A stretch of 64,000 bases of DNA, taken from NCBI GenBank assembly GCA_027603945.1, contig JADIIU010000017.1:101782-165781 (forward strand), in the 5' to 3' direction. Shown piece after piece: positions 1 through 64,000 of this stretch (positions are counted from its first letter, which is position 1; the number at the start of each line of letters is the position of its first letter). Made by a program: the position numbers and the translations under genes. The notes beneath the pieces were generated by a model. That model did no database searches, was not told the DNA's origin, and saw nothing but the letters and a program-made list of their open reading frames with translations. This DNA comes from Terramyces sp. JEL0728. Its lineage: Eukaryota; Chytridiomycota; Chytridiomycetes; Rhizophydiales; Terramycetaceae.

Positions 1-278
1 TAGCTCAAGTGTATTGGATAAACATGGGGCTGGCCAGATATGACGCATTAATTCAAATCCCTGTGTACTTTGTGGTGTGGACTATATTCGATGTTGTTGG
101 TGGTGGTGTGTACTACAATGAATTTGCAAATTATACTACCACTCGGTTTGTGCTATTTATCTTTGGCATTGTTATTATCTTTGTGGGGGTAATTGTCTTG
201 GCAGGTAGGCTGAAAACCCTAGAAGTAGACTCTATGGATCCAATCACACCAAGTGAATCTGAAAAGAATGAAGTTTAA
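1..278 (+). CDS. NIPA-like magnesium transporter, C-terminal part (partial)
   Basis: The reading frame is open from the window edge (codons begin at base 3) to a TAA at 276-278, so only the last 90 or so residues are present. They contain two hydrophobic segments, about residues 18-38 and 46-67, followed by a short acidic cytoplasmic tail. The pattern LARYDALIQIPVYFVVWT followed by a second membrane helix resembles the end of the NIPA/DUF803 family, multi-pass transporters linked to Mg2+ transport in animals. The 5' part, start codon and any introns lie outside the window. AATAAA follows the stop at about 288. The family call is from pattern memory; another DMT-type transporter is possible. 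Confidence 0.6.
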   Translation, partial: AQVYWINMGLARYDALIQIPVYFVVWTIFDVVGGGVYYNEFANYTTTRFVLFIFGIVIIFVGVIVLAGRLKTLEVDSMDPITPSESEKNEV

Positions 279-378
279 TTTGATTTATTAATAAATGTGG
301 ATTTAGTATAACAACCAGCGTCGACCTGTTAGTATTTCCAACATGCAGGACAGTATTTGAAGTTTTTGCAAGGGATGC

Positions 379-447
379 CATTCAGCTACTACGCAGTGTG
401 TCGTTCAGCTACGATGCAGTATGTCATTCAGCTACTATGCAGTGTTA
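379..447 (+). repeat. Three tandem 23-bp repeats upstream of and inside the AlaRS leader
   Basis: Three head-to-tail copies (379-401, 402-424, 425-447) share CATTCAGCTACTAYGCAGTG with a few substitutions. The upstream in-frame ATG of the alanyl-tRNA synthetase gene (421) lies across the boundary of copies two and three, so part of the possible N-terminal extension is encoded by the minisatellite. Confidence 0.85.
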
Positions 448-519
448 GTCACCCATATCCCAGGATTTGCAAGCCACATTGGGTTTAAAATTTTTCAAAC
501 AAGAATCTTGCTACAAAGA

Positions 520-3474
520 ATGACAGAGTGGACTGCAAGTAAAGTCAGAAAAACATTTATCGAATATTTTGAAAAGAATAGCCACAGCAATATTGTTTCA
601 TCTTCAACAATTCCTCATCATGACCCAACGCTGCTGTTTGCTAACTCTGGAATGAACCAGGTACATTTGGATTTATCCTAGTTCAAACCAATCTTCCAAG
701 GGACAATTGACCCCAACTCGGACTTTGCAAAACTAACTAGAGCTGCCAATTCACAAAAGTGTATCCGTGCTGGTGGTAAGCACAATGATTTGGAAGATGT
801 CGGCAAGGACACTTACCATCACACCTTCTTTGAAATGCTGGGTAATTGGTCATTTGGGGACTATTTCAAAAAGGAAGCAATTGCCTTTGCCTGGGAATTA
901 TTAACCGTCGTCTACAAGTTGCCAAAAGACAGACTTTATGTGACCTACTTTGAAGGAGATCAGAAATTAGGGTTGGGACCTGATTTGGAAGCCAAACAAA
1001 TGTGGTTGGAAATTGGAGTCCCGGAAGACCATATTCTTCCTGGTGATTCAAAGGACAACTTTTGGGAAATGGGGGACCAAGGACCTTGTGGCCCTTGCTC
1101 TGAAGTCCACTTTGACAGAATTGGCGGAAGAAATTGCAGAGAATTGGTAAACATGGATGATCCAGATGTGATTGAAATTTGGAATTTAGTCTTTATGCAA
1201 TTCAACCGCGAGGCTGATAGATCCCTTCGCCCACTACCAAACAAACACATTGACACTGGTATGGGAATGGAAAGACTAGTGTCTATTTTGCAAGATAAAC
1301 GATCCAACTATGACACTGATGTATTCACTGGAATTTTCGCAGCAATCCAAAGATTGACTGGTGCTCGTAGCTACACCGGCAAGTTGGGTGCTGAAGATGT
1401 GGATGGCATTGATACTGCTTATCGTGTAATTGCCGACCATGTTAGAACATTGACTTTTGCTATTTCTGATGGCGGTGTGCCTAGCAATGAAGGCAGAGGA
1501 TATGTATTGCGCAGAATTTTAAGGAGAGGTGCGCGATACGCCCGCAAAAAGTTCAATGTTCCAATAGGAACCTTCTTTTCTTCGCTGGTTGATACTGTAG
1601 TCTCTGAAATGGTAGATATTTCTAATGCAGGGTGATGCTTTCCCGGAAATTCGCAAAAGAGTCGACGACTTGAAGGAGATTTTGAATGAAGAAGAACGCA
1701 GCTTTGCAAAAACTTTGGATAGAGGAGAAAAGCTGTTTGCAGACTATTTGGCTAAATCAAAGGCACAAAACCTAAAATTGATATCTGGAAATGATGTATG
1801 GCGGCTGTACGACACTTACGGCTTCCCTGTAGATTTGACCAGATTGATGGCAGAAGAAAACGGCATTGGAATCAACGAAAGTGAATTTGAACTTGCACAA
1901 AACGATGCCAGAGTTAGATCTCAAAAGAAAAAGACTGCAGGCAGTGGAGAAGCAGTTGCTTTAGATGTTCATGCTCTTGGTGCTATTGAAAAGAAAGGAA
2001 TTGCGCCAACCAACGATGAGTTTAAATATGGTAAAATTGGTTTTATAGATAGGATTTGACGATATCAAAGCAACTATCAAGGCAATTTACCTGAATGGGC
2101 AATTTGTCGATAATGTCAACTCTGACACTGTCCAAAATACGTTTGGTATAGTTCTAGACAAAACCAACTTTTATGCGGAGCAAGGTGGCCAACAATTTGA
2201 CACTGGAAACTTGTCGGTTGATGGGCAATTGGATTTTGCTGTGGAAGATGTGCAAGTATTTGGGGGTTATGTTTTGCACATTGGATACTTGAAATATGGA
2301 TCAGTTCAGGTTGGCGACGAGCTATTATGCTCATATGATGAATTGCGCAGATGGCCTCTTAGAAACAATCACACTTGCACCCACATTCTCAACTTTGCGC
2401 TCAGACAGATTTTGGGTGCAGTTGTCGACCAAAAAGGCTCCTTGGTTGCCCCTGAAAAATTCCGATTTGACTATTCTTGCAAGAATGCTCCTTCTGTTGA
2501 AGAGCTGTCAAAGGTTGAAGCTATTGTAAATGAATTTATCAAGAAAAACAGCTCAATCTACTACAAGGATGTCCCTCTCGCACTCGCAAAGCAAATCAAT
2601 GGGTTGCGTGCTGTTTTTGGGGAAGTATACCCCGACCCGGTTAGAGTAGTTTCTGTTGGCAATGATGTTGATGAACTTTTAAAGAATCCAAGCAATCCCG
2701 AATGGGCAAAAACCTCAATCGAATTCTGTGGTGGAACTCATGTTAAAAAAACCGGGGACATCAAACGATTTGTTATTTTGGAAGATGGAGCATTAGCCAA
2801 AGGTATCAGAAGAATTATTGGTGTAACGGGCGATGAAGCATTGAAAGCCCAAAGAGATGCTGATGAATATGAAGCCAAGGTGAATGACTTGAAGAAACTT
2901 GATGTTTCGCAATTGGAATCTGCTATGAAACTGTTGGGCAAGGTAATTTAAACTAAAACCAGGAATTGGAAACTGCTGTGATTCCAACTGTAAGGAAAAA
3001 CGAAATCCGAAAGGAATTCGATCAAATCAAAAAAGAATTTGACGAAAGTGAAAAATCTCGTAAAGCTCAGGAAAGCAAAAAGGTTGATATTCCTAACACC
3101 AGGCTGTTGACGAAATCAAAACAGTATTCACTGAAAATCCTGACAAGAATTTTTATGTTGCTGTTATTAACACCACTGGCAACACCAAGGCGTTATCTCA
3201 AGCTATCAGTCACGTAAAAGGGCTGCCTGGAAAGGCTGCTCTCCTCATTGCTGTTGACCACCAAAATCAGAAGGTAAACCACCAGTGTGTTGTCCCACAG
3301 GTATTTGTTGAAAAGGGATTAAAGGCATCTGAATGGGCTCAAGTAGTTGCAGATGTAGTTGGCGGAAAGAAAGGAGGAAATGATTTGTCTGCCCAGGGAG
3401 CTGGTACTGGAGTGTCCAAGACTGGCCATGCAGTTACCCTTGCTGATGAATTCGCTGCTAAACTTTTATTGTGA
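520..3474 (+). CDS. Alanyl-tRNA synthetase (cytosolic, possibly also mitochondrial)
   Basis: Class II aminoacyl-tRNA synthetase charging tRNA-Ala. Joining six exons gives about 950 residues, close to the usual 950-970. The catalytic core reads GNWSFGDYF early on; the editing domain has HTCTH at about residue 597 and CGGTH at about 715; the C-terminal C-Ala region reads GKGGN-like ([11 protein letters not shown]) before the stop. Introns are 661-681 (21 nt), 1612-1630 (19), 2031-2052 (22), 2943-2962 (20) and 3083-3102 (20), each needed to keep family-conserved sequence in frame. ATG 520 starts the canonical cytosolic protein. The frame is also open upstream to ATG 421, adding 33 residues with several Arg/Lys and no Asp/Glu, a possible mitochondrial presequence, as expected if one gene serves both compartments (known for yeast ALA1). 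AATAAA lies nine bases after the stop. Confidence 0.95.
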
Positions 3475-3656
3475 GGTTTGAAATAAATATTTGATTAATC
3501 ACTGTACATTCTTGCCCCTCGCAATAATAAACCAAACAAATTCTGGAATTTTGCGGCGTTTTCAATCATGTCAGCGTGCCACATCCCAAAAAAGCAATTG
3601 GCGCATCAGCGCGCCTCAAACTGATGTATATCTAGCGATATCTAAAACGCTCTCCA

Positions 3657-4634
3657 ATGATCGGAATAAACAGCACGAATGTTGTAAAGAACTCTCTTGG
3701 AAACCAACCTTGGAAGCAAGTGACTTTGGGTATGGTTGTCGGATTGTTGTTTTGCGCATTGCTTATCCTTTCAACTGCTGTTTATAACAGAACGTATCTA
3801 CCATTCAAAAGCAAACAGCTGCCCTACCTGGGGATTGGCTATTTGGCTAGTGTGTGCTATTCCTTATCCCTGTTGCAAATCTTTGAGATTGTCGATCAAA
3901 CAGGATTTTGGGCAGACTGCAATTTTTGGTTCCTATGGATGCAGCTCGTCTTTGGATGTTCGTTAACGGCACTTGTTTTGGCATTTCGTATGCTCAGGCT
4001 CTACTTTATCATTGTCCTCGTTAAACCGGCGAAAGGCTTTTGGTTTTGGGCCAGGCTAGTCTCTGTTTACCTCCCAACCATTTTGTTGTCTGTCCTATCA
4101 TCAATCTTTCCTGGGAAATTTGAAAGTGCAGGCCCAATAGTCACAGCAGTGTCGATTGATGGAATACCTGGATGTACAGTACTTCCTTCTGCAACATGGT
4201 TCCTATATGCCTTATACATTTCTGTCCTCCTCCAAATTGGATTTCTCTGGACATTAACGTTCTTGGTATCTAGAGTGAGAACAAGTTTCAACGAGTTCAA
4301 AGAAAATCTTTTGTTGAACTCAATAGCTACGATACTATTTTTCCTATCATTTGGATTAGTTACGACTGGGGCATCATTCTATGTATGGGGGAAGATTGCT
4401 TTAGTCTTTTTAGGTACCACCTATGCTTTCATCGCTGGAGTAGGTCCACTGTTATCGCCGCTACTAGGATTTGTGGTTGACAAAGATAGCTATCTAATTC
4501 AATTTAAACGAGGATTAAGGGATGAAAATTTACCTACTGGATTGGCATATAGTGTTGGCGACACAACATCCATCGGTCAATCAGTTAATAGCTTCCCGGT
4601 TACAGCAAAAACAACGAACAAATCATTTGCCTAA
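3657..4634 (+). CDS. Seven-transmembrane protein, GPCR-like
   Basis: A single-exon frame of 325 residues with seven hydrophobic segments (roughly residues 24-45, 61-80, 93-115, 130-150, 180-205, 220-240, 250-270). It has a short N-terminus and a Ser/Thr-containing C-tail of about 45 residues. There is no cleavable signal peptide and no DRY-type motif, so it is not one of the class A receptors found at 55-58 kb. The topology resembles the membrane part of plant RGS1 or fungal nutrient-sensing 7TM proteins, but I cannot name the family. The start is the first ATG in frame, about 180 bp after the AlaRS stop. AATAAA sits five bases after the stop codon. Confidence 0.75.
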   Translation: MIGINSTNVVKNSLGNQPWKQVTLGMVVGLLFCALLILSTAVYNRTYLPFKSKQLPYLGIGYLASVCYSLSLLQIFEIVDQTGFWADCNFWFLWMQLVFGCSLTALVLAFRMLRLYFIIVLVKPAKGFWFWARLVSVYLPTILLSVLSSIFPGKFESAGPIVTAVSIDGIPGCTVLPSATWFLYALYISVLLQIGFLWTLTFLVSRVRTSFNEFKENLLLNSIATILFFLSFGLVTTGASFYVWGKIALVFLGTTYAFIAGVGPLLSPLLGFVVDKDSYLIQFKRGLRDENLPTGLAYSVGDTTSIGQSVNSFPVTAKTTNKSFA

Positions 4635-6889
4635 ATAATAAACTGTTTTAATTTTAATATAATTCAAACAGGATTTCGAGAGATTATAGATACACTTTGT
4701 GCTGGATTAACAAATGGCAACTGAAAATGAAATTGCTTTTTTAATAGGCAGTAGAACAAAGCCAAAGATTGCAGTTTATGCGTGATGCTACGAAAACCAA
4801 CACCGCAAGTAGTTAAGTGATTGACAAAAGTTGGAATATTGCTTATTTCAGTCAAATACTCCTATTTGAAAGTACTTATTTTTATTAGAAAATTAACCTT
4901 CATTTGATAATCAAGCAATAACCAGATATGCAGTCATTCTCAAGAAAAGGCGAAGAAATTGTATCAAAATAATATTTATTACCAAATCTGTCAAATGTTT
5001 CAGATAACAATCAGCAACTTGCAATGCATGATACTTTTCATATTTATTAAAACTGCCGCGCACGATAGTAGTCTGACTGAATATTAGAACTACATTTTCA
5101 ATAGATTGCGTTCGTGAATGGAATTAATTTTGGAGATTGGAGTACACCTCATAATTAAAGGTTGTTGGATTTGAGATCTTGCTTCAGCAGCCAGATAGTT
5201 ATCATTTGGTCCAATTTGTAAACAAATGTACCATTTTCCACACTGTACGATAGAAGGAAAATGTCTGACTGCTGATAATCAGAGTTTACCAACAAGAGTT
5301 TAAACTTTATTCTAAACAAATCCTAAAGTTATAACATCACCAGAATGTACCAATATGTTGTACAGGTAGACTCTCATGGATTGTTGATTATAAAAGTTTT
5401 TAACACTTCAAGACTAAACTCTGACTTTCTTGAACTAATAGCATGAGGGGATTGTCGGTGATTCAGTTCACTGCTTGTTAAAGGATCCGAAATATTATCT
5501 TGATATTAGCTCCACCAACCTAGTGAATTAAAAAAAGGAAGCACAAAAGGGATAAACTTAGTTTATTGAAAGAAAGTCGCTGGTGTAAGACATATATGGA
5601 GACAAAACTCAGTCCAATCCTGGCAGCGAATATCACACCAGCCTTTTGAAGAATTTTATTTAAGTCTATGAAGAGAGATGTATTCTTTTATACCATAATA
5701 AGTAATTTATTGCACAAAGTATTCGCAACTTATATCTTGATTGCATGACTCAACGTAATCTTTTTCAGCAGTACTTTGTGGAGTTTTGAAGTCCTGCACA
5801 TTTCGAATTAGACAACTTCAAATTAACCATTTTCGATTTCAACAGTTTCATTGCAGTGATTTAGTAGTAATCTAACGTCGATTAAGTTTGTCTTGAGCAA
5901 AGAATGTGGACGGCATAAGATTGCTCGCTCGACATCCAATTTTGGAAATATTCTTCCGAATTGGTTTGGGTTAAATATACGATGAGTTTTGTTTAATTTT
6001 AAGTCAAGAATTATCGCTGCGCACAACTTTTACTGCCAATACTTTATTGAAGATGTAATGGTCTTTGGAATTTAAAATTAGGTTATCTAACCTTTTACTT
6101 GTAATAATTATGGAAGCAGCTTTATAAAATATTCAGAGTTTGAAAGGGAATCAAATGTGTTTGTAAATCCATGAATTTAGTTTATCTTCCAGCAGAAATC
6201 CATATCCATGCTTTGATCAATGGCTGTCACATTTGCACTTTACCAAGTTTGATATCTTTTAGATGGAACCGAGCTGCTAAATCAAAATTTGGATGTGTTT
6301 CAGTGGAGTGGTATGTCCAATGTTTAGATTATCCCTCTGATGACTTATTAGCACTTTGAAATCATGGCACAGGGCCACACTGCTTTGACTTTTGGGAGTA
6401 AACAATTAGTCTGGAATGTTTGAAATATTTAGTAGCGTGTGTGTTGCATAAATCCACTGTTGAACTAACTGAACAATTAGAGTAAATCTAGGGACAATAA
6501 AGGAATTAGTTTGTATTTTCATTAATACGCTAGATCTGAAATATATGTAGTTATATTACATTTTACTTTGAAGTAATAATAATCTGATCCCTGCAGTTTC
6601 CAATCAGTTAACAACAGGTAAGTGAGTTTGGACAACTTTGCTTAATGGTATTCTCAACAGCGATAGATTAATATAACCGAACTGGTGCTTGGAACCAATT
6701 TGAAATTACACTTACTGGACTTCAACTTATAGGCCAGACCCTGTCCATGATTTTATTTTATATCCAAGACAGAATAATTTCGATATACCAAGCTCTCGGC
6801 TGCTTCGACCAGTCACAACCTATTGATCAGCGAATAAGCAATTATTATCTAAAAACATTTTATTTAAACAGAGATTGAACTCGAGTGCC
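4635..6889. other. 2.25-kb stretch without a supported gene
   Basis: No frame longer than about 67 codons is open, none of the short frames resembles a known family, and tiny introns do not obviously join them. The sequence is AT-rich without clear tandem or inverted repeats. It is by far the longest gene-free stretch in the otherwise packed first 27 kb. It could be a decayed insertion, a non-coding RNA locus or a regulatory region. Confidence 0.6.
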
Positions 6890-8001
6890 TTATGTTGAAT
6901 TGCCCAGATTATCCTGAGCCGATTCATGAAGAACGCGTTCCAGCTCTTGTGGATCGTCATTGTTGGGGGCTTCTTGCATTGATCGTCTCATTGCCTCCAT
7001 TATCATTAATTCTTCAATGTCGGCACCAAGGTAGCGATAGGCTTGGTTAAAGGAGACTTACCTTGGAGATAGGCAGCAGAAGGATCCTCAGAGCTTCTGG
7101 CATTTCTAGCCAATTCTCTGGCAATTCTATTATCGTTTTCACCATGTCTTTCGTACAAATTAGCAGCTAATCTATTGTTAGAGTGGATTACATTGCTGCA
7201 TTGGCCAACTGGGCTTCACTAGGTTAATCCAATATTACGTTAAAACTTGAATTTGTCTACGTCTGGCATGGTTAAGAGCTGCTCTTTGTTCTTCCAGTTG
7301 GCGTTTTCTTTCCATATCCTGTTTTCTTTGCTGCCAATCGGGACGAAGATCATCTAGCATAAGAGAACAAATAATTTAAGAATCAGAAATATAACCAATC
7401 CGCTCTAGTGACATACCTGATGTTACTACAGTTGGATGTTGATGACTAATACTCTTTCGCCTGGTGCTACCATCGTCAGTGTATCTTTGTTTGAATCCAG
7501 TAGAGTGATATGCATTATAAACTACTCCAAAATGCGGCTGACAGCAATATGGACACTCTGCTGGATCAAATGTTGTTTCTGGTCTTTTTATTTGAAGGAA
7601 ACAGTCTGTACATATCGGTTGATCACAGCATCTCGTATAATTGATATTTTTAGGATAATACTAATTGAGCAACAAACTACCAAGAAACAAATAGGACATT
7701 CTATTGGGTCTCTTTTCAATTCCTCTAAACTGGTATTGCTTGCAGTATCGGATGCAGCTTTCTTGTGCTTTAAACTGGATAACGAGCCGGATTTCTGAGA
7801 TATTGGCTGATTTTTCGTTGCAGTAAAGTCTTCAATGGAATCTACTCCGGGGTAAAATGGACTTAGCCGTCTGTTTAAAATGAACTTGTGTATTGCTTCC
7901 TTATCGTAGTCGTTCTTCAGTGGATATAGATTTCCGTACGGATTTAGTCTTCCGAAATCTACAAAGACCTCTTTCTCATCCTTGCTGTTTGAATGTCCCA
8001 T
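6890..8001 (-). CDS. Sip5-like zinc-finger protein
   Basis: Fungal Sip5 family, first described as a partner of the Snf1 kinase; the exact role is unclear. Six exons encode about 322 residues. The N-terminus begins MGHSNSK, which fits an N-myristoylation site. LSPFYPG is followed by the hallmark [19 protein letters not shown] and PICTDCF Cys clusters, a RING-like zinc finger. Further on come SDDLRPDW and a helical Arg/Glu-rich C-terminus. Introns in transcript order are 7661-7680 (20 nt), 7354-7416 (63), 7219-7238 (20), 7172-7191 (20) and 7042-7061 (20). The 63-nt intron is one of three exceptions to the tiny-intron rule here. The gene is divergent from clathrin light chain with 67 bp between start codons. 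Confidence 0.85.
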
Positions 8002-8068
8002 TTCGAATTAAGGAAATTCGAGGCTTGAAATTCGTGGGATAAAATTCTGGTGGCTTTCTCTAATCACA
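8002..8068. promoter_or_regulatory. 67-bp divergent promoter (Sip5-like / clathrin light chain)
   Basis: Only 67 bp separate the two divergent ATG codons (8001 minus, 8069 plus). Both 5' UTRs and any core promoter elements must fit here or lie inside the partner gene. No clear TATA box is visible. Confidence 0.5.
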
Positions 8069-8801
8069 ATGGCAGACTTTGGAGACTTTACAAATGCAGA
8101 TTCAGATCCAACAGCAGATTTTTTAGCTAGAGAGCAAGCTATTTTAGGGGCAGATGCAGCTTTATTTGGAAATCCCATGGAAACAACACCAGCAGCCCCA
8201 AAGCAATGGGAAACACCAACCGATGACTTGTTATTTGGTGATACTCCCGCTGAACAACCCCTTATTGAGTCTAATCCATCTCCTGTAGATTTTGGAGCAT
8301 TACAGCAACCAGTAGATTTTGGAACACCAATTAGTTTCCAACAAGATAGTCTCCAAGAAAGCGTAGCTCAATCTATTCCCGAGCCAGTGCAAGAAGTTCA
8401 GTCCCAAGCTCTATTAGATTGGCAAGTGGAATTCGATAGGAAAGTCGTGGAAAGAGACGAAATGGCCAAAGACAAGCATGGTCGGATTTTGAACGAGGCA
8501 AAAGAAGCGCTGGACAGATTTTATGCTGAATACAATGAAAAGAAGCAGAAATCAATCGCCAGAAACAAAGAATTGGAAAAGAATTTGATTGCTGCCAGGG
8601 ACGACAATACCTCAGGAACCGTGTGGGTACTTGCTGCTAATGTAGGAACGTGTATTGAAGCAGGTTGAAGGATCCCAAAAGAAGCAAGACAAGAAGGACG
8701 ACAAGAAGAAGGAAAAAGTTGTCAAGGCCGATACCTCTCGCTTCAAGCAAGTTCTCGTTTCCTTGAAGAACGACAAGGATGCACCTGGAATCAAAGTCTA
8801 A
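8069..8801 (+). CDS. Clathrin light chain
   Basis: Regulatory light chain of the clathrin triskelion, acting at coated vesicles. Two exons give 237 residues. The N-terminus is acidic (DFGDF, DPTADFLAREQ), as in all clathrin light chains. The central part (about residues 117-180) is a charged helix that would bind the heavy chain, with FYAEYNEKKQK and the terminal SGTVWERV motif. The 19-nt intron 8627-8645 falls right after the conserved Trp. The C-terminus is Lys-rich and ends DTSRFKQVL-like. The stop codon forms part of TAATAAA at 8799, so stop and polyadenylation signal overlap. Arp3 starts 68 bp downstream on the same strand. Confidence 0.93.
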
Positions 8802-8869
8802 TAAATCACTATTTTTTACTTGTTAAATTTCGTTCAAGGTGGCTGTTTCCTTTGCAATCTAATTCAGAA

Positions 8870-10269
8870 ATGACTTTGGGTTTACCGACGGTTGTTATCG
8901 ACAATGGAACAGGGTAAGCCGACTACTAATAAGATATACAAAGATGGGTTACGCTGGGAACAACGATCCTCAGTACATCATTCCAACTGCAATCGCAACC
9001 AAAGAAGCGGCAAACAGGACCGGAAATCAAGCTGGAGGGACTTCCAAAAAGGGAATTGAAGATTTGGACTATTTTATTGGAGATGAAGCATTGGCAAACT
9101 CTAAAACTTATGCTGTCAGCTACCCTGTCCGCCATGCTCAGGTTGAAAACTGGGATTTGATGGAAAAGTTTCATCAAGCGTGTATTTTTGAATATCTCAG
9201 ATGCGAGCCTGAAGATCATTGCTTCCTGTTGGTATTTGTCCTTTAAATCTAGACTGAAGCGCCTTTGAATGCACCTGAAAATCGTGAATATACGGCAGAG
9301 ATCTTTTTCGAATCATTTGGTGTAAAAGGCTTATATATTGCAGTGCAAGCAGTCTTGGCTTTGGCCGCTTCTTGGACTTCGGGCAAAGGAGAACAAACAC
9401 TTACCGGGACCGTCATTGATTCTGGTGATGGTGTTACTCACGTTATCCCAGTGGTAATAGAATGCTAAAGCTAGGCTGACGGATACGTTATCGGATCCTC
9501 AATCAAGCATATTCCGATCGCTGGCAGAGATATCACCTATTTTGTACAGCAACTGCTGCGTGAAAGAGAAAATTCAATACCGCCTGAAGAATCTCTTGAA
9601 GTTGCAAAGAGAATCAAGGAAACCTATTCATATGTGTGCCCAGATATCGTAAAGGAATTCAGAAAGTATGAGCTTGAAGGAGATAAATGGATCAAAAGAC
9701 ATGAGTTCATCAATGCGTTAACCAAAAAAGTATATTATTTTAACACAGCCATACCATGTAGATGTTGGATTTGAGAGATTTTTGGGGCCAGAAATTTTCT
9801 TCAACCCCGAAATTGCCAGTTCAGATTTCCTTACTCCATTGCCTGATGTGGTAGATCAAGTAATTCAAAGCTGTCCTATTGATACTAGACGTGGGCTCTA
9901 CAAAGTATTCTTTTTTAATATCAGCATATTGTATTATCCGGTGGGTCGACTATGTTCAAGGATTTTGCGCGTCGTTTGAATAGAGATATCAAAAAAATGG
10001 TCGATGCTAGACTTGCGCATTCTCAGCAAGTATCCCAAGCGAATTTGTCTTCTGAAGCTCAAATTAAAGCTCGGCAAATAGATGTAAATGTCGTTTCTCA
10101 CAGAAAGCAGCGTTACGCTGTATGGTTTGGTGGTTCATTGTTGGCAGATACGGTAATACAACATTAATTTTAGCCTGACTTTTACAGCTACTGCCACACC
10201 AAAGCACAGTATGAAGAATATGGACCAAGTATTGCCCGCTACAACAAAGTTTTTGGTTCCATTTTGTAA
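8870..10269 (+). CDS. ARP3: Actin-related protein 3 (Arp2/3 complex)
   Basis: Actin-fold subunit of the Arp2/3 complex that nucleates branched actin. Seven exons encode about 425 residues, close to the usual 418-430. Diagnostic segments are [81 protein letters not shown] and [13 protein letters not shown]. Introns are 8914-8933 (20 nt), 9232-9252 (21), 9454-9474 (21), 9730-9748 (19), 9905-9924 (20) and 10153-10173 (21). All six are required to keep the conserved actin-family sequence continuous, so this gene is one of the best proofs of the tiny introns. AATAAA follows eight bases after the stop. It converges on the next gene with 105 bp between stops. Confidence 0.97.
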
Positions 10270-10374
10270 CCAGCAATAAACCAATTTTAAATGCGATTTT
10301 GGCCCTAAAGATATCCGCCATTCGTTTGTTAACAGACACTGCTGAATGGATACAAGTCACATTTAATCAATATA

Positions 10375-11271
10375 TTAGTGATCCACTTTGAGGGAGAAAT
10401 CAATATGGGGAACACTCTGAGTAATGCTTCCAAAACTTAAAATGTCAACATTTGGCGACATGAACGGTGCAGCGTTAGTTAAAGTTAGCCCGCCAGACCC
10501 TTCAATCAAAAACCTATGGTTCCCTGCCCATTTCGATTTCAAATTCCCAGCACAAACATGAATCCCAGGACCATCGAAATTATCCAGCATAATAATATCA
10601 GCGCCAGCTAATATAGCCTCGTCTGCTTCTTCTTCGGATCTGCATTCGACTTCAATTTTCAATGCAAACCCGCCAACAGAACGAGCTTGCTTCACTGCAT
10701 CTGTAATCGAACCAGTGGCCCAAATATGATTGTCTTTTAACATGATCATGGAAGATAAATCCATACGATGTTGATCAACTCCACCGACTAAACTTGCATA
10801 TTTTTCAACAATTCTAAATCCTGGAGTAGTTTTGCGAGTAGCAGCAATTACTCCATCCCATTTTTGTTCTTTCTTCAATTTCCACAGTGCCCTGGCTCTT
10901 GTTGCGATACCAGAAGCCCTTGCAAGCATGTTCAAAGCAGGTCTTTCCCCTAGTAATAATTTTCTTGCTGGTCCAGTAACTTTTGCTACTTTTAGCTTTC
11001 CAGTTGGACCTGGGTTGAATTCCTCTCCTTCCTTCAAATACCATTCAACTCTATTATTATACAAAAGTTACTTGCAGCCAACTTGAGCAAATACCTCGTT
11101 GAAGAAGGGAACACCAGCTAGCACACCACTGGCTTTTCCAAATAAATAGGCGACCTTTTCATTGTCGCCTACGACAAAACCTCCATAATCAAAACTAGGA
11201 GTGTCTTCATCAAGCCATGAAGAGACTTGCTTTTTCCAGTTTGTTGGGAGTAAATGTTCCAAAGACGACAT
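10375..11271 (-). CDS. BNA6: Nicotinate-nucleotide pyrophosphorylase (quinolinate phosphoribosyltransferase)
   Basis: Converts quinolinate and PRPP to nicotinate mononucleotide in de novo NAD synthesis from tryptophan. Two exons give about 291 residues, the usual family length. Conserved features are [13 protein letters not shown], the catalytic [10 protein letters not shown], the [15 protein letters not shown] segment, [13 protein letters not shown] and IEGSGGL. The single 21-nt intron 11051-11071 lies after the GCK in the N-terminal domain. Function and family are clear. The upstream gene is divergent, 269 bp away. Confidence 0.95.
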
Positions 11272-11416
11272 TTAAATTTGAATCAGAAAAAATTAAAGTG
11301 TTTCGAAAATGAAGCTTTCAATCTGCAGATAGTCATCAACCCTCTGAATTAACAGAGAGGGAACACAGTCTACCTGCTTCCGCCATGTATTAAATTTAAC
11401 CAAAGGGCGATTAATC

Positions 11417-11538
11417 TGGTGCAGAAATATCTTGCGGGTTCATTTAAAGATCGTGAGGTGATGACTAACAGTCGGCCATGCTAAGGTATGTCGGCCGGTG
11501 GTGATGATGGGGAAAATGTTTGGTAAATTTCTGCACCA
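11417..11538 (+). repeat. Perfect 12-bp inverted repeat enclosing about 98 bp, just before an ATG
   Basis: TGGTGCAGAAAT (11417-11428) and its exact reverse complement ATTTCTGCACCA (11527-11538) flank a segment with a second possible stem, CGGCC and GGCCG around 11473-11497, and two GTCGGCC copies. The right arm ends two bases before the start codon of the quinone oxidoreductase gene. It may be a 5' UTR structure, a small RNA or a relic of a short inverted-repeat element. Confidence 0.55.
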
Positions 11539-11540
11539 AA

Positions 11541-12579
11541 ATGAAAGGAATTGCAATTTCTTCATACGTCAAAGTAGTTAGTAGCTAAATTAGTCTGTCA
11601 GCGAGCTTCAAATTTCAGAATTACCAAATCCCAAGTTGGACGGAAAGAAGGATCAGTTAGTGATTAAAGTAGTAGCTTCAGCAGCCAATTTCTTTGATAT
11701 ACTTCAAGTGCAAGGAAAATATCAGACCCAGCCTCCATTCCCATGGATTGCTGGATATGAATTTGCAGGAATTGTAACTGAATCTACTTCGCCTGGATTT
11801 AATGTTGGCGATCGTGTATTTGGTGGATCTCAAGGAGCCTATGGGGAATACGTCAAAGTTAATGTCAAGACCAACCCCGTCTTACACATCCCTGACGGTT
11901 TGTCGTTTGAAGAGGCTTCAACTCTATATATAACCGCACCCACTAGTTATCTTGCTATTTTTGAACGAGGAAAAGTACAAAAAGGAGAAACCGTCTTGGT
12001 TCATGCAGGTGCTGGCGGTGTTGGGTATTTATTTGTTAAATTAGCTTAATGGCGGTGCAAATGGCAAGGGCTGCTGGTGCGTTTGTTATCGCAACTGCAT
12101 CTACTCCAGAAAAGTTGGAAATCTGCAAGAAATTCGGTGCTGATGTTGGAATTAATTACAAGGACAAGGATTGGATTCAACAAGTCAAGAAAATCACAAA
12201 AGGAAAGGGATGTGATGTAATTTACGACCCTGTTGGACTGGTTGACCAATCTTTAAAAATCATTGCTTTCAATGGTAGAATCCTTATTGTTGGATTTGCA
12301 GGAGGTGCTATCGAAAAAATTGCCATGAACAAATTATTGTTGAAGCAATGCTCGGTAGTTGGGGTCTTTTGGGGAGGCACTACTATTAGCGACGCAAAAA
12401 CTGTGCCAAAGGTATGGCATGGAATTTTAAACCTCATAGCCGAAGGAAAGCTTAAAGCCACTGTATTTGAAAAGATTTATCACGGAATAGACACCGTCCC
12501 TTCGGCTTTGGAAGCTTTAGGCAACAGGGAAACTTGGGGTAAAGTGGTGATCAGAATGAACACTGGATCGAAATACTAA
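11541..12579 (+). CDS. Zinc-free quinone oxidoreductase (NADPH:quinone reductase / QOR type, MDR superfamily)
   Basis: A medium-chain dehydrogenase/reductase expected to reduce quinones or enones with NADPH. Three exons encode about 332 residues. The N-terminal GroES-like half includes IKVVASAANFFDILQVQGKYQ and GYEFAGIV. The nucleotide-binding site reads VLVHAGAGGVG, which the 20-nt intron 12025-12044 interrupts after the last Gly. NPxxxDVIYDPVG-like sequence follows. No zinc ligands of alcohol dehydrogenases are seen. The first intron is 11574-11593 (20 nt), after only 11 codons. The stop lies 13 bp from the stop of the convergent Caf120-like gene, so the two 3' UTRs must overlap. Confidence 0.88.
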
Positions 12580-12592
12580 AAAACATGCATTT

Positions 12593-15500
12593 TTATTTTG
12601 AAACTTCACTTTGACTTCCTTCTTCTGTTCCAGATTCACTGACGCTTCCCACATCGCTGTCGACTGGCCGTGCAGCTGTTTTAGACCGATCCTCTTCACT
12701 TTCTTCAGATTCATCGCCAGTTTCAGATTCGTCGTCGCTTATACTACCTTCGGATTCTTCACTAACACTGCCTTCACCATCTTCAGACTCTTCGCTAACA
12801 CTTCCTTCGTCGCTGTCAGTTTGCTTAGCCTGTTTCTTCTTACTTGATCTATTCCCTGGTTTTACATTCTTTTGAGGATAAACTGGCTGTGTTGGCATCA
12901 CTCCCAAGTAAGGTCTGGATATTGGATTAATCGATTCAAATGCCGGAGTTGGGGCTCTGTGATCTTTTAAACCAAGCGGTTCGTCTGCAGAATCATCTGA
13001 AACCGACCCATTCGAGTCAGTTTCTTCTTTGGAACTGGATGTGGTGAGGGAGGTATCTGTTGCGGACTCTGAGCCGGTGTTGCTGGTATAATCTGTTGAT
13101 ACCGATTTAGGTTTTGGGAAACGAGGCTGTTCGTCGTCACTTTCTTCCGAGCCGGATTCTGAAACGCTCCCCAAACTAGATCTAGTTTCCTCTGTCCCGC
13201 TGTGATCGTCGCCATCGTCCTGGTTACTTTCTGTCCCGCTGGTAGCTTTCGATCTTGCTTCAGAGCTTTGCGCATCAGATTCCGAAGAGCTAAGATAGGC
13301 AGAAGAAGCAGTCGAGGATCCACCAGTTTTCCAATTAATATTTGGCAACGAAAATGGATTGGCGTTTGCCCCTGGGGATACAGATCTGCGGTTTTCGTAT
13401 GTGTTTGTAGGAACTGCCAAGTTTTGGACTGGATGATGAAGTTGATCTACCAATGTGCTCATTTGTGAGATATAATTCAACATTGTTTGAATCAACATTG
13501 GATTTGGCTGCCTAGCTGACCCTTGCAGCAGTTGCGTCATTTGATCCAGAATAGGAGCCACTTTTCCAGCAAATACAGTGATATCTGTTTGCGTTTGAGT
13601 CCTAATATTACTTTATGCTTACGGAGGCGGTTGGATATAACCAACAAATCCAGGAACCATCCCTCCGCCAGGGACCATTCCCGGCGCTGGCCCTAATCCA
13701 GTCAACAGTTGTCCGGTCGGATTAGCACCGTGTTTACGGAACATTTCTCTTTCTTGTTGACGCCTGTCCATTTCAGCAAATAATCCATCGTGTAATTTTG
13801 GTTTTTCATCGGTAAAATTGTAATCCACCAGAATTTCTCCAGCAGTGTTTTTTTTCTTGTACATTTCCTTTTCCTGCTTGATCCTGCTCATTTCAGCCAT
13901 CAAGCCAGCGTGTAAATCGGGTTTCTTTTGAACTATTGTGTGATCTTGCATATTTGCAGAGCTTATTTGCATATTTTGGATTCCAATAAGTGCGCCGCCA
14001 GCATGTTTCTTCAGCTCTTTTTCTCGCTGTCTCCTATCAACCTGTCCCAACAAACCTATTTCATGATGCATCTTGTCATGCGGATCATGAACTGTACCCA
14101 GTAACGGACCAGCCAAAAACTCTTTCTTCCCCACACCTTGATTAATTCTTTGCACCAAAGAATTCTCATTAAACAGCTCTTCAACTCTTTCAGGCTCTAT
14201 CTGTCTGCCTTTTGCGCTCAGCTGAAATCAGCAATAATTACCATAAGATTTACATCCTGCTTGGCATTTGACACTCCGCTGATAAATGGACCAGACTGGG
14301 TAGGTCTATTGGTTGGAATTGTATTTTGCGCCAGCAAAGAGTTGTTTTGGATATTGGAAGTTTTTGCTCCTGCAGTAACAAAAGGTCCTCCACCAAGTGG
14401 CAGTTTAGAGTTCTGCGCAGGTCTAGCAAGCAAAGAGTTTTGGGTAATATTGGACGCTTTTGCATTGTTACCGATATCAAACAACGGTCCACTTGCGGGT
14501 ATTTTTGCAGAGAGGGGGTTAGATTGTGCCAATAGTGAATTTTCGGCAATATTAGTCCCGGTTTTGGGAAGACCGCCAATTAATGGGCCTCCAGTGTATT
14601 TTGATTGCATGACTTGAGCTTGGGCCAACAGTGTGTTTTGCTACATTAAAATAAGTGTACCGGAATACTGTCAGTTTTTGTGTTATTGACACTATCAAAC
14701 AACGGCCCTGAGCTAACACCTTTCTGTGCTCTGCCTTGTTGCACAGATAACAGCGAATTTTGCGCAATTTCATTCTTGGCTTGAGGTAATGCACCAACTA
14801 ATGGACCATATGCGCTTGTACGTTGATTGAACCCTTGATTCTGCCCCAAAAGAGAATTTTCCTACGATTATTATATACTCACAGCTATTAGAGCATCAGG
14901 TTTTGCAGGTGCAACATTGTTTAAGAATGGACCTGCACCAGAAACAGTGTTTCTATTCGATTTATCTTGTCCCAAAAGGGAAGATTGCTAGATTAATGGC
15001 GCATTACATTAATTGGTGCATTCGGATCATTCAGGTTCAAGTTATCCAGTAATGGCCCTGTGGTAGGATTCTTGGATAGTGGCCCAAGTACTTGAGCAAG
15101 AAGGGAATTTTCTTGAATAACAGAGTCTTGCTTGTTGCCATCCAAAAAGTTGCCGCCTAACTGCAAAGAAGCACCTGTCTGCTGTTGACCCAAAAGTGAA
15201 TTTTGCTAGAATTAGAAAAAGCTACTCCAATAACATCAGCTTCTTTTGTATTTGAAACATTAAATAATGGCCCACTAGCAACATTTCTAACTTGAGAAGT
15301 TCTTTGCTGCCTATCAAGCAAAGAATTTTCCCCAAATTGAGCTGGTGCTTTTTGATCGTCAAAGTTTAGGGACGTATGCCTTTCCTTCTTTTCTACTTCT
15401 TTTGAAGGAGGGAGGATATTTCCAAATAACGGACCAGCAGGCCGCTTGACTTGTTCTTTTTCAGCCATTCTTGCCAAAAGAGAATTTTTACCGTAAACTG

Positions 15501-17839
15501 CAAAATCGTCTTTCTTTCTTTCAACCTCCAACAATGCCTGGTTTTCTTTAAAGGCTTGCAAATCAACATTTGGATTAACACCATCAATTTCTTGCACCAA
15601 AACTTCCTCGTCTTCGCTTTGACTGCCTTCCGATGATCGCTCCACTTCAGATTCACTACCGTTGCCATCTTGACTACTTTCCATTTCCGAAGGTTCGTGT
15701 TCTGACTCTGGCACATTTTCTGGTTCGGGTTGAGGTTCGGGTTGATTGTAGATATCTCCCAACATGCTAGTCAAAACCGGTCCAATCCAAGGTATAAAGC
15801 TACTCATTGCACCAACAAGTACTGTAGGATGAGGCTTACCAACTGGGATGTTGTATGCTTGAATACCTTGACAAATCTGTTCCGCCCACACATACAGCTG
15901 CAAAAATTTAAAGTCCATTTCTTTTCTATCATTGACACTTCGTTCCCATTCTCCTTTTGCAATTGCTTCACACCAATTCAACAGTTTCTTGTCCTTAGAA
16001 AATGTAATCTTTTGTCGAAGGTAATGTGCAAAAGTTGTATGGGTTTCAATTACCGAACAAACCGGCATTGTTATACCTCCGACCTCGCCGAGGGACAAGA
16101 ATAGCTGAGTTGGCCAAGGAACATCTTTTCTACTTCTATTCTTTTCTGGTACTTTACTGATTTCTAATAGTTCTTCTTCAATAGCTGGCCCTTGCGAATC
16201 AATACCGAAAGCAGACAATATGGCAGTAATCCATTTCGATAGCTCGTGCGTGCTTGGAGTTAGGACAAGTACGTCTTGAGGAGGTCTGTTATCCAATCCT
16301 GAAATATATTCATTCAACTTTTCTACCCCTGTAATTTCGGGATATCCTCTTCCAAAATTTGTGGTAAAAGTTCTGGATCTTGCATGAGTTACCTGATCAA
16401 CTGTGGAAGGCAATTCAAAAATACCCTCAATCTTTGCCATTGACACGCTTTCGGTAATGGCTTCATTCGCTTTTTCTGGCCAAATCGTACAGATAGACCT
16501 AATATCTTCAATTTGAAATACTGGAGGCTTACCCTTTTTGGCGCTACTGGCTTTGTCATAAAACAATAGAGACCCTCTCTTGGACAAGTCCGTTGGCATA
16601 TGTTTCTTTTTCCCAAAGAGTTTAATTCCACCTTGGGTTTCATACGCTTCTGGTCCAATTTTCGAAGTGACCACCACATGATATTGCTTCCAGGTGTTTG
16701 AATACGGCAATCTTAGCTGTAAAGCGCCTTCGTGTCTAATTTCTCCCCGAAACACCTGCGATTTGAAAGGCTCCACTCCAAATTCTCTCCACACCCCAAC
16801 CATTGTTGGCCGTCTCAGCAACTTGTATGTAAAAAGCGAATTCAATTTTTGTAATTCATACATGGCCAGTCTGATTGCCGCAATCCAATGGTTAGATTGG
16901 ACAACTGAAGCACTGGAAAATAAATACAAATTAGATCCTGCATTTGAAAGCGCAAAGTTACACGTATAAGGGATGGGAGGGCTAGGTGCGGTCGGGAAGG
17001 CAACTGATACACTAGAGTGGAAGATTTCTGTCACACAAGATGAGATATTTATGCAGACCGGTACATTCTGCTGTTGTTTAATTGCAGCCATCAATTCAAA
17101 TGGTGGGTCCAGTTCATTCTTTAAAGATTGTTGAATAGGTAGACTGGCAGTATAACTAAAAGATGCTATCGTTAAATAATTCAAAAGCTATTGATCTGCC
17201 AATATACATATATTTTGGCTACACAGTCCGCAGATTTACTTACCCAGTTCATCTGGCACTTTCCATAAATTCAATATTGGACCCCATAATTCCATCCACC
17301 ACTTGCTCCAGAATGCGTTCTTGTCGGCAGCTTGTCCCGTAAGATTATCGGCAAACAAGGTCTTCCCACTAGCTCCCAGCAAATTCAATTTATAAACAAA
17401 TCCACAGTAATAAAATTTTCCATTCAAGGTCTTGAATAGTGAATCCAATTCTTGGAAATCTGGGGATCTAAATGCTTGCGGTTCATTTGGCAATTCTTTT
17501 GTTGTTGGTGTACCCGACTTTACTTTTTTAGGCTCTTTAATCATTGGAATTGGTTGTTCTACTGGTGCCTGCAATCCCTGCAGTGCGAGCAAGGCATCCT
17601 GCTTCAAATCTTTCTTTGCCGGCTGTGTTGGTGCATTAATTACAGATTCATCTTTTATATTCTCTTTTGTAATCGTATCAGCTGGAGGATTGTCCAATTG
17701 AATTAATGGCTTCCTTTCCAGTTGAACCAATGGCCTCTTTACTTGCGATAATCTTTTCGGAGTTTCATCTCCACTCAAGTCAGAATGTGAGGACTCTGTC
17801 GATTCTGTTTCTAACTTTTAATTTTAACTTACCACTCAT
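12593..17839 (-). CDS. Giant Caf120/Skg3-like PH-domain protein with tandem NSLL/GPL repeats
   Basis: One gene reconstructed from nine exons: about 1,674 residues. The first exon is only MS plus one base. A PH domain (about residues 110-330; FWSKWWMELWGPILNLW, then NHWIAAIRLAMYE) and a second PH-like region (WKQYHVVVTS) resemble the fungal Caf120/Skg3 family, linked to the CCR4-NOT complex or the cell cortex. Next come an acidic stretch, an array of NSLL...GPL repeats (14260-15497), helical units of the type GLxAExDRRQQExEM, and a roughly 300-residue Ser/Glu/Asp-rich tail. Introns: 17811-17832 (22), 17166-17243 (78), 15206-15225 (20), 14988-15007 (20), 14862-14882 (21), 14641-14660 (20), 14222-14241 (20) and 13602-13622 (21). 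The 78-nt intron could instead be a 25-nt plus a 20-nt intron with a four-codon exon. The start codon is 22 bp from that of the next gene. Confidence 0.72.
14260..15497 (-). repeat. Protein-level tandem repeat array (QNSLL ... GPL units)
   Basis: About ten degenerate units of roughly 30-45 residues, each beginning [QEK]NSLLxQ and followed 10-20 residues later by GPLxxxxxNxK or a variant. Four introns of 20-21 nt (15206-15225, 14988-15007, 14862-14882, 14641-14660) sit in phase 0 immediately before the Q/E of a QNSLL motif, so several units are bounded by introns at the same place. Other units in the array have no intron there. Confidence 0.8.
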
Positions 17840-17861
17840 ATTCGCGATTTGAAATCAAAAA

Positions 17862-20800
17862 ATGAAAAGTCATGATTTGCAACTGCAAGGGATTTATCAG
17901 CTGCGAAATCAAATAATAAAGGACAGAGAAGCCAGTGGAAAGACAACTGAAACTGTGGATAGAGAGAATAAAGAAACCAACACACTAGAGGATAAATCCT
18001 TTGGCCAGGCTAATACCATCGATAAACAAACTGCCAATTTGGAACAGGCGGGTTTCAAAAAGGCGGAATCTTCAAATATCATGGATTCCAAACAACTCAA
18101 AGACAAACAACTCAAAGACAAACGGCGCCAAACCAACAGAGAGATTATTCACATCCTGAAGGAGTTGATTCCCGATTTAAAAACAAAGTTCAAGACCAAA
18201 AAGACAAAATCTGCTAAAATTGACTGTCTGTTACTACTACTCAATGGAATCAATTACAATATTATTTTCAACAAAGATTTGGACAATTTACTGTATTGTT
18301 TCGTTTAGTAATCGTTGTTAATCCAGCTTGTATGACCATTTCATTTTGAACGAGCTGCAAACAAAAATTCTGATTGAAGGATTCATTATAGCCAAAAAAT
18401 ATTTGGATTTGTTTTGTTTGAAAATCAAGAAAAACAAACGATATTCAGAGTTCTTTCTTGACTTGATTCTACAAAAGCTGTCAATCAAGTTGAATGGAGC
18501 AACAGATCCAGATGCTATTGCGAAAATGGAGATGGATATTCCAAGCGAAATGTACAGTCCAAATTTGACTGATCTTGAAATGGAAGACTGTTCTGTGGAT
18601 TTTTTGCCTCAGTTTACAGTTTCAAAAAGTGGGGTCAAGGAACGAGAAACGTTTGGTAATATTAAAGTCATGAAAATACTTGAACAGTTATTTCTGCTCT
18701 TCAGCAACGACTACAAAATGCCGCCAGAGTCAATTCTTTCAAAAGATTATTTATTGATTATGAAAATATTTGAAATTGGATTTAGTCACAAGCTGATTTG
18801 TATAGAAATACTGCAAGATATCAGTAGTTATTATTCATCTGTAAAAAATAAAAACACCAAGAATATCAACGCGCTGATTGGTATTTTGAAAAACAAAAAG
18901 AAACCAGTGGACAAAGAATACATTATTCCGCTGATTCATGTGCTGTCAAAGGAAAAGGAATATTGGAGTTTTCTGAAACAATTAATCACAAAGAATTTCA
19001 GTTTACCAATACAAAATTATTTAATACAAAACATCACCCCTTTTAGCGTGAATGTGCTGGGGCTATTGATGGAGAACCACCAAATCCAATGTTTAATGGT
19101 TTCGCTATTGGGTAAAGACTTGCCCACTCAAATACAAGCTGCAAAGCAATTGGCTCTTTTTTCTCTTGAAAAATCATCAGCATCTACCACAAGGGAAATC
19201 GACTTTTACATGTATCATTTCAATATTTTTGTAAATGATATCAAGAGCGAAAACGAAATGGTCGGCTATGCTTTATTTATCCATTATGCAATCAAGCACT
19301 GCAAAAAGAAGGAATATTTGTGTTCTTATCTTTCAATATACTTTGAAAAAATACTAAAGAATAGTACAGAGCAGCAAGAAAAAGCAGTTTTATATTCAAT
19401 ATCTGGACTGCCCTTTGACGGGAAAATTATTTCAATTCTACGGAAAAAGAGTATAAATACTCGAGTCAATTTGTTTTTGTACTTGAAACGGCTGCTGAAA
19501 ACAGATTATTATTTAAACAGGCAGATCTATCGGATAATCTTTGGAGTTGAATTTGATTGTAATGTAAAGTACTTTATACCACTGGATGAGCTGGACTTGA
19601 GCCTCCAAATTGTAGATATATGTCAAGATATTTTGAATTATGGTTTAAAATATCATTATATTTGTTTGGATTATTCTATAAAAGATTCAGATTTACTTGC
19701 TAGTGTGGAAATTAGAGCGAAAAGTAACACCCAATCATTTCCTGTAAGCAAGACCCAGAAATCTGTCGATTCAAAAACAAAAAGTAATCCAGAACCGAAT
19801 GTCCAACAAACAAAAAAAGCTGAAATTGGAGGAGCAGAGAATAGGGAAAGTGCTGAATCAGGGGACAAGGAAAATAGAACACCGAGTGTACAAGTAGGCA
19901 AGAAAAAGGTACATGGCTGGAAGAGTGGATCAAGAGAGCTCCAAGAATCAAAGTTGGGGCAAATTGACAAAAGTTTATTTGAAATTCATCTGGAAAATGA
20001 AATCCTAAAAGAGACTGTTGAAAAACAAGTGGATTTGGAATTCAATAACCAAATCGACAGCATATTAAATTTGAATGTTTCACCAGGTGTTCAGGATATC
20101 CCTGTTGTACAAGAACTAGCAGCAAATATTGAAGAACAGCAAAGAGAGGCTATAGACAACCCAATAACTGCTATGAGCAGATCTCAATCCCCAAAAAACA
20201 ATTTAGAACCAAATATTGACGCAGGTTCCAAGAATGACTATCCCAAGGCACAAATGGGAATAATTGAAAAACTCACGCTGGAAGAACTGAATCAAAACTT
20301 GGAAAAAATCAATTTACCTCTAATAAGGACTCCAATATCCAGTCCTGGTAGACTCAGTATCGAATTAGGCGAGAATATAGATAAACAGCCCATGAAATCA
20401 AAGAGAAAATCAATCAGATTCGATAGTTCACCTCAGGATTCCCCTCCAGTTGTAAATGAAATATCACTACCTAATATTGATTTCTCTCAAGTGGAAATTC
20501 AACTGGCGGAACAACTGCAACATAATGCGGACCAAGAAGGTTTTTATTCAACATTCCAGTCTGGATTGAAGAATACAGTCAGCGAAAAAGACATTCTAAA
20601 ATCAACCGGTGCGTCTTCTAAACAATGCGAAACACGAATTAATACATCATCCGCAAAAGATATTGAAAATAAACAGAATGCACCTCCAGAATGTGTAGAT
20701 CCGCCTCGTTCAAGCTCAATAAGTGCAGAGATTGAACACAACACTTCTACGCGGCCAACAGTGAAAAATCAAAGTTATTCTACTCCAGAAAGAAATAGTA

Positions 20801-22071
20801 TGTTGCATGACAATGTGGATGATGGGCTGAGTGGAATAATGGAGCTGGACGAGTTGGAAAATTCACCTGTCAAGCCATTAGGAATGAACCTAGAAGCTGT
20901 GTGGAGAAAGTTAGGAGCAAGTTCGCCAATAATGGATGTCAGTATGGATGCAACTTTTAACAGCTCTACTCATCGATTTGTTGAACCAGATAATGGACAA
21001 AATATTAAACCAGCATGTATTATCAATATACCAGCCCTTCAAAGTGTTAATGTGGAACAAAATATACCAACAGCTACTTTTGAACAATTTGGTCCCACTT
21101 TGAGTTTAGGCAGCCCAGCCAACAGTAAAGCTATCAAGGACGCAATTGACCAGTTGATGCATTTCAAAAAGGAAACCCCCAATGTGCCAGTAAAAGAGCA
21201 GAAACCGGAGGAGTGCAGCATATTTACAAAAGAGGAGCACCAAGATACAAGTCCATCTAGGAAGGACGGGGAAAAGCTATCCACAATACCACAGACAAAA
21301 CACCTCTCAAAATCAATGAACATGCTGCCCAAAAAGAATAATTTCAAGTCCGAGATTTCACAGATAGAAGACTCTATTTATGGTAAGTATTAGTTAACGC
21401 GAGATATTTCAAGAAATTTGGCACCAGGCGAATCAATGATTATTCAAACTGCTGCGCCAATATCTATACCGATTATGAAGAAAACCTTAATGAAAGCAGT
21501 CGAGCTATCAGTTAAGCATTTGAAATTTGAAAAGAGCTTGGGCCAGGTGAACTATTTTGCTCTATATGCTGATGGTCTAATGAACGGATATTTATCAAAC
21601 GCAAATTTATCTGTAGATATTCCGCAAAGGTTCGTAGAAGCGTTACATCCAACTTTAAAGGAGGTATTCCTTTTGGATGCATCACTTTTTGGAGAAGTAC
21701 TGACAGAATTAAGTCTTGATTACCACCCAACGCGTACTAACCCCGATGATATGTTATTTGAATGGATCCAAGGTCTAGTTTCTGTCCATAGGCTGCTGCA
21801 GCCGTTGTCAATTTCTTTCAAGCAAATGGAATCGCAGCTAAAAAAACCAATATCCCTTGGCCAAGCGCTAGTTTTAGTTAGGGACAAGATATCCGTAATC
21901 AAACTGACTTCTCAATCAAAGATAACCGAAAATGATACGATACGTATTCAGTCAACCTTTGATTTGAATGGCACGTTTGGCTCAGTCAATAGAGTTTACA
22001 ATGCTGCAGCACCGTTTGATGTTCCTCTAAAAAATTGGATGAAAGTTTTGTTGAAAAATACGTTTGAATAA
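17862..22071 (+). CDS. Large protein of unknown function, helical N-terminus and long disordered middle
   Basis: Three exons encode about 1,390 residues. I do not recognise the family. Residues to about 90 are charged and carry a direct repeat KQLKDKQLKDK. Residues about 95-600 are Leu/Ile/Lys-rich and helical, possibly HEAT/ARM-like. Residues about 600-1,160 are polar and probably disordered, with many Ser-Pro/Thr-Pro sites (RTPISSPGRLS, RFDSSPQDSPP) suited to CDK-type kinases. The last 230 residues are again folded and hydrophobic. Introns are 18308-18326 (19 nt) and 21383-21403 (21). ATG 17862 is the first in frame, only 22 bp from the divergent Caf120-like start; a later in-frame ATG near 18080 is an alternative. 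The stop codon overlaps AATAAA. A nuclear or cell-cycle role is a guess. Confidence 0.7.
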
Positions 22072-22260
22072 AGATGTATTAGACTGTTGTTGAATATGAT
22101 TCAAATAAACAGGGATACAGTTGCCAAAATCCATGCTTTGCCGGTATTAATGCCCTGAAGGAATTTAATGGTGATACCAAAGCAGCCAACAGGGTAAAAT
22201 CCTTTGTTGTAAACCAAAGACGCGTACAGGTTTGTCCAAATTAAAAATTCAATTGCAGTC

Positions 22261-23835
22261 ATGTCAGTGTCAACGACCAAAGCAGCATCGACGCAACCAA
22301 ATACAAAAGCAACAATTCACGTAACAAATCTAAATAGAGACAAAGTCGTATTAATGAAACTGGCCAAGGACTTTCCTGGGTTTGAACGCATTTCATTTTA
22401 TTCAGAGTATATTTTCATTTCCTTCAAAAGTTTGCAAGATGCAACCAATGCAATAGATTATATTCATACAAAGGTAAAACAGAATTTATGCAGACTGAAA
22501 TGCTTGCCGCGTATGCAAAGAACTTGGCAGTTGCTCATCAGTATCCACCTGTTCAGATATCACCAAATCCAACACTGTATGTCGCCTTACTACCACAGTT
22601 TACCGACCAAGAATTCATAAACTTGATAAAGGAATATCCTGGATATGAATAGTACATATAACTAACCATAGCTGTCGCTTCTTTTCTAACCATGCCCTTG
22701 TCTGTTTTAAGACAACCGACAATGCGACATTTGCACTGGAAGATCTGAACAACACGACAAATTTACACTCTAATTATTCCAACAAAGGCAAGCCAAGCAA
22801 GTACGCTGGCTACAAGGAAGGGCCGGAATTCGTCAATCTGCAGCCAAAGAGAACAATTTACTTGACAAAGTTTTCTGAAAAACCAAAGGGTTCATTGCTG
22901 AAAATATTTATGGACTATGCTGGGTTTCAGAAAATCGCATTTTATCCAGACTACTCCTTCATCTGTTTTGATACTATTGATAATGCCAAAAATGCAATTG
23001 ACACTGTTCACCAAACTACTCAAATGAAGGCCAGTTTTGCAAAAGCCGAGTTTGGGCCGTTTAGCATCTCTTCTCCTATTGCTGGGCCAACAAGTTGTAT
23101 AATTTCGGTATCGGATTTCCCGCCTAGCTTGAATTACCAGGATTTCTGCGAAATTTTTCACTGTTTCCTTGGATGTGAAAAAGTATTATATTCACCTGCA
23201 ATTTGCTACGCCTATTATCAAGATGCGCAAGCAGCAACTGAGGCATTAGAGAGAATTAATTCAAAGACAAATTTAAACCTTGTTTTCGCACTTGACTGTA
23301 ACTATTTTGCTAATTTAGCTTATGACGAGATGGAAGAGAAAGAAAGTACGTTTTATTAACTGTAGGAAATGAAAATGCTCTAAATTTAGGCTATTCAATC
23401 CAAACATCGCCGTTCTATTCAGCGAAAGAACCGAATTTCTTTGCAGCACCAGCAGCAGAAACAAATTTATTTCCATTCTACAACGACAACATTGAGAAAT
23501 TCCCATACTTTAATGACCTGCCAAAAGATAATCTACAAGCTAGAGAGATATTTCCAGCGTTAGACCGAATGCACACATCCAGTCCAAAGCGCACCACAAA
23601 CAAAGCCCTTAGATCCCAAATAGATGCAGCGAAAACACTGTTTGATTCGCTACTGGAAAGAATTGATAAACCCACAAGAGAAATTGCATGTCAGACCGAG
23701 TCTCTGAATGAGTACAACCAATCGCTGGAGTTGTTGAAAAAAGAAAACGAACGGCTAAAACAGGAAATAGTGCAACGAGATATGGAGAGTGACAGATTGG
23801 GAATGTTACAAGGAATATTGGACATGTGCGAATAA
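22261..23835 (+). CDS. Multi-RRM RNA-binding protein with C-terminal coiled coil
   Basis: Four exons encode about 504 residues. Three or four RRM-like units follow one another: TIHVTNLN...FPGFERISFY...IFISFKSLQDATNAID, then TLYVALLPQF...YPGYEYCRFF...ALVCFKTTDNATFALEDL, then TIYLTKFS...YAGFQKIAFY...SFICFDTIDNAKNAID, then SCIISVSDFP...YAYYQDAQAATEAL. The xPGFxxxxFY pattern is typical of Whi3/RBPMS-type RRMs. The end (about residues 455-500) is a coiled coil rich in Leu, Lys and Glu. Introns are 22474-22493, 22652-22671 and 23346-23365, all 20 nt. The stop overlaps AATAAA. The ATG is the first compatible one, but an unexplained open stretch upstream (22080-22240) means the 5' end may be incomplete. 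Confidence 0.75.
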
Positions 23836-23881
23836 AGGATTCGTGTTTCTTTTTATTAATGCGACTAGTTTTAAAGTGTTG

Positions 23882-25112
23882 TCACCACAATTCGCGGTGA
23901 TATTTCCCTTCTTTTACCAGCGTGTTCACATACTCTATTGCTTGCATCATTGAAAGCGAATCTTTGTCTGCGTAATACTTGATCAGCGCATCATGAACTC
24001 CCTTTCCCATTGGTCCCGACCCACAAACATAAATAACTGAATTCTGTAACTCAAGCGCTGGAATACAATCTTGAACATATTTGTATTTGCTTTCCTGTCT
24101 TGATAAGCACTCAATCAACGTCGTGTTTTTACACAATTCTGGCAAATTGTAAATTCCATCTTTGTCGGTTCTGTGGCCATAAACTACAGTTACATTTTTG
24201 TAATCTTGCAAATCTTGTAAGAAGCCAACAAAAGGTGCAATTCCAGTTCCATTTGCAATCAAAATTAGTTTATCTTGTTTTAAATCAACCATGTTAAAGG
24301 GAATTGGCGCTACTCTTGGGAATACTGAAATGCAATCTCCTACTGATTTACTATTTAGGTAACTGGTACAAACACCCAAATACTTTTTCTCTAGGTCTCT
24401 TACTAAATTAAAAGCAAAAGTAATTTCATTCTTTCCAGTCTTTAATGGCGATTCAGAGATTGAATAGTAGCGTGGTTTTAACGGTGGCAGGTGTTGTAGA
24501 ATAGCAGTCAACGGCGGACTGCAAGTAGGAAATAACTTTAAGATATCCAATAGATTTGGATATTCCAATTTAAGTGATTTGTAAAGAGCACCGCCTAGAT
24601 TAATACTAGTTACCCACTGTGCTCGATAAGTAGAATAATTCTTTCTTTTCTTTTTGGTCAAAAGTATATTCTCCCAATAGCCGAAAAAATGATTTCTTTG
24701 GATATTCAAAGATATCAACAGAAGAAAGAAATTCGGAAACAAGTCTAGTTCCTTTTAAATGATCCTGCTTGGAATCAGTAGTGATTTTTGTGTCGTTGTA
24801 CTTTAAGCGCAGCATCAATTTATCCACCAGTGTCGCAGGAACAGGACAATTTACACCAAATGAGTCTCCAGATTTCGGTTCCCACTCCAATTCAGTCATA
24901 TCGATCTTTATTTCCAAAATATTTTCATTCAGTGCAGTTTTTTTGACAATTTTTGCTTTGAATTCTTTCAAGTTCAAGTTTGAAAGATCCAAGTCCTGTT
25001 CACTGATTTGCAAATTGGTTTCCGGTGCTTTTGGTAGTCCTTTCAGCTGTGTTATTCCTTCAAGTTGGAAAGCCAAGTGAATGTTCTTGTCCAAGCAATC
25101 TTCCCATTTCAT
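23882..25112 (-). CDS. Diflavin-reductase-type FAD/NADPH module lacking an FMN domain
   Basis: Two exons encode 403 or 404 residues matching the FAD- and NADP-binding half of the cytochrome P450 reductase family (methionine synthase reductase, NDOR1/Tah18). Visible motifs are GDSFGV, LKPRYYSISESPL (FAD), GVCTSYL, ILIANGTGIAPFVGFLQ (NADPH), VYGHRT, YVCGSGPMGKGV and the terminal aromatic Trp that stacks on FAD. The 19-nt intron is 24595-24613. A complete family member would begin with a flavodoxin-like FMN domain of about 150-200 residues, but the ATG at 25112 is preceded by only 56 bp before the next gene, so that domain is absent. The partner that accepts or relays electrons is unknown; a separate flavodoxin could supply it. 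Confidence 0.82.
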
Positions 25113-25168
25113 CTTTTTTGTAAATTTTTTTGAGCCAGAAACCAATAAGTTACATCCAAAATTAAGCC

Positions 25169-26559
25169 ATGAAACCGCTGCTGTGGATAAGTGGTCTTTG
25201 CAGAAAAAGTCTGCTAAATATGCAAAGACCGCGTCCGCAAACCTCAAAACCAACCTACAAGCAGCCGTCAAACAACACGTACCCCTTTGCATCAGTGCTA
25301 GGCTTCTCCTACTTGGAAAAGATAGTTGAACAAGAGCGCAAAAAGGAAGAACAAGTGAAAAAAGAGCGGAAACAGACGAGACCAGCAACAGCTAGAGTAG
25401 ATTCAAAACCAAGACCTCCGCCAACACCAATATCGCCTCAAGATGTAGTTATACACGTATACGATGAACAACGGAACTTGAAACGCGATTTCTATTGCAA
25501 GAAACAAATGCTGATCACGCAAATGAAGTACTTTAACACAATACTGCAAGAAGACTCAAATTCATTGTTTTATGATATTGATGTCCATTCAGATATTCAA
25601 GTGTTTGAGTGGTTGATGGATTTTTGTTTGAAACAAGAAATTAAACTGGAGAACCATACCGTCACTAGTATACTTATCAGCTCAAACTTTCTGCAAATGG
25701 CATCTTTGGAACAGTTATGTCTGGAGTACACGTACGAAAATATCAATTCGATAATTACTGGTAAGCGATACTCACAATAGTGCCGATTGATTTCAGCTGT
25801 ATAAATTCATCTATTTTAGCCAAGCTAGTTGCTTTATTTTCGCCGAGTGATATCGCTGAAATAGTGGATCCCAAGGATAAAATCAAGAGTCAGCTGTACT
25901 TTTATAAAATATTGGAAATTGTCCAAAAAGGTGATCAACCGCGAGTGTACAGCTGTTTAAGTTGCAGCAGTATTTTCAGCAACAAGAAACTAGACTGTCC
26001 TAGACAATCACCTACTATTGATAAATTTGGGAATATTAGTAGGAGCCATACGACTGATGAATCATTTGATGTTAATGAATGGATAGTGTCGATATTTCAA
26101 TCATGCAACGATTGGGAAACGTGTTTTTGGAGGGTATGGGGACACTTGCACTATTTACAATGTATAGACTGCAGACAATATTTTGCACTGTGTAATTACT
26201 ATGACTGTTGTAAACATCCTATTCCAACCACAGCTTCAGATAACGGATTATGCAGACAGTGCGAGCGACTAATTAGCCCATTCAGTCCGTTTGAGATGAG
26301 CTTTGGATGCATACATCAACCGCATCAACCGTCGTATACTTTCAAGCCAGAGATACTGGAGATGTTTGGAAAGCACCAGCATTTGATTGTCCAGCACAAG
26401 AAAACGCCGTTTAATTGCAACCATTATGAAAACACTGATCCAGTGGACAAAGATTATTTCAGAATATGGGGAGCAGGATCAAAGAAATCGCGAGATAAAA
26501 TTAAAGTTGATGTCCACAAGAAACCATATCTGTTGAGGGATGATGGTAATCGCGTTTAA
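25169..26559 (+). CDS. SANBR/KIAA1841-like BTB-domain protein
   Basis: Two exons encode about 456 residues. After a basic coiled-coil stretch, residues about 95-205 form an atypical BTB domain (VVIHVYDEQRNLKRDF, DIDVHSDIQVFEWLMDF, TSILISSNFLQMASL). A Cys-rich second half follows, with FSCINSSILAKLVALF, SCLSCSSIF, WETCFWRVWGHLHYLQC and later CxxC pairs, probably binding zinc. This order closely matches animal SANBR (KIAA1841), a regulator of class-switch recombination, but the N-terminal SANT domain of that protein is missing. The 20-nt intron is 25761-25780. The start could be ATG 25169 or 25220. It is divergent from the flavin reductase, 56 bp apart. The cellular role in a fungus is unknown. 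Confidence 0.75.
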
Positions 26560-26627
26560 CGGTAGATAATTATAAAATGAGCGGGTGGATTAAACAACTG
26601 AATGACATAAGTTAAAAATACATTTAT

Positions 26628-27527
26628 TTAATAGCCTTGATGGTTATATCTTTGCTGTTGTCTGGAATAGTCAGAGTTTTGTCTCGAATAGTCTGTTCTT
26701 ACTGACCGTTCTGTCTTGATTGTACCGCCATTGCTATGTGAATATCCACTAGGAGCGTAGCCAGAAGGAGCATATCCTTGGTTGTAATATTGCTGCTGTG
26801 GAGGATAATTGCCTTGCTCATAATATTGTGGCTGTTGTTCATTCATGTAATCTTCTAGTTTTGGCACATTAGTAGAAGGAGCAACCGCAGCATCTGGCTT
26901 TCCTTTGTTTGGATTCATTCGGTCTTTGAAATTATCAGATTTCTTTAATGAAGTTTTTCTGAATATATAAATACCAATAACCGACACGATGACTGCACCA
27001 CCAACTACTGCTAGTGTGCCGATTGTTGCTGTCTTTGCTGTCGAGGATGTGGAGGTGCTTGCAGTTTGGACTTTGGCAGCATCTGGAGTTGGTGATTGAG
27101 TTGGGCTGGTAGGGCTTTGGACTGCTTGCGAAGTGGTAGGTGTTTTTGCGTTATCAGTTGGGGCTGGGGCAGCAGTTTGTTTGGCTGGCGCTTTAGTTGG
27201 CTGGGCTTGTGTAGCAACAGGAGCTTGGTCTACTGTAGTATTTCCAGTATCCACAGTTGTACCATTTCCATTTGAGCTGGAACCGTTAGAGTTGCCATTT
27301 GAACTGGAACCGCTCGAACCGTTGGTGGTGCCTTTTCCAGTTATAGTGTTGCCGATGGTCCCAATCGTATTTGAAATAGTATTGTCACTTCCATTGGATG
27401 TAGAACCAGAGTCAGTGCCACTGTTGCTATTGGAGTTGCCAAATATTCCAAGTGGGTTTGTAGTTTGACGTTTATGCAATGCAGCTGCAAATACTAGCTG
27501 TAAATAAAATAGTATGGACAATTGCAT
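26628..27527 (-). CDS. Secreted Ser/Thr/Asn-rich single-pass surface protein
   Basis: Single exon, 299 residues. A signal peptide (residues 1-16) is followed by a Kex2-type KR site, then about 150 residues of Gly/Asn/Ser/Thr low-complexity sequence likely to be O-glycosylated, one membrane helix (IGTLAVVGGAVIVSVIGIYIF) and a cytoplasmic tail rich in Tyr, Gln and Pro with YAPSGYAPSGY repeats. The architecture resembles fungal wall-integrity sensors (Wsc/Mid2 type) without a recognisable WSC domain. The tail tyrosines could be assembly or signalling sites. AATAAA is one base after the stop. First of several such proteins in the window (34.2, 41.0, 41.9, 42.7 kb), which share layout but little sequence. 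Confidence 0.8.
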   Translation of the reverse strand: MQLSILFYLQLVFAAALHKRQTTNPLGIFGNSNSNSGTDSGSTSNGSDNTISNTIGTIGNTITGKGTTNGSSGSSSNGNSNGSSSNGNGTTVDTGNTTVDQAPVATQAQPTKAPAKQTAAPAPTDNAKTPTTSQAVQSPTSPTQSPTPDAAKVQTASTSTSSTAKTATIGTLAVVGGAVIVSVIGIYIFRKTSLKKSDNFKDRMNPNKGKPDAAVAPSTNVPKLEDYMNEQQPQYYEQGNYPPQQQYYNQGYAPSGYAPSGYSHSNGGTIKTERSVRTDYSRQNSDYSRQQQRYNHQGY

Positions 27528-28024
27528 AGGATAAAGTTCAAAGGGATTTGTTTTGGTTTTATTTCATGAGTTGAGCCAAGAACGCCTTATGGACAAGCCC
27601 ATCAAATATTTGGCCGAATTTCTCGACTAAATGAAAATTGCAATTCAAATGAGCAGGAAATCAGTAGCTACTGCCATAGTATCCTAGGGTTTCCATTGTA
27701 CTTGGGATGTGCAGATTATATTCCTTGACTCTAGCAATCTGATACAAATCAGACGCCTCCATGGTTTTGTTCAGTTCACGGGGGCAGCGGCTAGGTAAGC
27801 TTGGTAATGATTGAGTATCTGCAAGGGCTAACTATTTGGCATGACGAAAACCCACGTCCAATGCCATTTCGCATCAGCATCATGGGATTTCCCTTACATT
27901 ATCTAATTATTACAATGCCAACTTGAGCGTCCTATTAGTAGCTTATATACTACTCGAACGGTTCTCAAAGAATCGGTGGAATGCCCCGATAGACATCCAA
28001 GTGTCTAGATGTGAAAGTATTTAT
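27528..28024. other. 497-bp intergenic region
   Basis: Upstream region of the surface protein on the minus strand and downstream of the first ectodomain receptor. No gene or repeat is recognised; the short plus-strand frame reaching 28342 is antisense to the receptor. Confidence 0.5.
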
Positions 28025-29587
28025 TTAGAAATTCAAATGCGATCCTTTATCTCCTTTAGGCGCCAAGAGATTAGTAGATCCAACTTCAGATTGGTCGTGA
28101 GTTCCGGTTTCCTTTCTAGACAGCATACTATTTTGCGAAGAATACTGGTTTTGCGATACAGTTTTCAATACTTTGGATACTCGATCACACAACACAGCGT
28201 GGGCTACCAGGCAGAACCACAAATAAGAGGAAGTGTTGTTAAAGTCCAAGTCACTGTATACTACATTGGTGTTGTATCTGAGGTAGGAGATGGTGTAGTA
28301 AGAAGCAAAGATGATGAATTGAATTACGACAAACCAAATTAAACGCGGATCTACTTTGTGGATTTTAGTAAGTGTTTTCCAGTAAGTGTTGGTCTTTCCA
28401 TGCATTGCAAGGATCTTGAACGCAACAAAGATTGGGATAGAGCAGTTCCAAATGAGAACAACCAAGATCCAGTATACATTGAGTCCGTTCCAAGTTTGAA
28501 GATCGTTGTATGAAGTAGCGTCCAGGACAATTGGGGAAGAGCCACCGGAAAATAAGTATGACGAAGAGTACTTTCCGCCAAACAAAGCCAAGTGCAATGA
28601 AACCAAAACCACTGGAACGACAATCTTTAACCACTTGTGAGGCAGTACAATAAACAGCACAGCAGACGATACTATGGTCGACATGAGAGTGGCCAACCCC
28701 AATGCGATAGCGGTGAATTCGTCAAAAATAGCGAGCTGTTGATTATTATTGAAACTAATGCACCAGTAGCAAACTTCAAGAACTATCCAAAGTAGCCAGC
28801 ATAACTGGCCTGCAAAAGTTAAAACTGCCCAAATAGTAATATTCTTTCCCTTTAGTTCCAAGACATAGTTGACTGGCAGGTATACTGCCAATCCAATTGA
28901 AATAATAAAGCATAGCAATGCGATAAAGTCGGATGGACGGTTAAAGTATGGAATAATTGCAGTTGGCGGAAGGTAAGTTTGCCAAATGAATGTCAAATTT
29001 CCAGTAAGTGGTCCGTATTGTCCATAAACGTTTCCCAAAGAGGCACTAGCATAAGTTGCGTTTGTAGAAGTGAGAGCAATTACTTCTAGAGTGCCTTGGC
29101 AGTTTGGCGAGCTGTATACCGACACACCTGCGCTGGTACAAGTGAACATTCCATCAATGCAGTTTCCATTTGGTGCAAAGAATGCAGAGTTGTAGCCCAA
29201 GAGAGATGAGTTGTCTGCTGCGTACAATTGGCAGTAATTTTGATTGTTTGCCGTTGCAGGGATATTATCCTGGAAGGACCCTTGGTATGGATAGGCGAAT
29301 CCGCTGTAGTATGGTGCTGCAGTATTAGATAGGGTAGTAGTACAGCAATTGCCAACTGCTTGATTACCTGCATTGCCGCAATCAGCCATAGAAAACATCC
29401 CATAGAGGTAGGAGGTGAAAGTTGAAAGAGTCAAGGAGCCAATTTGAGTATAATTATAGGAATCTGGTATAGTTTGTCCGTAAATGGCTTCTGGTCCTCC
29501 TCCGCAGTTGTTTGTCCTGTATTCCGCAGTAATGAAATCAAAAGCAGCGACTTGGCTTACTAAATAGAGTAATGCTTGCATGGTCAT
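28025..29587 (-). CDS. Cys-rich ectodomain 7TM receptor-like protein, family member 1
   Basis: Single exon, about 520 residues. A short signal peptide (MTMQALLYLVSQVAAF) precedes an extracellular domain of about 210 residues with paired cysteines in the pattern NNCGGGPEAIYG, DCGN, GNCCTT, NYCQL, NCIDGMFTC and NCQG, and many N-glycosylation sites. Seven membrane helices follow (about residues 220-465), then a Ser-rich cytoplasmic tail. Three more proteins in this window (35.6, 45.9, 59.3 kb) share this layout and motifs, so it is a local paralogous family. I do not recognise it; the build suggests a sensor or receptor at the cell surface. The start is ATG 29587 or 29581; a further upstream in-frame ATG would spoil the signal peptide. 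AATAAA abuts the stop. Confidence 0.78.
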   Translation of the reverse strand: MTMQALLYLVSQVAAFDFITAEYRTNNCGGGPEAIYGQTIPDSYNYTQIGSLTLSTFTSYLYGMFSMADCGNAGNQAVGNCCTTTLSNTAAPYYSGFAYPYQGSFQDNIPATANNQNYCQLYAADNSSLLGYNSAFFAPNGNCIDGMFTCTSAGVSVYSSPNCQGTLEVIALTSTNATYASASLGNVYGQYGPLTGNLTFIWQTYLPPTAIIPYFNRPSDFIALLCFIISIGLAVYLPVNYVLELKGKNITIWAVLTFAGQLCWLLWIVLEVCYWCISFNNNQQLAIFDEFTAIALGLATLMSTIVSSAVLFIVLPHKWLKIVVPVVLVSLHLALFGGKYSSSYLFSGGSSPIVLDATSYNDLQTWNGLNVYWILVVLIWNCSIPIFVAFKILAMHGKTNTYWKTLTKIHKVDPRLIWFVVIQFIIFASYYTISYLRYNTNVVYSDLDFNNTSSYLWFCLVAHAVLCDRVSKVLKTVSQNQYSSQNSMLSRKETGTHDQSEVGSTNLLAPKGDKGSHLNF

Positions 29588-30090
29588 TGTGCACGCGGTT
29601 TGTTTACATTTAAAGTGCTGTTGGATGGGGTGGAGTTTTTGCAATGTCGTGGATAAAGTAGTTTAAAGAATTGGGTCGGATCGGCGATTGTTCCTAATGT
29701 TCCATCCATCTCGCTTATCCTCGAAACTATTGGTTATGGTAATGCTCTGGAATATCATTATGTAAAGTTTTCAATCCGAGCAAGTTTTTAGAATTATCTT
29801 TATGAAGGCTGCAGTGCCATTGACATTTTGCGGAGACCGAGATCACAAATTAACTGCGGCCATTTCCTTTCAGTTGCCATTTCAGGACATTGGCAAATTT
29901 GGGGATACGAAAAGCGCTGCCAGTCTGTTCAATTATTGATTTAAATATATTTGAATTGAGAATATTTTTAAACAAGAGTTCAAAGATGGTTCTTTCACAA
30001 CGTTTCCTTTCCGCTGTTCCCAGATTTTTGTGCTACCACGTTTGTACATAAAAGGAAGCAGAACTAAAAATCTTTCTTACATACAATAGA
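29588..30090. promoter_or_regulatory. 503-bp divergent intergenic region
   Basis: Separates a receptor gene (minus) and the first 2H-phosphoesterase-like gene (plus), so promoters for both should lie here. A TATA-like ACATAAAAG occurs at about 30045, roughly 40 bp before the plus-strand ATG. No gene is seen. Confidence 0.4.
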
Positions 30091-31548
30091 ATGAAGTACT
30101 CACTCGCAACCGCTTTGGCAGCCGTCGTTTCTGCCCAATTAACCCAAATTGAACCAACTTTCCCAGCCAAGCCAAAGGTAGATGCAGCCCTTTTGGATTC
30201 ATCCAAGGTTCCATTCTCCAACCACACTGGAACTGCTGTATTTTCATCTTATGTAATTCAAAACTTGGACTTTACTCTTGTCAAACCAGTTTTCGATTTC
30301 GTTAATGCAACCGTTGGCAATTTGAAGAGCAGAGGTGAAGCTCACATTACTGTCATCCAACCCCCAGAATTTGACAACTCGCTCAAGGGATTCTTGACAA
30401 TGAATCAAATCAACAAGATTGTCTTGGACAACAACTTGCAATCGACTCCATTCAAAATCGTTTGCCTTGGCCATCAATCTCAAATTGATAACTTGGCAGT
30501 TGGTGTCCGTCACAACGTTTACAACTTGCTTGTCGAATCTCCAGGATTAGTCTTGATCCGTAGAAAGGTATACGACGCATTCGTTGCTGCTGGCGGTGAT
30601 CCATCCAACTTTAACCCTGACGATTTCCTTCCTCACATTACTGTTGGGTTTGATGAAAAGGACTGGTTCGAAGCTGACAATGTCTACAAGACCCAACACA
30701 CATGTGTCAAGGATGTTGAACTTTTCAATGGACAAAACCCAAGACTGCCATTTTTGGATGATTACGTAGAAAAGTTTCCACTTTCTGTACCGGGGAATGC
30801 ATACCAACTGGATCTCGCAGCTTTGGATGCAACCAATGTTCCATTTACTCCAGTTGATTCTTCTCTTGCGCTAACCTTGGACTACTCCCTAATCAAACCG
30901 CTATTTGATCAGGTCAATGCTGCCAATGGTGGGAATTTGGTTAGTTTGGGAAGTGCTACCATTCCAGTTTTCTCTCCCTTTGAATTCAAGAATGGTTTGG
31001 GATATGTATTGACCATGGACAAGATTAACCAAATCGCTCAAGAAAACGATATCCAATTCGCTCAATTCGAAATTGCTTGTGTTGCAAAACAAACGGGTGT
31101 TTCTCCAGTCGACCGCCAGAGACACAAAATCTACAGCGTCTTGGTTCGATCTGACGATTTACTCAATATTAGAAAAGAAGTCTATGCTGCTTACCTTGCT
31201 GCTGGCGGTGCTCCAGCCAACTTTAACCCAGACGACTTTTTGCCATTCATCAACGTTGCATACGACTCTGACCTTGGTGATTTGCTTGAAAGAGATTTGG
31301 TTTTCAAGCACTACAAGACTTGTGTTGCTCCAGTTGAATTAGTTGGAGATTCTAAACCAGTTTCCTCAGTCCCATCTGTAGCTACCAGTGTACCTTGTAC
31401 CACTACTGCACCTCAACCAAAAGCAACTGGATACAATAACGGATATCCAGCTACTACTGCTCCATACGGAACCAAACCAGTTTACGCATCAGCTGTTTCT
31501 GCGTCTGCTTCCCTCTTTGCTGCAGTTGCACTCATCTTTGCTCTTTAA
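30091..31548 (+). CDS. Secreted, GPI-anchored two-domain 2H-phosphoesterase-like protein (copy 1)
   Basis: Single exon, 485 residues. A signal peptide (1-15) precedes two tandem homologous domains. Domain 1 has the two HxT motifs of 2H phosphoesterases, EAHITV (His85) and LPHITV (His182), about 97 residues apart; the setting resembles the fungal 2H-SAK group. 2H enzymes act on 2',3'-cyclic phosphate and related RNA ends. Domain 2 (about 235-410) keeps the fold but has SATIPV and LPFINV instead, so both catalytic His are lost. A Ser/Thr/Pro linker and a hydrophobic terminus (VSASASLFAAVALIFAL) suggest a GPI anchor. AATAAA overlaps the stop. Nearly identical to the next gene over more than 1.1 kb. 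Substrate unknown. Confidence 0.75.
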   Translation: MKYSLATALAAVVSAQLTQIEPTFPAKPKVDAALLDSSKVPFSNHTGTAVFSSYVIQNLDFTLVKPVFDFVNATVGNLKSRGEAHITVIQPPEFDNSLKGFLTMNQINKIVLDNNLQSTPFKIVCLGHQSQIDNLAVGVRHNVYNLLVESPGLVLIRRKVYDAFVAAGGDPSNFNPDDFLPHITVGFDEKDWFEADNVYKTQHTCVKDVELFNGQNPRLPFLDDYVEKFPLSVPGNAYQLDLAALDATNVPFTPVDSSLALTLDYSLIKPLFDQVNAANGGNLVSLGSATIPVFSPFEFKNGLGYVLTMDKINQIAQENDIQFAQFEIACVAKQTGVSPVDRQRHKIYSVLVRSDDLLNIRKEVYAAYLAAGGAPANFNPDDFLPFINVAYDSDLGDLLERDLVFKHYKTCVAPVELVGDSKPVSSVPSVATSVPCTTTAPQPKATGYNNGYPATTAPYGTKPVYASAVSASASLFAAVALIFAL

Positions 31549-33056
31549 TAAAACTACTGACTGTTGCAAATTTAAACAGGATCCCACTAAATTAATCATG
31601 CGTGAATAACTGATTGCGAATATTCCACTTGCCTATATTGGGATGGGCTCAATGCTGTGACCAAACCGGCAACTGGTGTTTTTCAATTTGGAGTCAGAAT
31701 AATGGGAAATTAGCGCCAAATACAATATTCATGGATAACATACTATTCACTACCGAGCCCGAGGTTATTTCGCACTCGATTACCTTGTTTTCAGTCTGAA
31801 TGTAATTTATCTAAATGTCAACGTGGTTTCCTTTTCAGGTTTACCGGGACCTGATATCATATAAATTCCAAGGATGTTCTTTGTACAGGAATACATAGAT
31901 GAAATTCACACTTGCTGCTGCCTTAGCCGCTGTCGCTTCTGCCCAATTAACCCAAGTCAACACAAAATTCACCGCCAAGCCAAAGGTAGATGCAGCCCTT
32001 TTGGATTCGTCCAAAGTTCCATTCTCCAATCACACTGGAACTGCTTTATTTTCATCTTATGTAATTCAAAACTTGGACTTTACTCTTGTCAAACCAGTTT
32101 TCGATTTCGTTAATGCAACCGTTGGCAATTTGAAGAGCAGAGGTGAAGCTCACATTACTGTCATCCAACCCCCAGAATTTGACAACTCGCTCAAGGGATT
32201 CTTGACAATGAATCAAATCAACAAGATTGTCTTGGACAACAACTTGCAATCGACTCCATTCAAAATCGTTTGCCTTGGCCATCAATCTCAAATTGATAAC
32301 TTGGCAGTTGGTGTCCGTCACAACGTTTACAACTTGCTTGTCGAATCTCCAGGATTAGTCTTGATCCGTAGAAAGGTATACGACGCATTCGTTGCTGCTG
32401 GCGGTGATCCATCCAACTTTAACCCTGACGATTTCCTTCCTCACATTACTGTTGGGTTTGATGAAAAGGACTGGTTCGAAGCTGACAATGTCTACAAGAC
32501 CCAACACACATGTGTCAAGGATGTCCAACTTGTAAGTGGACACAACCCAAGACTGCCATTTTTGGATGATTACGTAGAAAAGTTTCCACTTTCTGTACCG
32601 GGGAATGCATACCAACTGGATCTCGCAGCTTTGGATGCAACCAATGTTCCATTTACTCCAGTTGATTCTTCTCTTGCGCTAACCTTGGACTACTCCCTAA
32701 TCAAACCGCTATTTGATCAGGTCAATGCTGCCAATGGTGAGAATTTGGTTAGTTTGGGAAGTGCTACCATTCCAGTTTTCTCTCCCTTTGAATTCAAGAA
32801 TGGTTTGGGATATGTATTGACCATGGACAAGATTAACCAAATCGCTCAAGAAAACGATATCCAATTCGCTCAATTCGAAATCGCCTGTGTTGCAAAACAA
32901 ACGGGTGTTTCTCCAGTCGACCGCCAGAGACACAAAATCTACAGCGTCTTGGTTCGATCTGACGATCTACACAATATCAGAAAAGCTGTCTATGCTGAAT
33001 ACCTTGCTGCTGGCGGTGCTCCAGCCAACTTTAACCCAGACGACTTTTTGCCATTC
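30130..33056 (+). repeat. Tandem duplication with unit offset 1,808 bp
   Basis: Bases 30130-31248 and 31938-33056 align at a constant offset of 1,808 bp with no indels and few substitutions, covering almost the whole coding region of both 2H-phosphoesterase-like genes. The upstream flanks and 3' ends do not match. This fits recent duplication or ongoing gene conversion of the coding part. Confidence 0.9.
31549..31898 (+). promoter_or_regulatory. 350-bp spacer between the duplicated genes, with TATA-like box
   Basis: Not alike the region upstream of copy 1. TATAAATT at 31860 lies about 38 bp before the ATG of copy 2 and could be its TATA box. No gene is seen. Confidence 0.4.
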
Positions 33057-33161
33057 TTTAATGTGGCATTCGATTCTACTTTGGCCACTGATTTGCTGGA
33101 AAGAGACTTGGTATACAAGCACTACAAGACTTGTGTTGCTCCAGTAGAGTATTTCATTTAA
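31899..33161 (+). CDS. Secreted two-domain 2H-phosphoesterase-like protein (copy 2, no GPI tail)
   Basis: Single exon, 420 residues, almost identical to the gene 1.8 kb upstream. It has a signal peptide, an intact domain 1 with both HITV motifs and a degenerate domain 2 (SATIPV, LPFFNV). It differs at the C-terminus, ending CVAPVEYFI, without the Ser/Thr linker and hydrophobic tail of copy 1, so the product should be released and not anchored. The pair would supply bound and soluble forms of one enzyme. AATAAA begins two bases after the stop. The role is inferred from the HxT motifs only. Confidence 0.75.
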   Translation: MKFTLAAALAAVASAQLTQVNTKFTAKPKVDAALLDSSKVPFSNHTGTALFSSYVIQNLDFTLVKPVFDFVNATVGNLKSRGEAHITVIQPPEFDNSLKGFLTMNQINKIVLDNNLQSTPFKIVCLGHQSQIDNLAVGVRHNVYNLLVESPGLVLIRRKVYDAFVAAGGDPSNFNPDDFLPHITVGFDEKDWFEADNVYKTQHTCVKDVQLVSGHNPRLPFLDDYVEKFPLSVPGNAYQLDLAALDATNVPFTPVDSSLALTLDYSLIKPLFDQVNAANGENLVSLGSATIPVFSPFEFKNGLGYVLTMDKINQIAQENDIQFAQFEIACVAKQTGVSPVDRQRHKIYSVLVRSDDLHNIRKAVYAEYLAAGGAPANFNPDDFLPFFNVAFDSTLATDLLERDLVYKHYKTCVAPVEYFI

Positions 33162-33689
33162 ATAAACTAGAGTTCCTTGAATTCGTTAATGCAGACGCTG
33201 ACCCCGAATGCCAAGTTTCAAGGCATACCGCTGTCGAGTTGAGCTTTCGTCTGTTTAGACTCTTATACCAAATGTACCAGATTGGATTCGCTTGGCAGAT
33301 CGTGTTTCAATGACAGCGACAAATGACATAATTCATAGTACATGCAGGCTTGTGACCCGTATACATTCTATTTTTACTCCGCTTTTGATTCCCTATCCAC
33401 CCATAGCTGTTTCGTTTTAGATGAAGAGCCCAAGACTGTGGTGAAGCGCCCACCTCTTCCCTTGCCAGTAAAACAAAAACCAAGCATCCAAATTCAATAT
33501 AACGCAACAGCCTGATTTGTATCCAAACGATCCATCAGAGCCAAATTTCTCCGTCGGCACTTTGGTTGCTTATTCCAACATTGTCCTCACGACCAATGTT
33601 TCATTTCCAGAAATAGAAACTAGTCGCGAGATACCACCTGGGCTCCTTGGTTAAAAACCAGCATAAAATTCATCAATCATATTATAGAC
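33162..33689. other. 528-bp intergenic region
   Basis: Between two plus-strand genes for secreted proteins. No frame longer than about 66 codons and no repeat is recognised. Confidence 0.5.
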
Positions 33690-34133
33690 ATGCTCCTCAT
33701 TTTCCTACTACAAATAGTCCTTGCAGGCACAATCAACGTGCGACTGTCCAATCAGTTCAGCATAACAAAATTAAATTTATACGAAATGGATACCATAATG
33801 TTCTACGTTGACTCTGGAAATCATACCATCACGCAAGTGGCAGACGGGCACTCTTGCACTCTGTCAAACGGGTTCGACTCAAAGTTGCTGAACGCACCAA
33901 TGAACTTTCCAGTTACATTTAATACCAGCGGAGAATTCTTTTTTGCTTCCTTGTTTGGAAATGACTGCCAGAATGGAATGAGGATGAATGTGCTTGTCGA
34001 GTCTCGCCCTCGATTACCTCCTGTTGTTTATATGCGATTAGATTCTAGCGTGCAGCAAACTTCAAAGAAAAATAATTCGCTAAGGCTATATGCAAACCTG
34101 TATCTGCTGTTATTATCCCTACTCTTAATATAA
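33690..34133 (+). CDS. Small GPI-anchored cupredoxin-like protein
   Basis: Single exon, 147 residues: signal peptide (1-12), a beta-rich domain of about 100 residues, then a Ser-Lys-Asn stretch and a terminal hydrophobic segment (LYANLYLLLLSLLLI) typical of GPI anchoring. The domain reads DTIMFYVDSGNHTITQV ... FPVTFNTSGEFFFASL ... CQNGMRMNVLV, the outline of fungal plastocyanin-like cupredoxins. One potential copper ligand (the His in GNHTI) and the terminal Met are present, but the Cys and second His of the copper loop are not, so copper binding is doubtful. A disulphide between the two Cys is likely. Confidence 0.55.
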   Translation: MLLIFLLQIVLAGTINVRLSNQFSITKLNLYEMDTIMFYVDSGNHTITQVADGHSCTLSNGFDSKLLNAPMNFPVTFNTSGEFFFASLFGNDCQNGMRMNVLVESRPRLPPVVYMRLDSSVQQTSKKNNSLRLYANLYLLLLSLLLI

Positions 34134-34249
34134 TATTTTTTTAGTTTAATTGTGTTTTATATGGCAGATCAAGTGTTTAACATTCTACTGCCCATTGGTT
34201 ATAAAGTGCAGTCATAGTGAAAAAGTAGTTTAAGCAAACTATTTTTATT

Positions 34250-35026
34250 CTACAAAGAGCTACTAGAAGAGGCACAGCTACTTGAAGTGGTGGATATATT
34301 CATTGAAATAGCTAGCGGAGAAGGATTAGCTGGCTTGTTGGGAAGAAACATGTTGAGATCTATTGGTATTCTATCTAGCTCGGTGAAATTAAATTCTGTT
34401 TCATAAATAGGTGATGGAAGTGGTGGTGAATCAGCTCTGGAAAACGATTGTTTTGAATCGCCAGAACTAAAGCTGAATTCTTTTTTTCTATTTGCTTGGT
34501 ATGACTTGATTCCGAATACAGTTGCAATTACCAGAAAAACAGATATGCCAAATGAGAATAGAATAATTGTGGTTGAAGTGAGATTTGTCCCTGACTGCAT
34601 TCCACCAGAAGGGGTAGTGTTGGTAGGAGCGCCAGTTGGCGGAGCGATTGGATTGCCATCAACGGTATGGCCAGGAAGCTGTCCAACTTGATTTTGTTGA
34701 GAATTATTAGCATCAGTTTTATTTTGCGAAATTGAAATTGAATTAATTTGTATTGGATTATTATTTGTATTTGAAGGCGGTGTTTTTCCACTTTGCTGAC
34801 TTTGGTTTGAAGTTGGTGGACTGTTTGTTTGACCAGCTGGTGCAACAGGAGTAGGAGTTGGTGGATTCCAATCATGACTGTGGTGAGGACGACTGAATGG
34901 AGATCCATGTATAAGTGTCGGTGTAGGTTCAGGCGTTGGCACAGCTGTCAAAATTGCAGTTGTGATTTCCACAGAACTATATGATTGCGCTACTACTGAA
35001 AGCACCTGGAAAAGCAAGCGCTTCAT
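34250..35026 (-). CDS. Pro/Thr/Asn-rich single-pass surface protein
   Basis: Single exon, 258 residues. A signal peptide (about 1-17) is followed by about 135 residues rich in Pro, Thr, Asn and Gln with N-glycosylation sites, one membrane helix (TIILFSFGISVFLVIATVFGI) and a cytoplasmic tail of about 85 residues ending in a Ser-rich stretch. Layout matches the other surface proteins of this region; no conserved domain is visible. The stop is followed directly by AATAAA on the minus strand. Confidence 0.75.
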   Translation of the reverse strand: MKRLLFQVLSVVAQSYSSVEITTAILTAVPTPEPTPTLIHGSPFSRPHHSHDWNPPTPTPVAPAGQTNSPPTSNQSQQSGKTPPSNTNNNPIQINSISISQNKTDANNSQQNQVGQLPGHTVDGNPIAPPTGAPTNTTPSGGMQSGTNLTSTTIILFSFGISVFLVIATVFGIKSYQANRKKEFSFSSGDSKQSFSRADSPPLPSPIYETEFNFTELDRIPIDLNMFLPNKPANPSPLAISMNISTTSSSCASSSSSL

Positions 35027-35611
35027 TCTATTTCTAAAATTTAGTGAAGAATTCCTCGTCTAAATACGGTCGGGGTCGAGCGCAGGCTCAACGGTATTGA
35101 TGGGGACGCCTCAATGTGTCAATGAGTAGGATTCCCAATTGGTCTCTACAAATCAGATACTGAATACATCCATGCTGTCAGTCCATGTGGTATCTCATTT
35201 ATTACCGTGGAAACTCTCAAAGTTTTCAGCTTGCGACTCCCGAAATGCAAGAAAGAAATCTGAAACAAACCGCAAATTGACATTTAATTCGGGATTCAAC
35301 TAAAAGAATATTTCTCATTGGTTTGCCATACAATACTCGACTGGTTTGCGAGTGACAAGCTTTTGTGCTAACAAACGGGCTGCAACTGTCGTCCAATCTG
35401 TCGGCACAGGTCTCTGATTTTCAGAGTGTTTGTTTCATGACACCAATTTGTGAACCACCAGCCATTCATCCTTTAATGAGTCTTGCATAATCATGAAAAT
35501 AGAACAGACAATATAATGATATAAAAGATTAAACTAGTACGATAAAGCTATCAGTGCATTCTGAAATGTCATTTTACTGATAAACACGTCACCCAGAATC
35601 TTTACGCAAAA
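35027..35611. promoter_or_regulatory. 585-bp divergent intergenic region
   Basis: Lies between the surface protein on the minus strand and receptor member 2 on the plus strand, so it should hold both promoters. TATAAAAG occurs at about 35521, about 90 bp before the receptor ATG. No gene is seen. Confidence 0.4.
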
Positions 35612-37207
35612 ATGATAACCCTGCTATTCCAAAGCCTAGTTTCAACACAACTGGTAATTGAAAGCCAGTTTAAAGCAAGTAAATGCGCCGGGCCACCAGA
35701 CACAATCTACGGGTTTTACGTTCCAGATGTAACTGCATATGATAGTTTGTCCAATTATACCTGGCCACCATTTTGGACATTTCACGCACCCCAAGCGACA
35801 GTAGGTTCATGCGGGAACTTGGCTGTACCAATCCCTGGCTCTTGCTGCATACAATCACTGGACTATTCATCATCGACTCCTTATAACAGTGGCATTCCGC
35901 GATTATACGTTGACAAGTCAAGTGTCAATGATGTGGTTTCTGCAAGTGCTGATGGCACGCAATACTGCTATGCAGAAGCAAGTGATTTTAACGACTATTC
36001 CAGTTTGCTTGGATATAGATTTGTGTACTTGCTCCCCAATGGTGATAACTGCATTGACAGTTCATTCAAATGCAATAATGGCGTGTTGCGGATTTACAAT
36101 GGGACTGGATGCCAAGGTTCAGTGCAAACAGTTACTCTATCAACTACCGCTCAATCTTCTACAGGTTGCTTTTGTTAATGTAGGTGTTGCTGGGAGTATT
36201 AATGCGCAGCTGGTTACAATTACACAAGGAAATCTGCTTGTTTCTTGGGTAGTAGACATCCCATGGAAATTCATTATTGCTCATTGGGATGGGATCGGAG
36301 TAGTTTGCGCCATATTCTTTATTTTGGGAATGCTGATTGGCCTTGTTCTATTTGTTAAAGATTTATTACAGGTAATCAAAACAAGAGACAAATCGCCGTC
36401 AAAAGTACTTGCTGTAGCTGCCAAGTTATTTTGGTTCTTGTATATCCTGTTTAGTTTCTTGTACTGGGCAGTCTTATTTCCTACCACTGAAGTTGTAGCT
36501 CAATTCAGTGAGATTGTAGCTGTTTCATTGGGCATTGCTTCGCTGCTATCTGTTTACAGTTCGCTGTATATCCTATTTTCACTCTTTCCGGATTTGAAAC
36601 TAAGAATCAAAATCGCTGGGTATGTGTCTATGCTTCTACTTCATTTTGGATTATATGGTAGCATGTATTTCAATTATTACTTTAATGGTGGCAATGACAA
36701 CGTCTATTACTCTAGCGACTGGACAGGCTTATCGGCTTCTCTCAACAAATGGTACAACTACTACTTGTACTGGTACGTTACTTTAATCGTAGGATCCTGT
36801 GGATGTTTTTATTCGATACTTTTGTTCCAATCACAGTTGGGCTAAGGATCATTTCACTAAAAAATTCCAAAAATGTTGTCCAAGCAATCCCAATATTACT
36901 GCAGCATAACAGCAAAATTGTTTATTGGGTAGGTGGCCAAGTACTCGGATTCATCTTTTACTACATTATCAGTTTCATCAAATTCAATACTTATCTCTGT
37001 GGTAACGATTTGATGTACTTGAATATGTCTGCCTTCCTTACCTTTTGCTTGATTCTGCACGGCGTGTTTACAGATTCTATCATTGAAATTATTGTAACTT
37101 TGACAAAGCAGAATTACACCACTCCTAAAGTAGAAAAGTTGAAGAAAGGCAATACAGTAAGTCATAATGAACCGAACTCACCTGCCACAACCATGGAATT
37201 ACTCTAG
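35612..37207 (+). CDS. Cys-rich ectodomain 7TM receptor-like protein, family member 2
   Basis: Three exons encode about 518 residues. Signal peptide (about 1-14), ectodomain with KCAGPPDTIYGFYVPD, SCGNLAVPIPGSCC, YCYAEASD, LLGYRFVYLLPNGDNCID and GCQG, then seven membrane helices and a short tail. The motifs PDTIY, GN...VPIPGxCC and NCIDxxxxC are shared with members 1 and 3. Introns are 36165-36183 (19 nt) at the ectodomain end and 36773-36792 (20 nt) before the fifth or sixth helix; without them the frame breaks. Members 1 and 3 have no introns, so introns were gained or lost within the family. AATAAA is six bases after the stop. Ligand and signalling partner are unknown. Confidence 0.78.
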
Positions 37208-37335
37208 CAATAAAGTGAATTTTTATTCAATTCGAACCATACTTGTAGGTATTTTAAGCTGCTTGTACCCTGGACTCTGATTAAAGTCATCAAGTCTTTA
37301 TCTGCAGCAAAAAAATGTTTTTTTCCTGATCAGAA

Positions 37336-40300
37336 ATGGAGTACAACAACATTTACGAATACGACAATGAACTCCCAAACGAAAAAGAATTGAAAAAGAA
37401 GCTGAGCTCATACTCGATGCCAGCTGACATCCAACAGGACATTTTAAATGAAAAGGAAGAGACAGGTAAGGAATATTAACGTAGATTACATGCAAATTAG
37501 ACAAGAACAGAAACAGGTTCGAGAAAATGATTACCAAAAACAGCGATTGAATCGCGCCATGTCTCCGGAGCGTGGGGATGCCTTCAAGAGAGATAGCGAT
37601 GGAAAAAGCTACAAGCAAGTAATGAAAGAGCGGGAAGAAGAATTTGAAAAAAGAAGGGAAAGAAAGAGACAGCATGAAGAGGTTAATACTGGAAGTGGAG
37701 GCGGAAGATGGGATCAGAAACCAACTAGTGATTGGGAGACTGATGAACCACAAAAAGGCTCAAGGTGGGACCAACCTACTCCAAAAGGACAATACGGAGA
37801 AACACCTAAAGGACAGTATGGAGAAACACCTAAAGGACAATACGGAGAAACGCCTAAAGGACAGTATGGAGAAACACCTAAAGGGCAGTATGGAGAGACT
37901 CCGAAAAAGAAATCTAGATGGGATGTATCAGATACCCCAGTTCAACAAACACCAACTAGAGAACAACGTTACATGTCAGATGAGGAGCTGAACCAAATGT
38001 TTCCTCCCGGCTATGAAATCCTGGAACCACCAGCAAATTACCAACCAATTAGAACTCCAGCTAGAAAATTACAGCAAACTCCAATGAGACAAGACGGATT
38101 TGCTATGCAGGAAGACACAAAGTACGAAACTCCACCAGAAATACCTGGGGTTCAAGGTTTGGAGTTTTTTAGAAATGAAGATGCACAGTATTTTGGAAAA
38201 TTAATGGACGACAAGGACGATATGGAGTTATCGATTGATGAATTAAAAGAACGTAAAGTAATGCGATTGCTGTTGAAGATCAAGAATGGATCTCCCCAAG
38301 TTCGCAGAGTTGCGTTGAGACAAATTACTGATGGTGCAAGATTACTCGGAGCGGGACCAATTTTTAACCACATTTTGCCATTGCTAATGTCGCCTACAAT
38401 TGAGGAGCAAGAAAGACACATGCTTGTCAAAGTTATAGACAGGGTAATGTACAAATTGGACGATCTTGTTCGTCCTTACTGTCACAAAATCTTGGTTGTT
38501 ATTGAACCAATGTTGATTGATATGGATTACTATGCTCGAATTGAAGGAAGGGAGATTATTAGTAATTTGGCAAAGGCTGCCGGACTGGCCACTATGATTG
38601 CCACAATGCGACCAGATATTGATCACGAGGATGAATATGTTAGAAATACTACCTCAAGAGCGTTTGCTGTCGTTGCCTCTGCATTAGGTAAGTTGCATCT
38701 GAAATTTCCCCATAATGAATCATTGGGGAAGAGCTATGGACAGGACTAACATTAGGTATCCCGGCTCTTATTCCTTTCTTGAAAGCAGTCTGTAAATCAA
38801 AGAAATCATGGCAAGCTAGGCACACAGGAACAAAAATAGTGCAACAGATTGCAATTTTATTAGGTTGTGCAGTCTTGCCTCACTTGAAATCGCTAGTGGA
38901 TGCTATTGGAAATGGACTAATCGATGAACAGCCAAAAGTAAGAACCATGACTGCTTTGGCCATATCTGCTTTAGCTGAAGCAGCTTCTCCCTATGGCATT
39001 GAATCATTCCAATCTGTACTGGCCAATTTGATGGCTGGTATTAAACATCACAGAGGCAAGAGCTTGGCTGCATTCTTTAAAGCTATCGGTAAGCTGTTTT
39101 TTACATAGGTTTTATCATTCCACTGTTTGATGCTACATCTGCTAATGCTTACACAAGGAAGATCATGAAGCACTTGACTGATCAATTTGAAACCCCTGAT
39201 GAGGAAATGAAGAAAATCGTGCTAAAAGTAGTTTCCCAGTGTGTCAGCACTGAAATTGATCCAAAATTTATCAAGAGCGACATTCTTCCAAAATACTTTA
39301 AATACTTTTGGATCAGGAGAATGGCCCTCGATAGAAGAAACTACAAGCAGGTGGTGGAAACAACCGCACAAATTACTCAAAAAGTAGCAGTCTCTGAAAT
39401 CCTTGGTCGTATTATTGAAGATTTGAAAGACGAAAGCGAACCATTCCGTAAAATGACTATGGAAACTATTGAAGAGATTGTAAAGAATTTGGGCTCTGCC
39501 GATATCGACGATCGTATGGTTGAGGTTCTCTTGGATGGTGTCCTGTATGCATTCCAAGAACAAACCACAGAAGATGACGGTATCTTGAATGGATTTGGAA
39601 CAATTGTCAATTCATTGGGGCTGAGATGTAAACAATACCTTCCACAAATCTGTTCTACCATTTTATGGAGGCTAAACAACAAGTCTGCAAAAGTACGTCA
39701 ACAAGCAGCGGATCTGATTTCTAAAATTGCCACTGTAATGAAGCAGTGCGGAGAAGAGAAATTGATGGGTCAGCTAGGTGTCGTCCTGTTTGAATATCTT
39801 GGTGAAGAATACCCAGAAGTGCTAGGCAGTATCATTAAAGCCCTAAAGTCTATTGTAAATGTCATTGGAATGTCAAGCATGACTCCACCAATCAAAGATC
39901 TTTTGCCAAGAATGACTCCAATTTTAAAAAACAGACATGAAAAAGTCCAAGAGCACTGGTAATTTATTTCTAATTATAGCATTGATTTGGTCGGCAGAAT
40001 AGCAGACAGAGGTGCTGAATTTGTATCTGCCAGGGAATGGATGCGAATTTGCTTTGAATTGCTGGATATGCTGCACGCACACAAAAAGTCAATCCGCAGA
40101 GCAGCAGTTAATACATTTGGGTACATTGCCAAAGCTATTGGTCCCCAGGATGTACTTGCTACACTGCTAAACAATCTAAAAGTACAAGAGCGTCAAAACA
40201 GAGTGTGTACTACTGTAGCCATAGCTATTGTTGCAGAAACGTGTTCCCCATTCACTGTCTTGCCCGCATTAATGAACGAATACCGCGTGCCTGAACTGAA

Positions 40301-40790
40301 TGTGCAAAATGGCTGCCTGAAAGCCCTTTCCTTCTTGTTTGAATACATTGGGGAAATGGGTAAGGATTATATTTGGGCTGTGTCTACACTTTTGGAAGAC
40401 GCGCTAATGGATAGAGATTTAGTTCACCGACAGACTGCCTGTGCGACTGTCAAGCACCTGGCATTAGGTGTTGTAGGGTTAGGGTGTGAAGATGCGATTA
40501 CACACATGTTTAACCTTATCTGGCCAAACATTTTTGAAACTTCCCCGCACGTTGTAAATGCAGTTATGGATGCACTCGAGGGATGCCGTGTAGCTTTGGG
40601 CCCTGCTATTATCCTTAGTTATTGTCTGCAAGGACTGTTCCATCCAGCTCGGAGAGTTCGTGAAATGTACTGGAAGGTGTATAATACGGTTTATATTGGC
40701 AGCCAGGATGCTTTGGTTCCTTATTTCCCCAAGGTTGAGGGCGATGGACGGAATCAGTACGAGAGGTGGGAATTGGAGTATATCATTTAA
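37336..40790 (+). CDS. Splicing factor 3B subunit 1 (U2 snRNP; SF3B1/Hsh155)
   Basis: Scaffold of SF3b that clamps the branch-point helix during spliceosome assembly. Five exons encode about 1,108 residues (human 1,304; yeast 971). The N-terminus carries three RWD motifs (about residues 117, 137, 187), candidate ligands of U2AF-homology domains, and five KGQYGETP repeats. The HEAT-repeat region is highly conserved ([19 protein letters not shown] with the Lys mutated in human cancers, [58 protein letters not shown] written here only in part). Introns: 37466-37484 (19 nt), 38688-38755 (68, with a hairpin), 39089-39108 (20), 39959-39979 (21). The stop is part of TAATAAA. It is directly relevant to how 20-nt introns are recognised. 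Confidence 0.96.
37784..37903 (+). repeat. Five tandem 24-bp repeats in the SF3B1 N-terminus
   Basis: Five 24-bp units (37784, 37808, 37832, 37856, 37880) encode KGQYGETP each. Each supplies a Thr-Pro site, in the region where animal SF3B1 carries its phosphorylated TP dipeptides. Third-base differences show the array is not brand new. Confidence 0.9.
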
Positions 40791-40985
40791 TAAAGACACT
40801 GTTGGTGTAGCTCGTAGAACATTGCATTATTGGATTTAATGATTAAATACAGTTGCTAATTGTATGACAGCTATTCCGGTAATTTCTTGTATTCCATTGA
40901 GAAATGCGCCATCAGTCACATTCGGGTACCTTTGCGGTCCGGTTCCCTGCAAGAAATTAAAGCTTTCACAATATTTAGAAAATAA

Positions 40986-41429
40986 ATGGCTGCACATTCC
41001 ACTGTTCATACAACGCATACTCCTGCTACCACTACTACAACTGTTGTAACTACCCCAAATGTTGCAACTACCGCAACAACGACTTTGGTGGCAGTAGAAA
41101 CAAACGCATTGGCTACACCTACACAACAAGCTATAGAATCCTCACAATCCTCTGTACCAGTCCTGCCAATAATACTAGTGCTCTGCGCAATAATAATCGC
41201 AGTAGCGGGGTTCATCCTATACAAAAAACAAACTAGAATTAAAAGTAGTCTCGAGCAAACTGGAATTGACCCTGAAGAGAGTAGGATAAAAGAAATTAGC
41301 CAGCCTATAGATTTACCAGAGATTAAAGATATACAGTTTAGTTCCAATGATTTTAGAGTTTCACAGTTGCTGAAAGTTGTTGATGGCAAAGTCAAGATTA
41401 GCGATGGGAATGATGCGGAGGAGGTTTAA
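40986..41429 (+). CDS. Thr-rich single-pass membrane protein
   Basis: Single exon, 147 residues: about 55 residues rich in Thr, Val and Ala, one membrane helix (LPIILVLCAIIIAVAGFILY) and an acidic cytoplasmic tail of about 65 residues. Unlike its neighbours it has no signal peptide at the ATG, so it is either a reverse-signal-anchor protein or lacks an upstream exon; the 195 bp between it and SF3B1 contain an open frame (40864 on) but no convincing splice joins them. No known domain. Confidence 0.6.
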   Translation: MAAHSTVHTTHTPATTTTTVVTTPNVATTATTTLVAVETNALATPTQQAIESSQSSVPVLPIILVLCAIIIAVAGFILYKKQTRIKSSLEQTGIDPEESRIKEISQPIDLPEIKDIQFSSNDFRVSQLLKVVDGKVKISDGNDAEEV

Positions 41430-41865
41430 CTGTGTTTTTGGCTATAGAATAAATCTAGAATTTCTAATTTTAATATGCACTCAGAGTAACCACTCATTCT
41501 GTCAAGCAGGCGCTTTATTAAAGCAGATCTAGCATTGAGTACATTCCTACTACACTGCAGTGCCTGATACCCGGTTGGTGTACTACTACGGGCTGCGACT
41601 AACTTTACAGAAACAACTATTGGAAGATGAAACAGCCGTGTTTTTACTTTGAAAAGCAAGGTAATAGAGCAACGGTTAAAATCCAGCCAATTATGCTATT
41701 GATGATCAACCTGCGTCCTATTATGCTATCTCATACGCAATGGTTTCGCTCATAGTCCTAATTTCTGGGCTTTTACAAAAGATGGCGTCCAATCCCTTTT
41801 TCAATGTGAAATTATAGGGGATTGTCAAGCTATGGGAGCCCGACAAGCAATCATATTTAACGCAC
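41430..41865. other. 436-bp intergenic region
   Basis: Between two plus-strand surface-protein genes. AATAAA at about 41447 likely ends the upstream transcript. Nothing else recognised. Confidence 0.5.
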
Positions 41866-42498
41866 ATGCAGGTTTATGGCAGTTGGATGTTTATCATTTC
41901 AATCCTATTACACGTAGCTACTTGCCATCCAATCTTGCAAAAAAGAGACCAGTCCAGCTCTCAAATACTGATCGTAATTTGTGTACTGGGAATATGCGGT
42001 GTACTATTACTAGGAGCTTTACTCTCCTTTTTCTGCAACTCCTTTACAAAGGCAGTTTCGAATAGTTCTATGAAAAGAATCCCCAGCAAAAATAGTACAG
42101 ATTACCAGAACCGTCAAAGTTTGGCAAATTCAATCCGCAAACAAGCTCTACCCACCAACGAAATATCTGTACCTAAACCAGCTGTTCTAAATAGTCTGCC
42201 TGCCTACAGCGAAAAGCCTACTGGAAATCAAAGTAACCTTCCAGGAAAAGAGAGCATTTCTGATTTAACGTTACAACTCATACCAAAGAATTATCATCCA
42301 TCCCAGCAGGAGCCTAGAGACAAAATTGATCGGCCCAGAGGAAGAAAACCAAGTATTTCAACAAAGTATGGCCAATTGCCAACAAAAAGCAAAACGACAT
42401 CTTCCCCACTAGAAAAAGCATTCATTGCGCCAGTCTCTCTCTTCCAGCCCCAAACTACAGATAGAATAGCGCTATCAAAAGCACCCACATACTTTTAA
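41866..42498 (+). CDS. Small-ectodomain single-pass surface protein with long basic tail
   Basis: Single exon, 210 residues. A signal peptide (about 1-20) is followed by a Kex2-like KR site (LQKRDQ), only about five further residues outside, a membrane helix (ILIVICVLGICGVLLLGALL) and a cytoplasmic tail of about 150 residues rich in Ser, Pro, Lys and Asn. If cleaved at KR almost nothing would be exposed, so the tail is the likely working part. No domain is recognised. The stop is part of TAATAAA. Confidence 0.7.
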   Translation: MQVYGSWMFIISILLHVATCHPILQKRDQSSSQILIVICVLGICGVLLLGALLSFFCNSFTKAVSNSSMKRIPSKNSTDYQNRQSLANSIRKQALPTNEISVPKPAVLNSLPAYSEKPTGNQSNLPGKESISDLTLQLIPKNYHPSQQEPRDKIDRPRGRKPSISTKYGQLPTKSKTTSSPLEKAFIAPVSLFQPQTTDRIALSKAPTYF

Positions 42499-42683
42499 TA
42501 AATACCTAGTAATTGCATCATTCCTCGCTATATAAATATAAGGTTCCCTTGAACACTGTAATTGCAATTCAGGGAACTCTATGATTTTCTCATCAGGCTC
42601 GTGTTTTTTGACACCCCCAAGCTAAAATCAAAACAAAGGCTCTTTTCAATAAAATCAATGGGATGTGATTTTTTCTTTTGCTA

Positions 42684-43700
42684 ATGTATATCCAGCTATT
42701 GTTTTATTTTGTTTACGCTCAGCAATTCTTGCCAGACACAACAGATACTTTTGACAATCAGAGTAGTTTCCAGTCATCGTCGGTAGAAGACGGATTTCAA
42801 GCTTCATTAGGGCAAGACGGATTTCAACAAAATTCGTTTGACAGCCAAGATGGATTTCAAGTTCCAACTGCAACTACCGACACTGTGCAATCTCTAGGAA
42901 ATGGATTCTTGTTGACGCAAAGGCCAACTGTGGAAATTATTAATGCGGATATACCGACGACAACTTTTACTCCTAATGTAATTATAATCAATACTGATTC
43001 AACCACCTCTGGTGTTTCTTCAGTCCCAACAATAACAAGCACTATTAATACCAGTACTACCACGAGTAGTACAACTACGGTAGCATCAACTACTGTTGGT
43101 ATTTTACCAGCTATCCCATCTTCAACTCCAGCTGCTCAGCAAGGACTCTTGGATTCAACTGGCAAATTTATCAACCAAAACAAAATGGTTATTATCATTG
43201 TTGGTGCAGCTGTTGGTGTCCTGCTGTTGGTGCTAATGGGTGTCTACCTAAGACCAAAACAAAAGCAGCCGCCATTGATGGACTTGAACAAGCCAGATTC
43301 GATTCCAGTGTTGTCAACGATAGGAGATAACCAAATATTTGGCGGCCAAAAGGATATTCAAATGAGAAATGGCGAAAATCCATTCCGCACTCCTGTCAGC
43401 GCGCCTGTACAGTTTGAATACAGAGCACCAAGACCTCCGCAAAAGAGACTGATGCCGCCAGTTAATAGGTATAATCCACCGCAGATACCGCAACAGTCGT
43501 ACCCGCAATTGAAAAAACAGCCAAGCTACTCTCTTGATCCACGCGATTCAATGTACACTGACGACGATGCAGCTGTTTCTCTTGCAATGCATGCACTTAG
43601 TGAGCGACTGGAAAGTGACGACTCTTTGTCAATTTCACGCAGACCATCTCTGGTGTCTACTTTTAGGACTACATTCCTCTCATCTGTACATGGCAAGTAA
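42684..43700 (+). CDS. Thr-rich surface protein with DGFQ repeats
   Basis: Single exon, 338 residues. The signal peptide (MYIQLLFYFVYAQQ) precedes a Gln/Ser/Asp region with three DGFQ motifs, a Thr/Ser/Val-rich glycosylation region, one membrane helix (MVIIIVGAAVGVLLLVLMGV) and a tail of about 140 residues with Pro/Arg-rich stretches and Ser clusters near the end. Same layout as the other sensor-like proteins nearby. A TATATAAATA element sits about 150 bp upstream at 42530. Confidence 0.75.
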   Translation: MYIQLLFYFVYAQQFLPDTTDTFDNQSSFQSSSVEDGFQASLGQDGFQQNSFDSQDGFQVPTATTDTVQSLGNGFLLTQRPTVEIINADIPTTTFTPNVIIINTDSTTSGVSSVPTITSTINTSTTTSSTTTVASTTVGILPAIPSSTPAAQQGLLDSTGKFINQNKMVIIIVGAAVGVLLLVLMGVYLRPKQKQPPLMDLNKPDSIPVLSTIGDNQIFGGQKDIQMRNGENPFRTPVSAPVQFEYRAPRPPQKRLMPPVNRYNPPQIPQQSYPQLKKQPSYSLDPRDSMYTDDDAAVSLAMHALSERLESDDSLSISRRPSLVSTFRTTFLSSVHGK

Positions 43701-43937
43701 TATAATTTAATATCTCGATTTTGGTTTAATTTTGTATTCTGCGATAAAAGTACTGTACACATTGGCTTCTTTCTTTGCTCAACATGACTAAATACAGCCT
43801 GTCTACATTACGCAGTAGATACTTTGAACGTGCCAGTTTCAACAAAGGCAATTGTCATTTTATAGTTGCTTGTAACAAGTAATAACTACGAAAGTAGTTT
43901 ACAATTGTTTATTCTTGAAATGCCAATCATGAGACAG

Positions 43938-44606
43938 TCATGCTAACAGATACAGGAGAAACAAACCATACAAAGGACTGATTGACTCTGCACCGCTTTG
44001 AATAGGATTTGCAGCGCAGTCTCTTTTAAAAACAGACCCAACCGATTTAGCCTTACTCCCATACATTTGACTACCAACAGAGTACAATTGAAAAGCAGTA
44101 AACCCAATTTGATCACAATCATCATCAGGAACTATGACAAGCTTATACCCTGGCTGGACCATACACCCGACTTGACAAATGTTCTGGTGCACGCAACTAC
44201 AGTAAATACCATCCCGATAATTGTTTTTCGCATCAGTGATGAATACCGCACCAGTGTTGTTTGATGCGAATTGGATTGCTAATGTGTAAATATCTTGTTT
44301 TTGTATTTGGTAGACAAAGTATGAACCCGGTCTGATTGATGATGTAAATGTGGATACCCAAATGTATTTTTGATCGCCGGCATCGGTGCAATCGACTGTA
44401 TTTGTATTTGGAGGTGGGTTGAACTGGGAGATTGCCTGACTGACTGCATTTTGAAAGTCATTCTTGAGGAGAGAAGTGTATGAAGCCATGTGTGCTGTAA
44501 TATCGCCTATTTGCTGCGTGATTTGCGACTGGACATAAACTAATTGCGTGACTGGTAACGTGAATGCAAGCACTTTGGCAATTAACCATACAAAGTTAAA
44601 CTTCAT
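43938..44606 (-). CDS. Secreted, probably GPI-anchored protein of unknown function
   Basis: Single exon, 222 residues. Signal peptide (about 1-26), then a helical segment, then a compact domain with seven or more cysteines (VDCTDAG, GIYCSCVHQNICQVGC, DDDCDQ) and Ile/Val/Tyr-rich beta pattern. The C-terminus SGAESISPLYGLFLLYLLA looks like a GPI attachment signal with Ser/Gly as anchor site. I do not recognise the fold. AATAAA is about 28 bases after the stop. Confidence 0.65.
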   Translation of the reverse strand: MKFNFVWLIAKVLAFTLPVTQLVYVQSQITQQIGDITAHMASYTSLLKNDFQNAVSQAISQFNPPPNTNTVDCTDAGDQKYIWVSTFTSSIRPGSYFVYQIQKQDIYTLAIQFASNNTGAVFITDAKNNYRDGIYCSCVHQNICQVGCMVQPGYKLVIVPDDDCDQIGFTAFQLYSVGSQMYGSKAKSVGSVFKRDCAANPIQSGAESISPLYGLFLLYLLA

Positions 44607-44751
44607 TTGTTGTGAAAGTGCTATTTCGACTTTTATGGAAATGGAGCCGCGTTTTGTGTGTACTATCAGAAATGGATTTAAAATTATTACTGTAAGTCTC
44701 GCATAGCCTCACAGCAGTACACAAGAGATAAATAACCTCAAAATAAATTTA

Positions 44752-45761
44752 TTAAATATACTCTTCAGGGTGCTCATAGTCATTGTCAGGATCACCACTA
44801 AATTAGAATAAAATTACCTTGGATTGGGTTTCTTGTCGAAAGGAGTAATCGGGTCAAATCTTGCGCCGTGAGGAACTGAACCAGGTGGTAGCTGCATTGG
44901 GTTGTTTGGATCTGGTTTGTAAGGGTTTTCAGGAAGGTACGGATTAGGTTGATATGGATTAGGTTGAGGAATACCACCTTGGTAAGGAATTCCTCCAAAT
45001 GGTGTGCCAACTCCACCAATTTCACCGCCATAAGGTGCTTTGTATGGGTTGTCAGAGAATGGATCCATTTGTGGTCTGATTGGATCAATTACTTTATGAT
45101 TTCCTAAATTTGGCGGAAATGCACTCCCTGGATAATTGCCTGGAATACCCGGATAATTACCTGGGAATCCTGTATTTCCTGCAGGTACACCCGGACTAGT
45201 AAACATTGGATGATCAGGACCGACAATCATGCCACCACCAGAATTAATTCCCTTAAAATTCGGTTCTAAATCTGATCTTCCGATTTCAAATTTAGGAGTA
45301 ATATTTACACTAGCTACAGTAACCGAAACACCATATTGTACAGGCTTTGGTAATGGTTGAGAAAGAGGAGTGTGCTGTCCTGCTGGTGCGACTTGCGGTT
45401 TCTTTTGTTGGCTAAACATATCTGTTTCTTTTTGAACGTTGGCTTTGAAATCATCCGCTACTTGCTGATCCACTCTACCTTTCAACAACACCACCAGCCC
45501 AATAATAATTGCGCTGATTTTATCCCACTCCCAGTACATACTAGACAATGGCAGATCAGCATCAAACGTAAATGAATTTGAATCCAATTGATACTCTGAA
45601 TCTTTCAACAGCAAAATGAATTCGCCGAGTTTGGTTTTACAGAAATATTGGCCGTCTTTGATTTGTTTGATTTCCACTTTGAGTGAAGAGAGGGTATGAC
45701 GAGTGAGGGCATCGAGAAGATCTTGCTTTGAATTGTAATTCTTGTTTTTGAAAACTTGCAT
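44752..45761 (-). CDS. Proteasome inhibitor PI31-like protein (PSMF1 family)
   Basis: PI31 binds the 20S proteasome and helps its assembly or transport. Two exons encode about 329 residues. Residues 1-110 form the FP-type N-terminal domain; the rest is Pro/Gly/Asn-rich and disordered, with the family hallmarks IGRSDLEP, GGGMIVGPDHPMF and VPHGARFDPITP near the end. The 20-nt intron 44798-44817 lies just before the acidic terminal peptide DPDNDYEHPEEYI, which ends at the stop and is typical of the family. Stop and polyadenylation signal merge as TAATAAA. Confidence 0.85.
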
Positions 45762-45938
45762 TGTTTTTGCAAGAATTTGCAGCTGGATTTTGGGCTTGGA
45801 GACAGAATCACGTGATCAAGGGTTCTAAAACGATATCTACGGATCTGCAATATTTGGTTACAGAAATTCACAGGATATCACTTTATTGGACATTTAATTT
45901 ACAATGCGAGAATATTTCATTGTGGAATTAGTTTGAAA

Positions 45939-47468
45939 TTAGTTGGCGGTTTCCGTGTGGGCAGTTGACTTGTTGGACTTTTGACCATTATTTCTGACAG
46001 ATTCTGAAGACTTTTTGACAATAGTATAGGTTTTCCAAGTTAAGAACGAGTGGGCACTGAGAATAATTCCAGAAAACCCCAGCGTGTCGTTGTAAACCAA
46101 GTCATTTCCAAGTAAGCTCGTGTACAATTTGATATGCACAAGTACCGCATTTGCAGTTACTAACAGAAACTGTCCAAGAACAATGTACACAAAATAGGGG
46201 TCAATCTTTTGCACACGGTTTAAAAATGATCGTATTTCGCCAATCCTACCTGCCAGAAACATGATTTTATACGAAATAATAAGCGGCACAACGGTATTGT
46301 AAATAAACACAAAATACGTCCAGTAAGCGCTGTATCCATTCCACTTGATCAAGAATCTAAAGATTTCCTGGTTTGTATTTGCTTCTCCTTCACCGCCATT
46401 CAAATACCACATATCATAGTTAGATCCAAATAGCGCAACGTGAATGACTACGAGAGCCAACCAGCAAATATATTTTGCATACCGGTAATCCTGCAGTATG
46501 ACACTGTTTAGCAGCATCGTGGTAAATAAACAAGAAGCAAGCATACTTAATCCGTGCGCTATGCCAATATATTCCTGGAACGCAGCCATTGGCACCAAAT
46601 CTGGAAAAGGCACACACCAAACAATCATGACACCGCTAATATACATCAACCAAAGTACTTGGCCAATAAAAGTGATTATTTGTGAGCGTTTGTACAGTTT
46701 TTTCTGCACCATTTCCTTCCCGATTGCAAATATAGTGTAAGATATCAATACTAAACTGGCTACAAAAAGAAAAAGAGCTATAAAATCAAAATAGTAATCA
46801 AAATGCGGTACTAGTATTTCCATTGGTGTATACGCTACCCAACTAAATGTTTCGCTTGCATCCGAGATAGCCAAATACTGTGCCGTGATATTACCTAATA
46901 GAATTGAAGTGTAATTTTGCGCGTTTGTGGTTAGTGAAATGGTTTCTCCTTGTCCATTACAATTTTGAACCGGAAATACAGTAAAGCTGTACGCAGTTCC
47001 ATCAATTTTACATTGATAGTAACCATCTATGCAATTTCCTCCATCAGGTTTCGCGTATATTTCCTGGTAGCCGTTAAGAGCGGTTGTATCGTTCACATCC
47101 TGAACAGCTAAATAGCAATACGAACCTATCGCACCAACGGGTAGCAAATCAGATGATGGCTGATCGTATCCTAGTGCGATGCCAGAATAATAAGGAAAAG
47201 ATAGGGTTATGTCCATTGATCCTATGCAGCAGTATCCTGGTATAGGTACGTAGACATTTCCGCAATCGTAGACTGTCATTTCAGTAGACTGGAATTTGAA
47301 ATAAGGTGCCCAGGTTTCATTCAAACTCGCGTCCCACTGTTGATATGCCCAAGGATCGGATACACTGAACACATACATTGTATCCGGCTGCCCTTTGCAT
47401 TCCTTACTTTTGTACTGTAATTCTAGTAGTACATCTGCCTTTGCTAGTGATAAAAGTGCAAGAAGCAT
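45939..47468 (-). CDS. Cys-rich ectodomain 7TM receptor-like protein, family member 3
   Basis: Single exon, 509 residues from ATG 47468, chosen because it starts a short signal peptide (MLLALLSLAKA) just as in member 2; the frame is open further upstream but would bury the signal. Ectodomain motifs: ECKGQPDTMYVFSVSD, DCGNVYVPIPGYCC, PYYSGIALGY, YCYLAVQDVND, PDGGNCIDGYYQC and NCNGQGE. Seven helices follow, then an Asn/Ser/Lys-rich tail. It is the closest relative of member 2 in this window but lacks its introns. Confidence 0.78.
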   Translation of the reverse strand: MLLALLSLAKADVLLELQYKSKECKGQPDTMYVFSVSDPWAYQQWDASLNETWAPYFKFQSTEMTVYDCGNVYVPIPGYCCIGSMDITLSFPYYSGIALGYDQPSSDLLPVGAIGSYCYLAVQDVNDTTALNGYQEIYAKPDGGNCIDGYYQCKIDGTAYSFTVFPVQNCNGQGETISLTTNAQNYTSILLGNITAQYLAISDASETFSWVAYTPMEILVPHFDYYFDFIALFLFVASLVLISYTIFAIGKEMVQKKLYKRSQIITFIGQVLWLMYISGVMIVWCVPFPDLVPMAAFQEYIGIAHGLSMLASCLFTTMLLNSVILQDYRYAKYICWLALVVIHVALFGSNYDMWYLNGGEGEANTNQEIFRFLIKWNGYSAYWTYFVFIYNTVVPLIISYKIMFLAGRIGEIRSFLNRVQKIDPYFVYIVLGQFLLVTANAVLVHIKLYTSLLGNDLVYNDTLGFSGIILSAHSFLTWKTYTIVKKSSESVRNNGQKSNKSTAHTETAN

Positions 47469-47954
47469 GTTGTTTTGGATGACGTATTTGAGAAAAAGAA
47501 TAATCCTTTGGAAAGAGCAAGGAGACTGCGCTTTCAGTATTAGAGTCAAATTTCGCAATGGTCGGCATCAATTGTTTGTTTGAATTGTCTTGCCAAAGAT
47601 TAGCTGAATATAGCCTAATTTTTGGGCAGGAAATATTTACTTGCTGATTTTATGGCGAATTCTCTGGTGCGTTATCTGTTTCTTGAGCTGATAACAATTA
47701 ACAAGCTCATTATCAGCTTGCAACGCCTGATCAGGGTACTGCAATAATTACCAATTCATTCAAAGTGATAGAAAATATAATCGTTGGGTGTGAGCAGCTT
47801 CAATACATTTAAGACTCTAAATATTAACGAAATTCGATTGTTCCACCCGCGGAATTTTATTTACCAAAAATGTTGAAAGTTCCAAGATAGTGATGTGGCG
47901 AAACTGTTTATCCCCTCACAAAACACAATTTTATCTTCAGCTAGAATCGCCGCA
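47469..47954. promoter_or_regulatory. 486-bp divergent intergenic region
   Basis: Lies between receptor member 3 and the putative glycosyltransferase. It should hold both promoters. A partial inverted pattern around GATAACAATTAACAAGCTCATTATC-like sequence near 47690-47720 is visible but short. No gene is seen. Confidence 0.4.
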
Positions 47955-48920
47955 ATGAAAATATCAACAATGTCGAGAATGCTAGTCTTGCTTCCCCTAA
48001 TTTTGATTATGACATGTTTTTCATGGTTCCTGCAACCTGCATCTGTTGAAAAGTCTCAAACTGCGTCTGCTGCAAAAGTCGAAAAGCCTTCTACTGCATT
48101 CACCCATCAATCACGAAAAATCGTTGGGCCGATGGATAACGACTGGCTGGTAGAAAATGTCTAATTGTAGTTGCTCGCTAAACAGATTTTGGATAAAGAT
48201 AATCATTTCGCAATGATGAGATTCGCAGACGGTGAACAAGCTGTTATTGACCGACAGCCATTGGTATCAGAGCAAGACAGCTGGGAATACAAAGGCGGAG
48301 AAAAGTCAATGCTGTCTACTGATTTGGCTGGGACTCTAAGGGGACACTATGGCCAACCCGTTTACTATGGACTTTCTGGAGACGAAAATGTTGCGTCGCT
48401 AAACAGCTTCCTGTCTCAAATCGAGCAGAATTTGGACTATATTACATACTCGAATGTCTTTGTGAACTCTAATTACAAAAGAACCAGAAATATGTGGAAA
48501 AAGATCCAAGCTGGAGAAGCTGGCCCGGTAGTGATTTTCGCAAGTAAAGAAAGCAGAGCCAACGCTGAATCGTTTGTGACCCTGCAAGAGTACTTGGAGT
48601 GTCCGAATAACGGCTTGGATTGGTACGAAACTCATCATGATGAAATTAAGAAAGAGTGGACTAGGCTTGCGAAAAAATATACAAACACACTATTCATTAT
48701 GTCTTGTGGGCCATTGACCAACATTGGTGTTCACACAATGTGGAATCTCAACAATAGAAACAAGTACATTGATTTTGGTTCAAGTGTTGATGAAGTGTTG
48801 AAAGGTAAAAAAACAAGACCTTATATGGACGACGGCAATTTCTATAGCAACCAGTTTGATTCTGCTTTCAAGCTTGACGCCAAAGGTAAAGCAGACATGC
48901 TTCCAGGATATTTCTATTAA
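47955..48920 (+). CDS. Type II membrane protein, putative GT-D-fold glycosyltransferase
   Basis: Two exons encode about 314 residues. A short N-terminus and one membrane helix (MLVLLPLILIMTCFSWFL) give Golgi-type II topology, followed by a stem and a soluble domain. FAMMRFADGE, then YKGGEKSMLSTDLAGTLRG, and late MSCGPLTNIGVHTMW...YIDFGSSVDEVLKG resemble the DUF1792/GT-D family of bacterial glycosyltransferases, where RFGDGE-like and CGP...IDIG motifs recur. The 21-nt intron is 48150-48170. The stop is part of TAATAAA. If right, it would glycosylate proteins such as the neighbouring surface proteins; the family call is from memory of motifs. Confidence 0.5.
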
Positions 48921-49088
48921 TAAAGTTTTAAATGTATTAGAAATCAGCTTTTGCAAGGATAGCCATAAAGCAACATTATCTAGATTTCCATGGAGCGCAG
49001 CATTTTCAAAATTAAAGTATAGCACTCTGCAGTTCTCGTTAAAGTTGCCTCCACATAGTCAAAACGTTTTTAAATTTATTCACAATAA

Positions 49089-49724
49089 TTAAACATTCTT
49101 AGGAGTTGCAGCTACCTCGCTTGGAGTGTATTCGGGAACGTACTCTCCTTGGTACGCTGGTGCTGGAGGGGGGAAGCTCTTTTCATTGTATGGCTGTTTG
49201 ACATCCATTTGATAGCTCTGCGGATAAGTCTGGGCAAATACAAAATCTGGCTCTTCAGGCATCCCCAATACAAAGTAGTACTTTCTGATGTTCATGAGCA
49301 GAACCAATATTATGATTGACTCGAAGGCTGTATTCAAGCCGATAGATATCTGGATGGCCTTGAAGATGCTGTCAAAGTTATCTTGTGGGCTCTTGTCTGG
49401 AATACTATTGAATGCATCCAGCTCTTTTTGTCTGAATTCCGGGGAAAAGATGATTAGTGTCTTGACAGCGATATTAAGAAGCCCACCTACGACGGCCAGA
49501 CCAGCAGAAGTTACTGTTAGAGGTTTGCTGCGTTTGTATGCTGCTGCTCCTAGTATTCCGGACGAGAGCACACCATAGATTCCTACTACAAGGAGTAGAA
49601 TGCCGTTCAAGTCCAACCCGCTAGCAACCGCAGCAATCACTTGTCTGAGCGATGACAGTGTAATTACCGTTGCGAATACATACAATGATGTCGATGCACT
49701 GCAGAATAAAAATGATCTGTCCAT
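49089..49724 (-). CDS. Four-pass membrane protein with Pro/Tyr-rich tail
   Basis: Single exon, 211 residues with four hydrophobic segments (about 5-30, 38-62, 70-95, 122-147), a loop between helices three and four, and a cytoplasmic tail of about 60 residues rich in Pro and Tyr (PPPAPAYQGEYVPEY). This resembles tetraspan/MARVEL-type proteins but no conserved motif settles it. AATAAA is about 13 bases after the stop. Confidence 0.65.
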   Translation of the reverse strand: MDRSFLFCSASTSLYVFATVITLSSLRQVIAAVASGLDLNGILLLVVGIYGVLSSGILGAAAYKRSKPLTVTSAGLAVVGGLLNIAVKTLIIFSPEFRQKELDAFNSIPDKSPQDNFDSIFKAIQISIGLNTAFESIIILVLLMNIRKYYFVLGMPEEPDFVFAQTYPQSYQMDVKQPYNEKSFPPPAPAYQGEYVPEYTPSEVAATPKNV

Positions 49725-49928
49725 TACATGCGTTGTTTTTCCTCTTGTTTTATACCTGTTTCATTTCATGCGGCTGAGCGGGCTGCTTATGAGCGCATTA
49801 ATCAGCACAGCGGATGACAAATCGGAATTGCTGTCATTCAGCAATATACAGATAAAAGAAAGATTGGGTGCCAGACAGGCAGACGAGCAACAAACACTAA
49901 TCAAAAGAATGCTTTATAAAAGATTTGA

Positions 49929-51270
49929 TCAACGACTCACAAATTCCTTATTCATTGATTCGATTGGCAACTTTGCCGATTCAGCTAGTTTTTGCATCAT
50001 TGAGAGAGTGGAGATGTCTGTATCATACACCCCATACCAACCTACAATTAAATAAAGTTACCTGGCGCTTCATGATGAGGATCGCCTACCCTGCACCTAC
50101 CATCCTTTTCATCTCCTGGTCTACTAGCACCACTGTATACCCAAAACCCAAATCCCGCGTAAGCACCACCACTTTTTCGTAAATCAATGCTTTTTTCAAG
50201 CATGGCTTTGTAGTATCTATCCCTGTTAGCTACAGTATGCTTGCAACTGTAAATATCAGCCTTTTCTTTGGCCACCCAGTTGTCTCTTGGAAACCCAAAT
50301 TCTTCCAGTAGCAAAGGTTTGTTGATTTCTCTTGCCCATTGATCAACCTTGTCAATAACAGAAGTTCCCCATTCGATGGCATGGGTGATGTTTGCATCAG
50401 AAGAATCCATCATATCATACTCGCCTCTGTTTTGTACCCAAACGTGGTTACAGCAATAATCAATCGATGGACACGAGTGCGCTTGAATGAAATCTTTTTG
50501 ATCAAATTTCGACTCCAAACCAACAGTCACCATATGGTTTGGAGCAATTGATTTGATAAACTTGGCAGTGGATTCACACCACTCAAAAGAAGGTAGCTGA
50601 GGTTCATTACACAATTCAAAACTGAATATGCTGGGGTCATCTTTGTAGTGTAAGCCAGTGTGCTTGTTTTTTCTATTCAAGATATGCGAAATATGGTTGC
50701 GATAGATTTCTTGGCATTTTGGGGAGATACTTGAATCGTTGTAGAATCTGCCAGCGTAATCAATAAAGGTTTGCCAGTTTTTATCCGAGATTGCTGATGT
50801 ATAGTCGCCCAGTTCAGGAGACCACGAAGGTGGATATGGAATCGGCTCGCCAGTCATCCAATTAACATACTGGGCAAACCCGCCAGACCAATGCCAGAAA
50901 CTATGGTTATTGTTACTTACTTGTTTAGACAAAGTACTACTTTGAGCCCTCTTTTTGATATTTCTGCCATTGCAAAGTCAAGACCATCAAGTAAACTTTC
51001 ATTGTACACACCAACAGAGGGCATCAGAGAAGGCTTCATTCGGAATGGTTCGGTGTCCGGACCTTCAGATGCAGCCATGATACGCAGGTTGTTGATTCCA
51101 AACCTTTTCATGTGGTCCAAATCTTGGATTAACCGCTGCCTGTCACCCCAGCTGGAGTCTACAGCGCCAAGATTCATTGCTTGCCAATAGTTTGCAGAAT
51201 AAACAAAGTGATCTTGACCATCAAGTTGGAACTTTGTTCCTTTTGTCTTTACGTATCCAGCAGTGCCCAT
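49929..51270 (-). CDS. GH5 subfamily-7-like endo-beta-1,4-mannanase without visible signal peptide
   Basis: Three exons encode about 433 residues of a (beta/alpha)8 glycoside hydrolase. The acid/base Glu lies in FELCNEP and the nucleophile Glu in LLLEEFG; LNNFWHWSGGFAQY (joined across an intron) and NHVWVQNRGEYD also match fungal GH5_7 mannanases. Introns: 50901-50920 and 50042-50061, both 20 nt. The second is needed to reach the typical end GWYGVYDTD and adds about 38 residues. The ATG begins MGTAGYVKTKGTKFQLDGQD, directly into the catalytic domain, so no secretion signal is visible, which is unusual for a plant-wall enzyme. An upstream exon was searched for and not found. It is divergent from the CBM1-bearing mannanase. 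Confidence 0.85.
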
Positions 51271-51851
51271 TATTATTTTACCATTATTCCTTCATTTAAA
51301 ACCACTTGGTACTGTTTAGTCTTGTGATGTGCGACAATGGCCGCCAGAGTGTAACACTATTTGAGAGATTGAGGCACAAAAATTCAATATGTGATTTGAA
51401 AATCTTGGCGGTATTCGCCCACCATACAATAGCAAGCAATCTCCAATTGCGTGTATCAACTCTCCATTTATTGTCTTTTTGATCATTCCCCACTTGGACA
51501 CATGACAAAATAGATTAACCTGATATGGAACTAAAGGACATTACAAGTGGGCCATTCATTAAAATCTATCAGCAACAGATTACACCGGCTGCCGATCGAG
51601 AGGATTCCATGTCACTTTGATCGAGAGGATTCCATGCCACTTTGATCGAGAGGATTCCATGCCACTTTGATCGAGAGGATTGCAATCATCATACCAGCAG
51701 CATTCTATAATCATACACAGTTACCATCTTCCATTTCTGGTTCAGATAATCTTTTGTGCATGTGCAGGAAAAAGACTTGTACATGACATGGCAAAAGTAC
51801 ACATGACCAAAACTTGGCTTATAAAAACTTTACTGTTCAACTGAACCGGAA
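51271..51851. promoter_or_regulatory. Shared upstream region of two mannanase genes
   Basis: A 581-bp divergent region. It contains 25-bp tandem repeats (51594-51684) and TATAAAA at 51820, 26 bp before the plus-strand ATG, the clearest TATA box in the window. The two genes are likely co-regulated, for instance by plant polysaccharides; this is inference. Confidence 0.5.
51594..51684 (+). repeat. 25-bp tandem repeats, 3.6 copies
   Basis: Units GATCGAGAGGATTCCATGCC plus ACTTT start at 51594, 51619 and 51644; a partial fourth starts at 51669. The copies differ by one base (GTCAC versus GCCAC). They sit between the divergent mannanase genes and may be repeated binding sites. Confidence 0.9.
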
Positions 51852-54625
51852 ATGAAGTTTGTTCGTGCATTATCCTGTGGGAAGCTCTACGATCAGTGCG
51901 GTGGTGCTCAGTACACTGGAGCAGATTGCTGTGTTGATGGAACACGCTGTGTCTATCAAAGTCAATGGTATTCGCAATGTCAAGCTGTCGCCTCAACTAC
52001 TTGTGGTAATCTATGGGACAAGTGTGGTGGAGTTGGGTTTGCTGGTCCTTTTTGCTGTGCAACTGGTGCTGAATGCGTATATCAAGACCAGTACTACTCT
52101 CAATGCAAACCTGCCTCCAACCCTACTGCAGCAACGGTTGTAACTCCAACCACAACTATTCCTCAAGTTACTGCATTTGTACCTACGTCAAATGTAGCAC
52201 CATCCCCAACTGCAACGCTACTATCCAAAGATCAAATGAATGCTTTCGTAAAAGCTGATGGCACCTCGCTTTCTTTACTTGGAAATCCATTCTATTTTGG
52301 AGCAACCAACTTTTACAAACTCTTTTACTCTTATGAATCTGATTTGCCATACATATTCAACGACGCAGTTGCTATTAAATCCTCTGTAATTCGAACTTGG
52401 TGTTTCTGTGATGGGATTGACTGCGACAGCACGTCGTATGCAAACTTTCGATTCCACTTTACTGACTACGATTCGGCAAACAAACAGTTGGCGTTCAATG
52501 ATGATGTGGATAGCGGAGTCGGCAGATTAGACAGAGTATTGCAATATGCCAATCGGTACGGTGTCAAAATTATCTTTACTTTGGCAGGAAACTGGGGAGA
52601 TTTTGGCGGGGTAGATTTCTATGTCGACAAATTCTCTACAAACCAACCAAAGACTCATTCAGACTTTTTTACCAACGAAGCTGTCAAAACCCAATTCAAA
52701 AACTATATTTCTCATATTTTGAATAGGGTAAATACCATCACTGGCATAGCTTACAAGAATGATCCTGCTATTATGGCTTGGGAACTGGGAAATGAATTTA
52801 GGTGCGTTGGTTCTGGCCAATTCCCTAGAGATTCAAACTGCAAAGCAGCAACGATTACTAAATGGGTTGATGAAATGTCCACATTCATAAAAACCATTGA
52901 CCAAAATCATCTAGTTGCGATTGGCGATGAAGGGTTCTTTCAATACAACAGCTTTAGCCCGTCTGCAAACGGATATGCGGGATCGCCATACGGAAACCTG
53001 TGGAATGGCGACAATGACTTTGTTGGAAATGCTAAACTGAAAAATATTGATGTGCTCTCGTTCCACACATATTTTAGTAATCATTGGCTAATCTAGATCA
53101 ATGGAATACCAACGGCGACCCAGACTTTCTCCAAAACACACTGCAGTGGATCAAAGACCATGCAGCAGTTGCTCAAGCTGTGGGTAAGCCAGTGTATGTT
53201 GGTGAATATGGAGTTGACGTTGCCGATCAAAGAAGAAAAGACTTTCCAATAATTCAAAAACAGATTGAAGACTCCAACATAGCTGGGTCGTTAATGTGGT
53301 TGTTGCTCTCTCAAAACGGAACTATTCCTTGCAAAGAAATCCCCGATGAAAGCGGGCTAACTTTTGGCTTGTGTGCATCTGATCCTGATACTCAGAGCAT
53401 CTTGGTTCCTCACGCAACTACAATGTTCAACAAAGGCAAATCTACAGGATCTCAATCCCAATTTGTTACTAGAAATGGAATGCAGTTGATGCTGAACAAC
53501 AAACCGTTCTATTTTGGCGGTACCAACGTCTACAACTTGTTTTACAGTTCACCAGCGGATATCGATGCTATTTTCTCAAATTTGGTTTCATTGGATGCTA
53601 CTGTTGTTCGAACGTGGTTATTTGCAGATGGCAGAAAGAACGGAGCAAGTTACAATGGGCAACAAGTCTGGTTCCTTGATTTTGATTCAAACGGAAACAT
53701 TTACTTTAACGATGATGCAGACACTGGATTAGGAAGGATTGATTATGTTTTACAATCTGCACAGAAACATGGAATCAAACTGTTGTTTACCTTGGCCGAT
53801 AACTGGAACGCTTTCGGGGGAATTGATGTTTATACCAATGCCTTGCCAAATGCACAATCGAGGGCCCACTCTGTATTCTTTACCGACAATACCATCCAGG
53901 GCCAATTCAAACAATACATCGCACATGTATTGAACCGGGTAAACAGTCTGACACAGATCCAATACAAGAACGACCCAACAATCCTGGCATTTGAGCTGAT
54001 GAATGAAGCTAGATGTACTGGTGGCAATGAAAATACCAATCCTACTGATCCAAATTGCAGTAAAAACGGCGTAATTATAAAATGGATTGATGCAATGTCC
54101 GCATACATCAAGACTATTGACAGCAACCATTTGACTGCGGCTGGCGACGAAGGATTCTTCAACAACTATAACCAATATACCAATACCTATCCACTAGCCT
54201 ACAGCAATGTCTATGATGGTTCTGCAGGCACTGATTTCCAAGCAGTTGCAAATCTCAAAAATATTGATGTCCTTGGCATGCATTCGTACTTTAATCAATG
54301 GATGGACAGCAGCAAATTCAACCAGGATGTCTATTTGAAATACACTCAGTCTTGGATCGCTGACCACCAAGCGGTTGCTAAATCAGTCAACAAACCAATA
54401 TATCTTGGCGAATATGGTATCGGAGACACACAAATTAGACTGAACACGTACCCTAGTTTTCAACAGTCTCTAGATACACTCAATTATGCAGGCGCGACAA
54501 CTTGGAACATGAAGGCTGGCAATTGCCAGCCTTCCAGTGCACAGGACTATGACTATTGCCCCAATGCGGACAATATCCAAACATTTATGAAAAACTATGA
54601 TACAAAAATGAAAAATAAACAGTAG
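51852..54625 (+). CDS. Multidomain mannanase: two CBM1 plus two GH5 catalytic domains
   Basis: Two exons encode about 917 residues. Residues about 9-43 and 51-85 are two fungal CBM1 cellulose-binding modules (CGKLYDQCGG, CGNLWDKCGG, each with six Cys and aromatic platform residues). A Thr/Pro linker follows, then GH5 domain 1 (about 135-480; acid/base in WELGNEF, nucleophile in YVGEYGV) and GH5 domain 2 (about 545-915; FELMNEA, YLGEYGI). Both look catalytically intact and are about as similar as an old internal duplication. The 20-nt intron 53077-53096 splits the HTYFNQW segment. Oddly, only eight residues precede the first CBM1, too short for a normal signal peptide. The last codons contain AATAAA before the TAG, and the stop is 7 bp from the convergent GPCR gene's stop. 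Confidence 0.88.
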
Positions 54626-54632
54626 CTTTTTT

Positions 54633-55710
54633 CTATGGTCGCCAATTCACAGTTTCCATATCTTGCATGTTATTACTTTGAGTTACATCTGACTGTCCCG
54701 ATGGAATGCTAGCAGGCTGGTGTAGAAGATGATTAGTGTCCACTGTTGGCTGAGGAGGATTACTGGCTTGGTTGTTGGATATATTCATACTCGACATTGA
54801 CCTTGCTGTATATTTCTGTGAGATATATCTGAAGCAATCCTTTAAATTTCTTTTAATAGTTTGATCCATGGTTATCATTATAACAGAGTTTCCAATCGAG
54901 TTCATCAATACAAATGCTATTCCAAACCCGTCCAGAAATATCGAGCACGGCTGTTTTGTAACTATTTCAATCACAATAAGGACAAAGAACGGAGTGTAAC
55001 CTAATAGCTGACAGCAGCATATAGACACTGATTTGTAAATCAAGAGTTTTTCCTTGCTGGTCATTGTCTGGTTCCGTTTTTTACGTGTAAGATATAATTG
55101 AACGACATTATAGTAGGCGAAATTGAGAAACCCTGATGTAAGGACTAACAATATCACACAAAAAGTGATTGCGGGTATCAGCATATTGCTGGTGCTGTAC
55201 CATTTGTATGTACATGCCAGTCTTGATGGATACAGTCCAATGATCTCCACATATGCGTTTGTGAAAAACGGATAGCTCGATAGTACAAAAGAAACACTCC
55301 ATATGATGGTAATCAAACTCGTGTGTAAAAGTCATTTGATACTCGTGCAGTATTGTCAGATATAATTCCAGTGTAATAACCAGCAGCGATAGACACGAAG
55401 TGTATGCGAGTGTAAATCCGAGTACTGCTGATATATCGCAACCTAGTTTTCCGGTATAAAATCTGTTGTAAAAGAAATTGATGCCAGCATGGACAAACGC
55501 CTGCAGACACAGCAGCAAATTTGAAACACATAATGAGAGAATCAGCGCATACCTCGGCGAGTATATTCTTCCAATATTTGTAAATACAATTGACGAGTAA
55601 CATACCGTTCCAACAAACCCTAACCCAAATCCTATCCCTACCCACGACGACTGCAGAGAATCAAAAGTAATATCTGAAGAAACATTATTATAGTCAATTA
55701 GATTCTCCAT
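54633..55710 (-). CDS. Class A-like GPCR, degenerate member (possible pseudogene)
   Basis: First of three adjacent paralogous rhodopsin-like receptors on this strand; up to about 350 residues, seven helices, Ser/Asn/Pro-rich tail. Compared with its neighbours, the ERY motif after helix 3 reads ELY, so the key Arg is gone. The frame shifts in the second intracellular loop at an (AC)3 tract (55321-55326). The paralog alignment continues without a gap if two bases are missing there. Alternatively a 25-nt intron (55318-55342, GT...AG) restores the frame but shortens the loop by about nine residues. Start ATG 55710 aligns with the short N-termini of the paralogs. Confidence 0.65.
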
Positions 55711-55931
55711 ACGATATCTTTTTTTGGTAAAAAGTAAACAATGCGAGACGTAATTCAAACTCTGTTGGGTAAACAATAAATGCTGGCTGATTTCACAATT
55801 ACTTTATTCAAGCAAGTAATGAGGGATAATTCTCTAGATGCTATTAGTCGTAAAAGTCAACGAGCATAAAGGTCTTGAAAGGGAAGGCCGGAATAATATA
55901 ATAGTAATTGAAATTTTCAAGAGTGTATCTT

Positions 55932-56921
55932 TTAATTCCGTTTAGTCACGTTCGGAATGGTGCCATTGCTGTATAGTATATCATTTCCGGAATCCGTTTT
56001 CAATGTACTTCCTGAAGGAGATAGCCCAAAGAAATCAACCAAGTTGCTTTTGATATTGGAATCCATTGAATACAGTAATAATGCATTCGCAACAGTCGAC
56101 CAAAGCGTAAGCGACAAGCTGATCCCATCAAAAAACACACTAACTGATCTGTGAGTTATCACTTCGTATAGCACATGGGAAAAAAAGAGGCTCCAACCTA
56201 AAATTTGACAAAGACAGATGGATATTGTCTTTTTGAGCAGCAGAGCCTCCTTTCCAGTCATTTTGTGCCGTTTCTGGTTCTTTCCAAAGTAAAACAGCAC
56301 TATCTTGATATACGCATAGTTGATGAATCCTGTAACCACTGAAATTAAGAGCAGCGCAAGCGCGCTTGGCGGAATTGCAAATGGGTCTGTGCTTGCCCAG
56401 AAATATGAGCAAACCAGGCGGGATGGATACAAGGATATTGATTGGTTGTATGAATTGGTATAATATGGGTACGAACCATATAGGATTGAAAAGATCCACA
56501 GCCCAGCTATCCAAAGCTTTGCCTTTTGAAAATCAATCTCCACACTTTTCATAATGCACATGTACCTTTCCAAGGTGATTGCCAATAACGATAGTGATGA
56601 GGTGGTGCATAAAGTAATTGAGGCGAATGAGGTTATCACACATCCAATTTTCCCGGTCGCGAATCCTCCATGAATCCAATTGTACCCTCCATGAATCGCT
56701 GCATGTAAAGACAGAAGAAAGTCTGATACTACCAGCGAAATAATCAGAGCGAATCTTGGCGAGTTGATTTGGTTGTAGGATGCTATTAGAATTGGAATGT
56801 ACAGGATTGTTGCCAGCGCGCCAAACATAGCCGCGACTGCAAACCAATATGGCTGTGAAGAGTAGTAAATTACAGATTGTTCTACATCTCCAAATCGAAT
56901 GAATTCAGCATTGGCTGACAT
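55932..56921 (-). CDS. Class A (rhodopsin-like) GPCR
   Basis: Single exon, 329 residues, seven helices. Helix 2 has SDFLLSLHA, helix 3 ends LAITLERYMCI (ERY form of the DRY motif), Cys residues before helix 3 and in the second outer loop can form the usual disulphide, and helix 7 has NALLLYSMD in place of NPxxY. There is no retinal Lys at the expected place in helix 7, so it is not an opsin. The C-tail is short with Ser/Thr. Ligand unknown. Class A receptors are uncommon in fungi outside zoosporic lineages, to my knowledge. Confidence 0.82.
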   Translation of the reverse strand: MSANAEFIRFGDVEQSVIYYSSQPYWFAVAAMFGALATILYIPILIASYNQINSPRFALIISLVVSDFLLSLHAAIHGGYNWIHGGFATGKIGCVITSFASITLCTTSSLSLLAITLERYMCIMKSVEIDFQKAKLWIAGLWIFSILYGSYPYYTNSYNQSISLYPSRLVCSYFWASTDPFAIPPSALALLLISVVTGFINYAYIKIVLFYFGKNQKRHKMTGKEALLLKKTISICLCQILGWSLFFSHVLYEVITHRSVSVFFDGISLSLTLWSTVANALLLYSMDSNIKSNLVDFFGLSPSGSTLKTDSGNDILYSNGTIPNVTKRN

Positions 56922-57045
56922 TTTGTAAAAAAGTCATTGACATCATTGCTCAATCCAACAATGGCTGTAATACATGGACAATTCTAATTCGAGCACTACT
57001 TGGTATGCGTTTATTTAACTTGCAAAGCATGCGTCAAAAGTAAAA

Positions 57046-58112
57046 TCATCGCTTTTGATTTTGGGACTGAACTTGCGTTTCGGCATTGCTTTGATTGACT
57101 GTAGGCGCCAGCGACTCGGTTTTTGGTTTCTCTTTGCCTGATAGGTCGGCATTGGAGTTGAAAAGATTGCTGCGGAGAGTGAATCCATAGTACCTCCCGA
57201 TCAAATCATTCAAATTACTCCGAACATTCGAATCAAGCCATATTAATATGAGAGCGTTTCCTGCACTATTGCTTTCCGCAAGGCACAGACTGAACCCATC
57301 AAAAAACGGGCTGATGGCTTTATGGTTGATGATTTCATACAACACTTCAACGAAAAACAAACTCCATCCAAGCATTTGGCAACAGCAAATAATTACTGAT
57401 TTTTTCAGTAATAGTTTTTCCTTGGATGTCATTCTATGATTGACTTTCTTTCGTCCAAAATAAAACAGTACAATTTGAGTGTATGCATAATTTACAAAGC
57501 TGGTGACTGTGCCGACCATTACCAAGGTAATAATACACGCAGGCAAAATAAATGGATCCGGACTAAACCAGAAATATGCACAGGTCAATCGCGAAGGATG
57601 CAGCACTATTATTTCTCTATATGAGTTGGTATAAAAGGGATACAGCCCAAATAATATAGAAAAGATCCATACTGAACACACCCATATTTTCGCTCTATGA
57701 AAATCCAGCTCCCATCCTTTTATGATACACAGGTATCTTTCCATGGTGATCATCATTAGAGATAAGGCAGAACTCGTACAAAAGCTAACGGTAATAATTG
57801 AAGATATTACACATCCTGTTTGCCCTTGATCAATGATTACATACCAGTTGCAAATCCATTGTAAATCCAATTAATCGCAGCGTGTACCACTGCATGCAGA
57901 CTAAGCAAATAATCAGAGACTGCTAATGAAAGTATAAGTGCAAACCTAGGCGAGTTGATTTGATTGTATGAAGAAATCAGAATTGGAAAATATAGAACAG
58001 AACTAATTCCTCCTAATATCGTTGCCAATCCGTACCACGCTGTTTGTTCACTATCAAATTCAATAATCTCTGTAATATTATCGAAACTAATGAATTCTGG
58101 GTAATCAATCAT
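57046..58112 (-). CDS. Class A (rhodopsin-like) GPCR, paralog of the preceding gene
   Basis: Two exons encode about 348 residues from ATG 58112, chosen because it aligns with the start of the neighbouring paralog; ATG 58190 in the same frame would add 26 residues. SPRFALILSLAVSDYLLSLHA, MITMERYLCI and CCCQMLGWSLFF match the paralog. The 20-nt intron 57825-57844 lies in the GFATGQTGCV segment before helix 3, where the neighbour has none. The C-tail of about 60 residues is rich in Ser, Asn and Gln. Seven membrane helices; ligand unknown. Confidence 0.8.
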
Positions 58113-58371
58113 ATTTGCAAACTGCCTGGTGACATCACCAGAATAATAGTTTGGTTTATACCATGGAGTATCCGACAGTTGTTTTACCAACTAAATATCC
58201 AGATTTTCTGCGAGTTTCGAGAATTCTTCATCTTGGGATGGTATTGACGTGCACAAAGACCCGCACGCCTACATATCCAGGAACCTCAAGATGATTAATA
58301 AATAATTTCAATAACCATTTCCTAGATTTAAAAATTTCTCTGGTAAACAATTAATTTCATTTCCACCCTCC

Positions 58372-59341
58372 ATGTTGAGCGAAATCACCCTTGCAATATT
58401 AATATTCTCGCTAATATGCTGCGTTGTAACAATAATATATATAGTACAGCAAAATAGTTATCGCCTTTTGATAATGAAATGGATTCTAGTGTTGCAAATC
58501 GCGAATATACTCACTGTTGGACAATTAATTGCTGGATACAACAAATACCCTTTGGATAATGTGCTATTACTAGTGGAAGGATTATCGATATTGCTAGTGC
58601 TGATATTATGCTACTATGTTCACCTGAAAACATTCGAGATATTCTCAATCCTGGACAATCGTATTACCCAAACAGCTATCAACGTTGCATTATATACCGG
58701 TCTGGGGGCTTTTGTCCTCATAATGGGTTCGTTTATGTTTGTTACGATTACATCAGATCCGGTCTTGGAGCCAGTACAATAGTCTAATTTAGGTGTTTTC
58801 GGTGCTGTTTGATGTTCTCCTTGTACTTGTTATTCTGATAGTCGATACGCAAGTTTGCTACATAGCGTTCATGATTTATTCACATTTGAAAACCCTCACA
58901 AACAGTACAGAGCAGCGGGTTCATCTTCTCATATTTTCACTAATTGGGATAGTAGGGTTGGACGCTTTGGTGTATTATCTGTATTATACGGCAAAACATG
59001 CCCCGCCAACTATAGCATCAGTACAGCAATTTGAAATTTCTTGCGCATTAGTTAGCATCCATTCGTCCATCCTCTCTGTTTTATTTTATCAATTTAAAGG
59101 CTTGGCGTTAAGGAAAAGGCGGCATGTAGAAACGTCAAACAACGAGATAGCAACAATCAAGGAATGGTCAGTCAAAGACGAACCAAAAAAGATGGATGAA
59201 AGAATGCCGACTGAATCAAAGAAATCTCCGCTAGTTGATTTACTGCAACACGCGCCAGTCAAACAAGAACCAACTGCAAAATTAGAACTAGGCCTGCTGG
59301 GAGATTCATTCAACGTTCAATCATGTAGTCAAAGTTTGTAA
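58372..59341 (+). CDS. Seven-helix membrane protein of unknown family
   Basis: Two exons encode about 316 residues with about seven hydrophobic helices in the first 240 residues and a charged cytoplasmic tail of about 75 residues (Lys/Glu-rich). No large ectodomain and no ERY motif, so it belongs to neither receptor family nearby, though it resembles the 3.7-kb protein in build. The 19-nt intron 58774-58792 is in the loop before helix 5. The stop codon is 5 bp from the stop of the convergent receptor gene. Confidence 0.72.
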
Positions 59342-59346
59342 CATAT

Positions 59347-60876
59347 TTATTTTTTTGATCTTGATGTTTCTCCCTTTGATTTTTTGTTGAGGCTCTTTTT
59401 CACGATTTTGACTTTTTTAAATACTAGTGGAAAGTACATGTAATACCACAGCGTGCAGCAAGCATTCACGGCGTGTTGTAGTGTAAACAGAGAGTCAAGA
59501 ACAAGCATTATTTGGTCATTTTGAGCATAGAAAGTGTAAGTGGTAGCCAGTTGTAGGTATACCGCAGTAATAAAGTTGATCAAACTGATCACACAAAGCA
59601 CTACCAGTTTGTAGTCACTAAACATAAACAGCAACAGGGTAACAATGTCTTGCTCGTAGTCAATCAGACACGTTCTGATGATGTAAAAAATCACAATTCC
59701 AGCCGTCACCGGGTCAAAAGCAAAGCAGAAGATCTGCCACACTGGATAACATATGGAATTAAAGTACCAGTTAATCCAGATCCCTGTTGCGGTCTCTTCA
59801 TCGGTGTAGTACCCAACATACAAGATGAACGGCAATCCAAAAGCAATAGTAATCAATGAAATAACTGTAAACAAAACAATCCTGTGTTTTCGCTTATTAA
59901 ATACCAATTCTGACATGCATTGACAATTCAAGAACACATTAATTATCGATGACAAGCCATATGTGAAATTTACTGTATAAAATGGCAGTGAAAAGGAAGT
60001 AAATGTGAAAAAAGTGAAGATGCTTTCCGCTATTGCTATTGACAGTCCAAGAGTGAATATTAGGAATTTTAGTCTTCTATTTATCAAAAATTGTTGGATT
60101 GAAAAAACAAAATGGAGGACGATAAGAATCCCGCTCAAAATGAGGAGAAGCAATGACACTGACCATAGCGTCCCGTATGGCGGTAGTAGTGTACCATCTG
60201 AAATGAATGTAGTCCACACTACTCCCTGTGTAGCTGCGGTTACGGTAAAAGTAGAAACATTGATTCCAATGCTGAGCGGCTGAATACTGGAAGTCATGTT
60301 AGTTATTGTATCATAGGTACCGTCACACTCCAAAGACTGAAATATTTGCAATGTTGAATCCCGAGTACAATGAAAGCCATTGTAGCAATAGTTGGTCCCA
60401 ACAAGCAGCAATGCAGATTCGTTGACAGACTGAATAAAGCAATACGAGGATCCTTTAGCACCTATAGGAAATATCCAGTCGGTTGGCAAAGACGGAATCG
60501 TGTGTAAATACGAATCTTGAAAACTCTGAAACCCGTTCGACATTTCCAAATTTAGCGATGCCGAACATATGCCTGGATAGCTACAATCTTTAATCCATTC
60601 CCACCCGCAATATCCAAACCCAGAATATACCAAATCTGAAAATGGAACAGTGGAAAACACGTCAGTGGTTCCAATTATAAGTTGCGGAGCATTTTGACAA
60701 TCGTCGTGTAGCCAGTGCGACTGAATAGCGTAAGAAGCATCTGCATTGATATTACTAGACATTTTCAGAAAAAGCAACTTAATTTTGCTAGTCAATAGCG
60801 TCATTGTTTTCAGACAATGCATCATTTTTCGATCCATTCGATAATAAACAGATACTGCGATTAGCAACAGATGCAA
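59347..60876 (-). CDS. Cys-rich ectodomain 7TM receptor-like protein, divergent family member 4
   Basis: Single exon, up to 509 residues. The ectodomain keeps the family's cysteine plan in loose form (DDCQNAPQLI, DCSYPGIC, GSSYCFIQSVNESALL, NYCYNGFHC, LECDG) and is followed by seven helices and a Lys/Ser-rich tail. It is the most diverged of the four. The start is uncertain: ATG 60876 gives a hydrophobic MHLLLIAVSVYY, but the segment after it is charged; a missed intron in this region is possible. AATAAA overlaps the stop and the 3' end practically abuts the convergent gene. Confidence 0.68.
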   Translation of the reverse strand: MHLLLIAVSVYYRMDRKMMHCLKTMTLLTSKIKLLFLKMSSNINADASYAIQSHWLHDDCQNAPQLIIGTTDVFSTVPFSDLVYSGFGYCGWEWIKDCSYPGICSASLNLEMSNGFQSFQDSYLHTIPSLPTDWIFPIGAKGSSYCFIQSVNESALLLVGTNYCYNGFHCTRDSTLQIFQSLECDGTYDTITNMTSSIQPLSIGINVSTFTVTAATQGVVWTTFISDGTLLPPYGTLWSVSLLLLILSGILIVLHFVFSIQQFLINRRLKFLIFTLGLSIAIAESIFTFFTFTSFSLPFYTVNFTYGLSSIINVFLNCQCMSELVFNKRKHRIVLFTVISLITIAFGLPFILYVGYYTDEETATGIWINWYFNSICYPVWQIFCFAFDPVTAGIVIFYIIRTCLIDYEQDIVTLLLFMFSDYKLVVLCVISLINFITAVYLQLATTYTFYAQNDQIMLVLDSLFTLQHAVNACCTLWYYMYFPLVFKKVKIVKKSLNKKSKGETSRSKK

Positions 60877-61428
60877 TATCTCACAGTAGCTGTATATCTT
60901 TGTTGGTGCGCGAGATTGGCTGAAATCTTATTTAAGCTCATACAATTGATTTGCCAGTCAATTAACTTTTTAAATTGATTTCAATTAGACCAACTTTTAT
61001 GTTTACCACTAGGAATATTTCTGTTTTATATGAGATTGATATTGAAAAGACAAGACAGGTTTATGATCTTTGTGTACCAATACCTAATCACGAACAGATT
61101 GTGGTCAGCATCTGGGAGTGGCAAATATAGTTAATATCATTATAATATAGTTCAAAAACAAGAAATGTGATAATCCAAGTAGCAAGCCAATGGGAAACGT
61201 GAACCAGACACTCACTCTCTTAACTACACCAGAAATAAACCTGTCCATTCCAATAAGAGACTCTGTGCAATTAATCTAACCAATTATCATATTCTGGTTC
61301 TGTGGTTGGTTAAACAAGATTGAGCATTGTTTGAATCATTCTGTGGGCTTAATGCACATCAACCAAAAGGGTTAGGTTCCAAGCATATAAATAGTTTATT
61401 TCTGGGAAAAATTTCTTGCAAATTTTGA
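60877..61428. promoter_or_regulatory. 552-bp divergent intergenic region with TATA box
   Basis: Between receptor member 4 and the Crinkler-like gene. TATAAATA at 61386 lies about 36 bp before the ATG of the latter. The rest is AT-rich with no gene. Confidence 0.45.
61386..61393 (+). promoter_or_regulatory. Candidate TATA box of the Crinkler-like gene
   Basis: TATAAATA about 36 bp upstream of the ATG at 61429. It suggests the locus may still be transcribed despite the disturbed frame. Confidence 0.4.
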
Positions 61429-63904
61429 ATGGATCAGAAGAATGAAAACAAGGCTATTTGGATTCGATATGGCAACAACAGACCAGTTAAATTACGCACA
61501 CACTATCACCCAGATGGAACAGCAAGGGGTTTACCTGTTGTGAATGTAGCTGATTTGATTGGAGCTTGCACATTTGACTCGTATAGGAGACTCCTCGGCT
61601 TACCAGAATCCTATGGACCTCTAACTCTGCATATTGGTATTAATAACAAATGGATGCTCTCTTCATTAAATTCTGGACAGGATGAGGACCTGCACTAATA
61701 ATCAATCAAAATACAGCAAAAGGTAAAGTTCAACTAATTGTAGGACTTGCGGAACAGTTGGGGCAACTAGGGTTGAGTCCGGAAGACAAAAGGGAAAAGC
61801 AAATAATCGAAAATATTAATGGGGATAGTTTAGTTGTGTATCTCGGAGCGGAAACCTACCCAGTAAATATTACGAATGAAGGAATTTCACTGAAAAGTGC
61901 AAATGTGGTAAAAAGACAAGAAACTGTTGATGAAATTATCTCTAATTTAAAACAAAGTGGTGTGCTGTTAATCAAGAGTCCTCCTATGACTGGTAAAACT
62001 TCTTTGGCAACTTTGGTAGCTGACTATCTTTGTCAATGCAAAGACGACGAAAAAAAGTTGGTTATTAATCTTTCAATGCTAAATTTTGGTTCAAAGTCGT
62101 ATAGTTGGGATTTTGAGAAATTGTTTTACAGGGTGGTTGGAATACATTGGGGTAATTTGGATGACTATACCGGTAAACGAAATGTCTATTTGATTTTTGA
62201 TGAAACACAGCTAATTTACACAAAAAAGGGTTCTGAATCTCCAGATCACAAATCTAGGTGTTTTTGGAACACGATAAAATCAATTTTGGGTGCAAAATCG
62301 GAAATCAAAATTCTGTTATTTGCAGCATATGGGTCATCTGTCCAAAATATGGAGATGACTACACCAGTGCAATTCGAAGAAGGCAGAACAATGTATGGGA
62401 TTGCTTTGACAATGTTCAAACCAACAGAGCTGAATGAATATATTGAAAAGAATCTTGAATGTTACGATAGAGTGCTGCGCAATAATCACGAGAAAATGAC
62501 AGAGTTTTGTTGTAACATTAAGCAGCTTACTGGTTCTCATGTTGGGTTGGTGTATGCAGCAATTGGTGCGATCAATGAAAAGCTTAAAATTGAAATTTGG
62601 GATAAAATATGGTTGCTATGTGATATAGAAACTGTAAAAATCACAAGAGAATTACAGAGTAACATACTACCGTCTCACTCAATGAGGATCGATACACCCA
62701 AGACGATGATATGGTCTAATGCATTTGAAGCAATACAATATAGAGAAGTTATTTCAGATACTATATATAGACACAAGGATAATGACCTTATCAAATTACT
62801 GTTGAACGACAGCGATTGGGACTGCATGAAAGATTTGCTTGCTGTTTTAAAACCTCTTAAAGAAGTTACTTTGTTGAGCTCAAAAAGCAACTCACTTTCA
62901 ATTTGCGAACTGCTTCCGCTGTATGACTTTGCTCTTGAAATGCATGGTGGTTCGTGTTTTATCAACATTTTCGTATGATATTCTAAAGGAATCTAAAATA
63001 AAGTCTACATTGCCAAGAAATAGGATATTATTACGAATGCAAGATTTAGAATCATGCCATTAATCAGATTATCCAAAATCTGTCTTGTGTTCTATTCTCA
63101 TTCAATACAAGCATCAGGGAAGCTACTATTCTCGTAAACATTTATTTTTCCTTATGTGGATTATTGTTACGTGTTTCCCTATACTATTCTATTTGGCAGA
63201 GCAAATTTCTCAGGTAGCAATAGGAATCGCCTATTAATTATGAAAAGCGAATTGGATACCTTTATTTCCAACACTGTTCCAAATTTGGAGTTGTCAAATT
63301 TATTTTTCTCGTATGACGATGTGTACAGCCGTGATCTGTTGGAACTTGGGCATAAATTTGAACTACTTTTTGCATCGAGTCTAGTAGTGAAATATTATTT
63401 GCAACGACAGACAGTTCGAGATTTCCCCGAGTTGATTCCATTCGCTTGGATATATGACTTTGACCAGGAAGAAGAAGAGGACAATTCAAAGGTCCTGCTT
63501 GAAAATATCAAAGTTAATTTTGCACATGGAATCAGCATTCCCAAAACAGAGAAGTTTGTGACATCCAAAAAAACCCCTGCCTTAATTCACAACATCAAGA
63601 CATCCAATGCTCACCATGATATTCTTCTATTAACTGACAGAGGGTATGTGCCAGTGTCTGCGAAAGCATCCTTTGATTTAAAGCAAAAGATATCCAAAGT
63701 CAACTTAAATATAGCAAAAAGGATGGTGCAAAAGAAGTGCCATTGCTAATCTGGCTATATTTAGGTTACTTGAAAAAGGAATCTCAATATGAGAAGGTTG
63801 CATTTTTGAATGGAGGTGGAGTGTGTAATGGCCTGTCTATTGATCTATTTATTATGATGAAAAAAATGAAATCTGAACACAAGAATCTTGCAAATAAACA
63901 TTAA
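61429..63904 (+). CDS. Crinkler (CRN)-like gene: header, P-loop NTPase, hAT-like and PD-(D/E)XK-like parts; frame disturbed
   Basis: A header domain of about 90 residues (KAIWIRYGNNRPVK ... LTLHI ... PALII) precedes a P-loop NTPase with Walker A PPMTGKTS and Walker B VYLIFDETQ, then a hAT-transposase-like segment (62694-62978), then a nuclease-like part with DILLLTDRGYVPVSAK, a possible restriction-endonuclease-like core. This order is that of CRN-type effectors of chytrids, glomeromycetes and oomycetes. The frame changes near 61687-61692, explicable by a one-base loss or a 50-nt intron (61637-61686). It stops at 62978, after which 62979-63155 cannot be joined with certainty. A 23-nt intron (63699-63721) plausibly joins the last exon, ending at TAA 63902. 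It may be a pseudogene or a gene with odd splicing. There is no signal peptide. Confidence 0.55.
62694..62978 (+). mobile_element. hAT-transposase-like segment within the Crinkler-like gene
   Basis: The frame reads TPKTMIWSNAFEAIQYREVI, then LLNDSDWDCMKDLLAVLKPL, then LLSSKSNSLSICELLPLYDF. This order matches the part of hAT transposases just before the dimerisation region (TRWNSTYxMLERAxxLRxAI, then LxxxxWxxLxxLxxxLxPFxxxT, then LSxxxxPTIxxxLPxY). It is in frame with the NTPase part. Either a hAT fragment was captured or the similarity reflects a shared helical fold. No terminal inverted repeats or target duplications were seen. Confidence 0.5.
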
Positions 63905-64000
63905 AGCTGTTAATATGTATGTGTTGCCATAGGGTTACTGGCATCTGGTATGATAAGCAATTTCAGTCATGTCACAGTAAAATATTGTCTGGTTAGAATA

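Follow-up and report, generated by a model that had tools for sequence, protein, structure and literature searches.

The minimum intron length that a spliceosome can process is an open structural question. It is raised here by a 64,000-nt stretch of DNA (the window) from the chytrid fungus Terramyces sp. JEL0728, in which an initial annotation had reported 45 spliceosomal introns of only 19-22 nt (8, 25, 10 and 2 of 19, 20, 21 and 22 nt, respectively). Known extremes come from reduced parasites, from relict nuclei and from ciliates whose branching factors are altered. The fungus Terramyces has an ordinary-looking splicing machine, and its SF3B1, Yju2 and Cwc25 sequences are conserved. As judged from the genome sequence, the short segments are very probably U2-type spliceosomal introns, which in Terramyces sp. 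JEL0728 mostly lie at a minimum size of 19-22 nt.

Sequence sampling and intron prediction

The assembly of Terramyces sp. JEL0728 comprises 15.0 Mb in 231 contigs. Statistics were calculated on 264 kb, consisting of the window and two 100-kb stretches, one from contig C1 and one from contig C2; loci beyond this sample were taken as 3-4 kb each and included actin-family genes from four further contigs. Introns were called on the 264 kb by a gene finder that ignores motifs and whose prior on intron length is flat over 10-150 nt (flat-prior finder). Gene models built with a length and branch-motif prior (prior-based models) supplied coordinates and do not serve as proof of the length class. Counts of 21-nt introns are lower bounds because stop-free introns of this length are invisible to a codon-based finder; one of these (locus L005, near 1368-1388) was detected by homology only. 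A finder pass with a 600-nt maximum intron was set aside: it gave 50 gene models versus 137, and its 484 calls above 100 nt look like noise, neighbouring genes apparently having been joined.

Protein alignment and domain searches

DNA of seven genes (AlaRS, Arp3, SF3B1, two actins, an Arp1-like gene and Arp2) was aligned to proteins of relatives or to paralogous proteins, with no splice-site rule, intron-length rule or length limit imposed (rule-free alignment). For each of AlaRS, Arp3 and SF3B1, references were drawn from a separate list of 120 relatives (12, 10 and 12 used, respectively), Terramyces and Boothiomyces proteins being excluded. Actin-family genes were aligned to in-house actin-1 or actin-2 models, never to their own model. 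Spliced proteins were searched against Pfam at a cut-off of 1e-5.

Length distribution of introns

The flat-prior finder called 316 GT-AG introns in the 264 kb, of which 142 were 19-22 nt long. Calls of 18-23 nt numbered 145 for GT-AG versus 12-34 for seven control end-dinucleotide pairs, and were distributed as 0, 32, 65, 32, 13 and 3 over the successive lengths; raw GT..AG pairs were near-flat over spacings of 15 to 25 nt (1399-1683 per spacing). Between 10 and 150 nt this was the sole class to exceed the controls. GT-AG calls of 24-59 nt numbered 54 (controls, 94-127) and those of 60 nt or more 96 (controls, 107-147), the 174 of 316 calls outside 19-22 nt thus lying at or below control level. 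In a larger call set 269 of 497 calls fell outside the class, the control comparison covering only the 316-call set. The class was present in every sampled region (window, 25 of 57 flat-prior calls; C1, 50 of 110; C2, 67 of 149), and in the larger set such calls totalled 228 over the 264 kb, with at least one in 76 of 137 gene models.

Rule-free alignment of the seven genes gave 34 intron-type gaps. Thirty were 19-23 nt long with GT..AG within 6 nt, for which the chance expectation is about 4% at each gap. The 68-nt gap in SF3B1 likewise had GT..AG ends. Small indels also occurred, and the N-terminus of SF3B1, which is divergent, accounted for many. Excision of the introns brought the products into line with conserved AlaRS, Arp3, SF3B1, both actins, Arp1-like and Arp2 proteins, in agreement with the continuity first described for AlaRS, Arp3 and SF3B1, and the same length class was found in the actin-family genes on the four further contigs. 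Three gaps were set apart: one of 16 nt without GT..AG in SF3B1, read as a 19-nt intron put in the wrong place where the sequence diverges; one of 248 nt without GT..AG, read as an artefact arising where a local alignment begins; and one of 54 nt, read as an Arp2-lineage insertion containing a 21-nt intron.

Introns of the window

In the window, 47 of the 54 introns in the gene models were of 19-22 nt (8, 25, 12 and 2 of 19, 20, 21 and 22 nt), and 8914-8933 was added from the Arp3 alignment, giving 48 (table 1). Sequence analysis confirmed the predicted 19-22 nt introns across the window; the class originally reported stands and its count is revised. All five places singled out initially (14641-14660 on the minus strand, 8914-8933, 9730-9748, 1612-1630 and 39089-39108) are among the 48, and the ends were as described, mostly GTA at the start (44 of 48) and TAG (36) or CAG (8) at the end. 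The set contains 24 of the 25 flat-prior calls of this length in the window. Rule-free alignment backed 13 of the 48, namely five in AlaRS, two in SF3B1 (39089 and 39959) and all six that had been claimed for Arp3.

Pfam searches matched the spliced QPRT protein to both QRPTase domains. Of the GH5 assignments, Cellulase was matched by the protein spliced at 50042-50061 and 50901-50920, and gene 51852-54625 keeps its earlier label only. No Pfam match at 1e-5 was obtained for the genes labelled Sip5-like (6890-8001) and PI31 (44752-45761).

Table 1. Predicted introns of the window. Alignment, rule-free protein alignment; finder, flat-prior finder; model, prior-based gene model.
Feature	Positions	Strand	Evidence
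21 nt, AlaRS	661..681	+	alignment; finder
19 nt, AlaRS	1612..1630	+	alignment
22 nt, AlaRS	2031..2052	+	alignment
20 nt, AlaRS	2943..2962	+	alignment; finder
20 nt, AlaRS	3083..3102	+	alignment; finder
20 nt, gene 6890-8001 (earlier label Sip5-like)	7042..7061	-	model only
20 nt, gene 6890-8001	7172..7191	-	model only
20 nt, gene 6890-8001	7219..7238	-	model only
20 nt, gene 6890-8001	7661..7680	-	model only
19 nt, clathrin light chain	8627..8645	+	model; Pfam Clathrin_lg_ch on spliced protein
20 nt, Arp3	8914..8933	+	alignment
21 nt, Arp3	9232..9252	+	alignment
21 nt, Arp3	9454..9474	+	alignment; finder
19 nt, Arp3; stretch directly upstream missing from deposited protein	9730..9748	+	alignment; finder; deposited-protein comparison
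20 nt, Arp3	9905..9924	+	alignment
21 nt, Arp3; deposited protein terminates within	10153..10173	+	alignment; deposited-protein comparison
21 nt, QPRT	11051..11071	-	finder; Pfam, both QRPTase domains
20 nt, zinc-type oxidoreductase	11574..11593	+	model; Pfam
20 nt, zinc-type oxidoreductase	12025..12044	+	finder; Pfam
21 nt, gene 12593-17839	13602..13622	-	finder
20 nt, gene 12593-17839	14222..14241	-	finder
20 nt, gene 12593-17839 (example in initial annotation)	14641..14660	-	finder
21 nt, gene 12593-17839	14862..14882	-	finder
20 nt, gene 12593-17839	14988..15007	-	finder
20 nt, gene 12593-17839	15206..15225	-	finder
22 nt, gene 12593-17839	17811..17832	-	model only
19 nt, gene 17862-22071	18308..18326	+	model; absent from finder set
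21 nt, gene 17862-22071	21383..21403	+	finder
20 nt, gene 22261-23835	22474..22493	+	finder
20 nt, gene 22261-23835	22652..22671	+	finder
21 nt, gene 22261-23835	23298..23318	+	model only
20 nt, gene 22261-23835	23346..23365	+	finder
19 nt, FAD/NAD-binding reductase	24595..24613	-	finder; Pfam
20 nt, gene 25220-26615	25761..25780	+	model only
20 nt, gene 25220-26615	26546..26565	+	model only
Doubtful 21-nt call, probably false; without strict YTRAY, overlaps opposite-strand gene model	27092..27112	+	finder
19 nt, gene 35612-37207	36165..36183	+	finder
20 nt, gene 35612-37207	36773..36792	+	model; absent from finder set
19 nt, SF3B1 N-terminal part	37466..37484	+	finder; alignment with 16-nt gap without GT..AG, divergent stretch
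Longer intron, 68 nt, SF3B1	38688..38755	+	alignment
20 nt, SF3B1	39089..39108	+	alignment; finder
21 nt, SF3B1	39959..39979	+	alignment; finder
20 nt, gene 44752-45761 (earlier label PI31)	44798..44817	-	model only
21 nt, gene 48009-48920	48150..48170	+	model only
20 nt, GH5-like	50042..50061	-	model; Pfam Cellulase
20 nt, GH5-like	50901..50920	-	model; Pfam Cellulase
20 nt, gene 51852-54625 (earlier label GH5 mannanase)	53077..53096	+	finder
20 nt, rhodopsin-type 7TM receptor	57825..57844	-	model; Pfam 7tm_1
19 nt, gene 58474-59341	58774..58792	+	model; absent from finder set

Branch motif

YTRAY, a motif unused by the finder, was present in 152 of the 228 introns in the 264 kb versus 49 in shuffled interiors, and in 97 of the 142 introns of the flat-prior set versus a mean of 30; strict YTRAY was absent from 76 of the 228. 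In 137 of the 152 the branch A of the motif occupied position 14 or 15 of the intron, and in 135 the tail behind it measured 5 or 6 nt, with position and tail combined as 14 + 5 in 44 introns, 14 + 6 in 35, 15 + 5 in 25 and 15 + 6 in 22. With the strict motif the A was at position 14 in 80 introns and at position 12 or 13 in none. A looser motif was present in 121 of 142 introns versus 67 after shuffling, a smaller gain, and placed one A at position 12. The initial annotation had put the A about 5-8 nt from the intron end, with about 12 nt between 5' splice site and branch; its placement is tighter, mostly 5-6 nt from the end and at position 14-15. Two internal distances are nearly fixed, and intron length is therefore the sum of two rulers.

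Splicing machinery

The snRNA searches covered U1, U2 and U6. A U2 snRNA was found (140 bits, canonical, GUAGUA intact), together with genes for SF3B1 (in the window), SF1, a relative of the U2AF large subunit (U2AF2), Yju2, Cwc25 and Isy1. The U2AF match scored 252 bits versus a curated family cut-off of 310, as would be expected, though this is not proven, for a gene broken by introns. The N-terminal plug (GGG) of Cwc25 was kept: the protein starts MGGGDLNLKKSWHP, as does the CWC25 homolog in entry 5yzg, and the Stentor-type adaptation, a Cwc25 without the N-terminal glycine plug, is absent from Terramyces. For Isy1, whose N-terminus is not conserved in the Stentor-type adaptation, the best stretch began at model residue 32 or later in all eight solved matches, but in this region the model depends on three short introns in a row, 1 and 3 nt apart. 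U1 snRNA was not found in the genome by Rfam or pattern search. For U6 snRNA the genome gave no pattern match and only two sub-threshold matches, at 27 bits versus a cut-off of 44; these two (L010 and L011) were mutually similar and by alignment reading without the AGC triad, and were dropped. The spliceosomal nature proposed at the outset is supported by the GT..AG ends, the positioned branch motif, the restored conserved proteins, the U2 snRNA and the splicing-protein genes.

Proposed mechanism and alternatives

In the mechanism proposed here, the major spliceosome would excise these introns by branching at the A of YTRAY, leaving a lariat loop of 14-15 nt and a tail of 5-6 nt. The 19-21 nt spread would then be the sum of the nearly fixed distances from 5' splice site to branch and from branch to 3' splice site, the former set by the closest approach of the U6/5' splice site and U2/branch helices in the active site and the latter by the reach to the exon-ligation site; we infer that the two rulers represent a steric limit. 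No space is left for a polypyrimidine tract between branch and AG, so intron definition is probable, presumably via U1/U6, SF1 and U2/SF3B1, with a T-rich stretch upstream of the branch instead. Tentatively, and with somewhat less than even confidence, an ordinary spliceosome that retains the Cwc25 plug may have a strict steric minimum, 14 nt for the distance from the 5' splice site to the branch A and 5 nt for that from the branch A to the 3' splice site, and the introns in this lineage of chytrids would have shrunk down to it; going lower, as in heterotrichs, would need altered branching factors. The close relative Boothiomyces may be in the same state.

That the short introns are real and yet a minority, longer ones having been missed by methods favouring short ones, is very unlikely. 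Such a bias is conceivable, as the flat-prior finder had an upper limit of 150 nt and lengths outside the class are penalised in the prior-based models, and SF3B1 does contain a 68-nt intron; however, that was the one clear longer intron among the 34 gaps of the length-unlimited alignments, which covered seven genes, the other long gaps being the 248-nt and 54-nt ones described above, and longer GT-AG calls were fewer than the controls. Still less probable is that the segments are kept in mRNA and bypassed by ribosomal hopping or frameshifting, or are removed outside the spliceosome by a HAC1/XBP1-type enzyme, given the GT..AG ends, the positioned branch-like motif, the spliceosomal genes and the U2 snRNA. 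HAC1-type introns occur in single genes and have stem-loop cleavage sites. The assembly is a draft, and systematic 19-22 nt insertions introduced by sequencing or assembly might break intact genes; such insertions would share neither GT..AG ends nor a positioned internal branch motif, and this origin is scarcely credible. The same introns are carried by near-identical segments of contigs C30 and C33 (99.2% over 3.1 kb), a weak further argument against artefacts, as the two segments may represent a single duplicated locus.

Comparison with other ultrashort-intron systems

A dominant narrow class of introns of no more than about 22 nt, the mark of an ultrashort-intron genome, was observed on the 264 kb and at four further loci. 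At about 20 nt, most of the introns confirmed here come near the lower end of known intron lengths. A literature search, with bioRxiv preprints and most subscription papers outside its scope, found no fungus for which introns of 19-22 nt are reported to be the dominant class. Stentor coeruleus and other heterotrich ciliates have introns of 15-16 nt (PMC9505925). They share with Terramyces genome-wide, AT-rich ultrashort GT-AG introns of narrow length range, and Stentor likewise has a near-fixed branch A (position 10 or 11), a 5-nt tail and U2 with canonical GUAGUA (PMC9505925). Terramyces differs from Stentor in its loop (14-15 versus 10-11 nt), in its clear YTRAY motif (weak in Stentor), in the proportion of genes with such an intron (76 of 137 gene models versus 18% of genes) and in the N-terminal GGG plug of Cwc25, absent in Stentor (PMC9505925). 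The mikrocytids Mikrocytos mackini and P. canceri also have uniform ultrashort introns of conserved sequence, at 16-17 nt; M. mackini, a parasite reduced in its spliceosome as in other respects, has 224 introns (PMC10245619), whereas Terramyces has 228 such intron calls in 264 kb alone and all the splicing-protein genes looked for. Chlorarachniophyte nucleomorph introns (18-21 nt; PMC10245619) are nearly equal in length range, but belong to a relict endosymbiont nucleus rather than the main nucleus of a fungus. Paramecium and Nyctotherus, of another lineage, also have only very short introns, yet at about 25 nt (PMC5014332) these are longer than those of Terramyces.

Implications for structure and annotation

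Conserved SF3B1, Yju2 and Cwc25, together with the sharp cut-off in branch position (80 introns at 14, none at 12 or 13), make the Terramyces distances a floor estimate for a standard machine, testable in model fungi. The deposited Terramyces AlaRS protein was spliced at all five predicted introns. In the deposited Arp3 protein, part of the interior and the C-terminus are missing at such introns; with this loss in one of the two deposited proteins compared, some gene models need re-annotation with a minimum intron of 15 nt.

Motif-blind calling of the length class

Genes were called with a Viterbi gene finder whose codon model was learned from long open frames, with the intron-length prior kept flat from 10 to 150 nt and the two end dinucleotides as the sole splice requirement, on both strands of 264 kb (the window and 100 kb each of contigs C1 and C2 of the same assembly). 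This gave 316 GT-AG introns, with 0, 32, 65, 32, 13 and 3 calls at 18, 19, 20, 21, 22 and 23 nt, respectively, and at most five at every other length within 10–59 nt. Introns of 19–22 nt (the class) made up 25 of 57 calls in the window, 50 of 110 in C1 and 67 of 149 in C2. Seven control end pairs returned 259–344 introns apiece, 12 to 34 of them at 18–23 nt, and their peak at any single length within 10–59 nt was 13 (GT..TG, 23 nt). Raw GT..AG pairs numbered 1399–1683 at each spacing from 15 to 25 nt, and base composition therefore does not account for the length spike. In a second version, end-site weight matrices were added, still without length or branch terms. Calls then numbered 497, of which 228 fell in the class, and 76 of the resulting 137 gene models had at least one class intron; the control end pairs apply to the dinucleotide-only version.

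Protein-to-DNA alignment

Genomic DNA was aligned to proteins at a constant gap cost, with gaps of any length and any ends allowed. AlaRS, Arp3 and SF3B1 were aligned to profiles built from relatives' proteins, and actin-1, actin-2, Arp1-like and Arp2 (contigs C24, C29, C75 and C76) to a paralogous Terramyces model; an additional actin-family locus, on C10, was only modelled, by a finder with intron-length and branch-motif priors. In the seven genes, 30 of 34 gaps were 19–23 nt long with GT..AG no more than 6 nt from the unguided position, the chance level being about 4% of random segments. The remaining four measured 16, 68, 248 and 54 nt, and the 68-nt gap in SF3B1, which is GT..AG-ended, looks like a genuine longer intron. 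Six short introns had been claimed for Arp3 in the initial annotation, and six gaps of 19–21 nt were recovered.

Gaps in the unconstrained alignment, and positions of features (window numbering unless a locus is named)
Feature	Position	Gaps (nt)
AlaRS, spliced model	523–3474	21, 19, 22, 20, 20
Arp3	8870–10269	20, 21, 21, 19, 20, 21
Arp3, 19-nt intron	9730–9748	
Arp3, 21-nt intron	10153–10173	
SF3B1		16, 68, 20, 21
SF3B1, tandem repeat	37787–37906	
Seven-transmembrane receptor	57046–58112	
Actin-1		21, 22, 21, 21
Actin-2		20, 20
Arp1-like		248, 21, 20, 22, 21, 20, 21, 20
Arp2		23, 20, 22, 20, 54
Isy1, 5' end	L038, reverse strand, ~1229–1293	

Source genome and deposited annotation

The window lies at C17:101782–165781 in a genome assembly of 15,016,339 bases in 231 contigs. 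Terramyces, which we take to be saprotrophic and free-living, is placed in the order Rhizophydiales. The spliced AlaRS model was identical, across the 906 residues of the latter, to the deposited Terramyces sp. JEL0728 alanine–tRNA ligase, the annotation of which already has such short introns; among the matches listed, the next named relatives were the chytrids Polyrhizophydium, Entophlyctis and Batrachochytrium. Boothiomyces macroporosus was the top match listed in protein searches for SF3B1 (97%) and Arp3 (99%). The deposited Terramyces Arp3 (371 aa) lacks some internal sequence ahead of the 19-nt intron, and its C-terminus falls inside the retained 21-nt intron; the Boothiomyces and Polyrhizophydium proteins agree with the spliced model at both places, and judged from sequence the deposited protein is mis-spliced at the latter and near the former. 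The data are thus already public, and the pattern seems to have passed unremarked.

Intron anatomy and branch motif

In the 142 motif-blind introns, position 3 was A in 87%, positions 4, 5 and 6 were A in 59%, T in 43% and T in 59%, respectively, and the 3' end was TAG in 88 and CAG in 31, which bears out the GTA starts and TAG or CAG ends described initially. Compared with the usual GTAAGT, position 5 was more often T than G (23%). The strict motif YTRAY, which played no part in the calls, was present in 97 of the 142; when the interiors were shuffled 500 times, the mean was 30 and the maximum 45. A looser branch motif was present in 121 against 67. In the larger set, YTRAY was found in 152 of 228 introns against 49 (300 shuffles), with its A at position 14 in 80, 15 in 57, 16 in 9, 17 in 1 and 8–11 in 5; in shuffled introns the motif was spread evenly across positions 7–17. 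Of the 152, 72 had a 5-nt tail after the A and 63 a 6-nt tail. The TAAY-like branch motif of the initial annotation was upheld, its A falling in a tighter range from the end, mostly 5–6 nt, than the roughly 5–8 nt proposed. The four commonest combinations of A position and tail, 14+5, 14+6, 15+5 and 15+6 (126 of 152 together), account for lengths of 19, 20, 20 and 21 nt.

Each intron would most likely be recognised by the major spliceosome as a single unit, with branching at the A in position 14 or 15. In spliceosome structures, the U6 helix takes up about six nucleotides at the 5' end of the intron and the U2 helix about five ahead of the branch A, and only two or three would remain between these segments. 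No strict-motif A stood at position 12 or 13 in the 152 introns; beside 80 at position 14, this looks like a physical limit.

Splicing machinery

U2 snRNA was found at 140 bits across the whole model with GUAGUA intact, as were genes for SF1, Yju2, Cwc25 and Isy1, with SF3B1 inside the window; exon-by-exon search gave a U2AF large-subunit relative scoring under the family's curated cut-off. Cwc25 was found in two near-identical places; its domain also gave a third, weaker match, in another protein. The Terramyces N-terminus, MGGGDLNLKKSWHP, is identical to that of the CWC25 homolog in entry 5yzg, presumably the human protein. The loci L033 and L034 (contigs C30 and C33) have in common a 3.1-kb segment of 99.2% identity holding the Cwc25 gene and its neighbours, and the two contigs may be allelic in a diploid genome.

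The N-terminus of Yju2 was alignable from residue 1. For Isy1, the best stretches began at residue 32 or later of the model in all eight solved matches, the 5' end of this model being unsettled. Three short-intron-like units lie there head to tail, with 1 and 3 nt between them; as read from the sequence, removal of all 65 nt would produce a stop codon, so that either micro-exons or a different start would be used.

U1 snRNA was not found in the genome by Rfam or pattern search, and U6 snRNA gave only two sub-threshold matches, probably false, and no pattern match. These two U6-like sequences, L010 and L011 (contigs C199 and C111), resemble each other, have ACAGAGA without the AGC triad and are perhaps a repeat. 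The failure to find U1 and U6 may reflect sequence divergence, an interruption in U6 or a lack of these genes in the assembly.

Comparison with known ultrashort introns

In PMC10245619, introns are given as 18–21 nt in chlorarachniophyte nucleomorphs, 16–17 nt in mikrocytids and 15–16 nt in heterotrichs. Terramyces resembles these in intron length and differs from the descriptions of them consulted in lineage, in its clear branch motif and in keeping the Cwc25 plug. In Stentor (15–16 nt), PMC9505925 describes a Cwc25 without the glycine plug and an unconserved Isy1 N-terminus, changes that its authors tie to escaping a clash with the tight lariat. No fungus with 19–22 nt as the dominant class was found in the literature searched, bioRxiv preprints and most subscription papers lying outside it.

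Other features of the window

In the N-terminal part of SF3B1, the eight-residue unit GQYGETPK is repeated five times in tandem. The prior-based finder modelled a seven-transmembrane receptor of the rhodopsin type (73 bits to Pfam 7tm_1) with a 20-nt intron.
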